From Microbacterium luteum (lineage in GTDB: Bacteria; Actinomycetota; Actinomycetes; Actinomycetales; Microbacteriaceae): a DNA stretch of 64,000 nt. The notes beneath the pieces are model-generated. The model was not told the origin of the DNA. It saw only the letters and a program-made list of their open reading frames with translations, and ran no database searches. The first letter of the stretch is position 1. Every line of letters begins with the position of its first letter. The stretch spans positions 124,001-188,000 of the forward strand of contig NZ_CP063814.1 in the NCBI RefSeq assembly GCF_015277875.1, in the 5' to 3' direction. The position numbers were made by a program, and so were the translations under genes. Below are positions 1-64,000 of this stretch, piece by piece.

Positions 1-438
1 CACCGCCAGCCACGGGCTGAGCAGCCACCGTCCCGTCCGGCTGTGCAGCCCGGCATGCGCGGCACGCAGCACCAGGAGCCCGGGGCCGCGGTGCGGGGTG
101 GCGCGCAGCAGCAGGGTGCCCGGAGAGCCGAGGACCAGCAGCGGCGGGATCGCCATCATCAGGGTGAGCTGCTGGAACATGAACACCGAGAACAGCGCGT
201 ACCCGTAGTTCTCCACAGCAAGACCGGTGACAGCGGCGAGGGCGACGCAACCGAGTAAGAAGCTGATGGTCCGCCACATCGGCCATCCGCGCCCACGCAC
301 CCACATGCGGATCGCGCCGGCCAGGTAGGCGACTGCGAGCAGCCCCGCCAGGATCGGTAGCAGGGGGGCGGGAAGGGGGGCCGGGGTGAGGAACACGCCC
401 AGGGTCGGCGGGGCATCCGGGATCCACACGGTTGTCAC
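1..438 (-). CDS. CtaG/caa3-type cytochrome c oxidase assembly protein, N-terminal part (truncated by window edge)
   Basis: A GTG start at 436-438 overlaps the resB stop by four bases (GTGA). The reading frame runs open to position 1, giving 146 codons of an incomplete protein. The visible part is hydrophobic with several membrane segments. It contains the segment FMFQQLTLMMAIPPLLVLGS, which matches the core of the caa3_CtaG family (normally an HM..H..L....PPLLVLG stretch). Family members are polytopic membrane proteins linked to copper delivery or cytochrome oxidase assembly and are often fused to or found beside CopD. Here it is the last visible gene of the metal/redox operon. The family assignment is good; the exact role on a mobile element is unknown. 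Confidence 0.7.
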   Translation of the reverse strand, partial: MTTVWIPDAPPTLGVFLTPAPLPAPLLPILAGLLAVAYLAGAIRMWVRGRGWPMWRTISFLLGCVALAAVTGLAVENYGYALFSVFMFQQLTLMMAIPPLLVLGSPGTLLLRATPHRGPGLLVLRAAHAGLHSRTGRWLLSPWLAV

Positions 439-2129
439 GGCGTGTCCTTCGCGGCCTGCTCTATGCCGAGGGACTGCGCGTGGCGGGTCGCGAGTTCGTC
501 GACGGCGCGCGCGAGGGTGGGGTCTTCGCCCCGGGCGAGGCCGGCGTATTCGACGTGCACGCCGTCCGGGGTGGTGCGGGCTTTCACCCAGAGCCGCCGG
601 CGGGGGACGAACAGGCCGGCGAACAGGCCGAGGGTGGCGAGCACGGAGAACGCGAGCACCCAGCCGCTGCTGGGGTCGCGTTGGATCTGCAGCGACGCGA
701 ACCGCTTCACCGGCTGCTCTGTCGTGACCTCCTCCCAGGTGATGGTGCCCCATCCGTTCGGCAGGTCGACGGTGGCGCCCGGGGTGAGCTCGAGGGAGTC
801 GGCTGTGGTGTCGCCGCCGGTGTGTTGGGTGAGCCCGTCGACCTCGAGCGTGTACACCGACCTCGGGGTGCCGTCGTCGATGCCGAGATCGCCGCTGAAC
901 ACGTTGAGGGTCATCACCGGGTTGACCACGTCGGGGTAGACGGAGGTGAACGCGCCGGAGGGCAGCACCCCCTGGGTGGGGTAGAAGAACCCGACCAGCC
1001 CGACCTGTTCGGGCAGCCCGTCCGGGATCTTGATGATCCCCAGCGAGGTCATGTTGGAGTCCTGCGGCAGGAACGGCTGCGACTCGCTGTACACGACCTG
1101 GCCGGCGGCGTCGCGGATCGTGAGGGTGGGGGCGTAGCCGTTGCCGAGCAGGTAGATTCGGTCGCCTTCGACGGTGATCGGGTAGTTCACGATCACACTC
1201 TCAGCCCGGTCGTCCTGGCCGGGCTGTCGGATAGAGACGTCGGCGGAGAAGTCGCCGGCCTGGCCTGCGCCGGGGGTGCCGGGCAGCCGGTAGGAGACCT
1301 GGAAGTCGTCGAGGGTGAGCGAGTAGGGCGCAAGACCGGTCCCGTCGACGAATCGGCCGGGGTTGAACGAGGAGTAGTCGCTGAGCGCGTTCACGAATGT
1401 GGTGCCCTCCACCACCACTCGCTGCCCCGTGTACGCGAACGACCCGCCGATCGCCACCGACATCAGCACGCCGATAAGGGCGACGTGGAAGATCAGGTTG
1501 CCGGTCTCCCGCAGGTAGCCGCGCTCGGCAGACACCGACGCAGCGCTGCGCGCGTCGTAGCGTTCCACCCGGTACCCGGACTTACGTAGCTGCTCTGCCG
1601 CGACGGCAACCGCGTGCGCGGCCGCATCGGGCTGCGCGGCCCCTACCGGGATGGTGAGCTCCCGGTACTCGGACAGGCGTGATAGCCGCGCCGGGGTGCG
1701 CGGCGGGCGAGTGCGGAGCGCCTTGTAGTGGTGCTTCGCGCGTGGAATCACGCAGCCGATCAGGGAGGTGAACAGCAGCAGGTAGATCGCGGAGAACCAC
1801 GGCGACAGGTACACGTCGAACAGCCCGACCGCGTCCGCCAGCGGGAACACGTCGGGGTTGTCGCGTTCCCATTGGATGACCCCGTTGGGGTCGGCGCTGC
1901 GTTGCGGGAACAGCGACCCGGGCACGGCGGCGATGGCGAGGAACAGGAGCAGCACCAGCGCGGTGCGCATGCTGGTCAGTTGCCGCCACGCCCACCGCAG
2001 CCAGCCCGTGACACCGAGGGTCGGCTGGGTGATCTCGGTTGCGGTATCGACATCGGTGTCGGCGTGGTCGCCGGGCCGCAGCGGGTCGGCTGTGACGTCG
2101 GTGCCGGTGTCAGAGCGGGAGGGGAACAT
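435..2129 (-). CDS. resB: ResB-like cytochrome c biogenesis protein
   Basis: This 564-residue membrane protein has the ResB/Ccs1 layout: N-terminal membrane segments (one begins MRTALVLLLFLAIAA, about residue 55), a third near residue 215 (LIFHVALIGVLMSVAIGGSF), a large extracytoplasmic domain rich in beta structure, and a final membrane segment before a basic tail (LFVPRRRLWVKA, about residue 510). In system II cytochrome c maturation ResB works with ResC/CcsA to carry haem outward and attach it to apocytochromes. No ResC gene is visible, although it could lie left of the window. The start ATG overlaps the end of ccdA by 20 bases and the stop overlaps the next gene, so translation is probably coupled. 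Confidence 0.85.
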   Translation of the reverse strand: MFPSRSDTGTDVTADPLRPGDHADTDVDTATEITQPTLGVTGWLRWAWRQLTSMRTALVLLLFLAIAAVPGSLFPQRSADPNGVIQWERDNPDVFPLADAVGLFDVYLSPWFSAIYLLLFTSLIGCVIPRAKHHYKALRTRPPRTPARLSRLSEYRELTIPVGAAQPDAAAHAVAVAAEQLRKSGYRVERYDARSAASVSAERGYLRETGNLIFHVALIGVLMSVAIGGSFAYTGQRVVVEGTTFVNALSDYSSFNPGRFVDGTGLAPYSLTLDDFQVSYRLPGTPGAGQAGDFSADVSIRQPGQDDRAESVIVNYPITVEGDRIYLLGNGYAPTLTIRDAAGQVVYSESQPFLPQDSNMTSLGIIKIPDGLPEQVGLVGFFYPTQGVLPSGAFTSVYPDVVNPVMTLNVFSGDLGIDDGTPRSVYTLEVDGLTQHTGGDTTADSLELTPGATVDLPNGWGTITWEEVTTEQPVKRFASLQIQRDPSSGWVLAFSVLATLGLFAGLFVPRRRLWVKARTTPDGVHVEYAGLARGEDPTLARAVDELATRHAQSLGIEQAAKDTP

Positions 2130-2877
2130 TGATCACCACCTGTTGCAGCTGCGACATCAGCACCGTCCACAGTCCCGTTACCATCAGCAGGCCGAGGGCG
2201 ATGAGCATGGCCCCGCCGAGGATGTTCAGGGCGCGGATGTGGCGGCGCAGGAACGTGACCGAGCGGGACGCCCAGCCCCACCCGGCCGCGAGGATCAGGA
2301 ACGGGATGCCCAGGCCCAGCGAGTAGGCGAGACCGAGCAGGCCGGCGCGGGCGGGGTCGCCGAGGTTCCACGACATCGAGATGATCGCTGCGAGCGTCGG
2401 GCCGATGCATGGGGTCCAGCCGACGCCGAGCGCGAACCCCAAGAGCGGCGCGCCGATCAGCCCGGCCCTGCCCTGGGCGCGGGGGCGGAGGGTGCGTTGC
2501 GCGATGCCGAAGAAGCCGAGGAATACCAGCCCGAGGGCGATGATGATGATCCCGAACACCCGGGTGAGGATGCCTGCGTATTGCAGCAGCAGGTATCCGA
2601 AGGTGCCGCCAAGGATCGTGACAGCGACGAACACCACCGTGAACCCGGCGATGAACAAACTCACTCCCAGCAGCAGCCGGGCGCGCTCCGCCGTCACCGT
2701 GCGCCCGCTGTTCACCGTGGCGGGTGTGGTCGTCGTGGTGGTGCTGCCGAGGTAGCCGAGGTAGCCGGGCACCAGTGGCAGCACGCACGGGGACACGAAG
2801 GAGACCAGCCCGGCGAGGATCGCGACCGGGATCGCGACCCACAGGGCGCCGTCGACGATGACCGCTCCCGGGTTCAC
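2110..2877 (-). CDS. ccdA: CcdA-type thiol-disulfide transmembrane transporter
   Basis: The GTG start (2877) overlaps the stop of the upstream thioredoxin-like gene as GTGA and gives a 255-residue protein with about six membrane segments. The two redox cysteines of the DsbD/CcdA core are visible in SFVSPCVLPLVPG (about residue 28) and GVGWTPCIGP (about residue 140). CcdA passes electrons from cytoplasmic thioredoxin to extracytoplasmic thiol proteins such as ResA/TlpA, keeping apocytochrome or metal-site cysteines reduced. Its place between a TlpA-like lipoprotein and ResB matches the usual system II gene set. A longer upstream reading would run into the neighbouring gene and was not used. 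Confidence 0.88.
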   Translation of the reverse strand: MNPGAVIVDGALWVAIPVAILAGLVSFVSPCVLPLVPGYLGYLGSTTTTTTPATVNSGRTVTAERARLLLGVSLFIAGFTVVFVAVTILGGTFGYLLLQYAGILTRVFGIIIIALGLVFLGFFGIAQRTLRPRAQGRAGLIGAPLLGFALGVGWTPCIGPTLAAIISMSWNLGDPARAGLLGLAYSLGLGIPFLILAAGWGWASRSVTFLRRHIRALNILGGAMLIALGLLMVTGLWTVLMSQLQQVVINVPLPL

Positions 2878-3476
2878 GAGGTGTCCTCGGCGAGGGTGTC
2901 GGCGACCAGGGTGGACAGGATCGATGCGCTGGCCAGCTGCCCGATGATCCGCGCGGCGACCCGCCCTTCCTGGTCGATGACCAGGGTGGTGGGGGTGGCT
3001 TGGATTGGGGTGACTTGCGCGAATGCGAGTTTCACTTTGCCGTCGTTCACGTCGATCACGCTCGGGTAGGTGACGTTGTTGTCGCGGGCGAACGACAGTG
3101 CGGTCGCGGGCTGGTCGTAGGTGTTGACCCCGAGGAACGCGACATCTTGGTCCTGGTAGTCCTGCCAGACCTGCTCGAGCAGTGGCGCTTCGACGATGCA
3201 TGGCCCGCAGGCGGCGTACCAGAAGTTCACTACCAGCACCCCGTCGCGATAGTCGTCGCTGGAGACCGCCTCGCCGGTCTCGGTGACGCCCTCGAAGACC
3301 ACCGGCTCTCCACGGTCGGTCTCCGGGATCTCGACGATCTGGAAATCGCCGGCGATGTAGCCCTTCTCGTTTCCGTCCCGGTACTGCTGCGCGAGCGAGT
3401 CGCCAGACGTGCAGCCGGCGAGCAGCCCGACGACAAGAAGGGCCGAGGCGGTGGCGATCAGAGCGCGGCGGTTCAT
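2874..3476 (-). CDS. TlpA/ResA-like thioredoxin-fold lipoprotein
   Basis: This 200-residue protein starts at ATG 3476, overlapping the previous stop as ATGA. It opens with a lipoprotein signal ending LLAGC, so the mature protein is probably lipid-anchored at Cys-23 or so. The thioredoxin active site is the CGPC in FWYAACGPCIVEAP near residue 95, and a cis-proline region follows (QATPTTLVID). TlpA/ResA proteins receive electrons from CcdA and reduce apocytochrome c or copper-site cysteines outside the membrane. The presence of a lipobox beside an lspA gene two positions upstream suggests that the operon brings its own lipoprotein processing enzyme. Confidence 0.85.
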   Translation of the reverse strand: MNRRALIATASALLVVGLLAGCTSGDSLAQQYRDGNEKGYIAGDFQIVEIPETDRGEPVVFEGVTETGEAVSSDDYRDGVLVVNFWYAACGPCIVEAPLLEQVWQDYQDQDVAFLGVNTYDQPATALSFARDNNVTYPSVIDVNDGKVKLAFAQVTPIQATPTTLVIDQEGRVAARIIGQLASASILSTLVADTLAEDTS

Positions 3477-3808
3477 GGGCGCTTGACCTTGATCAGTGCG
3501 CCGGCTACCAGGAACACGACCGCGGCGACCGGTTGCGCGGCCGTCCACACCGGGCCGGTGAACGGAAACGGGAACACCGGGTTCCAAATCACTAGGATCG
3601 CCGCGAACACCGGCACCCACCACCATTGCCGCGCCTGGATGGCGAACCAGCTCACAATCACCGCGAAGATCGCGGCAACGAACAGCACCAGCGTGAACCA
3701 GTCCCCACCCATCAACACCGGTGCAAGGAACAACACCGCCGCCGCAAGCAGACCCGGCGCGAACGCATTGCGCTGATACACGGACGGGGTGCGCTGCTTC
3801 GCCATCAT
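3473..3808 (-). CDS. small four-helix membrane protein of unknown function
   Basis: This 111-residue protein is nearly all membrane: about four hydrophobic segments separated by short loops, with a run of aromatic residues (QARQWWWVPVF) in the middle and a basic C-terminus. It resembles the small actinobacterial membrane proteins grouped as DUF6804, but that is from memory and not firm. Two start codons in tandem (ATGATG) overlap the lspA stop, and its own stop overlaps the start of the thioredoxin-like gene, so it is part of the operon. No catalytic residues can be recognised. A role as an accessory subunit of the redox or lipoprotein machinery is only inferred from position. Confidence 0.7.
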   Translation of the reverse strand: MMAKQRTPSVYQRNAFAPGLLAAAVLFLAPVLMGGDWFTLVLFVAAIFAVIVSWFAIQARQWWWVPVFAAILVIWNPVFPFPFTGPVWTAAQPVAAVVFLVAGALIKVKRP

Positions 3809-4356
3809 GACCCGCTCACCGCCGACCCCGCCGCCGGCAACGGTCCACCGGCCACCCCAGCATCCGCTGTGTTCGTGCGGGCGCGCCGGTGTCGGATCCA
3901 GATGTTCAGGCCGAGCACGATCACGCCAGCGCCGAGGGCGACATCAGCGAGGTTCCCAATGAAGAGGTTCCCGTAGGCGAGGAAGTCGGTGACGTGCCCG
4001 ACCCCGAAGCCAGGCGGGGAGAACAGCCGGTCGATCACGTTCCCGACCGCGCCGCCCAGGATCAGCCCGATCCCCACCGCCCACCATCCCGTCCGTGCCC
4101 GCGCCGCGGCGACGATCAACACCACCACGGCGCCGACGCCGAGGAGAGTGAGCAGCCCTGTGAACCCGGCGCCGAGAGAGAGGATCGCGCCCGGGTTGAA
4201 CGCGAGCTGCAGCCCGAGCAGATCACCCAGCAGCGGGATGCGCTCGTCCTGGCGCAACCCGTCGAGTGCGGCCGCTTTCGTCGCCTGGTCGATTAGGACC
4301 ACCACGCCGGCGGCCAGGCAGGCGATCGCGAATCGTCGGGACTGCTCACGATTCAT
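3805..4356 (-). CDS. lspA: signal peptidase II (prolipoprotein signal peptidase)
   Basis: This 183-residue membrane protein has four hydrophobic segments and the two catalytic aspartates of LspA, in GGAVGNVIDRL and FIGNLADVALG (roughly residues 110 and 140). The conserved N-terminal DQATK motif is also present. LspA cleaves signal peptides of diacylglyceryl-modified prolipoproteins. The start MNREQ at 4356 overlaps the upstream copC-like gene by 11 bases; an upstream ATG at 4386 would lengthen the overlap. Because a chromosome normally already has lspA, this copy on mobile DNA is an accessory one. It probably serves lipoproteins of the same operon, such as the TlpA-like protein. Confidence 0.87.
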   Translation of the reverse strand: MNREQSRRFAIACLAAGVVVLIDQATKAAALDGLRQDERIPLLGDLLGLQLAFNPGAILSLGAGFTGLLTLLGVGAVVVLIVAAARARTGWWAVGIGLILGGAVGNVIDRLFSPPGFGVGHVTDFLAYGNLFIGNLADVALGAGVIVLGLNIWIRHRRARTNTADAGVAGGPLPAAGSAVSGS

Positions 4357-5083
4357 CGGCGGGACCGTTCTTCCCCGTGTCGCCATTTCCGCTGCCCTTG
4401 CCGGACGCGGCAGCTGCGGCTGCTCTGTCGCGGCGGCGGCGCTCTCGGGCCACCATGAGTACGACGATCAGGGCACCGCCGAGCACGATCACACCGCTTA
4501 CCACCGCGAGGACGGGGAGGAACTCCCCACCTCCGGAGGGGCCGTTGTGCATCTCTCCGGAGGTCGTGGTCGGGGTCGTCGCAGACGGTTCGGGTGTCTG
4601 TTCCTGGGTCGCTTCGGGGGTGGGGGTACTGGTGGGCACCGTGACGGCTTCGACGGTGTACTGGTACTCGTTGCTGATCGGGTGCCCGTCGCTGGAGACG
4701 ACCCGCCACCGCACCGTGAACACCCCGGCCTGACCTGGCTGGACAGCCTGGGTGACGGTGGTCCCGTCGATGACCGGTTCCCCGGACGCGAGGTTCTGCC
4801 CGTCTGGAGCGACCACCTCGATGATCACCGCGCTGAAATCGGTGAGGATCTCCCCGCTGAACGTCAGCGAAATCTCCTCCGGAATCACGCCGATCGTGGA
4901 ACCGGCTTCCGGGGAGGACGAGACGATCTCATCGTGCGCGGCTGCGGGAGATGCGACGGCGAACAGCAGACCGGCGGTCAGCAGCAGCGCCGCCAGGCCG
5001 GGCAGAAAGAAGGAGCGTCGACGGATCCCGGGGGTGGGCGATCGGCGCCGGGATGCGCGGTCGGCAACGGGTATGGAGGTCAT
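4346..5083 (-). CDS. copC: CopC-domain copper-binding protein with C-terminal membrane anchor
   Basis: The start at 5083 follows a clear ribosome site (GAAAGGAC). The protein has 245 residues: a signal peptide ending ASPAAA, a mature N-terminus beginning His-Asp, and a CopC beta-sandwich (about residues 50-150) with the family's closing SSDGHPISNEYQYTV stretch. A Thr/Pro/Glu-rich linker follows, then one membrane helix (about 195-215) and a basic tail. In CopC proteins the N-terminal histidine and the His of the DGHP motif bind Cu(II). The protein would sit on the outer face of the membrane. It overlaps lspA by 11 bases and is part of the same operon. Confidence 0.82.
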   Translation of the reverse strand: MTSIPVADRASRRRSPTPGIRRRSFFLPGLAALLLTAGLLFAVASPAAAHDEIVSSSPEAGSTIGVIPEEISLTFSGEILTDFSAVIIEVVAPDGQNLASGEPVIDGTTVTQAVQPGQAGVFTVRWRVVSSDGHPISNEYQYTVEAVTVPTSTPTPEATQEQTPEPSATTPTTTSGEMHNGPSGGGEFLPVLAVVSGVIVLGGALIVVLMVARERRRRDRAAAAAASGKGSGNGDTGKNGPADES

Positions 5084-5096
5084 GGTCTCGGTCCTT

Positions 5097-6119
5097 TCAG
5101 GGCCGGTTGATGATGTGCTGGGCGATCGTCGTCGCGTCTCTCGAAACGCCTGCGATGGTGTCGGAGCCGCGGCCGCCGTAGTGCGGCATTCCCGCCACGA
5201 ACAACCCGGGAAGCCCGGTCGTGGTGCGCCGGGGCCGCTCGGTGCGGGCCGTTTCCGGCAGCCAGTGGTCACCCGGGTCGTATCCGGTGGCGAGGATTAC
5301 CGACCCCGGCGAGATTTGAGCACCGTCAGCGAAGGTCACCGTGGCGCCATCCGCGGTCGTCACCGCGGGTGCGATCGTGACCCCCGCACGCCGCAGCTGT
5401 TCATAGCTGTCGCCGAACACCGGCTCGGGGCGTCTCTCGCGCGACAGCAAGGACATGCTTTCGCCCGCCGCGGTGGGGTAGCTCATCGCGGGCCGGTGGC
5501 GCCGTGGAGTGCGGGTGGACAGGGTGACGGCGTGCGATGCGGACAGTTCGCGAGCCAGTTGCACACCACTGTTCCCGCCGCCGACGATGAGTACGTCCCC
5601 GGCAGGGATCTGCCCCGGGTATAGGTACTCGCTGCTGTGCAGCACGGCACCCGGCACGCGGAGCCAACTCGCCCACTCCGGCAGCCGAGGATGCGCGGCC
5701 GCGGCGGTCGCGCACACCACATTGCGGGTCTGCACCTCACCCGTCGTCGTCGATAGCAGCAGCGTCGAACCGTTCCCACGATGCTCCACCCCGGTAGCTC
5801 GGACGTCCCAGACGGTCTCCACGCCAAGTCCGGCTTCCACATACGTGAGGTAGTCGACCATCTCGTCCGCTCGTGGATGTCGGCGCTGATCGCCCATCAG
5901 TCGGCGCGGAGACAACGCGCTATGCCGGGCGTCGCTGAGCAGCTCCATCGAATGCCACCGCGACGCCCAGGAACGCTGCCCCGGTGCGGCCGCGTCGATC
6001 ACCACGAACTCGTGCTGCGGCCGGAGCCCTTCCGAGCTCAACGCCGCCGCGACCGCCAGCCCGGCCTGCCCGGCGCCGACGATGATCACCCGTCGATGTG
6101 ACAATCCGGCCCGCATCAC
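5097..6119 (-). CDS. FAD/NAD(P)-binding flavin monooxygenase-like oxidoreductase
   Basis: This 340-residue protein has two dinucleotide-binding motifs. GAGQAG near residue 15 binds FAD, and GGGNSG near residue 175 binds NAD(P). An ATG motif (VILATGYDPG) near residue 290 and a typical ending follow. This is the layout of the CzcO/flavin-containing monooxygenase group of two-nucleotide-domain flavoproteins. The substrate cannot be told from sequence. It lies between the copC-like and dsbA-like genes with one-base spacing to the latter (a GTGATG junction lets it start at 6119 or 6116). A role in thiol or metal redox chemistry is inferred from the neighbours only. Confidence 0.75.
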   Translation of the reverse strand: MMRAGLSHRRVIIVGAGQAGLAVAAALSSEGLRPQHEFVVIDAAAPGQRSWASRWHSMELLSDARHSALSPRRLMGDQRRHPRADEMVDYLTYVEAGLGVETVWDVRATGVEHRGNGSTLLLSTTTGEVQTRNVVCATAAAAHPRLPEWASWLRVPGAVLHSSEYLYPGQIPAGDVLIVGGGNSGVQLARELSASHAVTLSTRTPRRHRPAMSYPTAAGESMSLLSRERRPEPVFGDSYEQLRRAGVTIAPAVTTADGATVTFADGAQISPGSVILATGYDPGDHWLPETARTERPRRTTTGLPGLFVAGMPHYGGRGSDTIAGVSRDATTIAQHIINRP

Positions 6120-6784
6120 TGGCCACCGCTCACCGCGGCCTGGATGAGGTTCTCAAGGTCGTCCCACTCCTGCAACTCCGCGAGCTCACCGTTGACGAAA
6201 AACGTCGGTGTGCTGCTCACCCCGAGAGCGCGACCCTCTTCAAAGTCCAGATTGACACGTGCCGTCGTTGACGGGTCCGCTACAGCGGCGTCGTAGGCGG
6301 CCATGTCCAAGCCGAGCTCCTCCGCGAAGCCGCGGAACAAGTCGGCGCGAGACTCCTGCGCCTCACCCCACTCCGCCTGTGTCTCGAACAACCGGTGATA
6401 CATGTCTTCAAACCGGTCCTGCTGCGCGGCCGCTTCCGCGGCGATCGCGGCGTTCTTCGAGTTGAAATGACCCGGGAGAGGGAAATAGCGGATCACATAC
6501 GTGATTTCCCCGGCGAACTGCTCCCGCAGATCCTCCACGATCGGGTAGAACGACCCACATGCTTCGCACTCGAAATCCAGGAACTCAACCACCGTGACCG
6601 CGCCCTCACCTCCGTCATCGAGGACGTGCGAGTTCTGCCGCACCAGCTGCGCCGACGAGGGGCTGTCCCCGGACGAGGGCGGAGCGGTTTGGCTCTGATT
6701 GATAAGGACATAGATCAACGCGGCCATAGCCAGCACCACCACAACGGCAATGGTGACGAGCGTCGCCTTTACAGGGGTTTTCAT
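6116..6784 (-). CDS. DsbA-family thiol:disulfide protein, membrane-anchored
   Basis: A start at 6784, seven bases after a GGAG ribosome site, gives 222 residues. One N-terminal membrane helix (ATLVTIAVVVVLAMAALIYV) is followed by a DsbA/thioredoxin-4 domain. The active site is CEAC in LDFECEACGSF near residue 80, and the cis-proline loop is VSSTPTFFVNG near residue 190. Such proteins form or shuffle disulfides in exported proteins. The gene is next to last at the promoter-proximal end of the operon, 90 bases downstream of the small membrane gene. Together with CcdA and the TlpA-like protein it gives the operon both an oxidising and a reducing arm. Confidence 0.85.
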   Translation of the reverse strand: MKTPVKATLVTIAVVVVLAMAALIYVLINQSQTAPPSSGDSPSSAQLVRQNSHVLDDGGEGAVTVVEFLDFECEACGSFYPIVEDLREQFAGEITYVIRYFPLPGHFNSKNAAIAAEAAAQQDRFEDMYHRLFETQAEWGEAQESRADLFRGFAEELGLDMAAYDAAVADPSTTARVNLDFEEGRALGVSSTPTFFVNGELAELQEWDDLENLIQAAVSGGQ

Positions 6785-6874
6785 CGGGTACTCCAAACCA
6801 GGACACGGCACAGGACAGAACCCGGGCACACAGCCCGGGACGAAGCACCACCCCACGGGGTGGCGTGCCAGATA

Positions 6875-7297
6875 TCAGGTTCGGGAAAGACCCAGTTGCG
6901 TCAACGAGAACACGATCGGATGCGCGCGCGCTGCCGAAGCGGGAATGAGCGATGGCATCCGTGGCGCTGCACCGAGAACGGGCGGCATCCGCCGCCGCCA
7001 CAGTCTCCGCAACACCACCATGAACGTGAGGCCGCACAGCACACCAAACACACACAACGCCGCACCGACGAGCGCGTTCGACCCCGACCAGGAGCCACCA
7101 GCGACGGCCTCGTGCTCTGCTGTGGTATCCGCTACGGGCTCCACGTGCGGGTCCATCAGCCCGGACACCATGAGAGGAATAGGCGCCGACCCATCCAGCT
7201 CCGTATGGGCCGTTGCCGCCAGACCGAGCATCAGCAGCAACGCCAAACCGACGCTAGTAATGAGCCTCATTATCAACAACTGCTCATTCAGCGTCAT
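6875..7297 (-). CDS. small histidine-containing membrane protein of unknown function
   Basis: A start at 7297 gives 140 residues; a second start at 7270 would remove nine. There is an N-terminal signal-like helix (LALLLMLGLAATAH), a short extracytoplasmic region with several His and Asp/Glu residues, and a second membrane helix (VGAALCVFGVLCGLTFMVVL) before a basic tail. The arrangement recalls the small actinobacterial DUF6153-type proteins found near copper genes, but this is a tentative likeness. It is the first gene of the leftward redox/metal operon, so the operon promoter should lie in 7298-7578. Confidence 0.55.
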   Translation of the reverse strand: MTLNEQLLIMRLITSVGLALLLMLGLAATAHTELDGSAPIPLMVSGLMDPHVEPVADTTAEHEAVAGGSWSGSNALVGAALCVFGVLCGLTFMVVLRRLWRRRMPPVLGAAPRMPSLIPASAARAHPIVFSLTQLGLSRT

Positions 7298-7451
7298 GGA
7301 TTGTGAGTTCCGGGCCGAAGAGACCATCTCCAACAGCTTACCGTGCGCACTCAAACGCACTCAGAACGCCGAAGGCGGCGCCGGCGAGGAGGGTGCATGG
7401 GTGTCCCGGGTGCTGTGAGTGCTGACGAGGAATGTCGGGAACGCGGTGAGA

Positions 7452-7466
7452 TGACACTAGATGTCA
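7452..7466. promoter_or_regulatory. possible operator palindrome upstream of the redox/metal operon
   Basis: The sequence TGACACTAGATGTCA is a perfect inverted repeat of TGACA around a 5-base centre. It lies about 155 bases upstream of the first gene of the leftward operon, in a 281-base gap with no convincing gene. It could bind a metal- or redox-sensing regulator, but no regulator gene is adjacent and short palindromes also arise by chance. Confidence 0.25.
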
Positions 7467-7578
7467 CGTAGATCGCGATGTTTCGCGTGGTCCGGGTCGA
7501 CTTTGTCGTGACACTTTCCCGGCGTCGGCGGCTGTCCCACCGACTCAGTCGTTTGTTGCGCACCAGAGCGCCCGCGCG

Positions 7579-8340
7579 TCACGACTCGGAAGGATCGTCC
7601 ACTTCATCCTCGCTAGGTTCCAGCGACTGCTGGTTGGTTGCCTTTGCGTGGTCGTCGAATAGACGCTGCAGGAGGAGGACGGGGTCCTCGTTGCGCAGTT
7701 CCGGATGCTCCTCGAGAACACGGTCGACTCCTGCGCTTACCTCCTCCGGAGAGAGCTCTCTCATCGCTTTGGCGAGTTCTTGGGTAGCGGGATCATCGGC
7801 GATCCGAGCGCCTGCCAGTTCGCGCCACTTCTCGGCGCTGATCTCCTGGTGAAGCTTCCCGGCGACTCCGTGCGCGACGGCGTCGAAGAAGAGTTGGTAC
7901 CACTGGTCGCTGGTCAATGAGGGATCAGTCTCCACGACGTCGTCCCCGGGTTTGCTGTTCTTGACAGCTCCAGGTTCTGTGATGGCGATGCCATCGGGAG
8001 TGCGTTCGCGTGCCGGAACCTCTGCCGCGGCCGTTGCTCGACGGTCGGCTAGGTACTGCTTGAACTTCGGGACACCGTGCTTGATGGCGGCTTCACCGCC
8101 TGCAATTGCCGCTGCGATGGCGAGGTCGAGGAGGAAGTCGGCGTACCCGCTGTTCACGAACTTGGTCATCTTGCTCGGGATCTCGTGCAAGACAACCTGG
8201 TTCGAGACGCCGTCGGGACCATGCACCAACGGGCTGGATGCGCCCGGAACCTTCTTGGATGGAGTGAGCTCGGCACCAGCTGGTATTTCGACCAGCATCT
8301 TCTTCATGATCGGCTTCGCGTTCTGCGCCTCATTCCCCAT
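7579..8340 (-). CDS. hypothetical protein with a central hydrophobic segment
   Basis: I do not recognise this 253-residue protein. It has a basic N-terminus, one hydrophobic stretch (YADFLLDLAIAAAIAGGEAAI, residues 65-85) that could be a membrane helix, and then a long, charged, mostly helical region ending in an acidic Glu/Asp/Ser tail. It is transcribed away from the following pair of genes, with a 165-base divergent gap. No catalytic motif is visible. In a defence-rich island it could be an effector or a structural protein, but nothing in the sequence decides this. Confidence 0.55.
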   Translation of the reverse strand: MGNEAQNAKPIMKKMLVEIPAGAELTPSKKVPGASSPLVHGPDGVSNQVVLHEIPSKMTKFVNSGYADFLLDLAIAAAIAGGEAAIKHGVPKFKQYLADRRATAAAEVPARERTPDGIAITEPGAVKNSKPGDDVVETDPSLTSDQWYQLFFDAVAHGVAGKLHQEISAEKWRELAGARIADDPATQELAKAMRELSPEEVSAGVDRVLEEHPELRNEDPVLLLQRLFDDHAKATNQQSLEPSEDEVDDPSES

Positions 8341-8505
8341 GTCGCCACACTAGCGACGAGTGGGTTGCGACGGGATGCGCGCTCGGCAGGCGACAAGAGC
8401 ATCACGCGGACCTGAGTCGGCTATCTCGTGGCGCTTGTGTGGGACCGAGACACGTCGCCGTGGCTGCCGGGGTGATATCGGGCGTTCGCCTGGGAGGATG
8501 TCACC

Positions 8506-9159
8506 GTGGTTGCGACGGGGGCGAGGGCGACGGAGCTGTACGCCATCCTTTCGGACGCAGGGTGGAGACCTTCGACGAAGCCGTCGGCGCCGCGACTCGA
8601 TCGGCTGCCGGCGGAGTTTGCTGAGAGCATCATGCGCGTATACCACGATCTTGGCGGAGTGCAGGAATACCCCCGGCTCGCCCCGGGCAGTTGGGACCTC
8701 GCCTACTCCGATTTGCTCGTCGAACTTGACGAGTCGTTTCACTTCAATCGATACCGCGAGTCCACTCTCGGAACTCCATGGGCGGCATCGCTGCCCTGGG
8801 CCGAGGTCTACGTCGAACACTGCAAGCGGTGGGAGCGCTTCGCTGGGACCGGTGGGAAGCGGTGGTCGAACGACTCGGCCAAACGCATGTTCGGCGGCGC
8901 TGACCCGGATGGCGAGTTCGGCGTCTACGGCGCGCCGAGATGGAAGCAGCGTGCGCTGTACGACGCAATGAAGGATGCCGCGGCGGCGTCGGGTCAGGTG
9001 AATCTCGCACGGGTGTCGATCTACGACCAGGTCGAAGGCATCCGGCTCAACGACGTGCTGTACCGCAGGGCTCACTTGCCCGCTGATCGCGTGGCGGAGT
9101 TCGTCCTGTCCAGGGCTGCTGTGAGTGGGGCATCTACCGCAGATTCCCTGGAGGTCTGA
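8506..9159 (+). CDS. hypothetical protein
   Basis: This 217-residue protein begins with a GTG at 8506. It contains well-conserved-looking aromatic and charged stretches (DLLVELDESFHFNRYRES near residue 70, then RWKQRALYDAMKD near residue 145). The ELDE...H..RY pattern resembles restriction-like or nuclease-core proteins, but I cannot assign a family. Its stop TGA overlaps the ATG of the next gene (TGATG), so the two are co-translated and probably act together. Confidence 0.6.
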   Translation: MVATGARATELYAILSDAGWRPSTKPSAPRLDRLPAEFAESIMRVYHDLGGVQEYPRLAPGSWDLAYSDLLVELDESFHFNRYRESTLGTPWAASLPWAEVYVEHCKRWERFAGTGGKRWSNDSAKRMFGGADPDGEFGVYGAPRWKQRALYDAMKDAAAASGQVNLARVSIYDQVEGIRLNDVLYRRAHLPADRVAEFVLSRAAVSGASTADSLEV

Positions 9160-9896
9160 TGGGCAACGTGAAGCGTGCGCACATGGTGTCGAGGAGCTAC
9201 CTCCGAGCCTGGGCCGACGAACGGAACCGAGTGGACGTGCTCGATATCCAGCAGGGGCGCGGGTTCACAAGCGCGATCGGCAACGCAACAGTTGTCAGCT
9301 ACGCGTATGAACCAGAGGTTCTCCCGCACAATCTTGAAGGTGAGTTCGACCGAATCGAGAGCCGCGGGGTGCCAGCGATAGTCAAGTTACGTGCCAGGCA
9401 CGCTCCGACGGCTAGCGACAAGGACGACGTCATCGCATTCCTCGACATGCATCTCGACCGCGGACGCTACGCAGACCAGTCAGAGGTTCGAACCCCCGCG
9501 GTCCTCGTCAAGACTGACGGTAGCTCAGAGGACGCCTCACTCAGCCTTGGCGACCGGCTACTGCTCTCGCGCCACATGGAAGGCGTAGTCCGACTCGCCG
9601 CTCTCGGCGTCGCTCAATGGCCGTGGCAAGTCCTGGAGGCGAGAAGTCTCGCCACCGGTGATGGGGCCGTCCTCCTGTGGAGGCAGACAGACGGTGCCGA
9701 GGTCTCACTTGTGACCTTCCCGCTGTCGCCGACGCAGTTGCTCGTGATCGGAGAAGGGTTCCCAGAGCGGGCGCCACTGAACACTTTGCTCGCACAGCAC
9801 AGCCGGCGATGGATCGTCGGCACAGTCGGATCGCTTGTGAAGGGTCAAGCGGCCGTGATCGCTGCCCTCCGTCGTGCTGAGTCCGGCGGAGAGTGA
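9159..9896 (+). CDS. DUF4238-like protein
   Basis: The 245-residue protein starts NVKRAHMVSRSYLRAWADE, which matches the opening of DUF4238 proteins (a His followed by a hydrophobic residue, then a YL..W/F motif). The rest has the mixed alpha/beta pattern of that family, with DDVIAFLDMHLDRG in the middle. The biochemical function of DUF4238 is not known to me; members are common in defence islands and on mobile DNA. It is translationally coupled to the preceding unknown gene and ends about 80 bases before the convergent antitoxin gene. Confidence 0.6.
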   Translation: MGNVKRAHMVSRSYLRAWADERNRVDVLDIQQGRGFTSAIGNATVVSYAYEPEVLPHNLEGEFDRIESRGVPAIVKLRARHAPTASDKDDVIAFLDMHLDRGRYADQSEVRTPAVLVKTDGSSEDASLSLGDRLLLSRHMEGVVRLAALGVAQWPWQVLEARSLATGDGAVLLWRQTDGAEVSLVTFPLSPTQLLVIGEGFPERAPLNTLLAQHSRRWIVGTVGSLVKGQAAVIAALRRAESGGE

Positions 9897-9979
9897 CGTC
9901 TTCGGTGCGCTGAGTCGATGTGTCCCCCGGCCGAGGTCGCCGACGGTAGTCCGAGGGGGTGGTCGTCGTCGCCATCCGT

Positions 9980-11071
9980 CTACGCGGACGCCCACCTGCT
10001 GAGCTCTTCTGTAACCGAAGGGGCACCCTTGGCGAGCTGGGTGCGCCAGTCGAGGTGGCCGTGGTGCTGAAGGAACCCCACGATGACGATCTCGTGAACA
10101 CCAAGCCGTTCGGCTTGTGTGGACACCCAGTTCTGCCGAATCGGGCGAGGCGGGGCGGGAAGGCCGCCTGGAATGGCCCACTCGCCGGCAAGCTGGTTCG
10201 TCGCCTCTTCGTCTCCCATGGTGTGCGTTTCACCGTCATCGATGAGGATGATGCCGCCGGGGCGCACGTCACCGCGGACAAGGTGCGCGAGCTCGTGCAG
10301 GAGGGTGAACAGAACCTTGTCGAGTCGCTTACCTCGTCCGGAGATCGCAATCACGGGCTGGGTTTCGTCGTCGTCGAGGAGGAACGTGGCCCCGTTCATC
10401 TTGCTGCCGGGGAACGCCTCGATGTAGACAAGCCGCACACCAACGGCGGCAAAGAGCGTCGCCAGATCTGCGAAGGATGAGACATCTCGCACCTTGCGCG
10501 CGAGGTTCTCGGCGAGCTCGCCGAGCCCCCCCCTGTCAAAGGCCCCAACTGTGAGTCTGCGTGCCTGCCGACGGGCGACTGCAAGCCAGGCCTTTTGGGT
10601 AGGTGTGAGCGGCACGTCGGGGTTGGCGCGTCGAGCGGCGGCCGCGAAAACGGGCTCCTCGTCGATAGATTCGATCTCGAACAGGTCTCGAATCTCGCCT
10701 TCGAGCTCGTCGAGACTGTTTCCGGTGATGTAGCCACGCTTACGGAGCACGGAGACGGGTGCGAGCTGGTTCAGTTGGGCACGCACCTTCACGCTGTGAA
10801 GCTGGCTCTGCGTCTCGGTGTCTTGGGCCTGACGAGACAGCAGGTACCGGTTCTGTAGGTTCAACCAGAACTCAGCCGACGTCCCGAGCGCGGCCGCGAT
10901 CTGTGCGGCCGACTCGCGGGTGATCTCCTTCTTCGCGGACATGATCTCGGAGACGAACTGGGTGGGGCGCCCGAGTATCTCTGCGAACTCTGCCTGTGAC
11001 CAATGCCGCGCCTCAAGCTCCTCCGCGAGGACTTCTCCGGGTGGAACCTGGCCGGCAAGGTGCTTGTCCAT
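9980..11071 (-). CDS. HigA-type antitoxin: HTH domain fused to ImmA/IrrE metallopeptidase
   Basis: A strong ribosome site (GAGGAGG) precedes the ATG at 11071, giving 363 residues. The N-terminus (about 1-80) is an XRE/HigA helix-turn-helix: QAEFAEILGRPTQFVSEIMS followed by the family's AAQIAAALGTSAEFWLNLQ. The C-terminal half (about 170-330) is an ImmA/IrrE domain with the zinc motif HELAH near residue 262. In HigBA modules the antitoxin neutralises the upstream toxin and represses the operon. The fused protease could cleave itself or a partner under stress and so release the toxin. It follows the toxin gene by 11 bases, the toxin-first order typical of HigBA. Confidence 0.88.
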   Translation of the reverse strand: MDKHLAGQVPPGEVLAEELEARHWSQAEFAEILGRPTQFVSEIMSAKKEITRESAAQIAAALGTSAEFWLNLQNRYLLSRQAQDTETQSQLHSVKVRAQLNQLAPVSVLRKRGYITGNSLDELEGEIRDLFEIESIDEEPVFAAAARRANPDVPLTPTQKAWLAVARRQARRLTVGAFDRGGLGELAENLARKVRDVSSFADLATLFAAVGVRLVYIEAFPGSKMNGATFLLDDDETQPVIAISGRGKRLDKVLFTLLHELAHLVRGDVRPGGIILIDDGETHTMGDEEATNQLAGEWAIPGGLPAPPRPIRQNWVSTQAERLGVHEIVIVGFLQHHGHLDWRTQLAKGAPSVTEELSRWASA

Positions 11072-11082
11072 AGTGCTCCTCC

Positions 11083-11379
11083 TCAGTGCTGTTCGACGGC
11101 TTCGATGACGGCCGTGGGGGTACCGCCGGCATCCGGGTAGGAAACGCGCAGCTGATGCTCGTCGTCGATCCGCAGTGTCGCGCCGCGCACCCCTCGCGTT
11201 GTCGAAGGCCGCACCCGCAGGCTCATCAGTGCCTCCAGATCGCCCGGCCCGGTCGCGGCGCCGATCATCTGAAGGACTCGCCGGTAGCGGCGCAGGAGCG
11301 ATGCGGACCAACCGCCCGCGGTGGACGCGGTCTCATACGCGAGGCGTTCCAACTCCCCGTCCCCGAACTGCAGTTGCAA
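11083..11379 (-). CDS. HigB/RelE-family toxin
   Basis: This 98-residue basic protein has the family landmarks: an N-terminal F.D..LERLA motif, central helices with a basic LLRRYRRVLQMI stretch, a DLEAL..L segment, and a closing beta strand ending AVIEAVEQH that parallels the usual EIVDYH. HigB toxins are ribosome-dependent mRNA interferases. The start appears to be TTG at 11379, because an in-frame stop lies five codons further upstream and no ATG or GTG precedes the domain. A weak non-ATG start would keep toxin synthesis below antitoxin synthesis. It is divergent from the ubiquitin-like operon. Confidence 0.8.
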   Translation of the reverse strand: MQLQFGDGELERLAYETASTAGGWSASLLRRYRRVLQMIGAATGPGDLEALMSLRVRPSTTRGVRGATLRIDDEHQLRVSYPDAGGTPTAVIEAVEQH

Positions 11380-11440
11380 CGCGCATTCCGCTCTTCACCC
11401 CTGAACTGATACCGCAACGATAACCGACGTTCGTGTGGGT

Positions 11441-11498
11441 GGTGAAAACTCACCCCCGTGTCTCCATGTTACACTAGCTACATCACCCCAAGGGTGAT
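11441..11498. promoter_or_regulatory. divergent promoter/operator region between higBA and the ubiquitin-like operon
   Basis: Two palindromes stand here: GGTGA-N4-TCACC at 11441-11454 and ATCACCC-N3-GGGTGAT at 11482-11498. A further GGTGAT half-site lies at 11501-11506. A -10-like TACACT at 11470-11475 sits between them for the rightward operon, and TAACAT can be read on the other strand for the toxin operon. The shared GGTGA core suggests one regulator binding all sites. The HTH-ImmA antitoxin is the natural candidate, which would place both operons under one switch. Promoter calls by eye are uncertain. Confidence 0.5.
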
Positions 11499-11541
11499 TA
11501 GGTGATGACAAGATATGAATCTACAAACGAAGGAGTGTCGC

Positions 11542-11808
11542 ATGACGACGCAGCCGAACCTCGCGGATGCGAGCAACAAGAAGGACCCGGTGATGACGAT
11601 CACGATCGACTCGAAGCAGTACCAGGTGCAGGACGACGACTGGGAGGCGCGCGCCCTGCTCCTGCTGGCAGGCCTTGATCCGGCCGAGTATGACCTGGCT
11701 CAGATCAAGCGCAACGGCACGCTGAAGCGGTTCAAGGACCGGCAGATCGTCAAGGTCGAGGATGGCGACGAGTTCGAGTCCGTCAAGCAAGACGGACCCG
11801 TTGCCTGA
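11542..11808 (+). CDS. ubiquitin-like protein (Multi_ubiq family, single domain)
   Basis: The ATG at 11542 follows a GAAGGAG ribosome site and gives 88 residues. After a polar 20-residue lead comes one beta-grasp domain matching the Multi_ubiq pattern: MTITIDSKQYQVQD, then LLLLAGLDPAEYDLAQI, a basic hairpin, and DGDEFESV. These proteins are the ubiquitin-like modifier of bacterial conjugation operons. The protein ends GPVA rather than in a Gly-Gly, so it either needs trimming by the JAB peptidase encoded two genes downstream or is attached without a free diglycine. The stop overlaps the next start (TGATG). Confidence 0.82.
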   Translation: MTTQPNLADASNKKDPVMTITIDSKQYQVQDDDWEARALLLLAGLDPAEYDLAQIKRNGTLKRFKDRQIVKVEDGDEFESVKQDGPVA

Positions 11809-12167
11809 TGAGCACCGCGGGGCAGGGCGTGCAGGGGTTCATCGATGACCTCGCCGAGTGGGGCGCGCCGGCAAGAGTCGTGGAGTCCTGGGTTGTGTTC
11901 CCGGTGCGTGCGCCGAGTGGTGGACTGGAGGGCGAGGTGCTCGAGAGTGCAGTCGCCGCGAATGAGCTCGCATCCTGGCCGCTGATCCCTCCCCACTGGG
12001 TCCACTTCCCTTCGTCGGTGACGCTCCCGCAGGTGCACGCCGATCAGTCAGACACGCAGCCGGGGTGGACGCGACACTCGCGACAAATCGAGCGATGGGA
12101 GCAGGTGACCGAACCGGGCCGCGCCTGGCTCGGTCACGCCCGCGCCACCCTGGCCGGGGCATCATGA
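11808..12167 (+). CDS. E2-like protein of the ubiquitin-like operon (Prok-E2_E type)
   Basis: This 119-residue protein has the features I associate with the bacterial E2 family E: a hydrophobic WVVFPV strand, WPLIPPHWVHFPSSV, and a closing GWTRHSRQI..W...TEPGRAWLGHAR segment. It lies between the ubiquitin-like gene and the JAB-E1 fusion gene with ATG/TGA overlaps on both sides. Family assignment rests on these motifs and on gene order. The protein has no cysteine at all, so it cannot carry a thioester in the manner of a classical E2. It might bind or orient the modifier instead, or catalyse transfer by another residue. Confidence 0.7.
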   Translation: MSTAGQGVQGFIDDLAEWGAPARVVESWVVFPVRAPSGGLEGEVLESAVAANELASWPLIPPHWVHFPSSVTLPQVHADQSDTQPGWTRHSRQIERWEQVTEPGRAWLGHARATLAGAS

Positions 12168-13648
12168 CGGGCGAGCGGCGATACTCGGTCGCGATGCCGG
12201 CCGCGGTCGCCGAGATCCTCACGGCGCATCTGGACCGAGAGGACGGGCAGGAGGATGTGGTCCTCGCCACCTACGCTCCTTCGACGGGACGGGAACGAAC
12301 CTCGGCGCTCCTGCGCCGCGTGTTTCTCCCGCACCCCGGCGAGCGGCACGTACACGGGAACGCATCCTTCACTGCCGACTACGTGATGCGCGTCACAGAG
12401 GAAGCTGCGGCTGCAGGGGAGGGCCTGGTTCTGCTGCACTCCCACCCTCGGGGGACGACGTGGCAGTCGATGAGCACGACGGACCGAGCGACTGAGTCGG
12501 GGTACGCCGGACTCGGAAGTGCGGCGACCCGGCTCCCAGTGATTGGGATGACCTGGGGAGGTGCTGGGCAGGTGTGGTCGGCACGGTTCTGGTTCTCGCG
12601 GACGAGCGTGGTTGACGCGGAATCGGTGCGAGTGGTTGGGGCGACGTTCGCTCCCTCGTTCAATCCGGTTCTTGTCCCAGCGCCGGAAGCAACGTCGGCG
12701 CAGATCCGGACGGTGAGCGCCTGGGGCTCGGCTGTACAGGAGGATCTCGCCCGGATCCGAGTGTTGGTGGTCGGGGCAGGCAGTGTTGGCCTGGACGTCG
12801 CACAGCGACTTGTGGCGTCCGGGATCCGCACCGTCGGCGTGATGGATTTCGATGCCGTGGAACACCGAAACCTCGACCGGATGATCGGGGCGCGCCGCCA
12901 GGACGCCCGAGATCAGGTCGCGAAGGTTGACATCGCGGCCCGGCTCCTCCGGGCACAGGCCACCGCAGCCCATCCGGACATCCGCCGGCACGAGATGTCG
13001 ATCTGTGGCCCGGACGGACTGCGCGTCGCGCTGGACTACGACATCGTCTTCTCCTGCGTGGACAGACCGTGGCCGCGAGCGGTGCTCAACCAGATCGCCT
13101 ACGCGGACCTCATCCCGGTCATCGACGGCGGTATCAACATCGAGGTCGCCGACGACGACACATTCAACCGGGCAACTGCTCGCGCGCACACGCTGGTTCC
13201 CGGCCAGCCATGCATGGCCTGCACGCGTCAGCTGAAACCAGCCAGAGTGGCGCTGGATCGTGAGGGGCTGCTCGACGACCCTGAGTACGTTCGCCGCTCT
13301 GAAATCGACCTGGAGCGCGCTGGCCAGAACGTCGCGACGCTCTCCGCGATGGTCAGCGCACTGCTTCTCGCTCAGTTCGTGAGTCTGACCGTCGCGCCTG
13401 GCGGGCGTGGCGTACCAGGTCCGGTGTGCTACCACTACCGCCCGCACGTCCTCGAAAAGCTCGAAGACGCTTCGGCACCATCCTGTCCGTGGGAGACGGC
13501 ACTCGCCGTTGGCGACTCACGGATTCCGATTGCGACGGGGCACGCCCACGCCGAGGAGATCGTCCTGTCGCGGCACCGCGCCGCGCGGACACTCCGCGGG
13601 CGATTCCGCCGGCTGCGAGGGTGGCTCGCCGACAGCTACGGAAGCTGA
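12164..13648 (+). CDS. JAB deubiquitinase-like peptidase fused to ThiF/E1 activating domain
   Basis: The ATG at 12164 overlaps the E2-like stop (ATGA) and gives 494 residues. Residues 1-150 form a JAB/MPN domain with the JAMM metal motif HSHP near residue 91 followed by S-T-T-D. Residues 190-460 form an E1/ThiF domain with the nucleotide loop VVGAGSVG near residue 204, DFDAVEHRNLDR, a conserved Lys in DQVAK, and VDRPWPR. A PCMAC pair near residue 350 probably binds zinc or includes the catalytic cysteine. The protein should adenylate the ubiquitin-like protein and also cleave it. A fused activating and removing enzyme in one chain is characteristic of some bacterial ubiquitin-like operons. 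Confidence 0.87.
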   Translation: MTGERRYSVAMPAAVAEILTAHLDREDGQEDVVLATYAPSTGRERTSALLRRVFLPHPGERHVHGNASFTADYVMRVTEEAAAAGEGLVLLHSHPRGTTWQSMSTTDRATESGYAGLGSAATRLPVIGMTWGGAGQVWSARFWFSRTSVVDAESVRVVGATFAPSFNPVLVPAPEATSAQIRTVSAWGSAVQEDLARIRVLVVGAGSVGLDVAQRLVASGIRTVGVMDFDAVEHRNLDRMIGARRQDARDQVAKVDIAARLLRAQATAAHPDIRRHEMSICGPDGLRVALDYDIVFSCVDRPWPRAVLNQIAYADLIPVIDGGINIEVADDDTFNRATARAHTLVPGQPCMACTRQLKPARVALDREGLLDDPEYVRRSEIDLERAGQNVATLSAMVSALLLAQFVSLTVAPGGRGVPGPVCYHYRPHVLEKLEDASAPSCPWETALAVGDSRIPIATGHAHAEEIVLSRHRAARTLRGRFRRLRGWLADSYGS

Positions 13649-13761
13649 GGCGTCCCGATCGCTGAAACTCGCTACCGGGCCGATGTCGACCGGGCATCGG
13701 ACACTAGCCAGCTAGCCCATTCCACCAATCTGACCAACCACATCAACAAGGAGACACCGCT

Positions 13762-14469
13762 ATGGCGATCCCCGTAGTCCTTCCATCATTCCGCTGGCCT
13801 TCCAAGAAGGCGGCATTCGACGACTTCAGACTCCTGCACACCGGCGGCCCCTACGCCCCCTACGACCGCATCACCAATCCGTCACACGACCTGATGCTTC
13901 GCGAAGTGCTGGATCTTCACCCCGACGCCTCCGAGAAGATCGGCGAAGGAGTCGACTACTTCTACGTCGGCCTGACTAGCGACGGCGACAAGTTCAACGT
14001 GCGGTCTGACGCAACGGGCATCTGGATCAAACGCGTGGACGGGTCGCAGGTGGACTTCAGCTACCGCACCTGCATCAGCAACCACACAGAAGAATCTGAC
14101 GCGAAAGAGGGGCTGCGGCTCGCAGTAGAAGACCGCCGACTGTCCTACCGCGACGACCGCATCAAGGAGGGGACGTTCGCGAGCGATATCTCCGGGATCG
14201 TCTTCTCAGACCGCAACGAGGCACATGTCATCTACGACGAGCCCTCATGGGGACAGCTGACCTACCGGTTCGCCGAGGCGGAGGGCGGATGGGACCGAAT
14301 CCTCGTCCACTCGGGGTACGGCGGCGTGCTCATTGGCAGCCACCTCATGGACACGGACGTACACACGAGATGGCTCGAGTTCTACGACCGACACGCAAAC
14401 CGCCGGCTGGCGACCGCAAGCGAGGCCGCTGCCCGTCCGCGACCTCGACAAGACGCGTGGACACCCTGA
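13762..14469 (+). CDS. DCL/DUF3223-domain protein
   Basis: Residues 20-115 of this 235-residue protein match the DCL (DUF3223) pattern: a start near FRLLHTGG, then HDLMLREVLDLHPDASEKIG, GVDYFYVG, FNVRS, and a closing VDFSYRTCI. The domain is known from the plant DCL protein involved in plastid rRNA processing and from uncharacterised bacterial proteins. The C-terminal half (about 120-235) is unrelated and unrecognised. A GGAG site precedes the ATG. The gene lies 113 bases after the JAB-E1 gene and 132 bases before jetA, so it could belong to either system or stand alone. A role in nucleic acid binding is only inferred. Confidence 0.72.
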   Translation: MAIPVVLPSFRWPSKKAAFDDFRLLHTGGPYAPYDRITNPSHDLMLREVLDLHPDASEKIGEGVDYFYVGLTSDGDKFNVRSDATGIWIKRVDGSQVDFSYRTCISNHTEESDAKEGLRLAVEDRRLSYRDDRIKEGTFASDISGIVFSDRNEAHVIYDEPSWGQLTYRFAEAEGGWDRILVHSGYGGVLIGSHLMDTDVHTRWLEFYDRHANRRLATASEAAARPRPRQDAWTP

Positions 14470-14601
14470 CAACTCCGCCAGGCCTCCCGGCCACGCAACG
14501 ACGCCACCCGCTGGAGGGCAGTCGGGTGGGTGATCCCAGTGTCGGTGGCCCTGGGCATCATTACGAGCAGACACGTCAAGTACCGCCTGGGGGAGGTATG
14601 A

Positions 14602-16077
14602 GTGAGCAGTATCGTCGCGGAACACAGTCGCGTGATCGCGGCCTTCGGTGAGCCGACTCTGTCTCTGCTGCGGGGGAATCTCGCACCGGCGAACGTCGCG
14701 ATTCTTCGCTCCGGATTCCCGCAGGATTCGAAGACCCAGCCGACTGCCCGTCTGCACCAGATGGTGGACGCAGCCCTCAGCGAACTTCGCGAGCGTGGGA
14801 TCTCCCACGTCCCAGACGGGGATGGCAGAGAGGTGTGCATGGGGTGGGTGCGACGGCGGTGGCTGACCCGTGACGTCGACGGACAGAGCTACACGCTCAC
14901 GTCCTACGCGATGCAAGCGCTCGGTCTGGTGCAATCCCTGACGCGCGACCGGGTGAATCTGTCCGAGCACCGCATCAAGAACATCGTGGAAACCGCGAAC
15001 CGGCTGAACGCGGCTTCCAACCCTGACCGTGATGCCCGCATCGCCCGGCTCCGCGCGCAGATCGCCCAGCAGCAGGCGGAGTTGGAACGGCTCGAGGCAG
15101 GCGAGCCGATCGCCCCCGTCACCGCCGACTTCATCCTCGAGGGGCTTGTTGAGCTGCAGGATCTCGTTTCCGGTCTGCCCATTGAGTTCGCCCGTGTCGG
15201 TGAGGTCGTAGAGGCACTGCAGGACAGGTTGCGGGAGGACTTCCGGGCAGACGAGCGACCGCCCGGGGACATCGTCGCCGACTTCCTGATCCGCGCAGAC
15301 GACCTGACGACCGCGACACCGGAAGGGCGCGCGTTCGAGGGGGCGTTCAACCTGCTGGATGACGATGCTCTCACCGATCAGCTGCGCTCAGACATCACCG
15401 CGCTGGTCGAGCATCCCGACATCTCTCCGGTTCTCACCACCGCGGAGAAGCAGACGATGATCGGGATCGTCCGCGTGGTGCGGGACGGAGCACGAGACAC
15501 GATGGCGAAGATCGTCGACACCATCGAGACCCTCAACACCTACATCCGATCCCGGAACATCTCCGAGGATCGTGAACTGGACCGGGTGCTGATGCAGCTG
15601 GAAGCCGGCCTGAGCGCGTGGATGCAGACAGCGGGGCCACGAGAAACAGTTCCGGTTGAGATGCTGCCCGACGGGTTGGACATCCTGCACCTGAAGGAGA
15701 AGCTGTACGACCCCGCCTCGGATGTCCCTCTCGACCCGCTCGAGGACGGCGCCGAAGAGGATCGTCCGGAAGCCATGTCACTCGATGAGCTTCGCCGCTA
15801 CGGGGGACCGCACCTGGACGCGCTCCGCGGTGCGCTCGACGAAGCTGCAGCATCGGACGGCGAGTGGACGATCGGTGCAGACGTCTTCCCCCGGCTCGCA
15901 GCTGACGAGCGGCGACCGGTGGACGCGTTGGGCCTCCTGCACCTCATCGCGGACCGTGACGACCTGGTGCGCACGGGCACGCACGAGGCATACGTCACCC
16001 GCCGGCCCGACGGTACCGAACAGGTCCTGCTGCTACCGCAGATCACCCCGACGCGGAGGCTCGACGATGACCAGTGA
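14602..16077 (+). CDS. jetA: Wadjet type I component JetA (DUF3375)
   Basis: A GTG start six bases after GGGGGAGG gives 491 residues. The protein shows the DUF3375 layout: an N-terminal winged-helix region, a SEHRIKNIVETAN motif, a coiled coil near residues 145-175 (RIARLRAQIAQQQAELERLEAGE), a long helical middle and a C-terminal winged-helix domain. JetA is the kleisin-like subunit of the Wadjet SMC complex. Wadjet recognises and cuts circular plasmids and so blocks plasmid transformation. The 3' end overlaps jetB by 11 bases. Gene order and sizes match the complete type I set. Confidence 0.93.
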   Translation: MSSIVAEHSRVIAAFGEPTLSLLRGNLAPANVAILRSGFPQDSKTQPTARLHQMVDAALSELRERGISHVPDGDGREVCMGWVRRRWLTRDVDGQSYTLTSYAMQALGLVQSLTRDRVNLSEHRIKNIVETANRLNAASNPDRDARIARLRAQIAQQQAELERLEAGEPIAPVTADFILEGLVELQDLVSGLPIEFARVGEVVEALQDRLREDFRADERPPGDIVADFLIRADDLTTATPEGRAFEGAFNLLDDDALTDQLRSDITALVEHPDISPVLTTAEKQTMIGIVRVVRDGARDTMAKIVDTIETLNTYIRSRNISEDRELDRVLMQLEAGLSAWMQTAGPRETVPVEMLPDGLDILHLKEKLYDPASDVPLDPLEDGAEEDRPEAMSLDELRRYGGPHLDALRGALDEAAASDGEWTIGADVFPRLAADERRPVDALGLLHLIADRDDLVRTGTHEAYVTRRPDGTEQVLLLPQITPTRRLDDDQ

Positions 16078-16780
16078 CTTCCAGGAGCTCGACGACACGG
16101 TTGCCGAGCTGTCGGTCGATGATCTGACTGACCGCACGCCAGAGGACCTCTACGACGAGCCGGAGCAGGAAGTCGACGACGACTTGTCATCGGTGGAGTT
16201 CGACGGAGACACCGGGACGCTCACCGCCGAGGTCCGATCTGCGCTCGTCGCTATCCTCAACGAGCGCTTCATCACCAGCGACACCCACAAGAAGGAGTGG
16301 CAGACGCTCACCGTCGCCCACGCGCAGGTGAAGTCGAGACTCAACGACATGTATCTCGACCTCGAGTACGACGCCAAGTACGAGGTCGCGTTCAAGGTGC
16401 AGGTACGCAACGCCGACAGCACACGGGGTTTCCCTGCGCTGCTGCGGGCGATGACCTGGAATCGGGACCAGACTGCCGTGCTCGTCCACCTATGCCTCAC
16501 CCACCGGGATCAGACTTCAAGCGGGGCAAGTCGCGCAGTCGTCTCGAGGAGCGACATTCACGCGTTCATCGGCGGCAACCGTCCGAAGACAGCGACCGAT
16601 CAGTACATGGATGGCCGTCGAGTCAACAATGCGATCGACGCGGTCGCCGCCGCCGGACTTCTCGACAAGACAGCAGAGGACGGCGTGTACACGATCTCGC
16701 CGGCACTGCCCCGACTGCTGCCCCTCACGAGGCTGCGCGAACTGGTCACCTACTTCACGGAGGCAAGCAACGATGAGTGA
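16067..16780 (+). CDS. jetB: Wadjet type I component JetB (DUF4194)
   Basis: The ATG at 16067 gives 237 residues; the protein carries an acidic N-terminal tail of about 45 residues and then the DUF4194 fold, with ILNERFITSDTHKKEWQTL near residue 65 and a winged-helix end (LLPLTRLRELVTYF). JetB corresponds to the KITE subunit of MukBEF-like complexes and binds the JetA kleisin. Overlaps of 11 bases with jetA and 8 bases with jetC show tight operon structure. Confidence 0.92.
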   Translation: MTSDFQELDDTVAELSVDDLTDRTPEDLYDEPEQEVDDDLSSVEFDGDTGTLTAEVRSALVAILNERFITSDTHKKEWQTLTVAHAQVKSRLNDMYLDLEYDAKYEVAFKVQVRNADSTRGFPALLRAMTWNRDQTAVLVHLCLTHRDQTSSGASRAVVSRSDIHAFIGGNRPKTATDQYMDGRRVNNAIDAVAAAGLLDKTAEDGVYTISPALPRLLPLTRLRELVTYFTEASNDE

Positions 16781-19700
16781 AATCTCCGCAGGCATCCCGC
16801 TCCTGCCGAGCTCGCAGTGGCGGATCGAGCAGATTCAGCTCGTCAACTGGGGCGGTTTCCACCAGCGCACCGCAACGTTCGCGTTCCACCCCGAGACGAC
16901 CATCGTCACCGGCGCATCCGGTGTGGGGAAGTCCACGGTCCTTGACGCCTACCTCGCGCTCATGATGCCCTCCGACGTCCCTTTCAACGGTGCTTCGAAC
17001 GCAGCGACCGTGGGGCGTGCGAGGGGGGCAGAGCAGCGGAGTGTGCTGACCTACCTGCGCGGGAAGACCGATGACACCGTGGAGGACGGTGTCACCGTCG
17101 ACAAGGTGCTCCGCGGCCAGGGCAAACCCACCTGGGGGGCGATCGCGGCGACCTTCATCGCCGAGACGGGGGACCGGTTCACAGCCATGCGCGCGTACTT
17201 CGTCCCGGTGGGCGCGGCCCGAGACGGCGACGTAGTCAAACGGATGATGACGATCCCCGGGTCGTTCGAGATCCGCCAGCTTGGCGATTTCGCCCGCGTG
17301 GGTTCCGAGTCGTACCCGGCGAAGGCGATGAAGCAGAAATGGTCGGAGCTGCGCCTCTATGGCTCGTACGGAGAGTTCTCGCAGGCGCTGTTCTCGAGGC
17401 TCGGGATCGGGCAGGGCGGCGACGGGGCGAACGCGCTAGCACTGCTCGCACGCATCCAAGCTGGAACGATGTCACCGACCGTCGACGACCTCTACAAACG
17501 GCTCGTCATCGAGATGCCGGAGACGTTCCGCGTCGCCGACGAAGCCATCACGACATTCGATGAACTCGACGAGATGTATCGGAAGATGGAGACCTCCCAA
17601 CACCAGGCAGATCTCCTGGCACCGGTGCCCGGCCTCTACGAGGAGATGCTCGCCGCGCAGCGCGACATCGCGCAGGCGCGAGCACTCGGAGCTGTCGACG
17701 CCGACGACACCCCGGCGGGCCTCTGGCGTCTTCGCACCCACTCCGCCATCCTCGAGCGCGAAGACGGCCTGCTCCGCGAGCAGGCCGCCGCACTCCAGGA
17801 ACAGCTCCGTACCGCGACAACTGCCACCCACGAGGCGGAGCGGTTACTCGACGTCGCGAAAGCCGACTACGACGCCGGCGGCGGGGACCGCGACAAGCAG
17901 CTCACGGATGAGATCACTCGGTACGAACAGGCGGCCGAAGGCCGCCGCGGGATGCGCGCGCGACTCAGTGACGCTCTGGCAGGTCTCGATCGCGTCGTGG
18001 ACGGGGAGGGCGACCTTCTTACCATCCACTCCGAAGCCCGCGCATTCCCTGAGCGCGCCGCGGGGGTGAAGGCGGAGCTCGAGAGCAAGCGCGAGCAGAT
18101 GATCCGCGACGAGCACCCGCTCGGCGAGGAGCTCAAGAGCGTCCGGGCGGAGCTTCGCTCGCTGGAAGGTCGCTCTGGTCGCGTGGACGCATCGATGGAC
18201 GCTCGGCGCCGCGAGGCCGCCGACGCTGCCGGACTCGACGTGGCCGATCTCCCGTTCGTCGCCGAACTCATCGACGTTGCTGATGGCGAGGACCGGTGGC
18301 GGGGCGCAATCGAGACGGTCCTGTACGCGAGCGCGCGGATCCTGCTCGTGCCCGGTGAGCACCTTGAACGCTTTTCCCGGGCCATCGACCCGATCCGGTC
18401 GTCGCTGCGGCTGAACTTCGAAGGCGTTGACCGCAGTGTCGTCGCGCACACCGCGCCTATGGACCCGCAGCGGATTGCCGGCAAGTTGGACTACCAGGAC
18501 TCTCCGTACCAGGCATGGGTCATCGAGCATCTCAGCTCACCGGCCAGGAACGCCCTGTGCGTGTCGAGCACGGATGGACTCGCTGGTGAGGGTCTCCGCG
18601 TGACGCCCTCGGGTCAGACACGACAACGACGGCGAGGGGCGCACGGAGGGAACACAGCGCGTCCGATCATCGGATTCGACAACGCTGGCCTGAAGGCGTC
18701 GCTCGAGGCGCAGCAGAAGGACCTTCGTGCGCAGCTAGCAGAGTCCGAGCGGGCGAGGGCGCGAGTCGCGGCGGAAATCCAGGCAGTCGACAAGCGGCAC
18801 GCCGCCTACCTCCGCACCCTCGACTTCTCGTGGGTCGACGTTGATGTGGACACGCCGATTCGTCACATCGCCGAATTGCGTGCGCTGCAGGAGAAGCTGC
18901 TCGCCGACGACGGCGTCCTCGCCGTGCTGAAGAAGCAGGTCGAAACCCTGTCCGCGGTAGCCGACAGCGCCCGACGCCTACAGCACTCGCTCGAAGGCAA
19001 GCTCTCAGAAGTCGCAGAAAAACGAAGCGCCTTGGCGGACATGATTGACACCGTCAACGACGTCCTGTGGCCGCTCGAGGAGAACGGATCTTTGACGCTC
19101 GACGAGGCTCTGTCGAGGGCCCTCGACCAAGCATGGGAGCGCGCACTTGCGAGCGAGGTGCCGACGAGCGGGACCTGGAAGACAGATCTGCGACGGCTCG
19201 AACGAGCCCTCGCGGATGGGGTCTCACGTGCAGCCGAGAAGGAGGCGTCGAGCCGCAAGCAGATCGAGCGCGCCTTCGAACAGTTCCAAGAGCGATGGAA
19301 CGATCCGACGCGTGGTCAGACGATCGACTCCTACCACGAATACATCGCGATCCTCGACGAGATCCAGCGCGTCGGGATCCACGAACAGCGGGAGCAATGG
19401 CGCAAGACTGCGCTGCAGTGGAGCGGAAGGAGTCTTCGACTGCTGGGCAGCGCGATGAGCTCCGCCGTCGACGACATCGAGGCCCGCCTCGACGCCGTCA
19501 ATGCGATCCTCGAGCGCCTGCCCTTCGGGCCCACGGATGGACGCTTGAAGATCGACATGCGACGCCTCGCGCCGCAGACGGTCACCACGTTCCGTCGCGA
19601 GCTGGATGGGTTCAAGAAGCTCGCTACGCAGGGCGCGTCTGAGGAGCAGCTCGTTCAGCGGTTCACGCAGATGAGAGTGTTCGTCGCCAAGATCCGCAAG

Positions 19701-20177
19701 CGCGACGACCCCGCGCTCACTGCTGAGCTTCGAGCTCAAGTTGTCCGCGAGGAGATCCTCGACGTGCGACGACATGTAGAGATCACAGCGAAGCAGTACG
19801 CCGATGCGCTCGACACAGATCCAGTCGCCGAGTATTCCTCGCTCGCAGGCAAGAGTGGTGGAGAGATGCAGGAGCTCGTCGCGTTCATCGTCGGAGCTGC
19901 GCTTCGGTTCCAGCTCGGCGACGAGCTCGGGCACCTTCCGCGTTTCGCCCCGGTGTTCCTCGACGAAGGGTTCATCAAGGCGGACTCCGAGTACGCGGGC
20001 CGGGCCGTTGAGGCATGGAAGGGGCTCGGGTTTCAACTCGTTATTGGGGCGCCGTTCGACAAGTACACCGGGCTTGAACGCCACGTCGCCCAGACGATCC
20101 TTGTCTCGAAAAACCGCCAGTCCGGGCACTCGTTCGTCGACCACGCCTACCACCAGCGACAGGAGGGCGTCGCGTGA
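16773..20177 (+). CDS. jetC: Wadjet type I component JetC (SMC/MukB-like ATPase)
   Basis: This 1134-residue protein is the SMC-like motor. The Walker A loop GASGVGKS lies near residues 47-54, the ABC signature-like SGGE (in LAGKSGGEMQELVAF) near residue 1030, and Walker B FLDEGF near residue 1060. Between them are long coiled coils (about 340-480 and 650-900) flanking a hinge region near residues 500-600. ATP-driven loop extrusion by JetABC is thought to sense plasmid size before JetD cuts. The start at 16773 was chosen because it overlaps the jetB stop and begins just before the conserved LVNWGGF strand. Confidence 0.94.
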   Translation: MSEISAGIPLLPSSQWRIEQIQLVNWGGFHQRTATFAFHPETTIVTGASGVGKSTVLDAYLALMMPSDVPFNGASNAATVGRARGAEQRSVLTYLRGKTDDTVEDGVTVDKVLRGQGKPTWGAIAATFIAETGDRFTAMRAYFVPVGAARDGDVVKRMMTIPGSFEIRQLGDFARVGSESYPAKAMKQKWSELRLYGSYGEFSQALFSRLGIGQGGDGANALALLARIQAGTMSPTVDDLYKRLVIEMPETFRVADEAITTFDELDEMYRKMETSQHQADLLAPVPGLYEEMLAAQRDIAQARALGAVDADDTPAGLWRLRTHSAILEREDGLLREQAAALQEQLRTATTATHEAERLLDVAKADYDAGGGDRDKQLTDEITRYEQAAEGRRGMRARLSDALAGLDRVVDGEGDLLTIHSEARAFPERAAGVKAELESKREQMIRDEHPLGEELKSVRAELRSLEGRSGRVDASMDARRREAADAAGLDVADLPFVAELIDVADGEDRWRGAIETVLYASARILLVPGEHLERFSRAIDPIRSSLRLNFEGVDRSVVAHTAPMDPQRIAGKLDYQDSPYQAWVIEHLSSPARNALCVSSTDGLAGEGLRVTPSGQTRQRRRGAHGGNTARPIIGFDNAGLKASLEAQQKDLRAQLAESERARARVAAEIQAVDKRHAAYLRTLDFSWVDVDVDTPIRHIAELRALQEKLLADDGVLAVLKKQVETLSAVADSARRLQHSLEGKLSEVAEKRSALADMIDTVNDVLWPLEENGSLTLDEALSRALDQAWERALASEVPTSGTWKTDLRRLERALADGVSRAAEKEASSRKQIERAFEQFQERWNDPTRGQTIDSYHEYIAILDEIQRVGIHEQREQWRKTALQWSGRSLRLLGSAMSSAVDDIEARLDAVNAILERLPFGPTDGRLKIDMRRLAPQTVTTFRRELDGFKKLATQGASEEQLVQRFTQMRVFVAKIRKRDDPALTAELRAQVVREEILDVRRHVEITAKQYADALDTDPVAEYSSLAGKSGGEMQELVAFIVGAALRFQLGDELGHLPRFAPVFLDEGFIKADSEYAGRAVEAWKGLGFQLVIGAPFDKYTGLERHVAQTILVSKNRQSGHSFVDHAYHQRQEGVA

Positions 20178-21385
20178 AGACGGTCTCGGAGGTCGAACGA
20201 CGTATCCGACTGCACGTGGCTGAGCGTTGGGCCGACGAGGTCGCCTCGCAGAGCACGGGAGAGCCGAAATGGTGGCCGCGCGGATACTCACTTGGCCGCC
20301 CGGACGCCAACATGCTCGAGGCCGGGTTCGGCGAGCTCATCGAACTCGTGGACGTGTGGCGAACGCAGGCATCCGCGTGGGGTGCGGACATCAGAGAGAA
20401 GAACATCCGCGCTGATGGCACCGCCTATCCGATGCCGTCCCACATCATCATTCCCAGCATCGATGTGGCGTCCGCCATCGCCGGGCCCGAGTGGACGGCA
20501 CGGTTGGCCCGCGGGCGTGAGTACGGCAGCATCATCGACGCCCACTTCCCTAATCGCCGAGACGTCCTGGCCCGCACGATTCTCGCGACGGCGGATTGGG
20601 CGCGCGTGGACGTCGAGCTCCTCGCCCAAGCGGCCTCATGGTTCGAGCGGCACCCCAACTCGGGCCTCAGCCCCAGAGAGGTTCCGCTCGAAGGGCTTCA
20701 CACCAAGTGGCTCGAGTCCCGCACGCAGACCGTCGCGCGCCTCGCTGGCCTTCGCGACCTCGGGCTGCACCCGCCCCACCCCTCCCGCATCCACTTCACC
20801 TACCTCGACCCGGCGCATCTGTCGGCCGGCAACCGACGCCACGACTCGGCAACAGTCGGAGACGCATTCAGGCCGGCGTACCCGCCACAGATCGTCATCA
20901 TCTGCGAGAACAAAGACACCGCGATCCATTTCCCAGAAGTCCGTGGAGCGATCGCCGTTGAAGGCGCCGGGTCGGGAGCTGGGGCATTTGCGGATACCGA
21001 CTGGCTGCGCGAGGCGCCCTTGGTCATCTACTGGGGCGACATGGACGCCGACGGACTCCGCATTCTCGCCCAGTTCCGCGACGCCGGCATCCCCGCGCGA
21101 TCGCTGTTCATGGACGTCCCCTCATATGAGCGGTGGGAGGTGTACGGGACGAACAGCGACAAGCGTGGGAATCTGATCGCCGCCGATAGCCGCCCCGCGC
21201 CCGCGAATCTCGAGGATGACGAGCGGGCGTTGTACGGGCTCCTCAACGACCCGACATCGGCGAGGTACCGACGGGTAGAGCAAGAGCGAATCCCGCTCGA
21301 CGTTGCGTCCGGCACGGTGCGGCGGCTTCAGGCCCAGATCGATACCGAGGCGAGTGTCGCGAGGCAGCTATCTGACGCTCGGTGA
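20174..21385 (+). CDS. jetD: Wadjet type I component JetD (TOPRIM nuclease, DUF3322-DUF2220)
   Basis: The GTG start overlaps the jetC stop as GTGA and gives 403 residues. The N-terminal half is the DUF3322 region. The C-terminal half is the DUF2220 TOPRIM domain, with the metal-binding glutamate in IIICENKD near residue 243 and the D-x-D of YWGDMDADG near residue 287. JetD is the nuclease that cleaves the extruded plasmid loop. All four jet genes appear intact, so the system should be functional. Confidence 0.93.
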   Translation: MKTVSEVERRIRLHVAERWADEVASQSTGEPKWWPRGYSLGRPDANMLEAGFGELIELVDVWRTQASAWGADIREKNIRADGTAYPMPSHIIIPSIDVASAIAGPEWTARLARGREYGSIIDAHFPNRRDVLARTILATADWARVDVELLAQAASWFERHPNSGLSPREVPLEGLHTKWLESRTQTVARLAGLRDLGLHPPHPSRIHFTYLDPAHLSAGNRRHDSATVGDAFRPAYPPQIVIICENKDTAIHFPEVRGAIAVEGAGSGAGAFADTDWLREAPLVIYWGDMDADGLRILAQFRDAGIPARSLFMDVPSYERWEVYGTNSDKRGNLIAADSRPAPANLEDDERALYGLLNDPTSARYRRVEQERIPLDVASGTVRRLQAQIDTEASVARQLSDAR

Positions 21386-21552
21386 ACGCGTCCATTCCTC
21401 GCCCAGTGAGCAGGACCCTATGACACTGAGCGTCCCCCTCGCGCGGAGTTCGTTCTCAATGCGTGGCCGCCGCGGCGGATCGGGTCCGGTGTGTTGGAGC
21501 TTCCGCGCTGATCTTGAGTCGTGCTGGGATCACATTCGGCGAATGGGGTCAA
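21386..21552. other. short intergenic segment between jetD and the IS256 element
   Basis: These 167 bases hold no convincing gene. They join the end of the Wadjet operon to the left inverted repeat of the insertion sequence. The right flank of the IS shows no duplicate of the 8 bases here, so part of the original sequence may have been lost. Confidence 0.5.
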
Positions 21553-21575
21553 GTCCCGTGGCGTGGTGTCACTTC
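21553..21575 (+). repeat. IS256 left terminal inverted repeat
   Basis: This 23-base repeat begins GTCCCGTGGCGTGG and ends TCACTTC. It pairs with 22950-22972 with two mismatches. It lies 21 bases beyond the transposase stop codon. Confidence 0.85.
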
Positions 21576-21596
21576 GGTTGTTCCTGATGGGTGGGG

Positions 21597-22863
21597 TCAG
21601 GCGGTGAGGTAGAGCTCGGCGCGGGGTGTCTCGGTGTGCTCGTGGAGGGTGTGGATGAGCTTGCGCATGGAGATGTCGGAGAAGTAGCGGCGTTCGCCGT
21701 ACTGCCATTCCTCGTGCTGCTCTTGCAGGACGGCGCCGATGAGCCGGGTGACGCTGTCGCGGTCGGGGAAGATCTGGACGACGTCGGCGCGACGTTTGAT
21801 CTCGCGGTTCAGTCGCTCGATGGGGTTGTTCGACCAGATCTTCTGCCAATGCTCGCGTGGCATGACCGCGAACCCGGTGAGGTCTGCCTCGGCGGCGGCG
21901 AGCATGTCGGCGATCTCGGGGAACGACGAGCGGAGCCCGTCGGTCACGGCCCGGTATTGCGCGGTGACGGCTTCGGGGGTGGTTTGCGCGAAGATCGTGG
22001 TGATCATCGCGTTGACCGGCTTCGAGCGGGCCGATCCGAGTTTCTGGGTCACGTTTCGCGCGAAGTGGACGCGGCAACGCTGCCACCCGGACCCGGGCAG
22101 GATCGCCTTGACCGCGGCTTTCAGGCCGGCGTGCGCGTCGGATGTGACCAAGGCGACGCCGAGCGGGTCCGCGTCGGTCGCGACCTTCAACCCCCGGTCG
22201 CGCAGGCCGCGGAGGAACTCGGTCCAGAAGTCCGTGGTCTCCGCGTCGCCGAGCGCCATCCCGAGGATCTCCCGGCGGCCGTCACCGCTGACGCCGGTCG
22301 CGACGACGAGGGCTTGCGAGACGACGGCCGCGGACCCGGACGTCGAGGTAGGTGGCGTCGAGGAACAGATAGGGGAACCAGGTGTGATCGATGCGACGGT
22401 GCAGGAACTCCTGCACGGCCTCGTCGATCTCCCCGCAGATCCGGGACACCGTCGACCTCGAGATGCCGGTGTCGTTGCCCAACGCTCGGATCAGCTGGTC
22501 GACCTTCCGTGTGGAGACCCCATCGATCCAGGCCTGGCAGATCACCGCGTAGAGCGCTTTGTCGACCCGGCGGCGCGGGTGCAGCAAGCTGGGGAAGAAC
22601 GACCCCTCCCGCAGCTTCGGGATCGCAAGGTCGACTTCCCCGGCCGGCGTCGCGAGGGTCTTCGGGCGGGTCCCGTTGCGGCGGGTGGTGCGCTCCGGGG
22701 TGCGCTCGTGCGGGGCCGCGCCGATCTTCATCGTCGCTTCCGCGTCGATCAGGTCTTGCAGGCCGGCCTGCAGCATCCGACGGAACACGTCCGAGTGGGC
22801 GAGGTCGGGATCGGCGAGGACTTCGCCGATCAAGGTCGTCAAGGCAGACTGGTACTGGGTCAT
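21597..22863 (-). pseudogene. IS256-family transposase, split by a frameshift
   Basis: Two adjacent frames make one transposase of about 415 residues. The upstream part (22863-22282) has the N-terminal region and the first DDE aspartate in LFLDATYLDVRVRG. The downstream part (22259-21597) continues with DFWTEFLRGL, the second aspartate in VTSDAHAGLK, and IERLNREIKRR with the glutamate region. At about 22325 the frame shifts: the first part runs off into ASPRRRDRRQR, while skipping two missing bases restores the expected VVSQALVVATGVSGDGRR. IS256 elements do not use programmed frameshifting, so this copy is probably inactive unless the shift is a sequencing error. Confidence 0.85.
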
Positions 22864-22949
22864 CGTGGGATCACTTTCAGGGTTCTTGGCGGAACAACTG
22901 GTCTCCCACGATGGCCCTCACTTCGTCAACGACGACGAGGACCCTGTGG

Positions 22950-22972
22950 GAAGTGACACCACGCTATGGGAC
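22950..22972 (-). repeat. IS256 right terminal inverted repeat
   Basis: Read on the minus strand this repeat begins GTCCCATAGCGTGG. It is the partner of 21553-21575. The stop codon of the neighbouring gene occupies the three bases immediately outside it. Confidence 0.85.
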
Positions 22973-23617
22973 TCACCCGCGAATGGTCGCGACGGCTTCG
23001 TCGAGTGTGTGGAGCGCGCGGAGGACTTGGATCGATCGGCTGAAGATCAGGCTGCTGAACATGGCGTCGTCTGTCTTGGGCATGACTGAGCGGGAGACAA
23101 CCCAGGCGGCCGCTGACTCGATGCCGACGTCGTCGCTGAACATGTGTGCGGCGACCTCGTTGCGGATCTTGACGAGCGTTTCCTTGAAGGGGCGATCGTC
23201 CGCGATGTCCCGGACGCTTGTCTTGTAGTCGTTCTGGGCCGTGGTGAGCCCGTCGATGTCAATGAAGTTGGCGAATCGACCGGTCTGCGTGCGTGCGGTG
23301 CGTTGGAGTTCTCCCAGGACTCGGTAGACGCCTTCGATGCTCTCTCGGAGCACGAGGGCAAGCAGCTTCTCGGTCGTCACCCGCGCGGCGGGGTCTGCGG
23401 CCATGGCGCGGAGTAGAACGCGCATGTCGACGTCGGTCTGGACGATGAAGAATCGTGCGGCCGCATACGCCTTGACCACCGCAGCCTCGTCGCCGGCGCC
23501 GGCGACGCTCTCGACGTCTCGGGCTCGGCGTTCGAGCGCTTCGACTGCGAGCGGGATGGTGCGGTCGAATCCTGCGACACTGTCGGCGTTGGTTGGCCGC
23601 TGGCTCGGGGTGCTCAT
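22973..23617 (-). CDS. hypothetical helical protein with an RNEVAAH motif (possible HEPN)
   Basis: A start at 23617 gives 214 residues, almost entirely helical. Near residue 150 is IRNEVAAHMF, which fits the R-x4-6-H signature of HEPN RNases, a fold frequent in abortive-infection and toxin proteins. I cannot assign a family with certainty. The stop codon touches the right end of the IS256 element, so the C-terminus may have been cut or altered by that insertion. No operon partner is visible; the next gene is divergent. Confidence 0.5.
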   Translation of the reverse strand: MSTPSQRPTNADSVAGFDRTIPLAVEALERRARDVESVAGAGDEAAVVKAYAAARFFIVQTDVDMRVLLRAMAADPAARVTTEKLLALVLRESIEGVYRVLGELQRTARTQTGRFANFIDIDGLTTAQNDYKTSVRDIADDRPFKETLVKIRNEVAAHMFSDDVGIESAAAWVVSRSVMPKTDDAMFSSLIFSRSIQVLRALHTLDEAVATIRG

Positions 23618-23682
23618 CGTCTCAGCGTGGCATCGATTCGGCGCCTGTGGACGTCGGGCGGCTCCCGTCTTAAAGTTAAGGC

Positions 23683-24015
23683 GTGAGTGGGCCGTTGGTG
23701 CATGGGCCGCGGATGATCGGTGCGCGGCGGCAGTTGTCGATCCCGCGACGGGTGCTGGTGTCGGTGGGTATCGATGTGCCGGGGCGGGTCCGGTTCGAGG
23801 TGGCCGAGGGGGTGGTGTGCGTGCGTCGCGCGGAGGAGGGTGAGGAGGGGGCTCAGATGGTGTCGAAGGTCGGCCAGCTTGTGACGCCGCCGTGGGTGAT
23901 GCAGACTCTCGGGGTTGGTGTGGGCGGCGCGATTTACGCTCGGCCGCGGAATGACGCAGTTGTGGAAGTCCTAGCCGGGTCTCGTCTGCAACGTGAGCTG
24001 GAGGGGGCGGCATGA
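23683..24015 (+). CDS. AbrB/SpoVT-like small DNA-binding protein
   Basis: The GTG start gives 110 residues. The stretch RQLSIPRRVLVSVGIDVPGRVRFEVAEGVVCVRRA (residues 15-50) has the swapped-hairpin pattern of AbrB/SpoVT transcription factors and MazE-like antitoxins. The C-terminal half is not recognised. It overlaps the next gene by four bases (ATGA), so the pair is co-translated. An antitoxin or autoregulator role is plausible but unproven. Confidence 0.55.
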   Translation: MSGPLVHGPRMIGARRQLSIPRRVLVSVGIDVPGRVRFEVAEGVVCVRRAEEGEEGAQMVSKVGQLVTPPWVMQTLGVGVGGAIYARPRNDAVVEVLAGSRLQRELEGAA

Positions 24016-24632
24016 GCAACTCGAACGTGCTGCAGGCCCCTCGCCCGAACGCCGCCGATCGCGCGTGGGGTGAGCCAGGGATGCGGGATGCCGCGGCTGC
24101 TCACACGACGACGACACTGTTGCCGGGCGCGGCGGTGCTGCCGGTGACGACGTTCCTGGACGCGAAGGTGTATCCGGTGGTGGTCTGGGACCGGCGCGCG
24201 CTGTCAGCGCGGCTGAGCAGAATGGATGGCCCGGCGGTGGCGACGGATGCCGTGCGCGACCTGCTGGATGCGGGATGCCCGACCGTGCTGCGGGTCGCGG
24301 CGATGATCGGGGTGGGTGCGCCGACCCCGACGAGAAGGGCGTTGCGGCCGCTGCGGTCGCTGGCGAGGACGATGGGGATGTTCCCTGCGTTCCCGCGCCG
24401 CTCCCCGCTGGTCGCGGAGGAGTTCGACGCGCAGGGGACGGCGCTGGTGGTCTGCGACGGGACGAGCATCGAGGTGCAGGTCGGCGGCGATGCGGGCGTG
24501 CGTGCGGGCTCGGCGTTGAGCCCGTTGTGGCGTCGGGTGTATGAGGAGCGGTTGTTCGAGTGGGCGATCCGGTCGGATGCGCTGCCGTGCGCGTTACCGG
24601 CCGTCGAGGGCCTTCACCCAGGAGTCGAGTGA
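24012..24632 (+). CDS. hypothetical protein paired with the AbrB-like protein
   Basis: I do not recognise this 206-residue protein. It is rich in Arg, Ala and Val, with a hydrophobic N-terminal segment (TTTLLPGAAVLPVTTFLDAK) and a basic patch (TRRALRPLRSLARTMG) in the middle. It is translationally coupled to the AbrB-like gene, and its 3' end overlaps the convergent TGT-like gene by 39 bases. If the first protein is an antitoxin, this could be its partner, but no toxin fold is evident. Confidence 0.45.
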   Translation: MSNSNVLQAPRPNAADRAWGEPGMRDAAAAHTTTTLLPGAAVLPVTTFLDAKVYPVVVWDRRALSARLSRMDGPAVATDAVRDLLDAGCPTVLRVAAMIGVGAPTPTRRALRPLRSLARTMGMFPAFPRRSPLVAEEFDAQGTALVVCDGTSIEVQVGGDAGVRAGSALSPLWRRVYEERLFEWAIRSDALPCALPAVEGLHPGVE

Positions 24633-25685
24633 GCGGGCCGGTGCCCAGCGGACGTCTTCCATCTCGACCTGGATCTCGGAGTGCAGGGTCTGGGCGTTCA
24701 TCGCCTTCTCTCGGAACGACCTGAGGTTCTCCTCGCGGGTTCCGGAGAGCAGGTTCGACGCGAATGTGGCGATTGAGCCGATGCTGTGCTCGGGTGCAGT
24801 GTGCTCGGTGACGTGGTCGAAGACCGCGCCGCCTTCGCAGATGTTGCAGTCGCACCAGAAGTAATCGGCGGGGACCTGCGCGGCGACCAGCGGGAGCCGC
24901 TCGAGCAGGTGGTAGGACATGAGCCGCGGGACCAGTACGGAGGTTCCGGGGCTACGGCCGCCGCCCTTGGAGGGCCAGATGTGGCGGAGGGTGCTACTGG
25001 TGCCGACCGCGCCGAACAGGGCGCCGGCGGCGACCGCGGCGACGGCGGAGAGGTCGGTGCGCAGGAGCGCGATGCTGACCCGTGAGCCGAGCACGTGCAG
25101 CAGGCCGCGGACGGTGTCGACGCCGCCGAACGGGTCGGTGCTGTGGCCGAGGGCGAGGGCGACGGGGACCCCGGCGCGGTCGATCGAGGTGCGCAGCTGG
25201 TCTGCGGAGTTCTTCAGGATGAGGGACTCGATGGGCAGCATCGTCATCACGGTCCCGGAGGCCTGGCTCGCGATGTCGGCGCCGCGGCCGAGCGCGACGT
25301 CGATCTGGGCGATGTTCTCGAGGCTGATGTACCCGGTGTCGGTGAGCGCGACCGGCGCGCCGTGGTCGAGCTGCCAGGTGACCCATTCGAGGCTGAGCGG
25401 TGCGTCACCGGTGGCGCGGTTCTTGCCGGAGTAGCGGTTCGCGTCGAACAGGATCCGCGATTCGGGACCGGCGATGGAGCGGTGAGTGGTGAGCAGCCTG
25501 TCGGCGGCGGCGGTCTTGTTGCCGCCGGCGACGGTGTAGAGGGCGGTGATGCCGGCGTTGCGGCTGAACGCGGCGACGCGGTCGACTTTGGACTGGGGGG
25601 CGTGGATGAGGATGGCGCTGTCGATGCCCGTCCCGGCGGGAGCCAGGGCGCGATGGTGACCGGAGGGCGGGACGAGATCGGTCAT
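24594..25685 (-). CDS. TIM-barrel protein with TGT-like zinc motif (function unknown)
   Basis: The ATG at 25685 overlaps the stop of the XRE-ImmA gene (ATGA), giving 363 residues. The middle has alternating strands and helices, with ILFDANRYSGKNR, VALTDTGYISLENI and GALFGAVGTSSTLRHIWP resembling a TIM barrel with a phosphate loop. Near residue 277 is CDCNIC followed by histidines, the C-x-C-x2-C zinc knuckle of tRNA-guanine transglycosylases and their DNA-modifying relatives such as DpdA. The usual TGT catalytic stretch is not obvious, so a base-exchange reaction is only a hypothesis. It forms a two-gene operon with the XRE-ImmA protein. Confidence 0.55.
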   Translation of the reverse strand: MTDLVPPSGHHRALAPAGTGIDSAILIHAPQSKVDRVAAFSRNAGITALYTVAGGNKTAAADRLLTTHRSIAGPESRILFDANRYSGKNRATGDAPLSLEWVTWQLDHGAPVALTDTGYISLENIAQIDVALGRGADIASQASGTVMTMLPIESLILKNSADQLRTSIDRAGVPVALALGHSTDPFGGVDTVRGLLHVLGSRVSIALLRTDLSAVAAVAAGALFGAVGTSSTLRHIWPSKGGGRSPGTSVLVPRLMSYHLLERLPLVAAQVPADYFWCDCNICEGGAVFDHVTEHTAPEHSIGSIATFASNLLSGTREENLRSFREKAMNAQTLHSEIQVEMEDVRWAPARSLDSWVKALDGR

Positions 25686-26773
25686 GTTGCGGCTCCCAAC
25701 GTGATCGGAACGAGGTTCTCGGGTTCCGGGTTCTCCCCGAGGTAGTGACGGCGGAAGCCTTCTTCGGTCATGCCTGCCAGTCGTGCGATGTCGGCGACGC
25801 TTTGGTGGCGGATGTTCTTGTGGGCGTTGATGATCTGGGTGAGGGTGGACGGGGTCTCGAAGGCGACGTCGCCGGGTTCGCTGTTGCGCCAGCCCATCTG
25901 GCCGAGGCGCATGTTGAACTCGCGGTATTGCCGGTCGGTGATGATCTCCAGGTCGTAGGCGCGTCGGATCAGCGCGCCGATCGACATGCCCCACTTCTCC
26001 TTGAGGGTCAGCAGCCGTCGGAACTCTCCGGTGCGAAGCCCTGCCAGGTCAGGGCGGATGCTGTCGGCGGGCGCGAGCAGCTCGCCGGCAAACTTGTTGG
26101 ACTGGTCCTCCTGCTCCGGGCCGGGGATGTCGTGCATCAGCAGATGTCCGAGCTCGTGCGCGACGGTGAAACGGAGCCGGTCGGGGGCGAGGCCCTTGGT
26201 GACCAGCATCATCGGGAACCGGGACCGGTCGCCGGGCCAGGTGGAGACGGCGTCTTGCCCCGGAGTAGAGAGCGGTCGTTCGATCACGATGATGCCCGCG
26301 GACTCGACCACGCCGACGAGGTTGCGGATCGGCCCGTCGCCGAGATCCCAACGCTCCCGGAGGCGGCGAGCGACCTCACGGGGATCGCCGTCCAGGTCGA
26401 TCGGGTCACGGACCAAGGTGCGCTGCGGCTGCGGCGCGATCCCCGTGAGCAGGCCCTCCATCGTGAGCCGGGTCAGGTGGGTGAGCGCTTCGATGCGCCG
26501 CATGGTGCGGACCGTCATCGTGCTCGCGCGGCGACGGTGGTGCAGGCAGCTAATCGCCAGGCCCGGGACGGTGGGCTGCTCCTCGAGGATCTCTGGCGGG
26601 CAGTCCAGCGCCTTCACGAGCGCATCCCGGCGATCCGGGGTGAGTTCCAGCGCCCCGGTTTCCAGCCGGGAGACGACAGCCTGCGACACCCCTGCCTCAC
26701 GTGCCAGCTCGGTCTGGTTCCAGCCCTTCGCCTCACGCAGCAGCGTGATCATCGAGATCGCCGCATCCGCCAT
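25682..26773 (-). CDS. XRE-family regulator fused to ImmA/IrrE metallopeptidase
   Basis: A GGAGGTGAG site precedes the ATG at 26773, giving 363 residues. The N-terminus is a helix-turn-helix (NQTELAREAGVSQAVVSRLE, residues 19-38). The ImmA/IrrE domain follows (about 140-260) with the zinc motif HELGH near residue 205 and the third ligand region NKFAGELLAP. Such proteins cleave repressors or themselves in response to DNA damage or phage signals. The gene leads a two-gene operon and probably regulates or is activated with the TGT-like partner. It is a second, distinct HTH-ImmA protein in this window. Confidence 0.85.
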   Translation of the reverse strand: MADAAISMITLLREAKGWNQTELAREAGVSQAVVSRLETGALELTPDRRDALVKALDCPPEILEEQPTVPGLAISCLHHRRRASTMTVRTMRRIEALTHLTRLTMEGLLTGIAPQPQRTLVRDPIDLDGDPREVARRLRERWDLGDGPIRNLVGVVESAGIIVIERPLSTPGQDAVSTWPGDRSRFPMMLVTKGLAPDRLRFTVAHELGHLLMHDIPGPEQEDQSNKFAGELLAPADSIRPDLAGLRTGEFRRLLTLKEKWGMSIGALIRRAYDLEIITDRQYREFNMRLGQMGWRNSEPGDVAFETPSTLTQIINAHKNIRHQSVADIARLAGMTEEGFRRHYLGENPEPENLVPITLGAAT

Positions 26774-27029
26774 AGCTCACCTCCGTCCACCAGGCTAGCA
26801 TAAGAAGTGCATTGTTTGCCGGGCACTACTGCCGCTTGGTTTGACAGGGTCCTCTCAGGTGCAGGTTCTGGTGCGGTGGGGTTCCACGATGTTCGAGACG
26901 AGTTGTTGGCGATGCCCATGCTGAGGCGTTCCTCCGACATCATCGCGAGATCTGACTGCGCGATGGAGGCAGGTGCCTCCGGCTCATCCCGGAGGTGCTC
27001 AAGCAGGTCGCGGGGCTCTTGATGTCCGC
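26774..27029. other. intergenic segment between two leftward genes
   Basis: These 256 bases hold no convincing gene. They should carry the promoter of the XRE-ImmA operon (a TATGCT-like box read leftward lies near 26800) and the end of the HExxH gene transcript. No clear terminator hairpin is visible. Confidence 0.4.
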
Positions 27030-28058
27030 CTAGTAGCTGTCCTTCTCCCAGAAGATGTACTCCTGGTCGTCATCGGTGAGGCCCCATTCGATGCCGATCG
27101 ACCGCAGCCAGGCGTTCATCAGTCGACAGAGATCGGCCAGCACGGCGCCGAGCTCGTCGGTGGTCATGGGTTCGTCGACCGGCCGGAGCCGGTGGAAGGT
27201 CAGGCTCCAGGCGTCCCAGCTGTCTTCGACGTAATCGGTCCAGCCCGCAGGCAGCGGGTCGGGACGGCGGGGCTTGCCGCTCTCGTCGAGGCCGAGTTCG
27301 GGGGCGAGGTAAGCCAGGACGCGGACCAGGCCGTTCGCGGCGTTGAGGGTCCGGTAGGCGGCCTCGCCGATATCGGCGCGCCAGGTGCGTTTGGCCTCGT
27401 TGAGCTCTGAGCGCAGGTGCGCGATCGCGTCGGTGAGGTGGTCGACGTGGTGCAGCGGCGACGGCGCGTGGACGGCGGTGTATTGCTCGATGCGGTTGTC
27501 GTCGACGTGCGCGGCGAGCGGCTTGCGGCAGGCCGCGTCGCTCTTGCTCAGGCCCCCGACGTCCCCGTAGGCGTCCGCGTCCTCGCCACGCAGCCGCAGC
27601 GCGGCATGCCCAGCCTCGTGCCGGCTCAGGTGCGCGGCCGCGGCGATCACGTGGGCGATGAGCGCCTCGACGGACTCGACGTCTTCCCGGGTGGCGAACA
27701 GGACGTTCGCGGAGACCACGATGTCGAATGTGCCGTCCTCGTGCGGGAGCGTGATCGCCCCGGCATGCCCGGCGCCACGGTCCGTGGTGTAAGGGTTGTC
27801 GTCGGCGCGGTCGGTGACCCGATTCACCGTCGCAATCATGTCGCCGGTGAGTGTCAACCGCCAGAGCGACGTGTCCGGGAGCAGCTCGACGATCCCGGTC
27901 ACCAGGGTCTGCAGCAGACCCTGCTGCTCGATCATGAACGACAGCGCGCCGGCCAGCTCTGGGTCTTCGTAGTCCTCGGAGAATCCGTCGAGCGAGATGC
28001 TGATTGGTGAAACGGGCGTGTCGGTCATCACCGTCACCATAGACGCCGCGGCTGACAT
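27030..28058 (-). CDS. hypothetical protein with an HEAGH zinc-peptidase motif
   Basis: A start at 28058 follows GAGGAA and gives 342 residues; starts at 28040 and 28028 are possible. Near residue 148 is LSRHEAGHAALRL, an HExxH motif, and about 35 residues later VDDNRIEQYTAVH, which could give a third ligand as in gluzincin peptidases. I cannot name the family. The rest is helical, with an acidic tail. It is divergent from the DUF262 gene with a 110-base gap and may be part of a defence pair. Peptidase activity is inferred from the motif alone. Confidence 0.55.
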   Translation of the reverse strand: MSAAASMVTVMTDTPVSPISISLDGFSEDYEDPELAGALSFMIEQQGLLQTLVTGIVELLPDTSLWRLTLTGDMIATVNRVTDRADDNPYTTDRGAGHAGAITLPHEDGTFDIVVSANVLFATREDVESVEALIAHVIAAAAHLSRHEAGHAALRLRGEDADAYGDVGGLSKSDAACRKPLAAHVDDNRIEQYTAVHAPSPLHHVDHLTDAIAHLRSELNEAKRTWRADIGEAAYRTLNAANGLVRVLAYLAPELGLDESGKPRRPDPLPAGWTDYVEDSWDAWSLTFHRLRPVDEPMTTDELGAVLADLCRLMNAWLRSIGIEWGLTDDDQEYIFWEKDSY

Positions 28059-28168
28059 CACTTCCTCGTCGTGAGGGGCGTGCCAGGAACAAGGAACCCA
28101 ATTGGTCGGGGTGTCGCCCTCGCCAGCTTGGTCGCGGGACCGTCCGCCCGCATCGATAGTGTTTCCGC

Positions 28169-30025
28169 GTGGGCCACAAAGAACCAATGACGATCGCTAC
28201 CGCGCTGAAGCTGATCCAGAAGAACGAGTTGATCCTCCCCGCGATCCAGCGTGAGTACGTGTGGAAGCCGTCGCAGGTCATCAAGATCTTCGACTCGGTT
28301 CTGCGCGGATACCCGGTCGGCAGCTTCCTGTCCTGGAAGGTCGCGCCGGAAACGGTAGGCGCATTCAAGTTCTACGGGTTCTTGAAGGACTACAGCGGCT
28401 ACGACAAGAAGCACAACCCGGTGGTCGACATCCCGACCGACCGCGAGGTGATCGCTGTTCTCGACGGTCAGCAGAGGCTCACGTCGCTGAACATCGGACT
28501 GCGGGGCACCTACGCCTACCGCAATCCGCGCGCATGGGCGAACAAGGCGTGGTCATACCCCGAGCGACGGCTTTACCTGAACCTGCTTGGCGAGGCGCCC
28601 GAGAACGAGGCTGGCCTCAAGTACCACCTTGCGTTCCTCACGAAGGAGCAGATCACGCAAGCCGCTGAGGACGACACGAAGAAGTGGTTCCCCGTGAGCG
28701 ACATCTTCGACGCCAGCGAGGCTTACCAGATGGCACAGATCCCCGTGAAGTACGGCGTCGGCAACGAGGCCAAGGCTGTGGAGATGATCAGCCTCCTCTG
28801 GCAGGAGGCCCACCACAACCAGAGCCTGCATTTCTACGAGGAGACCGACCAGGACATCGAGCGCGTTCTCGACATCTTCGTCCGTGTGAACTCGGGAGGC
28901 ACCGTTCTCTCCTACAGCGATCTGCTCATGTCGATCGCAACTGCCCAATGGAAGGAGAAGGATGCTCGCGCGGCCGTCCACGACCTGGTGGATGCGCTGA
29001 ACACCACCGGCCAGGGGTTCGACTTCTCACAGGACACGGTGCTGAAGTCTGGGCTCGTGCTGGCCGATGTCGGAGATGTCGGCTTCAAGGTGAAGAACTT
29101 CACGACCGCGAACATGGCTCGCCTTGAGTCGAGATGGGACGACATCAGCACCTCGCTGCGCATCGCGGCCGAGCTGCTCGCGGACTTCGGCTTGTCGGGC
29201 GGCACGTTGACGGCCGATAGCGTGCTCATCCCGGTCGCGTACTACGTGCATCGCCGAGGGCTCACGCCGTCATACCGCGTCTCCGACAAGAAGGATGACC
29301 GCGAGGATCGCGCCGCGTTGCGCTCGTGGGTGCTGCGTTCGCTGATTGTCCGCGGCGTGTGGGGATCAGGCCTTGACACGCTCTTGCGCGATCTCCGCGA
29401 AGTGCTGCGGAGCGACGGCGCGGAGGCATTCCCACTGGCCACAATCGAGCAAGTGATGGCGCGACGGGGAAAGTCGCTCGAAGTGACCGACGCCCTCATC
29501 GAAGACATTCTCGGGCTCGCCTACGGCGGTGGACGCACCTGGGCAGTGTTGGCAACTCTCTTCGATCACGTCGACACGCGAATGCAGTATCACGTCGATC
29601 ACGTGTTCCCGCAGGCGCAACTTGATGCCCGTGCGCTGAAGACGGCGAAGTCTTCCGAAGGCGTTCGCCGCTACAGCGATGAGTTCGTGGAGGAGCTTGT
29701 CGGCAGACGAGACCTGCTGCCGAACTTGGAACTGCTGCCGGGCCCAGAGAACATCGGCAAGTCCGACACGGCGCCGGACTCCTGGGTGGTCGAGCACTAC
29801 CCCGGAGCCGATGAGCACGCAGCATTCGTGAAGGCCAATGCTCTGCCGAGCGTTCTGCCGCACGACGCCGACAGCTTCCTAGACTTCTACGACGCGCGAC
29901 GCGATCTGCTCATTGCGCGAATCAAGGACAAGCTGCAGACGCAGGTTCGCGCGGCGCCGACGTTCGAGTCGCGGCGCTCGACTGACATCGACGCAGAGCT
30001 TGGAGAGGGTGACCTCGACGATTGA
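28169..30025 (+). CDS. DUF262 and HNH-type nuclease protein (GmrSD-like)
   Basis: The GTG start gives 618 residues. The DUF262 domain is clear: LPAIQREYVWKPSQV near residue 25 and VIAVLDGQQRLTSL near residue 98, motifs that bind nucleotide. The C-terminal part has an HNH-like site, HVDHVFPQ near residue 475, followed by LPNLELLPGPENIGKSD. DUF262 plus a DUF1524-like HNH end is the architecture of GmrSD and BrxU type IV enzymes, which use NTP to cut modified phage DNA. This chain is somewhat smaller than typical fused GmrSD. It is convergent with the type III restriction operon. Confidence 0.83.
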   Translation: MGHKEPMTIATALKLIQKNELILPAIQREYVWKPSQVIKIFDSVLRGYPVGSFLSWKVAPETVGAFKFYGFLKDYSGYDKKHNPVVDIPTDREVIAVLDGQQRLTSLNIGLRGTYAYRNPRAWANKAWSYPERRLYLNLLGEAPENEAGLKYHLAFLTKEQITQAAEDDTKKWFPVSDIFDASEAYQMAQIPVKYGVGNEAKAVEMISLLWQEAHHNQSLHFYEETDQDIERVLDIFVRVNSGGTVLSYSDLLMSIATAQWKEKDARAAVHDLVDALNTTGQGFDFSQDTVLKSGLVLADVGDVGFKVKNFTTANMARLESRWDDISTSLRIAAELLADFGLSGGTLTADSVLIPVAYYVHRRGLTPSYRVSDKKDDREDRAALRSWVLRSLIVRGVWGSGLDTLLRDLREVLRSDGAEAFPLATIEQVMARRGKSLEVTDALIEDILGLAYGGGRTWAVLATLFDHVDTRMQYHVDHVFPQAQLDARALKTAKSSEGVRRYSDEFVEELVGRRDLLPNLELLPGPENIGKSDTAPDSWVVEHYPGADEHAAFVKANALPSVLPHDADSFLDFYDARRDLLIARIKDKLQTQVRAAPTFESRRSTDIDAELGEGDLDD

Positions 30026-30035
30026 GGGGCTGCGT

Positions 30036-32600
30036 TCAGTACGCGATCCCGTGCGACCGGAAGATGGCCTCAACGCTCTCGCCGGCATCGAGGGCAGCGC
30101 GGACGGTGCTGCGCGTCGCGGCGTCATGAACGGATAGCAGGAGCGTCTTCCCCTCGATCTGCGTGATAGGCCAAATCGCGCGGTACTCGGCAGCGTGGTC
30201 ATCGGCATAGTCGAGATAACCCCGCAGCTTGTCGGCCGAGTCCCCGAAGTGAATGCCGTGCGGATCGATGATCGTCGGTTGGATGCCGCCACCGACCTCG
30301 TGGAACGTCACGAAATCGGGGAAGAGTCGGGCCCAGGACCCCGTTCCGCTGTCACGGTAGGGGATGCAGAGCGCACGGTCGCCGCCAGTCGGGTTGCGAT
30401 ACCAAGCCACGAGGGTGGGTTCCTCGAGTTCGGCTGTGAGCACCTTCCGCTCGAGCCCATCGGTCGCAGAGGGCTTCTTCCAGTAGCGCCCGTCGCCGTC
30501 CTGATAGAGGTGCTTCGGCCAACGGTTCACCTCATCGTCACGGATGTTGGCGCGGAGTTGCGTGTCTGACGAGTCGGGCTCCATCCGGATCGAGATCGCA
30601 TCCTCGATCGTTCCATCGATGATGATGCCGGGGCGCCGTGCCGGCTCCTTCGCTTCCGCCTGGATCCGTGCATAACGTGACCGATCAGCCTCAGGCAGAA
30701 GGGAGATCGCCTTCGCATGCTGCTTGAACCAATCAGCAACGAGCGATGCCGCCGCGGTCTCGACATTGTCCACGACGTGTTCGGTGAGCGCGAGAGCTGC
30801 GACCGTGATCTTCGCTTCGATCGGGTCCTCGTCGGGATCCTTATCGACGAGGTAGGCCCAATACGCCTCGGCCGTGCCGTCCTTGAGCGCGCGGCTCGCG
30901 CGCTTGAAGACATCGTCGATGTTCTTGGCGTCGAGGCGGGTGCCGGTCACGAGTCGCTCGCCGTCGATGACCGACCCATCGATCGACGTCAGCAGCTCGA
31001 ACACCGACGCGCTTGACACCGCCTCTCGCTTTGACTCCAGTTCGTCGGATGCGTCGAGCTTCCCTCGTTCATCGTCGAGCTTGCCATTGAGGAATGCTCG
31101 AGCGTGGGCGGCAGCATTCGGCCGGACCCCATCGTTCTCGAGAAGTGTCGCCAGCGCATGGAGGCGCCGCACATCCGGTGCGGATGACTGAGAGGGAACC
31201 ACATAGGTCGGCAGCTCGGCGAGCACCTTCAACGCCGCCTCCATCCCGCTGGGCGCGTGATAGTCGAGGGTCAGGCGCACGACCTCTGCGGTCGCGCCCG
31301 CCTCCCCTCCGGCGAACTGGCCAACGACCTGCATGACCGTCTTTCGGTCGAACCGCGGGAGGTACGCTTGGACACGGTTCAGCGACTCATCTGACGCGAT
31401 CCGCCTGGCGAGCGGCTGACGAACGATCCGGCCGATCAACTGGGCGATAGGCGTGTAGTCGACCGACGCGCGAAGCGAGACGAGCACCTCCGCGCGAGGA
31501 CAGTCCCAACCGGTCGTGATCGCATTCTTCGCCAGCACGACGCGCACGTGAGTTGCATCCTGGATGTCCTGCGGCGGCATGTAGCGCACCGCCCGATGCG
31601 GTCCGAGGTCGATTGGGGCACGTTCGGCGAAGGTGTGCACGATGTTCGACGCGACGAGCCCGGGCCACTCCTGGGTGATGGCATCGATCACTGCTCGCAC
31701 GAGTTCGAGGAACTCGCCATCGTCGGAACGCTGATCGGGGAGCTGGACGACGAGCGCCGGCTTCACCGCGGCTTCCCCCTGCTGCTCTGCGTAGGACGCC
31801 CAACGTTGCTCGAACTCGAGTGTTTTCTGCACCGCCAGACGAACGAATGTCGTGTCCGCGGTGACCTCTCCCTGCACGGCTGCCGGCGCGAGCACGATTC
31901 GGTCCTTGACGAGCCCGGAGTCGCGCACTTTCTCGATCGGGACGATGTAGTTCTTCCGGAACCGGTTTTGCTGCTCAAGTGCCTTGTTCAGCCTCTGTGC
32001 AGTGGCCGAGATCCCGACGAACACGGGGATCGGGACCTCGCCGTTGATGATCTTGTTCACGACGGTCGGAGAGCCGCCCGGCTTCTCCGTCACTCCGTAA
32101 TGCGCCTCATCGACGACCACCAGGAAGCGGCTCCCGCGCAATCGCACGGTGTTGGCGATGGTCTCCCAGATCGTGTGTCGCTGATTGTCGGACCGTTTCG
32201 TGATGCGCGCAGACGCCGAGGCGGCCTGTGTGTTGAGGAAGTAGATGGCGCCTGCCTCGAAGTACTCCTCGTCAAACGAGGCGCCCTGCCCGATAAGGCG
32301 AATGTCGCTGATCTTCTCGCTGGCCTCCTGCATTTTGCGCGCCGTCTGGGCGTTGAGGCTCGGATCGTTCGTCACCCACAGGATGGTGGTTCCCTCGATG
32401 GGATCCGTGAAGTCAGACCCGAAGATCAGCTGCTCAATGACCGACGTGGCGATCACAGTCTTCCCGGCTCCCGTTGCCGCCTCCAACACGACCGCGCCGA
32501 GCAACTCCGAGTCGTTGTCGTAGCGCGCTTGCGCCTTCTTGATCTCCGTGATGAGCGCCTCTGATGCGGTGCGCTGAAAGTCGAGGAGGTGGAACTTCAC
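30036..32600 (-). CDS. res: type III restriction enzyme Res subunit (helicase-nuclease)
   Basis: The GTG start, just after the mod stop, gives 854 residues. Superfamily 2 helicase motifs are in order: ATGAGKT near residue 43, VVDEAH near 165, GISATAQ near 200 and QLIGRIVRQP near 389. The C-terminal nuclease region contains LFPDFVTFHEVGGG, then IIDPHG where a classical PD-(D/E)xK site would have D/E-x-K; this PDF...DPHG form recurs in related Res proteins. Together with Mod it would cut DNA bearing unmethylated sites after ATP-dependent movement. The gene is co-transcribed with mod and lies at the 3' end of the operon. Confidence 0.88.
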   Translation of the reverse strand: MKFHLLDFQRTASEALITEIKKAQARYDNDSELLGAVVLEAATGAGKTVIATSVIEQLIFGSDFTDPIEGTTILWVTNDPSLNAQTARKMQEASEKISDIRLIGQGASFDEEYFEAGAIYFLNTQAASASARITKRSDNQRHTIWETIANTVRLRGSRFLVVVDEAHYGVTEKPGGSPTVVNKIINGEVPIPVFVGISATAQRLNKALEQQNRFRKNYIVPIEKVRDSGLVKDRIVLAPAAVQGEVTADTTFVRLAVQKTLEFEQRWASYAEQQGEAAVKPALVVQLPDQRSDDGEFLELVRAVIDAITQEWPGLVASNIVHTFAERAPIDLGPHRAVRYMPPQDIQDATHVRVVLAKNAITTGWDCPRAEVLVSLRASVDYTPIAQLIGRIVRQPLARRIASDESLNRVQAYLPRFDRKTVMQVVGQFAGGEAGATAEVVRLTLDYHAPSGMEAALKVLAELPTYVVPSQSSAPDVRRLHALATLLENDGVRPNAAAHARAFLNGKLDDERGKLDASDELESKREAVSSASVFELLTSIDGSVIDGERLVTGTRLDAKNIDDVFKRASRALKDGTAEAYWAYLVDKDPDEDPIEAKITVAALALTEHVVDNVETAAASLVADWFKQHAKAISLLPEADRSRYARIQAEAKEPARRPGIIIDGTIEDAISIRMEPDSSDTQLRANIRDDEVNRWPKHLYQDGDGRYWKKPSATDGLERKVLTAELEEPTLVAWYRNPTGGDRALCIPYRDSGTGSWARLFPDFVTFHEVGGGIQPTIIDPHGIHFGDSADKLRGYLDYADDHAAEYRAIWPITQIEGKTLLLSVHDAATRSTVRAALDAGESVEAIFRSHGIAY

Positions 32601-32603
32601 GCC

Positions 32604-34607
32604 TCAGCCCTTCCCATTGATCTCGAAGGAGCGCAAGTAGTCGGCATACAGCCTCGTCGTCTCGAGCCGCAGGTCGGGCGGCAGGTAGGCCACGGCTTCC
32701 TGAAACTCACTCTCCGAGTCCGTAACCACGAACACGTGCCGCAGGTCGCGATCATGCACCGCAATCAGTTCAGCGAACGCCCGCGCGTGGGCAGGTGCGA
32801 ACAACACTCCGTAGACCGCACCGCTCGGGAGCGCCCAGAGCGCGTCTCCCCTTCGCCGCACAACCGGTCCGAACCCGCCAGCCTTCAGCCACAACAGCGG
32901 TGCTACCGCGTCGAACCGGCGCCCGAGCGCAACGAGGTTCTCGTCCTCGTACGTGAGCTTGAAGAACGCGACGTTCTCGTCGTGTCCGTCTGAGAAGACT
33001 GAGCCGTCGGCTCGGACGCCCGATACAACAGTCTCGATGCGAGGTCGGGTGACCTTGGCCGAGACGCCCTGCGCCTCCCACTCGGGGTCACCGGGGTGGT
33101 GGCCGCCTGCTCGCAGACCAGCGGTTGCCTTCGAGGAGAGTTCATTGTTCGTGACGACAATTGCCTGCCGCCGGCCGCCATCCTGCGCATTCAGACGCAT
33201 GACGGCTTCTACGGTCGAACCCGTGCCGGCGAAGAAGTCGAGCACCACAGCCTCGGTCGATCGCTGGGTGGTGATGGAGATCCACCGCGCGAGAACGTCT
33301 ACATCCTTCGGAAAGGGGAACTCCTTCGAGCCGAGCACGGAGCTCAAGTGCTGACTTGCTGAGCGCCGATCTTTGTAGAAGCTCGGCATCACGCTCCGCA
33401 TCGACATATCGCGGAGCGGTGTTTTCAGTCGAGGGCGCACTCCGAACAAGACGCGGTTTGTGGCGATCATCTCGTCCATCAACTCGCGCTTGAAGCGCCA
33501 CCCGTTCTCTGGGGGCTCGTAGACGACGCCCGTCGCAGGATCCGTGATCGAGTAGCGAAGGTTGGGCCTTGGCAAGCTGTTGCTCAAGTCACCAACCTTG
33601 ATGGCGGTTCCGTCGCTGTCGACCTTGACGTTGTCGCCCAGCCCGGGATCGTACTTTGACTTGTTCCTGTTCCACCACGACGACAGCAGGCGCGACGCAG
33701 CTTCGGAGTCGTGCTCGGACTTCTCCCACGCTTCAGCAGCGGCGTCGAGAACGTCCTGTAGGCCGTCCTTTTCCACTTTCCAGCGCACGCCGGAATCGGT
33801 GAGAGCCGACATGTCGCGCGCGTATACGAGCATGTAGTCGATTCCGCCCGCGTGGAACCGTGAAAGTGACGACCCTCCTCCTTGCCACACGATGTTCCCG
33901 ACGAAGTTCTGCTCGCCAAATACCTGATCGAGGAGCATCCGCAGCCGATGGTGCTCGTCGTCTCCGATCGCGACGATGATCACCCCGGTGTCCGTCAATA
34001 GACGCTTTGCGTGAATGAGTCGCCGCTCCATGAACGACAGCCATTTCGAGTGCCTGTACGCGTCAGTGCTCGCAACGAACCGGTCGTTGTAGATCCAGTC
34101 ATCCGCGCCGGTGTTGTAGGGCGGGTCAATGTAGATCAGATCGACCTTGCTCTCGTGGGTGTAGAGCAGCGTCTCCAGCGCATAGTAGTTCTCGCCCTCG
34201 ATCACGACGTGTGTCGGCTTGTCGCCGCCCCGACTGATCTCGCCGAGCGCTTCCAGGCCGGGGTAGATCGGCACGCTGAAGTCCTTGACAACGACGAGTT
34301 CGTCGTGTGGGTGCGTTGCGGGTTCGCTTCCTTCGATCGTCTGCTTCGCCGCGTCCACTGCAATGACCGACGCGGCACCGCCCCGGGCTGAGAGCACGAC
34401 GTAGTTCTGCTTGTCGGCATCGGAGCGGAGTCGTACGACATCGCCGCGCCGCGGCCGGGTTCCGGGAACCTCAAGGTCCTCCGGAAGGTGGCGCTGAAAG
34501 ACGAGGCCGAAATCCTTATGCTCGACTAGCTTGGCCACCTCTTCGGCGATCTGCGCCCGTAGGTGGGGATCGGGGATTCGCTCGATGAGGTTGTCGACGT
34601 GGGCCAC
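32604..34607 (-). CDS. mod: type III adenine-specific DNA methyltransferase Mod subunit
   Basis: The GTG start gives 667 residues. The catalytic DPPY motif (VDLIYIDPPYNTGADDW) lies near residue 160, before the SAM-binding FAGTG motif (VVLDFFAGTGSTVEAVMRL) near residue 457. This order is the beta class typical of type III Mod proteins. The region between the motifs should contain the target recognition domain, so the recognition site cannot be read. Mod methylates one strand of an asymmetric site and is needed for Res cutting. It is preceded by a small XRE gene in the same direction. Confidence 0.9.
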   Translation of the reverse strand: MAHVDNLIERIPDPHLRAQIAEEVAKLVEHKDFGLVFQRHLPEDLEVPGTRPRRGDVVRLRSDADKQNYVVLSARGGAASVIAVDAAKQTIEGSEPATHPHDELVVVKDFSVPIYPGLEALGEISRGGDKPTHVVIEGENYYALETLLYTHESKVDLIYIDPPYNTGADDWIYNDRFVASTDAYRHSKWLSFMERRLIHAKRLLTDTGVIIVAIGDDEHHRLRMLLDQVFGEQNFVGNIVWQGGGSSLSRFHAGGIDYMLVYARDMSALTDSGVRWKVEKDGLQDVLDAAAEAWEKSEHDSEAASRLLSSWWNRNKSKYDPGLGDNVKVDSDGTAIKVGDLSNSLPRPNLRYSITDPATGVVYEPPENGWRFKRELMDEMIATNRVLFGVRPRLKTPLRDMSMRSVMPSFYKDRRSASQHLSSVLGSKEFPFPKDVDVLARWISITTQRSTEAVVLDFFAGTGSTVEAVMRLNAQDGGRRQAIVVTNNELSSKATAGLRAGGHHPGDPEWEAQGVSAKVTRPRIETVVSGVRADGSVFSDGHDENVAFFKLTYEDENLVALGRRFDAVAPLLWLKAGGFGPVVRRRGDALWALPSGAVYGVLFAPAHARAFAELIAVHDRDLRHVFVVTDSESEFQEAVAYLPPDLRLETTRLYADYLRSFEINGKG

Positions 34608-34648
34608 GAGTTACACCGTACCGGCGCCACTGGTGTGAGCCTGGAGAG

Positions 34649-34960
34649 CTACCGCAGCGTCAGGTCAGGCGCGCGCTGCGGAAGGAGATCGTTCAGCTCC
34701 ACGTCGAGCACCTGTGCGATCGCGAGTAGCGTCATCAAACGAGGATTGGCGGCCGAATCCGGCCGGGATTCGCCCTTCTCGAGCTTCTGGAATGTATACC
34801 TACTGAGATTGGCTTCGTAGGCGACCCGGTCTTGGCTGAATCCACGCGCCACGCGGTGTCGTTGAATGTTGGTCCCGATCTCGCGGACGTACGCACTCCA
34901 ATCCGAGGTCGAGGACGGGGCGCTGCGCACCCTTTCAGGCTGACCGCGAGGCCTCCCCAA
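34649..34960 (-). CDS. XRE-family transcriptional regulator beside type III R-M genes
   Basis: The protein has about 103 residues, with an unstructured lead and a helix-turn-helix (FSQDRVAYEANLSRYTFQKLE, middle) followed by PRLMTLLAIAQVLDVELNDLLP. The start is unsure: TTG at 34960, or a GTG a little inside. It lies 41 bases upstream of mod in the same direction, so it may act like a controller protein that times methyltransferase and nuclease expression. Its own promoter would be in the 32-base divergent gap before the next gene, or inside the lead. Confidence 0.75.
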   Translation of the reverse strand: MGRPRGQPERVRSAPSSTSDWSAYVREIGTNIQRHRVARGFSQDRVAYEANLSRYTFQKLEKGESRPDSAANPRLMTLLAIAQVLDVELNDLLPQRAPDLTLR

Positions 34961-34992
34961 TAAGGCCTAATCGGTATGGCATTCTCTCGAAC

Positions 34993-35436
34993 ATGGGATT
35001 CGTCCACATCGATGTTCCGAGCTTTCAGATGGTCGTTCGTGATCCCTTCCTCGAGGCATTGATCAACATCGTCTCGGAGCCGAACGGCTCGGCGACGGCA
35101 CGTCAGGCCTACGAGACGACCTGCGAATGGTGGGACGAGCACCTGCAGGGGCCCACGGCAGCGGAGCTGTTCGAGTCCATGTTCGAGCCGGCCGACTGGC
35201 TGACTGTGATTTCAGATCCCGGCCGGCCTCGCGCCAACCAGGAGGCACAACTGAAGTTGCTACGCGACTGGCTCTTGCTCTACTGGTGCCGGACGGGCGC
35301 GATCAGCCTGATCGCTGGTGCCGATCTTGTCGTCCGTCCAGGGAGCGCCGCCTTCTTCATGCGCGAACTGGCGACACGAGCTGAGCGTGCTGGCGAGGAA
35401 GGTCACTCTCTCCACACGCGAGTGCCAGCACAGTAG
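34993..35436 (+). CDS. hypothetical protein
   Basis: This 147-residue protein is not recognised. It is mostly helical, with an N-terminal amphipathic stretch and an LLRDWLLLYWCRTGAISLI segment in the second half. It is divergent from the XRE gene and overlaps the tail of tniQ by 34 bases on the opposite strand. The position between the restriction operon and the transposition genes suggests late cargo, with no further clue to function. Confidence 0.5.
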   Translation: MGFVHIDVPSFQMVVRDPFLEALINIVSEPNGSATARQAYETTCEWWDEHLQGPTAAELFESMFEPADWLTVISDPGRPRANQEAQLKLLRDWLLLYWCRTGAISLIAGADLVVRPGSAAFFMRELATRAERAGEEGHSLHTRVPAQ

Positions 35437-36701
35437 GGGCACCCGCGTCCCGTCGTCGCTCGTACTCTGATCGGCGCCGCCCACCGATGCCCGCTCCGAC
35501 ACCGCCAGTTGATGCGGCGGCCCGAATCAGCGCTGACATGGTCGGGGTCGCCGGCATTGCGGCCGCGCGTCTTGTCCCATTCCTTGGCGAGGTCGGGGTG
35601 CGTAGTTCCCAGATCGGTATGTCCGGGCCATGCTCGCTGGCCAGCGCAGTAGGGGCACCCGCTCTTGGCGAGGCCTCGCGTGGAGGGGCTCGTCTCCCAG
35701 AGGTGTCCCTTGCCGCAGATCCACCAGGCGTTCTTGGACATGTCCGGCGCGTCCCAGGGGTTGCGTGTGCGGTCGTTCAGACCCCAGGCCCATTCTGCGA
35801 CGGCGTTCGGATTGCGCCGAATCCAGAGCGGGTAGGGGGCGGTGGCATCGATGATCGCGGCAACATTCACGACATCGAGCGATGGGTGCATCGTGGCGAA
35901 ACGGGTGGGCCGCGTAGCGCGACGGATTGGTCGCATCCACAGCAAGATCCGCTCGACGAGAACCTCTGCCGGAACGCCAATGGGCGGTAGATCCTGGGCG
36001 ATCGCGTCACGAACACGATCCGTTGGCATCGTCCGCCAGCGTTGGATCGTGCTCGTATTGGAGAGGACCTCCAGAACTGCGACGACGACGGGGTACTGCG
36101 CCGCGCGTCCGAGGATTTCGCGGTCGTCGGCGCTGGGGCGCGGCGCCTCTGTCGGGGCCTGTGAGGTGGTCAGCGCCGCGTTGTCGCGCACCATCTCCCA
36201 TACCCTGGCGTGCAGCTCGGGATCGACGCGGTCCGCGGCAACTATCCGCCGGAACTTGCGTTCGGCGTGTGCTTGGGTTCGATCAAACGGAAGCACTGGT
36301 TGCGACTCAGGCATGGTGCCCGGTCCCACCCACACCATCTGGCCGGGATGCCGAAGGCACCAGTTCTCGCGGTCGTGAGGGATCTGCTCCACGCGCTCAC
36401 CGGCGGCGCACAGCCGGCAGAGGAATCGCTTCGGATATCTTCCCTCGGGGTTCGGCTGGGCGAGTTCCATCAGCCTGGCGCAGTGCCCGGCGGGGCGCCC
36501 GGCTCCGGCCTCCACGATCGCTAGGGCCGCGTCGTCGCCGACCCAGACGCGGCCGACATTCGGCTGCGTCGAGGTGGTCAGCCCCCTTTCAGCGGCGGAG
36601 AACGGGATCCCCGCCGCTGCGCACTGGCGTCGCAAGTAGGAGCGGGGTGACTCAAGCCGGTGCCACTTCGGGCGGACCGGCCAGGCGAGATCACCAGTCA
36701 T
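35403..36701 (-). CDS. tniQ: TniQ/TnsD-like target selector with C-terminal zinc-ribbon repeats
   Basis: The 432-residue protein has an N-terminal TniQ domain: RLESPRSYLRRQCAAAG near residue 15, then cysteine pairs (FLCRLCAAGE and NWCLRHPGQMVWV near residues 95-125). The C-terminal third carries two repeated zinc ribbons of the W.C..GH.W......R....GCPYC.G type (about 330-360 and 395-425). TniQ/TnsD proteins choose the target and recruit TnsC. The zinc-ribbon tail probably contributes DNA binding. The start overlaps the tnsC stop by four bases. The second repeat ends at the protein's C-terminus, so a further repeat may have been lost. Confidence 0.78.
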   Translation of the reverse strand: MTGDLAWPVRPKWHRLESPRSYLRRQCAAAGIPFSAAERGLTTSTQPNVGRVWVGDDAALAIVEAGAGRPAGHCARLMELAQPNPEGRYPKRFLCRLCAAGERVEQIPHDRENWCLRHPGQMVWVGPGTMPESQPVLPFDRTQAHAERKFRRIVAADRVDPELHARVWEMVRDNAALTTSQAPTEAPRPSADDREILGRAAQYPVVVAVLEVLSNTSTIQRWRTMPTDRVRDAIAQDLPPIGVPAEVLVERILLWMRPIRRATRPTRFATMHPSLDVVNVAAIIDATAPYPLWIRRNPNAVAEWAWGLNDRTRNPWDAPDMSKNAWWICGKGHLWETSPSTRGLAKSGCPYCAGQRAWPGHTDLGTTHPDLAKEWDKTRGRNAGDPDHVSADSGRRINWRCRSGHRWAAPIRVRATTGRGCPYCAGTRVWRE

Positions 36702-37762
36702 GCGGCTTCGTCGAGGTCGTCTCCGCGGAGATCGTCGAGAGTGATCTTGTGTCGGACCGGTGTCGTGTACCGCAGGTCATCGAGCACCGCGTACAGACGC
36801 TGCCGGGTGACTCGTTCGTTCCGGCGGGCGGTGTCGTTCAGGATCGCGGCTACGAGTCGCTCGACGATCATCGCCAGGACGGCGAGTTGACCATCCGCGG
36901 CCTTGTGCAGTACTTCCGCGTTACGGGTGAGGAGCCCGGGTACGTGACCGCACAGGGGGAGATTGCGGTCGAAGACGGCCACCCAGCGGTGCCACAGCAC
37001 CCGGCCCTCCTCCTGCTTCTGATCAACCTTACGTAGCTCCACCATGTCACACCGCATTCTGACCTGTAGGCCTTCGCGGCTGCCGAAGGCCTTCCCACTG
37101 CCCAGGTCAATACCGACAAGAAGCACGGTGGCGGGCGCTTCGTTCTGCAGCGCCTTGATGATGCTGGAGGGTTCGCTTCCACCCAGGCGGTGGGCCTCGT
37201 CTACGACGACGAGCTTGGTGCGGTGGGCATGCAGCATGTCGACCGCCATCTTGCGCAGTCTGTCGGTATTCGACCGGGTGGGGATCGAGACGGTGGGGGC
37301 GAGGAACTCGATGATCTGGATGAGTAGTGCCTTGCCCGTGGAGTGGTCGGTCATCTCCGTCCACACCACCGGGACCTCGCCGCGGTCGACGTACTCAGGA
37401 TGGCGGAAGGCGTGTGACTGCTCGGTTGAGCGAGCGAGCAGTAGTGCCAGTTCGGTCTTGCCGTAGAACATCGGCGCGGAGATCATCATGCCTCGGCGAG
37501 AGTTCTTCCGTCGCGGGTTCGACGCGATGAGATTCGCCAGAATTCGGGCGCCGATGTCCTGTTCTGGCGTCGGCACTCGCAGGGTGAGCTGGAGGAAGTC
37601 GTCGCGGGCCTGATCGTACGCCTCCTGCTCCGACAAAGGCAGGCTGGAGTAGTCGGCAAACGTCAGCGCCGGAGGCGGCGGCGGAAGCGCCGTGAACGCC
37701 TCACGCAGGCCCGGCAGCGTCGTCTTACGCGCCTGATGAAGCACAAGCGGTTCGATGATCAC
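36698..37762 (-). CDS. tnsC: TnsC/TniB-like AAA+ ATPase transposition regulator
   Basis: This 354-residue protein has a Walker A region in SAPMFYGKTELALLLA near residue 100 and Walker B LVVVDEAHRLGG near residue 187, followed by sensor-like TVLLVGIDLG. The first Walker A glycine is replaced by Ala-Pro, a mild departure from GxxxxGK. TnsC forms ATP-bound filaments on target DNA and links the target selector to the transposase. It lies two bases after tnsB and overlaps tniQ. Confidence 0.83.
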   Translation of the reverse strand: MIIEPLVLHQARKTTLPGLREAFTALPPPPPALTFADYSSLPLSEQEAYDQARDDFLQLTLRVPTPEQDIGARILANLIASNPRRKNSRRGMMISAPMFYGKTELALLLARSTEQSHAFRHPEYVDRGEVPVVWTEMTDHSTGKALLIQIIEFLAPTVSIPTRSNTDRLRKMAVDMLHAHRTKLVVVDEAHRLGGSEPSSIIKALQNEAPATVLLVGIDLGSGKAFGSREGLQVRMRCDMVELRKVDQKQEEGRVLWHRWVAVFDRNLPLCGHVPGLLTRNAEVLHKAADGQLAVLAMIVERLVAAILNDTARRNERVTRQRLYAVLDDLRYTTPVRHKITLDDLRGDDLDEAA

Positions 37763-37764
37763 CT

Positions 37765-39807
37765 TCAGAACTCCTTCACCGTGACGATGTCGTAATCGGG
37801 CGAGTCCCAGTCGATGTCACCCACATCAGCAGGGTCAGACCATCTGTCCAGGTCGATCGGCTCCGGCTCTGTCGCGCCGGCATCGGAGGCGAACGGCGCT
37901 TCCGCCGCGGCGGCTCTGCCGCGGAGGTGGCGGTTGCGGGCGCGCTTGTCGGTGCGCTCCCGCCGCTCGATCTCGTCCAGGAGCTCCACTCTTCGCGGGG
38001 TCTCGCCAGACTCTCCCGTGCCGAACTGCTCGACCAGCTTTACGGCCGCCTCGGCAGCCATCCACGCCACCTTGTCGTCGAGCGCTGTGTCCCAGCACTC
38101 GATCCATTCGTCAGTCTCAGGGTGGCGCACCCAGACGGCGTTGGAGTTGTAGGGGTCATAGCTGATGTCGAACTTGCGCGCCCGGGTAGAACCAGCGGCT
38201 GCACCGGTGAGCGATCGGTCTCGCAGTTCCGCGAGCAGCGGCGAGTCGTACGTGCGGTTGTCGAGCTCGATGCCCTCGCTGCTGATCACGCGCGGCTTCG
38301 TTGGCAGCAGGGCGAAGAAGTCCTCTGCGCGGAACGGCAACTGCACGCCAGGGCCGACCTCGAACAGGGCTGCGTACATCTGGTTCGGCGTCCACTCCCG
38401 TCCCGGGAAGAGGGGCGACTTCAACCCGCCGTGCTGCGTGTTCAGGTACACCGTGGTGATCCACGTCTCGAAGGCGAGCCGCACCGAATCCAGTGTGAGC
38501 GTCGGCTTGTCCCGCTTGCCTCTGTTCGCGACCGAGCTGCCAGTGGCGCCGGCCAGCCAGGTCGCGAAGCTCGTGGACGTGGTTCCGAAGTTTCGCTCGA
38601 CGTGCGGCTTCACAGTGGGGGTGTTCGGCGGAGCAAGCACCAGCGTGATGCCGAAGGCGCGACAGGCGGCCTCGAACGTTGCAGAGCGGAAGTCGGCGCC
38701 GCCGTCGATGGTGATCGCGTGAGGGAAGATCCACGGCACTGCCAGCGAGTCGTCGTCGAGGTAGGGGTTGACCTGCTTCATCAGCGCGACCGGAAGCGTT
38801 GCCGATCCCGACAATACGGCCGCCGCCGATCCCGGGATGGCCTTGCGCCCGACGATCGCGCGAGCCAGCAGCAGCGCGTGGTCGAAGCCGTTCGGCGAGT
38901 TGGCATGAATCGCCCAGGCCAGAGGGACCCTACTTGCGACGTCGAACAGCACGGTGGCAGTGGGGCGATACGTGTTGCCCTTGTCATCCCACACCTGCAC
39001 ATCCAGCAACGTCGAGTCGATCTCACAGACCGCGCCAAGTCGGAAGGCGTTGCCGGAGAAGTGCTGACGATCCGGACTGTTCGCGGCGGTGCGCCTCGTG
39101 GTCGCTTTGTCGAAGCTGTATCGACCCGCGTCGCGCTCGTTGATGTACCCCTGCAGTGTCGTGTTCTTGATGTCGCAGACTGGGTCGTCCGGGTACATGC
39201 TCTCCAGTGTCCGACGTACCAGCAACGCGCAATGCCGGCGAGTGGTGGTCGGCATGTCCCGTCGGTCGTCGAGGGCTCGGTCGATAATGGCAATCAGTCG
39301 TGGGTCCGCCTTTGCGATCGTCAGCCGCTTCTTGGCCTTGCGGTGCATGCGCGCATCGAGCCCTGCAATTCCGTCCGAGAGGTACGCGTCCCACAGGTTG
39401 TAGAGCGTGCGACGTGACCGGGCCAAGGACGTGCCCGCAAGCTCGCCAACCTTTGATGCGATCCGCTGCTCTTGAGTCGTTGTCCCGGGATCGTACGGGG
39501 TGCGCGAGCCCGTTGCGGTCGGCTGCATCGGTATCCCGCGGAAGGTTTCGAGCAGGTGCTTCTCCATGTCAAGTACGTCGACCGGCCAGTCACCGCCGGT
39601 GGGCCTCAACGAGATATCCGACGCCCGACGAGCTGTGCCTGCATGCGCGAGCAACTCAGGAACTGACACGACCAGCCAGTCGTCGACGGTCCCCTCGCGG
39701 CGTAGCTTTGCTTCCGTGCCGCGACGCACCCCCTCCCACACCCATGGTTCCCCGTCGATCTCGACTGCGTCGCCGAGGCGCAGCCTGTACTCCTCACGCA
39801 CCAACAC
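37765..39807 (-). CDS. tnsB: TnsB/TniA-like DDE transposase
   Basis: This 680-residue protein has N-terminal DNA-binding domains (helix-turn-helix near residues 120-150: SLARSRRTLYNLWDAYLSDG) and an rve-type catalytic core. The three acidic residues are D in CEIDSTLLDV near 262, D in TIDGGADF near 365 and E in PHVERNFG near 403. A Mu-type C-terminal beta-barrel follows. TnsB binds the repeated sites in the transposon ends and makes the 3' cuts and strand transfer. Its start overlaps the end of tnsA by 14 bases. Confidence 0.88.
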   Translation of the reverse strand: MLVREEYRLRLGDAVEIDGEPWVWEGVRRGTEAKLRREGTVDDWLVVSVPELLAHAGTARRASDISLRPTGGDWPVDVLDMEKHLLETFRGIPMQPTATGSRTPYDPGTTTQEQRIASKVGELAGTSLARSRRTLYNLWDAYLSDGIAGLDARMHRKAKKRLTIAKADPRLIAIIDRALDDRRDMPTTTRRHCALLVRRTLESMYPDDPVCDIKNTTLQGYINERDAGRYSFDKATTRRTAANSPDRQHFSGNAFRLGAVCEIDSTLLDVQVWDDKGNTYRPTATVLFDVASRVPLAWAIHANSPNGFDHALLLARAIVGRKAIPGSAAAVLSGSATLPVALMKQVNPYLDDDSLAVPWIFPHAITIDGGADFRSATFEAACRAFGITLVLAPPNTPTVKPHVERNFGTTSTSFATWLAGATGSSVANRGKRDKPTLTLDSVRLAFETWITTVYLNTQHGGLKSPLFPGREWTPNQMYAALFEVGPGVQLPFRAEDFFALLPTKPRVISSEGIELDNRTYDSPLLAELRDRSLTGAAAGSTRARKFDISYDPYNSNAVWVRHPETDEWIECWDTALDDKVAWMAAEAAVKLVEQFGTGESGETPRRVELLDEIERRERTDKRARNRHLRGRAAAAEAPFASDAGATEPEPIDLDRWSDPADVGDIDWDSPDYDIVTVKEF

Positions 39808-40588
39808 TCGTTCCTTCCGGGATGTGTTCCGACGTCATGTACACGGTGTCGCTACTGAACACCGCCCCGAGATCGAGGCAAAGGCGACGGCGCCACGCGA
39901 GGTTGTCGACCCACGCCGCGGCGAGCGGCGGGCACTCCGGAGACGCGATCTCGCACAACTCCCGTCGCGTCCGCCCGTCGCGTGCGGCATCGAGGATCAG
40001 CGCCTCGACTCCCGGCGCTGGTGTGCAGCGTTCATGGCGTGACGCGGACAAGCAATCGAGGTTCCGCGTCGCAAGCGGGTCGTGACCGGTGAGCACGCGG
40101 TAGTGCCAGCCGAGCGTGTCGCAGACCTTCGCGGTCTCATCGAATTGGAGACGCGCTTTGAGCTTGAGCTGTTCCTCCGGACGGACGTCGAGCAGTCCGT
40201 AGCTTCCGTCTGTGAACTGGGCGAGGAAGTCGGGAACATGCGAATAGCCCGCAAGTCGTGAACCGCGCCCGAACGCGAGTGCCATCGGCTGCGACCACAG
40301 ACGCTCCACCTGGCCGCCGTAGTCAAGCCACAGCACCTCCCAGCGTTCCTCCTGAGACTCGCACCAAACATGACTACGCGTCCGTTGCCAGAAGTACATC
40401 GAGTTCGTGAAGCGATGCCGCACACCCTTCGACGTGCGCACCCGCATCGGATCGATCGACGCCCAGTCTCGTTGGCCGACCTCTCGGCTGACAGGCGAAT
40501 GGTCCTGGCGTACGCGGGAGCCGCCGGGGAGGGAGTCGATCGAGCGCGGCACCCAATGCAGTTCAGTGTGGGGAGAACGACGTCGCAT
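39794..40588 (-). CDS. tnsA: TnsA-like endonuclease of a Tn7-like element
   Basis: A start at 40588 gives 264 residues. The core matches the TnsA N-terminal nuclease: VWCESQEERWEVLWLDY near residue 75, SQPMALAF, YSHVPDFLAQF and YGLLDVRPEEQLK near residue 130. The acidic residues there correspond to the TnsA catalytic set. In Tn7 TnsA cuts the 5' strands so that the element moves by cut-and-paste with TnsB. Presence of TnsA separates this element from Tn5053-like TniA/TniB transposons, which lack it. The gene lies about 200 bases from the right end of the element. Confidence 0.8.
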   Translation of the reverse strand: MRRRSPHTELHWVPRSIDSLPGGSRVRQDHSPVSREVGQRDWASIDPMRVRTSKGVRHRFTNSMYFWQRTRSHVWCESQEERWEVLWLDYGGQVERLWSQPMALAFGRGSRLAGYSHVPDFLAQFTDGSYGLLDVRPEEQLKLKARLQFDETAKVCDTLGWHYRVLTGHDPLATRNLDCLSASRHERCTPAPGVEALILDAARDGRTRRELCEIASPECPPLAAAWVDNLAWRRRLCLDLGAVFSSDTVYMTSEHIPEGTSVGA

Positions 40589-40717
40589 AGTCAACTGCTT
40601 CGCTGCATCGACTGGCTGCACCTCGGATCCCCCTCCCTGCGAAGTGAGACGCTCCGCAGCATCTGCTCCAGATGATGCGCCGACTCGACCCGCCCGGGCC
40701 TCTTCGCTTCGGCGTGT

Positions 40718-40794
40718 CGTTGCATCTCGTGCAACGGGAAAATCCACGAGTGCAACGTAAAGCCCGAAAATGCAACGGCAACGCGTTCCCGACA
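40718..40794. repeat. Tn7-like right end: TnsB-type binding repeats and terminus
   Basis: TGCAACG occurs at 40730, 40751 and 40771, spaced 21 and 20 bases apart, about two helical turns. This is the expected layout of transposase sites in a Tn7-type end. A palindrome, GTTGCA-N5-TGCAAC (40719-40735), includes the innermost site. The outermost sequence read leftward starts TGTCGGGAACGCG, giving the TG...CA terminus common to this class. The final base is placed at 40794 on that basis and because host coding sequence resumes at 40795. Confidence 0.65.
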
Positions 40795-40944
40795 GATCCG
40801 GCCATGATCGCTCGCGCTCGAGCTCTGCTGGCCCGCTACGAAGAGATGTGGCGTGCCCGCATCGACCGCCTCGACGCGCTCCTGGCCGAGCCCGAAACCC
40901 CGCCGTCATCCACACCCACGCCGCCACCGGCATCCACCATCTGA
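40795..40944 (+). pseudogene. 3' remnant of an ArsR-family regulator gene, split by the transposon
   Basis: The 49 codons from 40795 encode DPAMIARARALLARYEEMW, RARIDRLDALLAEP and a Pro/Thr tail ending in TGA. This is the C-terminal helix pattern (YEE-W-RI-RLDALLAE) of ArsR regulators that are paired with SRPBCC genes. The following gene is exactly such an SRPBCC gene, ten bases downstream. The helix-turn-helix part is missing and the sequence just upstream is the transposon end. The 5' half should lie beyond the left end of the element. Confidence 0.72.
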
Positions 40945-40954
40945 GGAGCACGTC

Positions 40955-41935
40955 ATGCCCGTCACCGCCGTCACCAGCGATCCAGAAGCTCTCACCATGA
41001 CCCTCGTGGGCGAGTTCGCCGCCCCCGTCGACAGGCTCTGGCGAGCGTTCACCGAACCTGCTCAGCTCGAGCGGTTCTGGGGCCCTCCGGGCTACCCCTC
41101 CACCTTCCGCGAATTCGACTTCGCGCCCGGCGGCCGTGCGTCGTACGTCATGACCTCCCCGAAGGGCGAGCGCTTCGGGGGCGTCTGGGAGTTCGTGCAG
41201 ATCGACGACGGAACCTCGTTCACCGTGCTCGACTCCTTCGCCGACGAGCACGGCGTCGTGAACGCCGACATGCCCACCGGGCGGATGGTGTTCACCTTCG
41301 AGGCGACCGACGCCGGATCGCGCCTGACCAGTGTGAGCCACTATCCCTCGGTCGAGGCGCTCGAGCAGGTCGTCGCCATGGGCGCGGTCGAGGGCTCGAC
41401 GCTCGCGATGAACCAGCTGGACACCGTGCTGCAGGGGCTGCGCGAGTACGCGCATGGCAAGGGGACCCGCACCGAGATCCTCACCGACACGCACGTGCGC
41501 ATCACCCGCCTCATCGACGGCCCGCGCGAGCTGGTGTGGCGTGCGCACACCGAGCCCGAACTCATGAAGCAGTGGCTGCTGGGCCCGGACGGCTGGCGCA
41601 TGTCGGTCTGCGAGATCGACCCGGCCGTCGGCGGACGCTACCGCTACGCGTGGGAGCCGCTGGAGGGCACCGAGGGTGAGCCGTTCGGCTTCGACGGTGA
41701 GACGCTCGTGAGCGAGGCCCCCCGCCGTTCGGTCACGACCGAGCACATGACAGGCACCGACTTCCCGTCGACGACGAACGACCTCTCCCTCTATGAGGAG
41801 GACGGCGCAACGCTCACCACCACGCTGATCGAGTACCCCGACAAGGAGACCCGTGACATGGTTCTCGCCACCGGAATGACCGACGGCATGGAGGCCAGCT
41901 ACGCCCGCCTCGAACGCGAGCTCATCTCCGCCTGA
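40955..41935 (+). CDS. SRPBCC (AHSA1-like) protein with two domains
   Basis: The ATG follows GAGGAG and gives 326 residues with two START/Bet v1-like domains. Each begins with a strand and an F.AP...LW.A.T.P or DGPRELVWRAHTEPELMKQW motif (residues 18 and 185). The repeated GWRM..CEIDPAVGGRYRY pattern marks the second. AHSA1-type SRPBCC proteins bind hydrophobic ligands and are usually regulated by an adjacent ArsR repressor. Here that repressor is broken, so this gene may have lost its normal control or promoter. Confidence 0.83.
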   Translation: MPVTAVTSDPEALTMTLVGEFAAPVDRLWRAFTEPAQLERFWGPPGYPSTFREFDFAPGGRASYVMTSPKGERFGGVWEFVQIDDGTSFTVLDSFADEHGVVNADMPTGRMVFTFEATDAGSRLTSVSHYPSVEALEQVVAMGAVEGSTLAMNQLDTVLQGLREYAHGKGTRTEILTDTHVRITRLIDGPRELVWRAHTEPELMKQWLLGPDGWRMSVCEIDPAVGGRYRYAWEPLEGTEGEPFGFDGETLVSEAPRRSVTTEHMTGTDFPSTTNDLSLYEEDGATLTTTLIEYPDKETRDMVLATGMTDGMEASYARLERELISA

Positions 41936-41998
41936 CCAGCGCGCAGGCAACGCGACGGGCTCCGGTCTTCCCCGGGGCTCGTCGCCTACGATGGCGGC

Positions 41999-42898
41999 GT
42001 GGACTTCTCGTTCGACTTCACCCCGGACCTCATCGCCGTCTTCCTGACGCTGTTCGTGCTCGAGGTCGTGCTCGGGGTCGACAACGTCATCTTCATCTCC
42101 ATCCTCGCTTCGAAGCTCCCGCAGGAGCAGCAGGCCCGCGCACGCAACCTGGGCCTTACGCTGGCGATGCTGATCCGCGTGGTGCTGGTGCTCTTCGCGG
42201 GATGGATCATCACGTTGACCGAGGAGGTCTTCACCCTCTTCGGCATGGGCTTCTCGTGGAAGGACATCATCCTCATCGCCGGGGGTCTCTTCCTCGTCTA
42301 CAAGGCCGTGACCGAGATCCACCACAAGCTCGAGGGGGCCGAAGACGAGCACGGTGCGGGCGGCAAGGTCGCCACCGTCACCTTCGGCTCCGTCATCGCG
42401 CAGATCCTGCTGCTGGACATCGTCTTCTCGCTCGACTCGGTGATCACCGCGGTCGGGATGACCGAGAACCTCGTGATCATCATCACGGTCGTGGTGCTCT
42501 CGTTCGGCATCATGCTCTTCGCCGCCCGGTTCATCTTCGCGTTCGTGAACAACCATCCGACGGTGAAGATGCTCGCCCTGTCATTCCTGCTGCTGATCGG
42601 TGCGTTCCTCGTCGCGGAAGGCTTCGGCTTCCACATCGACAAGGCCTTCATCTACGGCCCGATGGCGTTCGCGATCTTCGTCGAGGTGCTGAACCTGGCC
42701 TACAGCTCGCGCAAGGCCAAGCGCGAGCAGAAGACGCCGCACGCCGTGCAGCTGCGCCCCCGCTATGTCGACGTCGACGAATCGGTCGCCGTCGGAGCCG
42801 CGCTGTCGAAGAACCCGGCATCCGGATCGGTGGGTCTGTCGGGCAAGCCCGTCGCCGGCGCATCCGACCCCGAGGAGCACCGCACCGGCCTGGGCTGA
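41999..42898 (+). CDS. TerC-family integral membrane protein
   Basis: The GTG start gives 299 residues with about seven membrane helices. TerC landmarks are EVVLGVDNVIFISILASKLP near residue 20 and LLLDIVFSLDSVITAVGMTENL near residue 140, each with the conserved Asp. A 65-residue hydrophilic tail follows. TerC proteins are linked to metal (manganese) export during protein secretion and to tellurite resistance. The gene stands alone, between the SRPBCC gene and an ABC exporter. Confidence 0.88.
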   Translation: MDFSFDFTPDLIAVFLTLFVLEVVLGVDNVIFISILASKLPQEQQARARNLGLTLAMLIRVVLVLFAGWIITLTEEVFTLFGMGFSWKDIILIAGGLFLVYKAVTEIHHKLEGAEDEHGAGGKVATVTFGSVIAQILLLDIVFSLDSVITAVGMTENLVIIITVVVLSFGIMLFAARFIFAFVNNHPTVKMLALSFLLLIGAFLVAEGFGFHIDKAFIYGPMAFAIFVEVLNLAYSSRKAKREQKTPHAVQLRPRYVDVDESVAVGAALSKNPASGSVGLSGKPVAGASDPEEHRTGLG

Positions 42899-42936
42899 TC
42901 CCACCGCCGGCACGCGCCGAGGAGTAGGGTGCGGGC

Positions 42937-43883
<947 letters not shown>

Positions 43884-43887
<4 letters not shown>

Positions 43888-44672
43888 TCCCGATCGTTCG
43901 CCGCTGGCTCGTCGACGGGTGGCGCGGAACCGCCGGGTGGTGCGCCGGGATGATCGTCGTGATGGCGGTGTACCTGCCCCTCTTTCCGTCGATGCAGACC
44001 CCCGAGCTCGCCGGAATGCTCGACAGCCTGCCGCCGGAGCTCGTCCGCACCCTCGGCTACGACGACATCACCTCCGGCGCCGGATACACCCAGGCGACCT
44101 TCTTCGGCCTCGTCGGCTTCGCGCTCATGGCCGTGGCCGCGGTGTCGTGGGGCGCATCCGTCATCGCCGGTGCGGAGGAGTCGGGTCGCCTCGAGCTCAC
44201 CATCGCCCACGGCGTCGGTCGGGTGCAGTACGCGCTGGAGAGCGCCGCGGCCGTGCTGGTGCGCGTGCTCGTGGTCGGCGCCGTGGTGCTCGCGACGCTG
44301 CTGGTGCTGAACGAACCGTCGCAGCTCGATCTCGAGGTGGGACGGATCGTCGCCGAGGTGGCGGCGTGGACCGGGCTCGGCTTCCTCTTCGCCGCGGTCG
44401 CGCTCGCCGCCGGCGCGATCACCGGCGCGCGGTCGTGGGCGATCGGCGCCGGAGCGGGAGTGGCCGCGGCGTCGTTCGTCGTGCAGGCCGTCGCGAACAA
44501 CAGCGAGGACCTCGCCGACCTCGAGCGCTTCTCGCCCTTCTTCTGGGCATACGGGCAGTCGCCGCTCGGGAACGGGTTCGATGCGCCCGGCCTTGCGCTC
44601 CTGTGGGGCTTCGCGCTGGCCTTCGTCGCCGTCGCGACGTTCGCGCTGCGACGGCGCGACATCCTCGGCTGA
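43884..44672 (+). CDS. ABC transporter permease
   Basis: This 262-residue membrane protein has six hydrophobic segments, for example GWCAGMIVVMAVYLPLFPSM and ALMAVAAVSWGASVIAGAEESG, and the EESGRLELT motif typical of ABC-2 type permeases. It is translationally coupled to the ATPase. The pair probably exports a drug-like or lipid substrate. Confidence 0.85.
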
Positions 44673-44698
44673 CCCGGCGGGTGCGGTGCCGGCACGGC

Positions 44699-44750
44699 TC
44701 AGGCGCGGGCGAGGCTTCAGGCGCGGGTGAGGTTCAGGCGCGGGCGAGGG
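44699..44750. repeat. triplicated 17-18-bp repeat at the sufU 3' end
   Basis: The unit TCAGGCGCGGGCGAGG occurs at 44699, 44717 (one base different) and 44734. The third copy contains the sufU stop codon. Each copy would encode the same Leu/Ala-Arg-Ala-stop end, so the gene end seems to have been duplicated in tandem. Confidence 0.7.
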
Positions 44751-45201
44751 TGTCTTCGAGGGCGACCCACGCGAGCATCGCGCACTTGACGCGTGCGGTG
44801 TACTTCGATACCCCCGACAACGCCGCGGCGTCGCCGAAGGTCTCCTCGTCGAGCGGGATGGCGCCGCGCGAGCGCAGCGCCTCGCGGAACCTCTCGATGA
44901 GGGCGTGGGCGTCGCCGACCGGCATCGGGGCACCGTCGGCGAGGTCGCGCTCCTCGTCGACGAGCGCGACGAGCATCGACGCCGACGCCTGCGAGATGGA
45001 GCAGCCAGCGCCGTCCCAGGTGACGTCGCGGATTCCCGCGCCGTCGTCGGTGAGCCGCACCTGCAGCGTCACTTCGTCGCCGCAGATCGGGTTGCGCTGG
45101 TGCGAGATCGCCGACCGCTCGGTCGCCTCGGCGATCCCCTTGCCCTTCGGGCGCTTGGAGTGGTCCAGGATCAGCTCCTGGTAGAGGGATTCGAGACTCA
45201 T
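44734..45201 (-). CDS. sufU: SufU-type Fe-S cluster assembly protein
   Basis: This 155-residue protein has the three conserved cysteines of SufU, in NPICGDEV near residue 40, GAGCSISQAS near 66 and ARVKCAMLAW near 140, plus the Asp that completes the zinc site. In Gram-positive bacteria SufU receives persulfide sulfur from SufS. The start overlaps the sufS stop by one base, so the two are made together. Confidence 0.92.
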   Translation of the reverse strand: MSLESLYQELILDHSKRPKGKGIAEATERSAISHQRNPICGDEVTLQVRLTDDGAGIRDVTWDGAGCSISQASASMLVALVDEERDLADGAPMPVGDAHALIERFREALRSRGAIPLDEETFGDAAALSGVSKYTARVKCAMLAWVALEDTLARA

Positions 45202-46511
45202 CAGCTCTCCCCGAAGAACGGGCGGATGCCGGCGACGGCGTCGAGGAAGGCATCGATGTCGGCGTCGGTGGTGTACAGGGTGGCGCTCGCCCGCACCGAT
45301 GCGGTCATGCCGAAGCGGCGGTGCAGGGGCGCGGCGCAGTGGTGTCCGACGCGCACGGCGATGCCGCGCGCATCCAGGAACTGCCCCGCGTCGTGTGCGT
45401 GCACGCCCTCGACGTCGAACGCGGCCAGCGCCACGCGCTCTGTGCCGTCGGCGTCGCCGAGCAGGCGGATGCCGGGGACCTCGCGGAGTCCGTCGCGCAT
45501 CCGCCGCTCCAGGCGCGCTTCGTGCGCGTGGACTGCGGGCATGCCGACGTTCTCGAGATAGCGCACGGCGGCGGCGAGCCCCACGGCCTGCGACACCGGC
45601 TGCGTGCCCGCCTCGAAGCGCTGCGGCGCGGGCAGGTAGTCCGCCTCGTCGAGCGTGACGGTCGTGATCATGGAACCGCCGGTGAGGAAAGGCGGCAGCG
45701 CCTCGAGCACGTCCGCGCGGCCGTAGAGGCCGCCGATCGCGTTCGGGCCGAGCATCTTATGGCCCGAGAAGACGGCGAGGTCCACGCCAGACGCCGGCAG
45801 GTCGAGGGCGAGATGCGGCGCCGACTGGCAGGCATCCATCAGTGTCAGAGCGCCGACCTCTCGCGCCAGGGCGACGACCCGGTCGACCGGGTTGACGATG
45901 CCGAGCACGTTCGACACGTGCGGGAAGGCCACGACCCGCGTCCGTGCGCCGATGATCTCGGCAGCCGCGTCGAGGTCGAGCGTGCCGTCGTCGTGCACTC
46001 GGATGTGGCGCAGCAGCGCTCCGGTGCGGGCCGCGAGCTCCTGCCACGGAATGAGGTTCGCGTGGTGCTCGCTCTCGGTCACGACGATCTCGTCGCCGGG
46101 TCGCAGCGCGAACCGGGCGCTCGCGGGAGCGCCGCGGCCGGCGGTGGCATTGCCGATCGCGTACGCGACGAGGTTGATGCCGGCGGTCGCGCCGGAGGTC
46201 CAGACCAGCTGATCGGCGTCGGCGCCCACGAATCCGGCGACCGTGGCGCGCGCATCCTCGAACAGCTCCGTCGCGTCGGCGGCGAGCGTGTGCGCACCCC
46301 GGTGCACGGCCGCGTTCGCCCGCACGATGTAGTCGACCTCGGCGTCGATGACCGCCCGGGGTCGCTGCGCGGTCGCCGCCGAGTCGAGGTAGATCAGCGG
46401 TTCATCACTCGCGCGGTCCGCCAGCAGCGGGAAGTCGGCGCGGAGCGCGGCGGCGTCGAGCGCCCCGGCAGCCGCGGGTGCGCCGCCGGACGAGAGGGCG
46501 GGGGAGTTCAC
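45201..46511 (-). CDS. sufS: SufS cysteine desulfurase
   Basis: The GTG start gives 436 residues. The PLP lysine is in FSGHKMLGP near residue 249, and the persulfide cysteine is in VRVGHHCAAPLHRRFG near residue 390, in the short-loop form of type II (SufS) enzymes. ESEHHANLIPWQ and MDACQSAPH are further family motifs. SufS takes sulfur from cysteine and passes it to SufU. No sufBCD genes are near, so they lie elsewhere. Confidence 0.92.
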   Translation of the reverse strand: MNSPALSSGGAPAAAGALDAAALRADFPLLADRASDEPLIYLDSAATAQRPRAVIDAEVDYIVRANAAVHRGAHTLAADATELFEDARATVAGFVGADADQLVWTSGATAGINLVAYAIGNATAGRGAPASARFALRPGDEIVVTESEHHANLIPWQELAARTGALLRHIRVHDDGTLDLDAAAEIIGARTRVVAFPHVSNVLGIVNPVDRVVALAREVGALTLMDACQSAPHLALDLPASGVDLAVFSGHKMLGPNAIGGLYGRADVLEALPPFLTGGSMITTVTLDEADYLPAPQRFEAGTQPVSQAVGLAAAVRYLENVGMPAVHAHEARLERRMRDGLREVPGIRLLGDADGTERVALAAFDVEGVHAHDAGQFLDARGIAVRVGHHCAAPLHRRFGMTASVRASATLYTTDADIDAFLDAVAGIRPFFGES

Positions 46512-46567
46512 ACCATCCAGGCTACGCCGCGCAGCATCCGTGGTCGCTGGGCGCCGGCCGCGTTCGT

Positions 46568-46630
46568 CGGAGAATCGCGTCGATGTCAGAGGATCGGCGT
46601 GAAATCCTCCGACATCGGCTTGATTCTCCG
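46568..46630. repeat. long intergenic palindrome
   Basis: A three-part stem can form: CGGAGAATC (46568) with GATTCTCCG (46622), CGATGTC with GACATCG, and GAGGAT with ATCCTC, around a loop of nine bases. It lies upstream of sufS and downstream of the M20 gene, so it may be a terminator or a REP-type element. The next 100 bases are extremely GC-rich with an 18-base direct repeat (46658 and 46676). Confidence 0.65.
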
Positions 46631-46753
46631 ACCTTCGGGGATGCCGGGCTGGGCGCCGGGCCGGGGCTGAGCGGCGGGCCGGGGCTGAGCGGCGGGCCAG
46701 GCCGGGTCGGGCCGGGCCGGGGCGCGCGGGGCGCCGCGCCGGGCCGGGGCGGG

Positions 46754-48007
46754 TCAGCGGGCGGCCAGGAATTCGCGGGCGGCGACCACGATGTTCGCCA
46801 CGCCGTTGTCGAGCGTCGGCTGCAGCACCGGGGCGAAGAACGGGGAGTGGTTCGTCGGGATGTCGCGCTCCACCGTGTCCGCCGCGACGGCGGCCGCATA
46901 GGCGTCGGCGTCGATGCCGCCCCAGAACCAGTAGACCAGGGGTGCGCCGGACTCGCGGGCGAACCACGACACGTCCTCGCTGCCGGTGAACATGCCCGGG
47001 TCGACGACCGTTCCCTCACCGAAGTGGCGGTCGAAAGCGGCGCTGAGGCGCTCCGTGGCGCCGGCGTCGTTCACGGTCGGCGGCAGCGTGTGGTCGATGA
47101 CGATCGAGGGTGCCTGCTCGGCTCCGGATGCCGCCGCCTCGGCCCGCACGATGCGCTCCACCTTCTCCATCACGCGCTCCCGCGCTTCGTCGTCGGGGTA
47201 GCGCAGGCTGAGCTCGAGCACGGCCTCGGCCGGGATGATGTTGTTCTTCAGACCCGCGTGCAGCGCACCCACGGTGACGACCGCGACATCCCGCGGGTCG
47301 ACCTCGCGCGAGACGATCGTCTGCAGCCGCATGACCGTGGCCGCGGCCATGACGATCGGGTCGACCGTGGCGTGCGGGCGCGATCCGTGCCCACCGCGCC
47401 CGAAGAGCGTCACGCGCAGGCCATCGGAGGCGGCCATCTGCGTGCCGCTGCGCACGCCGATCGTGCCGGCGGGCAACGGTGTGACGTGCTGGCCGAGCAC
47501 CACATCCGGTCGCGGATACCGATCCAGCACGCCGTCGGCGATCATCGCCTTCGCGCCGGCGCCGTACTCCTCGGCGGGCTGGAAGACGACCACGACGGTG
47601 CCGACCCACTCGCTCCTGGTCGCGACGAGCCGGCGCAGGGCGCCGAGCATCGCGCTGACGTGCATGTCGTGGCCGCAGGCGTGCATGACCGGAACATCGG
47701 TGCCCTGCGGATCGGTGCCGCGCGCGGTGCTCGCGTAGTCGAGTCCCGTGCGCTCCTCCACCGGCAGGGCGTCGGTGTCGGCGCGCAGCCACACCGTGGG
47801 CCCGGCCTCACCCGTCTCGCCGGGATTTCGGATCACCCCGACGATGCCGGTCTTGCCGACGCCCTCCTCGTACTCGATCCCGAGCGCGTCGAGCTCGCGG
47901 GCGATGACCCCGGCGGTGCGCGTCTCCTGGAAGGACAGTTCCGGGTGGCGGTGCAGATCGATGTACAGGCGTTCGAGGTCGGTGCGGGTGTCGAGGTCGG
48001 AGGCCAT
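46754..48007 (-). CDS. M20-family amidohydrolase (N-acyl amino acid/hippurate hydrolase type)
   Basis: This 417-residue enzyme has the M20D metal motifs: LHRHPELSFQE near residue 18, VMHACGHDMH near residue 105, the catalytic FQPAEEYGAGAKAM near 143, QHVTPLPAG and the late GSEDVSWFA. Relatives remove acyl groups from amino acids or act on p-aminobenzoyl-glutamate. The sequence does not fix the substrate. The gene is alone and read leftward. Confidence 0.85.
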   Translation of the reverse strand: MASDLDTRTDLERLYIDLHRHPELSFQETRTAGVIARELDALGIEYEEGVGKTGIVGVIRNPGETGEAGPTVWLRADTDALPVEERTGLDYASTARGTDPQGTDVPVMHACGHDMHVSAMLGALRRLVATRSEWVGTVVVVFQPAEEYGAGAKAMIADGVLDRYPRPDVVLGQHVTPLPAGTIGVRSGTQMAASDGLRVTLFGRGGHGSRPHATVDPIVMAAATVMRLQTIVSREVDPRDVAVVTVGALHAGLKNNIIPAEAVLELSLRYPDDEARERVMEKVERIVRAEAAASGAEQAPSIVIDHTLPPTVNDAGATERLSAAFDRHFGEGTVVDPGMFTGSEDVSWFARESGAPLVYWFWGGIDADAYAAAVAADTVERDIPTNHSPFFAPVLQPTLDNGVANIVVAAREFLAAR

Positions 48008-48059
48008 GTCCCGAGCCTACGTCGTCACCTCACACCCGTCGCGGCTCGCTCCCTCGCCT

Positions 48060-48118
48060 CGAGCCACCCCCTTCGCGTCGAGCCGGCCGGTTCCTCCGGT
48101 GTGGATGGGGGTGGCTCG
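48060..48118. repeat. intergenic palindrome (GC-rich)
   Basis: CGAGCCACCCCC (48060-48071) pairs with GGGGGTGGCTCG (48107-48118) across a 35-base loop that is itself partly self-complementary. It lies between the glucosidase end and the M20 start, both read leftward. It could act as a transcription terminator for neither gene in a strict sense, as no T-run follows. Confidence 0.6.
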
Positions 48119-48147
48119 GCGAGAAAGGGGCGGGTCGGCGAAGCGCC

Positions 48148-49800
48148 CTACGCGTCGGCGAGCCACACGGCGGTGTCTGCGGGCAGGGTGTCGCCGGCGA
48201 GGGGGCCGCTCTGTGCCACCACGACACCCGACGGCAGGGTCACCGCATCCGTGCCCGTGTTCGCGACCACGGTCAGCCCGCCGTTCCGGAACGCCATGAC
48301 GTCGTCGCCGAACCCGTCGAGCCACTCCAGCTCCCCGGCGCCGAGCGCACGCTCGCGCCGCTCGGCGAGAAGGGTGCGGTACAGCCACAGGGTCGAATCC
48401 GGATCGTCCTCCTGCACGTCGCGAGCGAAGCCGGCGAACTCCGCCGGCTGCGGCAGCCACGACGCGCCCTCGGGACTGAAACCGTAGGCGGGGGCATCCG
48501 AGACCCACGGGATGGGCACACGGCAGCCGTCGCGGCCGTAGCGCTCGCCGCCCGTGCGGAACCAGGTCGGATCCTGACGCGCCTCATCCGGCAGGTCGAT
48601 GACCTCCGGCAGGCCCAGCTCCTCGCCCTGGTAGACGTAGGCGGAGCCCGGCAGCGCGAACATCAGGGTGGTGGCGGCCCGGGCACGGCGCAGGCCCACG
48701 ACCGGGTCGGGCTTGCCCTTGCTCTTCGGCCCGATGCCGGCGCCCTGGGGGTTCTCGGCGGTGAGGGCGAGACGGGATGCGTGCCGCACGACGTCATGGT
48801 TCGACAGCACCCACGTGGCCGGCGCACCGACGCCGCCGAAGGCGCGGAGGGAGTCGGTGATGACCTCGCGCAGATCAGCGGCGCGCCACGCCGTCTCGAG
48901 GTACGGGAAGTTGAACGCCTGGTGCATCTCGTCCGAGCGCACCCACAGCGCGGTGATGTCGGGTCCGGGCATCCAGGCCTCAGCGCACAGGGCGCGGTCG
49001 CCGTCGTACTCCTCCATCACGCGGCGCCAGTCGCGCCAGATCTCGTGCACGCCCGGCTGACCCCAGTACGGCACGTCGGCCTCTTCGCCACCCATCGACG
49101 CGGCGTCCTCCGGCGGCGTGTAGTCGGGCAGGCCGTCCGCCTTGACCAGGCCGTGGGCCACATCCACCCGGAATCCGTCGACGCCGCGGTCGAGCCAGAA
49201 CCGCAGCACCCCGCGGAACATCTCCTGCACCTCGGGGTTGGACCAGTCGAAGTCGGGCTGCGACGCGTCGAACAGGTGCAGGTACCACTGCCCGGCCGTG
49301 CCGTCGGCCTCGGTGATGCGCGACCATGCCGGGCCGCCGAAGACGGACTCCCAGTTGTTCGGCGGCACCGATCCGTCGTCGCCCCGGCCGTCGCGGAACA
49401 TGTAGCGCGCGCGCTCGCGGCTTCCGGGAGCGGCGGCGAGAGCCTGCTGGAACCAGGCGTGCTGGTCGGAGGAGTGATTGGGAACCAGGTCGACGATGAT
49501 GCGGATGCCGCGCGCGTGCGCGCCGGCGAGCATCTCGTCGAAATCGGCGAGCGTGCCGAAGATCGGATCCACATCGCAATAGTCGGCGACGTCGTAGCCG
49601 GCGTCCTTCTGCGGGGAGGTCTGGAACGGGCTCAGCCACAGCGCATCCACTCCGAGGGCGGCCAGGTCGTCGAGGTGCTCGGTGACGCCCCGCAGGTCGC
49701 CGATGCCGTCACCGGACGTGTCCGCGAACGAGCGCGGATAGATCTGGTAGATGACCGCCGTGCGCCACCATTCGGTGCCGGAGCGAGGGGATTCCGTCAT
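48148..49800 (-). CDS. GH13 alpha-glucosidase (oligo-1,6-glucosidase type)
   Basis: A start at 49800 gives 550 residues. GH13 motifs are in order: DLVPNHSSDQH near residue 105, GFRVDVAHG with the nucleophile Asp near 212, AEAWMPG with the acid Glu near 275 and VLSNHDVVRH near 333. The N-terminus WWRTAVIYQIYPRSFADTSGDG is typical of alpha-glucosidases acting on small malto-oligosaccharides or trehalose. It is a cytoplasmic enzyme with no signal peptide and no transporter genes nearby. Confidence 0.92.
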   Translation of the reverse strand: MTESPRSGTEWWRTAVIYQIYPRSFADTSGDGIGDLRGVTEHLDDLAALGVDALWLSPFQTSPQKDAGYDVADYCDVDPIFGTLADFDEMLAGAHARGIRIIVDLVPNHSSDQHAWFQQALAAAPGSRERARYMFRDGRGDDGSVPPNNWESVFGGPAWSRITEADGTAGQWYLHLFDASQPDFDWSNPEVQEMFRGVLRFWLDRGVDGFRVDVAHGLVKADGLPDYTPPEDAASMGGEEADVPYWGQPGVHEIWRDWRRVMEEYDGDRALCAEAWMPGPDITALWVRSDEMHQAFNFPYLETAWRAADLREVITDSLRAFGGVGAPATWVLSNHDVVRHASRLALTAENPQGAGIGPKSKGKPDPVVGLRRARAATTLMFALPGSAYVYQGEELGLPEVIDLPDEARQDPTWFRTGGERYGRDGCRVPIPWVSDAPAYGFSPEGASWLPQPAEFAGFARDVQEDDPDSTLWLYRTLLAERRERALGAGELEWLDGFGDDVMAFRNGGLTVVANTGTDAVTLPSGVVVAQSGPLAGDTLPADTAVWLADA

Positions 49801-49893
49801 GCGCGCCAGTGTAATGGCCGCGGTCATCCGCCGATCCGCTCCCGAAGCCCCCGTGTAACAGGCCCGTGACACGCGCCTCCTAATGTTCACCAC

Positions 49894-51072
49894 ATGAAGA
49901 TCCTGATCATCGGCGCCGGAATCGGCGGCGCCAGCGCGGGCATCGCGCTGCAGCGCCTCGGGCACGACGTCGTCATCTACGACAAGATGCGCGAGAACAA
50001 GCCGGTGGGAGCGGCCCTGTCGCTGTGGTCGAACGGGGTCAAGGTGCTCAACTGGCTCGGCCTGGCCGAGGAGGTCGCCGCGCTCGGCGGCCGCATGGAT
50101 GACATGGCGTACTACGAGGGCGTCTCCGGCGAGGTCATGTGCCGCTTCTCGCTCGAGCCGGTGACGACCCTCACGGGGCAGCGGCCGTACCCGGTCGCCC
50201 GAGCCGACCTGCAGGGACTGCTCATGGAGACGTTCGGGATGCACCGCATCCACCTCTCGAGCACGGCCACGGCCATCGAGGACGACGGCGAGATCGTGAC
50301 GGTCACCTTCGCCGACGGGTCGACCGACACCGCCGACATGGTGATCGGCGCCGACGGCGCGCGCTCCTTCGTGCGCGACTACGTCACCGGCGGCGGCATC
50401 GAGCGGGAGTACTCCGGCTACACGAACTTCAACGGACTCGTGCCGGCGAACGAGGCGATCGGCCCGGTGAACCAGTGGACGACCTACGTCGCGGAGGGAA
50501 AGCGGTGCGCCGTCATGCCCGTCGCCGACGATCGCTTCTACTTCTTCGTCGACATCCCGCAGCCGGCGGGGCTTCCCTACGACCGCGCCGACGGGGTCGC
50601 GCCGCTGCGCGAGGCGTTCGGCTCGTGGGCGCCGGGCGTGCAGGCGCTGCTGGACTCGATCGATCCGGATGCTTCCCTCAACCGCGTCGAGATCTGGGAC
50701 ATCGCGCCGTTCCACACGTGGGTGAAGGGGCGCGTGGCGATCCTCGGCGACGCAGCCCACAACACCTCGCCCGACATCGGGCAGGGGGCGTGCTCGGCGC
50801 TGGAGGACTCGTTCGCCCTCGCGACCGCGGTCGCCACCAACACCATTTCGGTCGAAGACACCCTCAAGCGCTACGAGAAGTCCCGCGCGGCGCGCGCCGG
50901 CGAGCTGGTGGAACGCGCCCGCAAGCGCGCCCACGAGACCCACGCGTTCGATCCGGCGGCGACCGAGGCGTGGTACGAGAGCCTGCGCGGCGCCGACGGG
51001 GCGGGCATCATCCGCGGCATCGTCGGCAACATCGAGGACAGCCCTGTCAACCTCGGCGTCGGCACCCTCTGA
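49894..51072 (+). CDS. hpxO: FAD-dependent urate hydroxylase (HpxO-like)
   Basis: This 392-residue flavoprotein has the FAD loop IIGAGIGGASAGIAL at the N-terminus, the DG motif VIGADGARSFVRDYV near residue 150, and GDAAHNTSPDIGQGACSALED near residue 285, a form of the GD motif with the D-I-G-Q-G stretch seen in HpxO. HpxO oxidises urate to 5-hydroxyisourate with NADH and O2. The HIU hydrolase and OHCU decarboxylase genes 2-3 kb away supply the next two steps. Confidence 0.8.
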   Translation: MKILIIGAGIGGASAGIALQRLGHDVVIYDKMRENKPVGAALSLWSNGVKVLNWLGLAEEVAALGGRMDDMAYYEGVSGEVMCRFSLEPVTTLTGQRPYPVARADLQGLLMETFGMHRIHLSSTATAIEDDGEIVTVTFADGSTDTADMVIGADGARSFVRDYVTGGGIEREYSGYTNFNGLVPANEAIGPVNQWTTYVAEGKRCAVMPVADDRFYFFVDIPQPAGLPYDRADGVAPLREAFGSWAPGVQALLDSIDPDASLNRVEIWDIAPFHTWVKGRVAILGDAAHNTSPDIGQGACSALEDSFALATAVATNTISVEDTLKRYEKSRAARAGELVERARKRAHETHAFDPAATEAWYESLRGADGAGIIRGIVGNIEDSPVNLGVGTL

Positions 51073-51114
51073 CCCGCCGCCGAAGGGGCGGTGCGGCGCG
51101 GCCGGCGGGCGGCA

Positions 51115-51302
51115 CGGGTGTGGAGGCGGGCGTTCGGTTGCCGCGAGGTGTCGTCACGGGGCGGCTGTCCGACATCCGGTGACAAGTGAGCCGGGCGCGG
51201 GTGTGGATGCGGGCGTTCGGTTGCCGCGAGGTGTCGTCACGGGGCGGCTATCCGACATCCGGTGACAAGTGAGCCGGGCGCGGGTGTGGATGCGCGCGTT
51301 GG
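51115..51302. repeat. 83-bp tandem repeat
   Basis: Two nearly identical 83-base units begin at 51115 and 51198, and a partial third begins at 51281. Each starts CGGGTGTGGA and includes TTGCCGCGAGGTGTCGTCAC and CCGGTGACAAGTGAGCC. Within a unit, GTGTCGTCAC and GTGACA can pair. It fills the space between the hpxO end and the convergent next gene. Confidence 0.85.
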
Positions 51303-51305
51303 GCA

Positions 51306-52094
51306 TCAGGGATGCACGGGAGCGTCACGGTAGGCGGCGACGGTCGCGAGGGACCCGGTGACGGCGAACCGGTCGGGCATGTCTTCCGGCACCGCGCGAT
51401 CCCACGCGAAGAGTGCGATGTCGCCCAGGGTGGCCGTCACGACCGTCGCGGCAGGGTCTGCGGCAGCATCCGTCGTGCGCCGCACGGTCCAGTCCGGCGC
51501 GAGATGCCACGCCACGGCCGCGTCGACGGGCACGAGTTCGAGCGGGGTCGGCAGGGGCGCGAGACCGCCGCGAACGGCGCGTGCGAGGAAGACGGCGTAG
51601 AGCTCGTCGACGATGTCGGCGGCCATCTCGTGCCCGCCGGCGTCGGGCATCTCGGGCACGGCGACGGATGCGGTGCGGATGTCCCACAGGTGCTTGCGCG
51701 CTTCGTGCGCCTGCCGGCGCGCCCAGAAGCCGACCGTGCCGCTGGGAACGAAGGCCCAGCACTCGTCCGACGCGTCGCGCGACTCGAGCTCGGTGGCCAG
51801 CGCCGACGATCCCTCGACGAACCAGGCGATGCGCTCGCGGTCGGCAGGCCGCGCGAACGGGGCACGGTCGACGGATGCGCCGGTGCGCACGACCTCCGTC
51901 GCCCAGCGCTGGATCTGGCCGAGGTGATCGACCATCGCGCCGACGGTCGGCCATGCGTCGGAGTCGATCGGATGGTCCGGATCGAGCTGCGCGGTTTCGG
52001 CGGCGAACCGGTCGGACAGGCTGCGGATCGCGCCGGCGAACGCTCCTGAGGCGGGCGCCGTTCCGAGCGGCGCGCGCGTGTCGGAGGCGGTCAT
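51306..52094 (-). CDS. maleylpyruvate isomerase-like/DinB-superfamily protein
   Basis: This 262-residue protein has the actinobacterial TIGR03083 layout: an N-terminal four-helix domain with AWPTVGAMVDHLGQIQRWA near residue 48 and ARRQAHEARKHLWDIRTA near residue 130 giving the metal histidines, then a C-terminal alpha/beta domain. Members are often mycothiol-linked enzymes. Substrate unknown. Confidence 0.8.
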   Translation of the reverse strand: MTASDTRAPLGTAPASGAFAGAIRSLSDRFAAETAQLDPDHPIDSDAWPTVGAMVDHLGQIQRWATEVVRTGASVDRAPFARPADRERIAWFVEGSSALATELESRDASDECWAFVPSGTVGFWARRQAHEARKHLWDIRTASVAVPEMPDAGGHEMAADIVDELYAVFLARAVRGGLAPLPTPLELVPVDAAVAWHLAPDWTVRRTTDAAADPAATVVTATLGDIALFAWDRAVPEDMPDRFAVTGSLATVAAYRDAPVHP

Positions 52095-52135
52095 GCGTCC
52101 ATCCTGGCAGGGCGTCCGCCCGGTAGTGTTGCCGG

Positions 52136-52651
52136 GTGCACGCAGACCTCGCCCGCGCCGAGCAGCTCATCGCCGTCGTCCCGGACTTCCCCGAACCCGG
52201 CGTCCTCTTCCGTGACATCGCTCCGCTGCTCGCCGACGCAGCGGCGTTCCGCGTCTGCGTCGAAGCGCTCGTCGAGCCCTTCCGCGGAGGCTTCGACGTC
52301 GTGGCCGGAATCGAAGCGCGCGGATTCCTGCTTGCCGGTGCCGCCGCCGTCGCGACCGGCACCGGGATGGTGCCGATCCGCAAGGCCGGCAAGCTGCCGC
52401 GGCCGGCCGCATCCGTCTCCTACGCCCTCGAATACGGCGAGGCGGCGGTCGAGGCGTCGGACGACATCCCCGCCGGATCGCGCGTGCTCGTGCTGGATGA
52501 CGTGCTCGCCACCGGCGGCACGCTGCGCGCGAGCCATCGACTGCTCGCCGAGCTCGGCGCCGAGGTGATCGGCAGCGCCGTGCTGCTCGAGCTCGAGGCG
52601 CTCGGCGGGCGCGCGGTCGCCGGCGACGTGCACACCGTCTTCACGGCCTGA
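52136..52651 (+). CDS. apt: adenine phosphoribosyltransferase
   Basis: The GTG start gives 171 residues. Motifs are PDFPEPGVLFRDIAPLL near residue 16, GIEARGFLLAG near 58 and the PRPP loop VLVLDDVLATGGTLRAS near residue 118. Apt salvages adenine to AMP using PRPP. It lies within a region of purine breakdown genes but is a stand-alone gene here. Confidence 0.93.
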   Translation: MHADLARAEQLIAVVPDFPEPGVLFRDIAPLLADAAAFRVCVEALVEPFRGGFDVVAGIEARGFLLAGAAAVATGTGMVPIRKAGKLPRPAASVSYALEYGEAAVEASDDIPAGSRVLVLDDVLATGGTLRASHRLLAELGAEVIGSAVLLELEALGGRAVAGDVHTVFTA

Positions 52652-52705
52652 TCGCCTCCGCGGCAGCGGTGGAGCGTGTGGGAGGTCGGCGCTACGGTGA
52701 GCGTC

Positions 52706-53287
52706 ATGAGAGCCGATGAGCTGTTCCTCGCCTCCGATGCCGCTCTGCGCAGCGTCATCGACCGGATCGACGTCGCCGACCTCGATCGCCCCGCGCCGTC
52801 CGAGTGGACGAGCACACCCGACCCCACCTACCGCGACATCCTCTTCGCCCACGCCTACGACGAAGCGTGGATTCCCGGCGTGCTCGCCGGTCGGTCGATC
52901 GCCGAGGGCGACGAGTTCCGTGAGGCCGACCTGTTCGGTGGCGACCCGGTGGCCGCCTACGACGCGCTCAACGACACCGCCGGTGAGGCGGTGCGAGCCG
53001 GGGTAGCCGACGACGCCGTCTTCCGGTTCCAGTACGGGGACTATCCCGCCGCCGAGGGATTCGCTCACCTGGCCACCTATCGTGCGTTCCAGGCCTGGCT
53101 GATCGCGAAGAAGCTCGGGATCGACTTCCACCTCTCGCCGGAGCTGCTCGCCGGCCTGAACGAGCACGTCGTGGTGCATGCCGATGAATGGCGTCAGTGG
53201 GGTGTCTTCCCGCCCGCGATCGATCCGCCCGCCGATGCCGACGAAGAGACACGGGTTCTCTGCGCCGTGGGGTACTGGATCCCCTGA
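52706..53287 (+). CDS. DinB-superfamily/TIGR03083-like protein
   Basis: The ATG at 52706 gives 193 residues; a GTG at 52676 is an alternative. The protein looks like a helical DinB-type metal-binding domain, with RDILFAHAYDEAWIPGVL near residue 45 and EGFAHLATYRAFQAWLIAKK near residue 120 (each with a His), and NEHVVVHADEW near residue 155. Function unknown; perhaps thiol-dependent. Confidence 0.65.
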   Translation: MRADELFLASDAALRSVIDRIDVADLDRPAPSEWTSTPDPTYRDILFAHAYDEAWIPGVLAGRSIAEGDEFREADLFGGDPVAAYDALNDTAGEAVRAGVADDAVFRFQYGDYPAAEGFAHLATYRAFQAWLIAKKLGIDFHLSPELLAGLNEHVVVHADEWRQWGVFPPAIDPPADADEETRVLCAVGYWIP

Positions 53288-53324
53288 GCCGCCCGGCCGA
53301 CGGCAGTCGCGGCTGCGTGCGAAC

Positions 53325-53398
53325 AACACAGGAGATCTGCGGCGGCGAGCCGATCCAGATCGATGGATGCGGCACGAGCCCGCAGGATCTCCTGTGTT
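53325..53398. repeat. long intergenic palindrome
   Basis: AACACAGGAGATCTGCGG (53325-53342) pairs with CCGCAGGATCTCCTGTGTT (53380-53398), with a one-base bulge. A second, inner pairing is possible (CCGATCCA with TGGATGCGG). It stands between two convergent genes, so a bidirectional terminator or REP-like element is likely. Confidence 0.7.
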
Positions 53399-53430
53399 GG
53401 CGACGCTCGCGGCCGGCCTTTGTACTCGGC

Positions 53431-53781
53431 TCAGCTGCCGCGGTAGGTGGAGTAGGCGAATGGGCTGAGCAGCAGCGGCACGTGCAGGTGGGGCGTCTCG
53501 TCGTGGGCGGCGGGCGCGACGCTGAAGCTGACCGTCACGAGCGGGTAGAAGGTCTCCACCTGCTGCGCCGCGAAGTAGGCGCCGGTCGCGAAGGTCAGCA
53601 GGTAGGTGCCGGGATCGAGCAGCTCCGGCCCGAGAGCGAGGCGACCGTCGTCGTTCGTCAGACCGTCGGCCAGGTGCGAGACCTCGCCGGTGTCGTGCAG
53701 GCGGGCGAGGGCGATGCTCACCTCTCGGGCCGGGGCGCCGCGCGAAGCGTCGAGGACGTGCGTGGTCAGGTGCGTGCTCAT
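53431..53781 (-). CDS. uraH: 5-hydroxyisourate hydrolase
   Basis: This 116-residue protein is a transthyretin-like HIU hydrolase. Family marks are THVLDASRGAPA near the N-terminus, an Arg/Asp-rich middle (GLTNDDGRL), HLHVPLLLSPFAYSTYRGS at the C-terminus, and the ending Y-R-G-S tetrapeptide. It converts HIU to OHCU. The uraD gene lies 17 bases upstream in the same direction. Confidence 0.93.
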   Translation of the reverse strand: MSTHLTTHVLDASRGAPAREVSIALARLHDTGEVSHLADGLTNDDGRLALGPELLDPGTYLLTFATGAYFAAQQVETFYPLVTVSFSVAPAAHDETPHLHVPLLLSPFAYSTYRGS

Positions 53782-53798
53782 GGGGATGATCCTGCCGT

Positions 53799-54305
53799 TC
53801 AGATGGGCTTGTGTCCGACCGCGCCGCGCAGGCGCAGCAGAGCGATCTCGGCCAGCTGCTCGCACGCCTCGCGCACTTCGGTGTCGTCGTCGTTCCCGAG
53901 TCGGCGCTGCAGCTCTCGCAGGATCTGCTCGGGCGTGCGACCGGCGGCGCGCACGAGGAAGACCCGGTCGAAGCGGGCCTCGTACTCCGCGTTGCCGGTT
54001 GCGATCGCCGCCGCCACGGCGGGATCCGCGTCGGTCATCGTCGACTGCTCGCGACGGGATGCGGCCGCCTCGGCGTTCGCCCCCTCCGGCTTCTCACCGA
54101 TGCGCGGGTGCTGGGACAGCGCCTGCTCGAGCTCGGCGCGGCCCCAACCCTTCGCCAGATCGGCGGCGTGCGTCGTCAGGGTGTCGATGGAGGCGTACGG
54201 CCGCGCGGAGACGACGCCGTCGACCCAGCTCGGGACAGCTGCCCACACCCGCACGAGATCGCGGGCGGTGGCGTCGTCGAGGTCGTTGAAGTCGCTGAGG
54301 TGCAC
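53799..54305 (-). CDS. uraD: OHCU decarboxylase
   Basis: The GTG start at 54305 gives 168 residues (a GTG three codons upstream is possible). Motifs include LSQHPRIGE near residue 63, with the catalytic histidine, and NAEYEARFDRVFLVRAAGRTPEQIL near residue 105. The enzyme makes S-allantoin from OHCU. It forms a two-gene unit with uraH and is divergent from the permease. Confidence 0.9.
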   Translation of the reverse strand: MHLSDFNDLDDATARDLVRVWAAVPSWVDGVVSARPYASIDTLTTHAADLAKGWGRAELEQALSQHPRIGEKPEGANAEAAASRREQSTMTDADPAVAAAIATGNAEYEARFDRVFLVRAAGRTPEQILRELQRRLGNDDDTEVREACEQLAEIALLRLRGAVGHKPI

Positions 54306-54492
54306 CCGCCGCACGTTACACCGACCAGGTTTCCCGGCCGTGACGGCGGTGTCGTCACAGGATTTACACCCGCGCAACCCACCCCCTCTCCCCGCGCAAT
54401 AACCTCGGCGGATCGGAAGCGCCTTTCCATCGCCGGTCGCACCGTCCGCACCATCGCGGGCGACCTGCTTCACCGCATCGAGGGAGAACGAC

Positions 54493-56019
54493 ATGACGAG
54501 CACCGCCGCAGGTCCGCACGAGTCCGAGCCGTTCGACACCGATGCCGGTGCGCACCCGCATCCCTCGCTCTACAACGACGATCTCGCGCCGTTGCCGCGC
54601 GAGAAGCGGCGGTGGACGGCCTTCGAGATCTTCAACGTGTGGACCAACGACGTGCAGTCCCTCGCGGGCTACACCCTCGCCGCGGGCCTGTTCGTGACGG
54701 CCGGGATCAGCGGGTGGTGGGTGTTCGCCGCGATCGTCCTGGCCGGCCTGTTCGTGAACTGGCTGGTCAACCTGACCGGCAAGCCCAGCGTGAAGTACGG
54801 CATCCCCTACGCCGTCATGGCGCGGTCGAGCATGGGGGTTCGCGGCGCGCAGTTCCCCGCTCTGATCCGCGGCATCGTGGCGATCTTCTGGTTCGGCGCG
54901 CAGACCTACTTCGCCTCCACGGCAGTCTCCCTCGCGCTCGACGCGATCTTCGGCGACCCCGAGTTGCCCGCGGTGCTCGGCATGGATGCGATCGACTGGG
55001 TCTCGTACGCGATCGTCGCCGGTCTCCAGATCCTGCTCTTCACGCGCGGCATCGCGTGGATCGAACGGTTCCTCAACTTCGCAGGACCCGCGGTCTACGT
55101 CGTCATGGTCGTGCTGCTCGTCGCCATCTGGATCCAGGCGGGTGACGACCTCATCCCCGCCGTGGGCCAGATCTTCAACAGCTCCGAGGTCGAAGGATGG
55201 GCCGCCGTCGCGGCCTTCGTCGGGGTGATCGGCACGATGATCGCGTATTTCTCTGCAGTGATCATCAACTTCGGCGACTTCTCGCGGTTCGCCAAGAGCG
55301 AGAAGGCGATGAAGCGCGGCAACTTCCTCGGCCTGCCGGTGAGCCTGACCTTCTTCACCTTCCTCGCGCTGTTCATCACCGCCGGCGCCTACATCGTCTT
55401 CCAAGACGGTCAGGGCGAGCCGCTCACGAACCCCGCCGACATCGTCGGACAGGTCGGCAACGTCTTCCTCACCATCGTCGCCGCGATCACGTTCCTGCTC
55501 GCGACGGTCGGCATCAACCTCGTCGCGAACTTCATCCCGCCGGCGTACGACCTGTCGAACCTCGCTCCGCAGCGCATCAGCTTCAAGACCGGCGGCTACC
55601 TCACCGCCCTGTTCGGCTTCATCATCGGCGCCCTCTGGGTGGTGACGATCGGCGACAACCTCCCCGTCTTCGTCGACACCCTCGGCGCCGTCCTCGCCCC
55701 GCTCTACGGGGTGCTCGTCGCGGACTACTACATCGTGCAGCGACGCGCCCTGAAGATCGCCGACCTCTTCTCGATGGACCCCGCTGCGCGGTATCACTAT
55801 CAGCGCGGGTGGAACGTCCGGGCGGTGATCGCCGTGGCCGTGGCGGCGGTCTTCTCCGTCGCAGCGGTGTGGGTTCCCGCGGTCGGCGCGCTGAGCGGTT
55901 TCGCGTGGGTCATCGGTGCCCTTCTCGGGGCGGCGCTGTATGTCGCTGTGATGTGGAATCACCGCGGGACGCCGGCATCCGCCCGCGCGTCGGCCGTTCC
56001 GGAATCGGCAGCCGGATAG
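54493..56019 (+). CDS. NCS1-family cytosine/purine/allantoin permease
   Basis: This 508-residue protein has about twelve membrane helices. NCS1 landmarks are FEIFNVWTNDVQSLAGYTLA near residue 45, SVKYGIPYAVMARSSMGVRG near 105 and VADYYIVQRR near 415. The substrate (allantoin, uracil or a purine) is not readable, but allantoinase follows 84 bases later, so allantoin or urate is likely. It leads the rightward catabolic operon. Confidence 0.9.
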   Translation: MTSTAAGPHESEPFDTDAGAHPHPSLYNDDLAPLPREKRRWTAFEIFNVWTNDVQSLAGYTLAAGLFVTAGISGWWVFAAIVLAGLFVNWLVNLTGKPSVKYGIPYAVMARSSMGVRGAQFPALIRGIVAIFWFGAQTYFASTAVSLALDAIFGDPELPAVLGMDAIDWVSYAIVAGLQILLFTRGIAWIERFLNFAGPAVYVVMVVLLVAIWIQAGDDLIPAVGQIFNSSEVEGWAAVAAFVGVIGTMIAYFSAVIINFGDFSRFAKSEKAMKRGNFLGLPVSLTFFTFLALFITAGAYIVFQDGQGEPLTNPADIVGQVGNVFLTIVAAITFLLATVGINLVANFIPPAYDLSNLAPQRISFKTGGYLTALFGFIIGALWVVTIGDNLPVFVDTLGAVLAPLYGVLVADYYIVQRRALKIADLFSMDPAARYHYQRGWNVRAVIAVAVAAVFSVAAVWVPAVGALSGFAWVIGALLGAALYVAVMWNHRGTPASARASAVPESAAG

Positions 56020-56103
56020 CGCGTTCGCCGGTGTGCGGCGCCGGCACACGAAATGTTCATGCGGGTAACACTGCGGAAACGCGTCCCGCGTAACGTCGGC
56101 CGC

Positions 56104-57480
56104 GTGAAACCCGTGCGCACCGCGATCCGGGCTCGGCGAGCCTTCGTCGACGGATCCTTCCAGCCCGCGACCGTCGTGCTCGACGGCGGCTGCATCGTCG
56201 ACATCCTGGGGGCACGCGAGCGGGTCGACACCGAATGGCGTGTGCTCGTGCCCGACGATGCCGTGCTGCTGCCGGGCCTGGTGGACTCGCACGTGCACGT
56301 GAACGAGCCGGGACGCACCGAGTGGGAGGGATTCCGCTCGGCCACCCTCGCGGCCGCCGCGGGCGGCATCACGACGATCGTCGACATGCCGCTGAATTCC
56401 GTTCCGCCCACGACCACGCCCGAGGCGCTGGAGATCAAGCGCGAAGCGGCCGCCGCATCCGCTTTCATCGATGTGGGCTTCTGGGGCGGAGCGGTTCCCG
56501 AGAACCTGGGCAGCCTCGCGCCGCTGCACGACGCCGGCGTCTACGGGTTCAAGTGCTTCCTCGCACCCTCGGGAGTCGACGAGTTCGGGCACCTCAGCAC
56601 CACGCAGATGGAAGAGGCGATGACCGAGATCGCCGCGATCGGATCGCGGTTGATCGTGCACGCCGAGGATCCGACGTTCCTTGGCCCCGACGGGCCGCTC
56701 GGGCGCGACTACGACGGCTTCCTGCGCTCGCGCCCACCGGCGAGCGAGGCAGCGGCGATCACCACCGTGATCGACGCGATGCGACGCACCGGGGCCCGCG
56801 CCCACATCCTGCACCTGAGCGACGCGCACGCGCTGCCGGTCATCCGTCAGGCGAAGGCGGAGGGGCTCCCCCTCACGGTCGAGACGTGTCCGCACTACCT
56901 CACGCTGATCGCCGAGGAGATCGCCGACGGTGCCGGCGAATTCAAGTGCTGCCCGCCCATCCGCGAGGCGGCGAATCGCGATCTGCTGTGGGAGGGAGTG
57001 CTCGACGGCACCATCGACGGCATCGTCAGCGACCACTCGCCGTCGACGGTCGAGCGCAAGCGCGACGGCGACGGCGACTTCGGGCTCGCGTGGGGCGGGA
57101 TCGCCGGCCTGCAGGTCGGGATGTCCGCGGTGTGGACCGAGGCGCACCAGCGCGGCATCGCGCTGGAGACGATCGTGCCGCTGTTCACCACCGGCCCGGC
57201 CGCGATCGCGGGCGTCGATGCCGGACGCATCGAGATCGGCGCGGCCGCCAACCTCACCGTCTTCGGGGCCGACGATCCGCTGCATGTCGACGCGCGGCGG
57301 CTGCTGCATCGCAATCCGATCTCGGCATACGACGGGCGCGACCTCACCGGCCGCACCCGCCGCACGTGGCTGCACGGGCGATCGGTGTTCGACGTGACCG
57401 AGGGCGGAGCGGGCGAGGCGCCGCAGTGGCGGGGCAACCCGTGCGGCCGCCTGCTGTCGCGCGACGGTGACGGAGCCTGA
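56104..57480 (+). CDS. allB: allantoinase
   Basis: The GTG at 56104 gives 458 residues; an ATG at 56053 would add 17. Zinc ligands are H-x-H in DSHVHVNEPGRTEW near residue 62, the carboxylated Lys in YGFKCFLAPSG near 149, HAED near 185, ETCPHYLTL near 260 and the Asp in SDHSPST near 310. Allantoinase opens allantoin to allantoate. It overlaps the next gene by about 14 bases. Confidence 0.92.
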   Translation: MKPVRTAIRARRAFVDGSFQPATVVLDGGCIVDILGARERVDTEWRVLVPDDAVLLPGLVDSHVHVNEPGRTEWEGFRSATLAAAAGGITTIVDMPLNSVPPTTTPEALEIKREAAAASAFIDVGFWGGAVPENLGSLAPLHDAGVYGFKCFLAPSGVDEFGHLSTTQMEEAMTEIAAIGSRLIVHAEDPTFLGPDGPLGRDYDGFLRSRPPASEAAAITTVIDAMRRTGARAHILHLSDAHALPVIRQAKAEGLPLTVETCPHYLTLIAEEIADGAGEFKCCPPIREAANRDLLWEGVLDGTIDGIVSDHSPSTVERKRDGDGDFGLAWGGIAGLQVGMSAVWTEAHQRGIALETIVPLFTTGPAAIAGVDAGRIEIGAAANLTVFGADDPLHVDARRLLHRNPISAYDGRDLTGRTRRTWLHGRSVFDVTEGGAGEAPQWRGNPCGRLLSRDGDGA

Positions 57481-59887
57481 CGTCATGCGTTTGGATGAGG
57501 GCATGATCGCGTCGTTCGAGATCCTGCAGCCGGGGCGGGGCGAGATCCCCGGCGACCACTACCTGCCCGCGCGACTGGACACCGTGTCATGGGGGCGGCT
57601 TCCCTGTGAGACGGATGCGGCCGTGCTGCGCATCGGTGCCGGCGAGACCGTCACGATCGACACCGTGAGCCACGAGGGAATCCTCGAGGATCAGGGCAAG
57701 GACCCGCACGCCTTCTTCGCCCGCCACGGTGTCTCGGCCGACGCCGTGCTCGAGGACGCGGCGGCGATCGCCGCCGACGGGATGCGGGACCCCGAGCGCG
57801 ACGGCCCGCACGTGGTGACCGGCCCCATCCATGTGGAGGGTGCCGCCGTCGGCGACCTGCTCGCGATCACCGTCGAGCGCCTGGACCCGCGCGTTCCCTA
57901 CGGCGTCATCTCGAACCGTCACGGCAAGGGCGCACTGGTGGGCGAGTTGCCGCGCGGTGAGTCCAACGTGAGTGTGTTCACGCCGGTCCACGAGCGGGCC
58001 GGCCGGCTGTTCGGAGCGTTGCCGCTGCGCGACACCCTCGGCGCCACCGCCGACGTCGAGCGCGAGGTGGAGTTCCCGCTGGCGCCGTTCCTCGGCACGA
58101 TGGGGGTGGCGGTCGCCGGCGACCGGCATCCGCATTCGGTGCCGCCGGGAAGCCATGGCGGCAACATCGACATCAAGCTCCTCACCGTCGGCGCCACGCT
58201 CTACCTGCCCGTTCAGGTCGCCGGTGCGCTCGCCTACGTCGGCGACCCGCACTTCGCGCAGGGCGACGGCGAGGTCGCGCTGACCGCGCTGGAGGCGTCG
58301 CTGCGGGCGACGCTGAGGTTCGACGTCGTGCCCGCCGCCGAGGCTCGGGAGCGCTTCGGCGAGCTCGCCGGTCCGCTGGTCAAGACCCGCGAGTATCTCG
58401 TCCCCACCGGCATGCACGAAGACCTCGGCGAAGCCATGCGGCGATGCGTGCGCGCCTCGCTGTCGCTGCTCCATGCCCGATACGGCATGGATGAGCACCT
58501 CGCCTACGCCTATCTCTCGGCGGCGGTCGACTTCGACATCTCCCAGGTGGTCGACATCGTCTGCGGCGTGCACGCGCGCATTCGCGAAGCCGACTTCGAC
58601 GGCCCGGCTGCGGTGGCCGCGGCCCACGCCACCACGACCGGATTCGACGCCGTCGGCGGCGCGTTCGACGGTTCGGTCTGGCGCACCGTGGGCGACCCGC
58701 TCTACCAGGGCGCGTGGGATGGTCCGCTCTCCGGTCTCACGGTCGCCGTCAAGGACGTCTTCGCGATCAAGGGCTACCGCGTCGGAGCCGGAAACCCGAC
58801 GTTCCTCGACGGCGCCCGGCCCGAGACCCGCACGGCGCCGGCGGTCGGCGACCTGCTGCGCGGCGGCGCTTCGCTCCGGGGCATCGCGCGCACCGACGAG
58901 TTCGCGTACTCGATCGCCGGTGACAACGTGCACTACGGAACCCCGCCGAACCCCGCCGCGCCGTGGGCGCTGCCCGGCGGCTCGTCGAGCGGTCCCGCCG
59001 CGGCTGTCTCGCTCGGCCACGCCGACATCGGCCTCGCGACCGACACCGCCGGGTCCGTCCGCGTCCCCGCCTCGTATCAAGGGCTGTGGGGGCTGCGAAC
59101 GACGCACGACTTCGTGCCGCGCCAGGGGATGCTGCCGCTCGCGCAGTCCTTCGATACCGTGGCGTGGCTCACCCGGGACGGCGATACGCTGCGCCGCGTC
59201 GCGGACTGGTGCCTCAGCTACGACGGATCGGAGTCGACCGAGAGCGTCTACGGTCCGTCGGCCGAAGACCTGCCGTGGCGCTTCCTCGTGCCGCGGGAGG
59301 CGCTGGCCGTGGTCGAACCCGAGACGCGCGCGGTGTTCGAGCGGATGCTCACCCTCCTCGCGGCCGCTGACGAACCGCCCGAGGTCGACAGCGTGTCGAT
59401 CGGCGACCTCGACGACTACGCCGTGCCCTTCCGCACCGTGCAGGGTGCGGAGGCCTGGCGCAACAACGGCGACTGGCTGCGTGAGCACCCGGGCGCCGTC
59501 GGACCCGCCGTCGCCGAGCGCTTCCGCGCCGCGTCGCAGGTGACGTCGGCCGAGGAGCGCGAGGCGCGCGAGAAGGTCACGGCGATCGCCCGAGGCCTGG
59601 CGAGCATCGTCGCGGGCGGAGTTCTCCTCCTGCCGACCGCGCCCGGTCCGGCGCCGTCGCGCACCGCGGAGCCGGCCGACGTCGACGCGACCCGCTTGGC
59701 GAGCCTGCGCATGACCACCCCCGCCGCCGTGGCGGGGCTCCCCTCGATCTCCGTGCCGCTGCTGACGGTGGCCACACCCGACGGACCCGCACCGGTGGGT
59801 GTGTGCCTGGTCGCGCCCGCCGGCACCGACCTCGCCCTCGTGCGGCTGGCGCAGCGCCTGGCCGCCACGGTCACCCGCACGGTGTGA
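57467..59887 (+). CDS. acetamidase/formamidase domain fused to an amidase-signature domain
   Basis: This 806-residue protein joins two enzymes usually made separately. Residues 1-370 match the FmdA/AmdA family, for example DTVSHEGILEDQGKDP near 65, HVVTGPIHVEGA, SVPPGSHGGNIDIKLL near 225 and YVGDPHFAQGDGEV near 258. Residues 395-800 are an amidase-signature domain with Lys in VAVKDVFAIKG near 428, GGSSSGPAAAVSLG near 504 and DTAGSVRVPAS near 525. The start is GTG at 57467 or ATG at 57485. Sitting between allantoinase and the ureidoglycine aminotransferase, it should hydrolyse small amides made in this pathway, but the substrate is unknown. Confidence 0.85.
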   Translation: MTEPDVMRLDEGMIASFEILQPGRGEIPGDHYLPARLDTVSWGRLPCETDAAVLRIGAGETVTIDTVSHEGILEDQGKDPHAFFARHGVSADAVLEDAAAIAADGMRDPERDGPHVVTGPIHVEGAAVGDLLAITVERLDPRVPYGVISNRHGKGALVGELPRGESNVSVFTPVHERAGRLFGALPLRDTLGATADVEREVEFPLAPFLGTMGVAVAGDRHPHSVPPGSHGGNIDIKLLTVGATLYLPVQVAGALAYVGDPHFAQGDGEVALTALEASLRATLRFDVVPAAEARERFGELAGPLVKTREYLVPTGMHEDLGEAMRRCVRASLSLLHARYGMDEHLAYAYLSAAVDFDISQVVDIVCGVHARIREADFDGPAAVAAAHATTTGFDAVGGAFDGSVWRTVGDPLYQGAWDGPLSGLTVAVKDVFAIKGYRVGAGNPTFLDGARPETRTAPAVGDLLRGGASLRGIARTDEFAYSIAGDNVHYGTPPNPAAPWALPGGSSSGPAAAVSLGHADIGLATDTAGSVRVPASYQGLWGLRTTHDFVPRQGMLPLAQSFDTVAWLTRDGDTLRRVADWCLSYDGSESTESVYGPSAEDLPWRFLVPREALAVVEPETRAVFERMLTLLAAADEPPEVDSVSIGDLDDYAVPFRTVQGAEAWRNNGDWLREHPGAVGPAVAERFRAASQVTSAEEREAREKVTAIARGLASIVAGGVLLLPTAPGPAPSRTAEPADVDATRLASLRMTTPAAVAGLPSISVPLLTVATPDGPAPVGVCLVAPAGTDLALVRLAQRLAATVTRTV

Positions 59888-59940
59888 CCGGCATCCCGAC
59901 CACCGCATCCGAACCCCGAACGACATCGATCAGAGACACC

Positions 59941-61158
59941 ATGAGCATCCCCGCCCCCATCGACCCGCCCGCCCGACTTCTCATGGGCCCCGGGCCCATC
60001 TCGGCCTACCCGAGCGTGCTGCGCGCGATGTCGGCGCCGCTGGTCGGGCAATACGACCCCTTCATGACCTCGACGATGACCGAGACGCAGGCGCTCTACC
60101 GCGACGTCTTCGCCACGACCAACGACGCCACCGTGCTCGTCGACGGCACCTCGCGCGCCGGCATCGAAGCGGCGATCACGTCCCTTGTTCGCCCGGGGGA
60201 GAAGGTGCTCGTGCCGGTGTTCGGACGCTTCGGGCACCTGCTGGCAGAGATCGCCGAGCGCGCGATGGCCGAGGTGCACACCATCGAGGTCGAGTGGGGT
60301 CAGGTGTTCACCCCATCCGCGATCGAAGAGGCGGTGCTGCGGGTGAAGCCGATGCTGCTCGCGCTCGTGCAGGGGGACACCTCCACCACCATGTGCCAGC
60401 CCCTCGATGAGATCGGCGAGATCTGCCGACGGCACGGCGTGCTGTTCTACACCGACGCGACGGCGTCGCTCGGCGGCAACGACTTCGAAGCGGATGCGTG
60501 GGGTCTGGATGCCGCGACCGCGGGCCTGCAGAAGTGCCTGGGCGGGCCGTCGGGTTCGGCGCCGCTGACGCTGAGCGACCGGGCCGTCGAGGTCGTGCGC
60601 TCCCGCAAGCGGGTCGAGGCCGGCATCCGCGAGGAGGGCGACGCGAGCGCGGACGACTTCGTGCGGTCGAACTACTTCGATCTCGGCATGATCCTCGACT
60701 ACTGGGGCCCGAGGCGGCTGAACCATCACACCGAGGCGACCTCCATGCTCTACGGCGCCCGAGAGTGCGCGCGGGTGCTGCTGCTCGAGGGGCGGGATGC
60801 CGTCATCGCGCGGCACCGCCGCATCGGCGACGCGATGCTCGCCGGGGTTCGGGGGCTCGGCCTGACCGTGTTCGGCGACGTCGCGCACAAGATGACGAAT
60901 GTCGTCGCCGTGGAGATCCCGGAGGGCGTGGCCGGCGACGCCGCGCGACAGGCGATGCTGGAGGACTTCGGCATCGAGATCGGAACGTCATTCGGCCCGC
61001 TGCACGGGCGGGTGTGGCGCATCGGCACCATGGGCTACAACGCTCGCCCCGACGCCGTTTTCACCACGCTCGTCGCGCTCGAGCACGTGCTGCGCCGCTT
61101 CGGTGCGCGCGTGCCGGTCGGCGGCGGCGTCGACGCGGCAGCCGAGGTGCTGCGGTGA
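59941..61158 (+). CDS. pucG: (S)-ureidoglycine-glyoxylate aminotransferase
   Basis: This 405-residue type V aminotransferase has LLMGPGPISAYPSVLRAM near residue 14, DGTSRAGIEAAI near 68, TDATASLGGNDFEAD near 172 and the PLP lysine in GLQKCLGGPSGSAPL near 198. These fit the PucG/alanine-glyoxylate group. PucG moves the amino group of ureidoglycine to glyoxylate, making oxalurate and glycine. Its product suits the following and preceding hydrolases. It overlaps allC by four bases. Confidence 0.87.
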   Translation: MSIPAPIDPPARLLMGPGPISAYPSVLRAMSAPLVGQYDPFMTSTMTETQALYRDVFATTNDATVLVDGTSRAGIEAAITSLVRPGEKVLVPVFGRFGHLLAEIAERAMAEVHTIEVEWGQVFTPSAIEEAVLRVKPMLLALVQGDTSTTMCQPLDEIGEICRRHGVLFYTDATASLGGNDFEADAWGLDAATAGLQKCLGGPSGSAPLTLSDRAVEVVRSRKRVEAGIREEGDASADDFVRSNYFDLGMILDYWGPRRLNHHTEATSMLYGARECARVLLLEGRDAVIARHRRIGDAMLAGVRGLGLTVFGDVAHKMTNVVAVEIPEGVAGDAARQAMLEDFGIEIGTSFGPLHGRVWRIGTMGYNARPDAVFTTLVALEHVLRRFGARVPVGGGVDAAAEVLR

Positions 61159-62465
61159 CGGCGGCTCTCCTCGACATCTCCCCCGACGCGATCGCCGCAT
61201 CCGCTCGACGCGTGATGGCGCGCTGCGACGAGCTGGCCCGCGAGACCTCGATGGAGGGCGGCCTCGAGCGCGTGTATCTGTCGCCCGAGCACGCCCGCGT
61301 GAACCGTCTCGTCGCGGAGTGGATGCGCGAGATCGGCATGACCACCCGCCAGGATGCCGCCGGCAACCAGGTCGGCCGGCTCGGATCCGACCCGCGCGGC
61401 ATGACGACCGGCGACGAACCGGCGCTCCTGCTCGGGTCGCACCTCGACACCGTTCCGGACGCTGGTCGCTTCGACGGCATGCTCGGCGTGCTCATGGCCC
61501 TGGAGGTCGTGCGCCTGCTGCGTGTGCGCACCGACGAGCAGTGGCGGTCGGCTCTCGGCTTCGCGCTGGAGATCATCGCCTTCTGGGACGAGGAGGGAAC
61601 CCGGTTCGGCACGGCCCTGCTCGGATCCTCCGCGGTGGGAGGCGTCTGGCGCGACGAATGGTGGGGCCTCACCGACGCCGACGGCACGACGCTTCGTCAG
61701 GCGTTCCTGGAGTTCGGGCTCGACCCGGGCCGCATCGGCGAGGCGGCCCGCCGTCCCGACGAGCTCGTCGGATACCTCGAAGCGCATATCGAACAGGGCC
61801 CCGAGCTCGACCGTCGAGGCGAGTCGCTCGCCGTCGTCTCCTCGATCGCCAGTGCGCGCCGCTTTCTGCTCACGGTCGAAGGGGAGGCCCGGCACGCCGG
61901 CGGAACCCCCTACGACATGCGCCGCGACGCGCTCCTCGGGGCGAGCGAAGGTGCCCTCGCCGTCGAGCGGCTCTGCCGCGCCGAGCACCACATCATCGGC
62001 ACGGTCGGCCGCTTCGAGGCCTTCCCCGGCGGCGTGAACGTCGTACCGGGCGAGGTGCAGTTCTCCCTCGACCTGCGCGGAGAGTTCGACGGTGAGCGCG
62101 ATCGCGTGTGGCACACCCTGTCCGGTGAGCTCGACGAGATCATGGGGCGCCGAGGGCTGCGCTGGCGCGCCCGCGAGATCCACTCCGCGGCCGCCGTGTC
62201 GTGCGCACCGCTCCTCCAGGACGTCATCCGCGAGGGCATCGGTGCGACCACGTCGACGGCTCAGGATCCCGCGACCATCTTCAGCCGGGCCGGCCACGAC
62301 GGCATGGCCATGGGCGGCATCACCGACATCGGCATGCTGTTCCTGCGCAACCCCGACGGCATCAGCCACCATCCGGCCGAGTCCGTCTCGACCGGCGACG
62401 TCGCCCACGGCATCCGCGCCCTCGCCGAAGCCGTGCTGCACCTCTCCCACTCCCGCTCCTCCTGA
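61155..62465 (+). CDS. allC: allantoate amidohydrolase
   Basis: The GTG start gives 436 residues. Motifs are LLGSHLDTVPDAGRFDG near residue 95, WDEEGTRFGTALLGS near 142, YLEAHIEQGPELD near 210, and AGHDGMAMGGITDIGMLFLRNPDG with the late ligands near 375. These are the M20-like Zn/Mn peptidase-family features of AllC. It hydrolyses allantoate to ureidoglycine, CO2 and ammonia, feeding PucG. Confidence 0.9.
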   Translation: MTAALLDISPDAIAASARRVMARCDELARETSMEGGLERVYLSPEHARVNRLVAEWMREIGMTTRQDAAGNQVGRLGSDPRGMTTGDEPALLLGSHLDTVPDAGRFDGMLGVLMALEVVRLLRVRTDEQWRSALGFALEIIAFWDEEGTRFGTALLGSSAVGGVWRDEWWGLTDADGTTLRQAFLEFGLDPGRIGEAARRPDELVGYLEAHIEQGPELDRRGESLAVVSSIASARRFLLTVEGEARHAGGTPYDMRRDALLGASEGALAVERLCRAEHHIIGTVGRFEAFPGGVNVVPGEVQFSLDLRGEFDGERDRVWHTLSGELDEIMGRRGLRWRAREIHSAAAVSCAPLLQDVIREGIGATTSTAQDPATIFSRAGHDGMAMGGITDIGMLFLRNPDGISHHPAESVSTGDVAHGIRALAEAVLHLSHSRSS

Positions 62466-62507
62466 TCCCTACCCCCCACACTCACCTCACCTCCCCTCCC
62501 ACCAACC

Positions 62508-62561
62508 CATGTCCCAATTTCTGCTGTTCTCGGCCCCTGAGAGCGCAGAAAAGGGGACATG
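62508..62561. repeat. intergenic palindrome upstream of the deaminase gene
   Basis: CATGTCCC (62508) pairs with GGGACATG (62554-62561), TTTCTGC with GCAGAAA, and TTCTC with GAGAG. The stem lies 36 bases before the next start codon, so it could end the previous transcript or attenuate this gene. Confidence 0.6.
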
Positions 62562-62597
62562 CACCACAGCTCCAGTCGACCCACAGACGGGATCCTC

Positions 62598-63974
62598 ATG
62601 ACCACCCTGCTCATCACGAACGCCCGACTGATCACCGTGCCCACCGGCACCGACGATCCCGGATACATCGACGGCGGGTGGATGCTCGTCGACGACGATC
62701 GCATCGCTGCGGTAGGCGAGGGGGAGCCGCCCGCCGGCACCACAGCCGATGAGACCCTCGATGTCGGGCGCAGCTTCGTCGCGCCGGGGTTCGTGTCCTC
62801 GCACAGCCATCTCTTCACGAGCGGACTGCGCGGTCTGGGCGTCGGCGAGACGCTGTACGGCTGGTGCGACTCGATGCTCGGGATGACCTCCGGAGCGACC
62901 GCCGATGACATCTACTGGTCCACGCTGCACGGTGCGCTGGACTTCCTCGGCAACGGCGTGACGACCGCCTACAACTTCACTGATCCGCTGCAGTCGTGGG
63001 AGCGGATGGTCGACGGCAAGCGTGTCGGCGATGCTCCCATGCGTGAACTGGAATATCACACGCGACAGGCGGATGCCTGCCTCGACGCCGGCATCCGCTT
63101 CGTCGACTCGATCGGCATGGACGCCACCGTCGGCACCGACGAGGAGATCCACGACCGCTTCGCGCAGAGCGTCGCCCACACGCGGTCGCTCGACGCGGAC
63201 TACGCCCTGGGCGCCTCGATCATGGGGCAGGTGCAATGGTCGCCCCGCGAGGACGCCGCCGAGATCGAGGTCGAGGCGATGCGCCGCCTCGGCGTGACGA
63301 ACCAGGCGCATTTCCTGGAGTCGCCGGAGGCGGTTCCCCTGCAGCAGTCGAAGTTCGCGATGTACCGCGACGCCGGAGCGCTCGGTCCCGACATGATGTT
63401 CGGCCACTTCATCCAGACCACCCCCGAGATCATCGCGGAGACGGCAGCGGGCGGTGCGAGCATGTCCTGGCAGCCCGCCTCGAACGGGCGTCTCGCCTCC
63501 GGTGTGGCGCTGGTGCCCGAGATGCTCGAGATGGGGATGAAGGTCGGCATGGGCCTCGACGACCAGGCCTGCACCGACGTGTCGGATCCGTGGCAGAACA
63601 TGCGCATGGGGATGGCGATGCAGCGCGCGCGTACCAAGGACCCCCGGTCGATGATGCCGGAGACGCTGCTGCGCCTGCACACGCTCGGCGGGGCCGAGAT
63701 CATGGGCGTCGCCGATCGGGTCGGAAGCCTCGAGGTCGGCAAATTCGCCGATTTCGTGGTCGTCGACCCCCGCCGCCCCGACGTCGGACCGCTGTGGCAT
63801 CCGGTGCGCTCGTACGTGCTGTCGATGAGCTTGCGCAATCTCACCCGTGTGTACGTGGGCGGGCGCCTGGTGTCGCAGCACGGCCTGTCGACGAACCCGC
63901 TGTCGGCCGAAGCGAGCGTGCGTGTGCACGCCCAGCTGCCGCAGATCGCGGCGCGTCTCGGTCATCCCCACTGA
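62598..63974 (+). CDS. amidohydrolase/deaminase (8-oxoguanine or guanine deaminase-like)
   Basis: The ATG at 62598 gives 458 residues. It has the TRZ/ATZ amidohydrolase metal set: H-x-H in VSSHSHLFTSG near residue 72, His in NQAHFLES near 238, His in FGHFIQTTPE near 268 and Asp in GMGLDDQACTD near 320. An amidohydrolase tail follows (VGKFADFVVVDPRRPDV). Purine deaminases and allied hydrolases share this layout. Its place after allC suggests that it feeds purines into urate formation. Confidence 0.75.
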   Translation: MTTLLITNARLITVPTGTDDPGYIDGGWMLVDDDRIAAVGEGEPPAGTTADETLDVGRSFVAPGFVSSHSHLFTSGLRGLGVGETLYGWCDSMLGMTSGATADDIYWSTLHGALDFLGNGVTTAYNFTDPLQSWERMVDGKRVGDAPMRELEYHTRQADACLDAGIRFVDSIGMDATVGTDEEIHDRFAQSVAHTRSLDADYALGASIMGQVQWSPREDAAEIEVEAMRRLGVTNQAHFLESPEAVPLQQSKFAMYRDAGALGPDMMFGHFIQTTPEIIAETAAGGASMSWQPASNGRLASGVALVPEMLEMGMKVGMGLDDQACTDVSDPWQNMRMGMAMQRARTKDPRSMMPETLLRLHTLGGAEIMGVADRVGSLEVGKFADFVVVDPRRPDVGPLWHPVRSYVLSMSLRNLTRVYVGGRLVSQHGLSTNPLSAEASVRVHAQLPQIAARLGHPH

Positions 63975-64000
63975 TTTGGGGGACTCTCCGCCGGGTGTAA

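Follow-up and report, generated by a model that had tools for sequence, protein, structure and literature searches.

A 60-kb Tn7-like element interrupting arsR in Microbacterium luteum is probably a composite of two stacked family members

Gene content of the locus

The DNA analyzed here (the window, 64,000 nucleotides) covers C1:124001-188000 of Microbacterium luteum, whose 3.52-Mb genome is a single contig (NZ_CP063814.1, here C1). Window positions 7433 and 40794 correspond to C1:131433 and C1:164794, respectively. Genes and features of the locus are collected in Table 1, where positions without a prefix are those of the window; left and right transposon ends are abbreviated LE and RE, and identifiers beginning with G denote genomes of the genus.

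Table 1. Features of the element and its flank in the window
Feature	Position	Strand	Evidence or remark
Right part of the copper/cytochrome-c-biogenesis island (ResB, CcdA/DsbD-like, CopC, FAD oxidoreductase)	1..7432	.	island starts at C1:104440
Inner left end of the defence-carrying sub-element, TGTCGGGAACGCGGTGAGATGACAC...TTTGTCGTGACACTTTCC	7433..7519	+	preceded by AGGAA
HTH-ImmA/IrrE gene (PD-Lambda-2_B-like) and 98-aa neighbour, possible toxin-antitoxin	9980..11379	-	family matches
Ubiquitin-like operon: Multi_ubiq-like 88-aa protein (below cut-off), 119-aa ORF, ThiF/E1	11542..13648	+	
DUF3223 protein	13762..14469	+	PADLOC HamC2, 4.8e-85
Wadjet JetA-JetB-JetC-JetD (DUF3375, DUF4194, SbcC-like, JetD)	14602..21385	+	Pfam
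Mutator-family transposase, matched in two separate ORFs	21597..22863	-	
HTH-ImmA/IrrE gene and 363-aa neighbour without matches	24594..26773	-	PADLOC RmrA, 1e-54 (first gene)
GmrSD_N/DUF262 protein	28187..30025	+	PADLOC HEC-05, 6.6e-204
Type III restriction-modification Res and Mod	30036..34607	-	family matches, PADLOC
Candidate target selector in the tniQ/tnsD slot, 432 aa	35403..36701	-	probable TniQ-like core, two DUF4379 zinc-finger repeats
tnsC	36698..37762	-	TniB
tnsB	37765..39801	-	Mu-transpos_C
tnsA	39794..40594	-	NCBIfam TnsA_like_Actin above cut-off; Pfam TnsA_N below cut-off
Right end, three TTGCA repeats, terminus TGTCGGGAAC	40718..40794	-	sequence search
Target-site duplication GATCC	40795..40799	+	second copy C1:104435-104439
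Interrupted arsR, 3' part	40795..40944	+	5' part C1:104201-104439, outside the window
AHSA1/SRPBCC gene, host, downstream of arsR	40955..41935	+	protein family match

The original prediction, made from the window alone, was of a Tn7-like transposon with tnsA-tnsB-tnsC-tniQ at its right edge and a cargo of defence genes. Profile matches identified tnsA, tnsB and tnsC, i.e., a heteromeric TnsA and TnsB with a TnsC ATPase, as is typical of Tn7-like elements; the tniQ assignment stood only in part. In Pfam, DUF4379 was the only match of the protein in the tniQ slot, and no TniQ match was obtained; a weak resemblance to a TniQ-like core came from structure comparison. Foldseek alone gave no TniQ among the matches listed, the best of which were DUF4379 proteins from the mitoribosomes of trypanosomes. 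The protein is probably a TniQ-like core combined with DUF4379 zinc-finger repeats. When it was used as a query at the order level (threshold 1e-40), it matched in 2 of 396 genomes, which belong to the same genus. Among plasmids, TnsB relatives were limited to two records, at ~34% identity each.

Most of the predicted cargo was recovered. The four jet genes, jetA to jetD, lie next to each other and make up a Wadjet system; the type III restriction-modification operon (both Mod and Res), the DUF262-type protein and the ubiquitin-like operon, with its ThiF/E1 gene, were confirmed as well. What had been called a HigBA module contains an HTH-ImmA/IrrE gene (9980-11071) resembling PD-Lambda-2_B, but its 98-aa neighbour had no match in our scans, and the name is thus supported only in part. 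No cas family was found among the proteins scanned, which represent part of the ORFs. Two blocks of this cargo recur in other family members. G281 has the DUF262 and type III restriction-modification block, at 83.5% identity over 6.5 kb; G290 has the RmrA-like block, at 90% over 4 kb. Transposases in the cargo are of the IS30 and Mutator types.

The left 27 kb of the element, most of it outside the window, is a copper, cytochrome-c and lipoprotein-processing island with genes for P-type ATPases, Nramp, CopD-CtaG, CopC, ResB, CcsA, Lnt and two M23 peptidases. The ResB and CcsA genes were considered as host flank and rejected, as they are located inside the outer left end. The right 33 kb begins with a left end of its own at 7433, followed by the defence genes, the tns genes and the right end. 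The functions assigned to the cargo, defence and copper handling, are predictions from sequence.

Boundaries of the element

The right end is exact: TGTCGGGAAC stops at 40794 and is followed outside by GATCC, and on the inner side TTGCA occurs three times at even spacing (evenly spaced end repeats had been noted originally). The outer left end, TGTCGGTATCGCGGTGAGATGACAC, was found at C1:104440 (window position -19560), 19.6 kb to the left of the window. It is immediately preceded by GATCC, and so the same 5 bp stand at both ends. From outer left end to right end the element measures 60,355 bp, of which the window contains the right two thirds. The first 239 bp of arsR precede the GATCC-flanked terminus at C1:104440, and the rest of the gene follows 40794. 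When rejoined with one GATCC, the two parts form an open frame of 127 codons (127 aa), which aligns unbroken in all 12 relatives matching it over the full length (19 other Microbacterium genomes were searched).

Thus, everything that had been expected beyond position 1, namely a left end (here with a TGTCGG-type terminus), a duplication matching GATCC directly outside it, the missing 5' half of arsR adjoining it and empty sites in other genomes, was found, and the duplication, the split arsR and the empty sites uphold the assignment as a Tn7-like transposon. The predicted cargo of at least 40 kb is likewise consistent with the total size. The description "very large" is fair, though the element is no record: for Tn7-like transposons, Benler et al. 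2021 (PMC8649781) give median sizes of 14-29 kb, and the largest reaches 140 kb. The left-end repeats had been guessed as TGCAACG; they are in fact of the TGACAC type. TGCAACG was also rejected as a marker for the whole window, where it is not enriched (7 occurrences versus 7.85 expected; the four clustered at the end are the non-random part).

Left ends of the family have the layout TGTCGG...GAGATGACAC...TGTCAC...TTTGTCGTGACACTTTCC, and right ends carry three TTGCA- or TGACA-type repeats spaced by about 20 bp. Searches of the M. luteum genome revealed three left ends (C1:75972, 104440 and 131433) and two right ends (C1:104154 and 164794), all in the same orientation. Identical 5 bp were present outside both ends in 13 of 17 LE/RE pairs from 15 genomes; in a control in which ends were mispaired between genomes, none of 268 pairs shared them. 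The four pairs without matching 5 bp are those of G187, G003, G200 and another family member of M. luteum itself, element A (C1:75972-104154). No left end was seen in the 40 kb examined in each of G106, G018 and G079. Repeat arrays at both ends, the repeats being putative TnsB sites, together with a 5-bp duplication are features of Tn7-like elements.

Target site of the family

TnsB matches were obtained in 111 of 366 genomes of the genus; in 25 of them by our count, M. luteum included, the matches were long, at about 58% identity or more. Of the 16 elements located through TnsB, 14 (11 of the 13 listed first and all three further loci) have their right end upstream of an arsR ATG at a distance of 45-46 bp. 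The exceptions are the element in G265 (60 bp) and that of the window, which lies inside the gene. In M. murale (L050) the distance is about 46 bp. Element A sits at this canonical site, upstream of the same arsR that the window's element interrupts; it was considered as a partner of the outer left end and rejected since the 5 bp do not match. Judged from these positions, the family, the window's own element excepted, keeps a constant distance from a single conserved site and homes to the 5' side of arsR.

The arsR ATG is embedded in a palindrome, ACAACCAAATGGTTGT, which is also found in unoccupied arsR genes. We therefore conclude that the palindrome marks the gene rather than an earlier insertion. 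A survey for a right-end terminus next to this palindrome, with a pattern that itself admitted only 44-48 bp between terminus and arsR, gave matches in 36 of 366 genomes, and in none when the pattern was reversed. Right-end repeats were seen in 21 of the 30 survey loci examined; the nine loci without repeats were left uncounted. A close TnsB is present in 10 of those 21 genomes and absent from 11; two of the latter (G248 and G273) have both ends, matching duplications and only a remnant of tnsA. Nine genomes whose TnsB is about 60% identical had no such end and no arsR palindrome in the flank examined, which counts against the generality of the arsR site.

Trains and composites in relatives

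Several family members stand in a row upstream of arsR in two genomes. The order towards arsR is RE stub-GGAAG-(LE-RE)-GGAAG-(LE-RE)-ACGAC-(LE-RE)-GGAAG-arsR in G048, and RE stub-AGTTC-(LE-RE)-ACAGC-(LE-RE)-AGTTC-arsR in G239; of the leftmost right ends only the terminal bases remain. In both trains, the last two elements lie within one outer duplication, and the 5 bp between them are different. Had the elements been inserted one after the other where they now stand, the outer 5 bp would have been repeated between them; the pairs would therefore have been formed elsewhere and then moved jointly. The left element of the composite in G048 is a copper element without tns genes.

The ACGAC junction of G048 is also present in G265, where the two sides of the junction are 99.97% (18,467 bp) and 99.99% (8,829 bp) identical to those in G048. 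The outer left end in G265 lies beyond the end of the contig, and the comparison covers 27.3 kb (at least 99.9%). The arsR flanks of the two genomes are 72% identical over 1,376 bp, and the 5 bp outside the right end differ. A near-identical composite in two species with flanks of 72% identity, and single outer duplications, argue that composites move as units; on this sequence evidence, stacked family members can travel together. A scan for RE-5bp-LE junctions detected eight places in 6 of 366 genomes, with a full left-end signature in six and right-end repeats in three; it overlooked the decayed junctions of G048 and G239. A junction match in G364 was discarded, as end signatures were absent.

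Origin of the element in the window

The left end at 7433, which the list of features in the original prediction lacked, is identical to the family terminus at 13 bp and also matches it over two blocks of putative TnsB sites. It stands between the copper island and the part with the defence and tns genes, inside the single outer GATCC...GATCC pair, as expected of a two-element composite. We conclude, with a probability of about 0.8, that the element is a composite of two stacked Tn7-like family members which later lost an internal right end, and that members of the family are inserted through an arsR-homing selector. The left member would consist of the outer left end and the copper/cytochrome-c island, its own right end missing, and the right member of the inner left end, the defence cargo, tnsABC, the selector and the right end. 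This is the best reading because of the parallel with G048, where a copper element stands on the left and a tns element on the right within one outer duplication. The prediction of a single Tn7-like transposon was thus right as to type and incomplete as to structure, the island being a stack of a copper-island element and a defence-carrying one.

An intact internal RE-5bp-LE junction is found in G048, G265 and G239, but not at 7433, where no stub of a right end was recognizable just before the left end. Since the internal right end is missing, nested insertion followed by deletion has to be weighed: an outer element would have entered arsR first, a second would have been inserted into it at 7433, and recombination between similar tns regions would have removed the inner right end and the outer tns genes, so that nothing moved as a composite. 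The AGGAA before the inner left end, which has no matching copy, agrees with this course of events, and so does the copper island, which aligns in inverted order both with the copper element of G048, which has no tns genes (79% identity, 18.3 kb in aligned pieces) and with element A (77%, 18.2 kb), so that rearrangement did happen here. Yet the order of parts is the same as in the clean RE-ACGAC-LE composite of G048 and G265, which in G048 is flanked as a unit, and we consider nesting unlikely, although it is the strongest of the alternatives. Far less probable is that one Tn7-like element acquired the copper island through an IS or recombination and that its inner left end is a chance or decayed copy. 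The IS30- and Mutator-type transposases could have served such a capture, but against it stand the match of the inner left end to the family terminus and the first 954 bp from 7433, which share 87% identity with the left end of the element in G227. An ordinary chromosomal defence and metal island that merely has tns genes nearby and is not mobile as a unit is hardly credible in view of the GATCC duplication, the split arsR and the empty sites in 12 relatives.

Proposed mechanism

From the composite reading and the trains in relatives we infer how the family transposes and reads its target. The selector, through its TniQ-like core and DUF4379 finger array, would bind the 5' region of arsR, and TnsC would bridge it to TnsA and TnsB on the TGACA/TTGCA end repeats. 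The element would be excised and then pasted at a fixed distance from arsR. The arsR region would survive insertion, so that the site could be used again by divergent members and trains would result. Where the outermost left end of a train is paired with its terminal right end, everything in between would move; cargo, which would include members lacking tns genes (the copper element is one), would accrete stepwise and spread. The window's element would be such a composite, which went into arsR at codon ~80 and whose internal right end was lost later. That stacking proceeds in this way, with a zinc-finger-array selector re-targeting a site 46 bp upstream of arsR, pairing of outermost ends, and the DUF4379 array (two to several fingers) acting as a modular DNA reader unlike the HTH-type tails of TnsD, is in our estimate an even bet. 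Trains must also evade target immunity (described in the review PMC11406308), presumably through divergence of their members.

Relation to known systems

The family resembles Tn7 and Tn7-like elements in having tnsA, tnsB, tnsC and a selector beside the right end, terminal TGT...ACA, arrays of repeats like transposase sites, a 5-bp duplication, a fixed distance from a conserved gene, and defence cargo including Wadjet. Defence cargo of Tn7-like elements is covered in PMC8649781, with Wadjet in 34 transposons. The family differs in its target, the 5' side of arsR rather than the 3' side of glmS or a tRNA gene; in its selector, which has DUF4379 fingers in contrast to the HTH-rich C-terminal parts of the selectors surveyed in the material of Faure et al. 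2023 (PMC10293859) drawn on here; and in that composites would move as units. The host phylum and a TnsA of the NCBIfam subfamily TnsA_like_Actin are shared with the actinobacterial Tn7-like clade (the second TnsB clade), of which, according to PMC8649781, no member has been characterized experimentally.

Adjacent Tn7-like insertions are known to yield extra ends at a locus (PMC8649781, section 6), and side-by-side or nested elements share with our loci several left and right ends in one place. Here, as compared with that section, the elements are separated by exactly 5 bp, identical 5 bp turn up more than once, and entire composites lie within one outer duplication, which points to joint movement. 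In IS-flanked composite transposons, too, the outer ends of two elements mobilize the DNA between them, but the members here are Tn7-like and site-specific, and it is their own ends that join them. The words "arsR" and "DUF4379" are absent from the main text of PMC10293859, as is "arsR" from PMC8649781, and no account of an arsR site, a DUF4379 selector or joint movement of composites was found in the literature searched, which comprised papers readable without subscription.

If the composite reading holds, it offers a mechanism, readable in sequence, by which Tn7-like elements accumulate unrelated cargo such as metal handling and phage defence, and the near-identical composites in two species amount to a natural experiment. 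For an uncharacterized actinobacterial group, target site and ends would become defined, together with a selector whose candidate DNA-reading domain is unusual, which opens site-directed insertion to direct testing.

Insertion within arsR

The window's own element lies in the body of arsR, off the canonical upstream site. A second class of selector was considered as an explanation and rejected: selectors of 432 aa also occur in G276 and G350, whose elements are at the canonical 45-46 bp site, and selector length is therefore not the cause of the in-gene insertion. By eye, the 5' region of arsR seems to resemble the sequence outside the in-gene right end in that both contain ATCGACCGC, at different spacing.

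Element A and the copper islands

A second member of the family, element A, lies to the left of the window. Both a left and a right end are present in it, and it carries a copper island and lacks tns genes. Element A is inserted at the canonical position, 46 bp ahead of the arsR gene that the window's element splits. The 5-bp sequences flanking element A do not match (GCCTT versus AATCG). Comparison with element A and with relative loci L080-L083 revealed that the copper island of the window's element is inverted relative to both element A and the copper element of Microbacterium genome G048.

End repeats and selector classes

Two versions of the right end, with TTGCA and TGACA repeats, were observed when that of the window's element was compared with those of relatives, while the left ends seen were of the TGACA type. 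Both repeat types may be readable by one transposase.

The selectors, DUF4379 zinc-finger proteins with a putative TniQ-like core occupying the tniQ slot, fall into a class of 432 aa with two fingers and longer classes, which reach 775 aa and contain additional finger motifs (window protein; P0018, P0021, P0027, P0032). Insertion occurs at an equal distance from arsR with the short and the longer selectors alike.

Coordinates of the features discussed
Feature	Contig NZ_CP063814.1	Window
Element A	75972-104154	
Copper island, window's element	104440-131432	
Right end		40718-40794
Selector (tniQ slot)		35403-36701
Cargo ORF		24012-24629
Cargo ORF		24594-25685
Cargo ORF		27030-28058
Second TnsB-like protein	3473286-3474701	

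Cargo genes and other TnsB relatives

No Pfam or PADLOC match was obtained for the three tabulated cargo ORFs, which adjoin known defence genes.

In a clade with ca. 60% TnsB identity (loci L030-L037, L056, L059), the selector is 775 aa long; neither arsR nor a recognisable end was found adjoining tnsB in these loci. The M. luteum genome itself encodes a further TnsB-like protein, only distantly related, with 26% identity. The Planococcus sp. title of JASDDH010000004.1 (L053) is probably a mislabel, a contig of equal length being present in Microbacterium genome G281.
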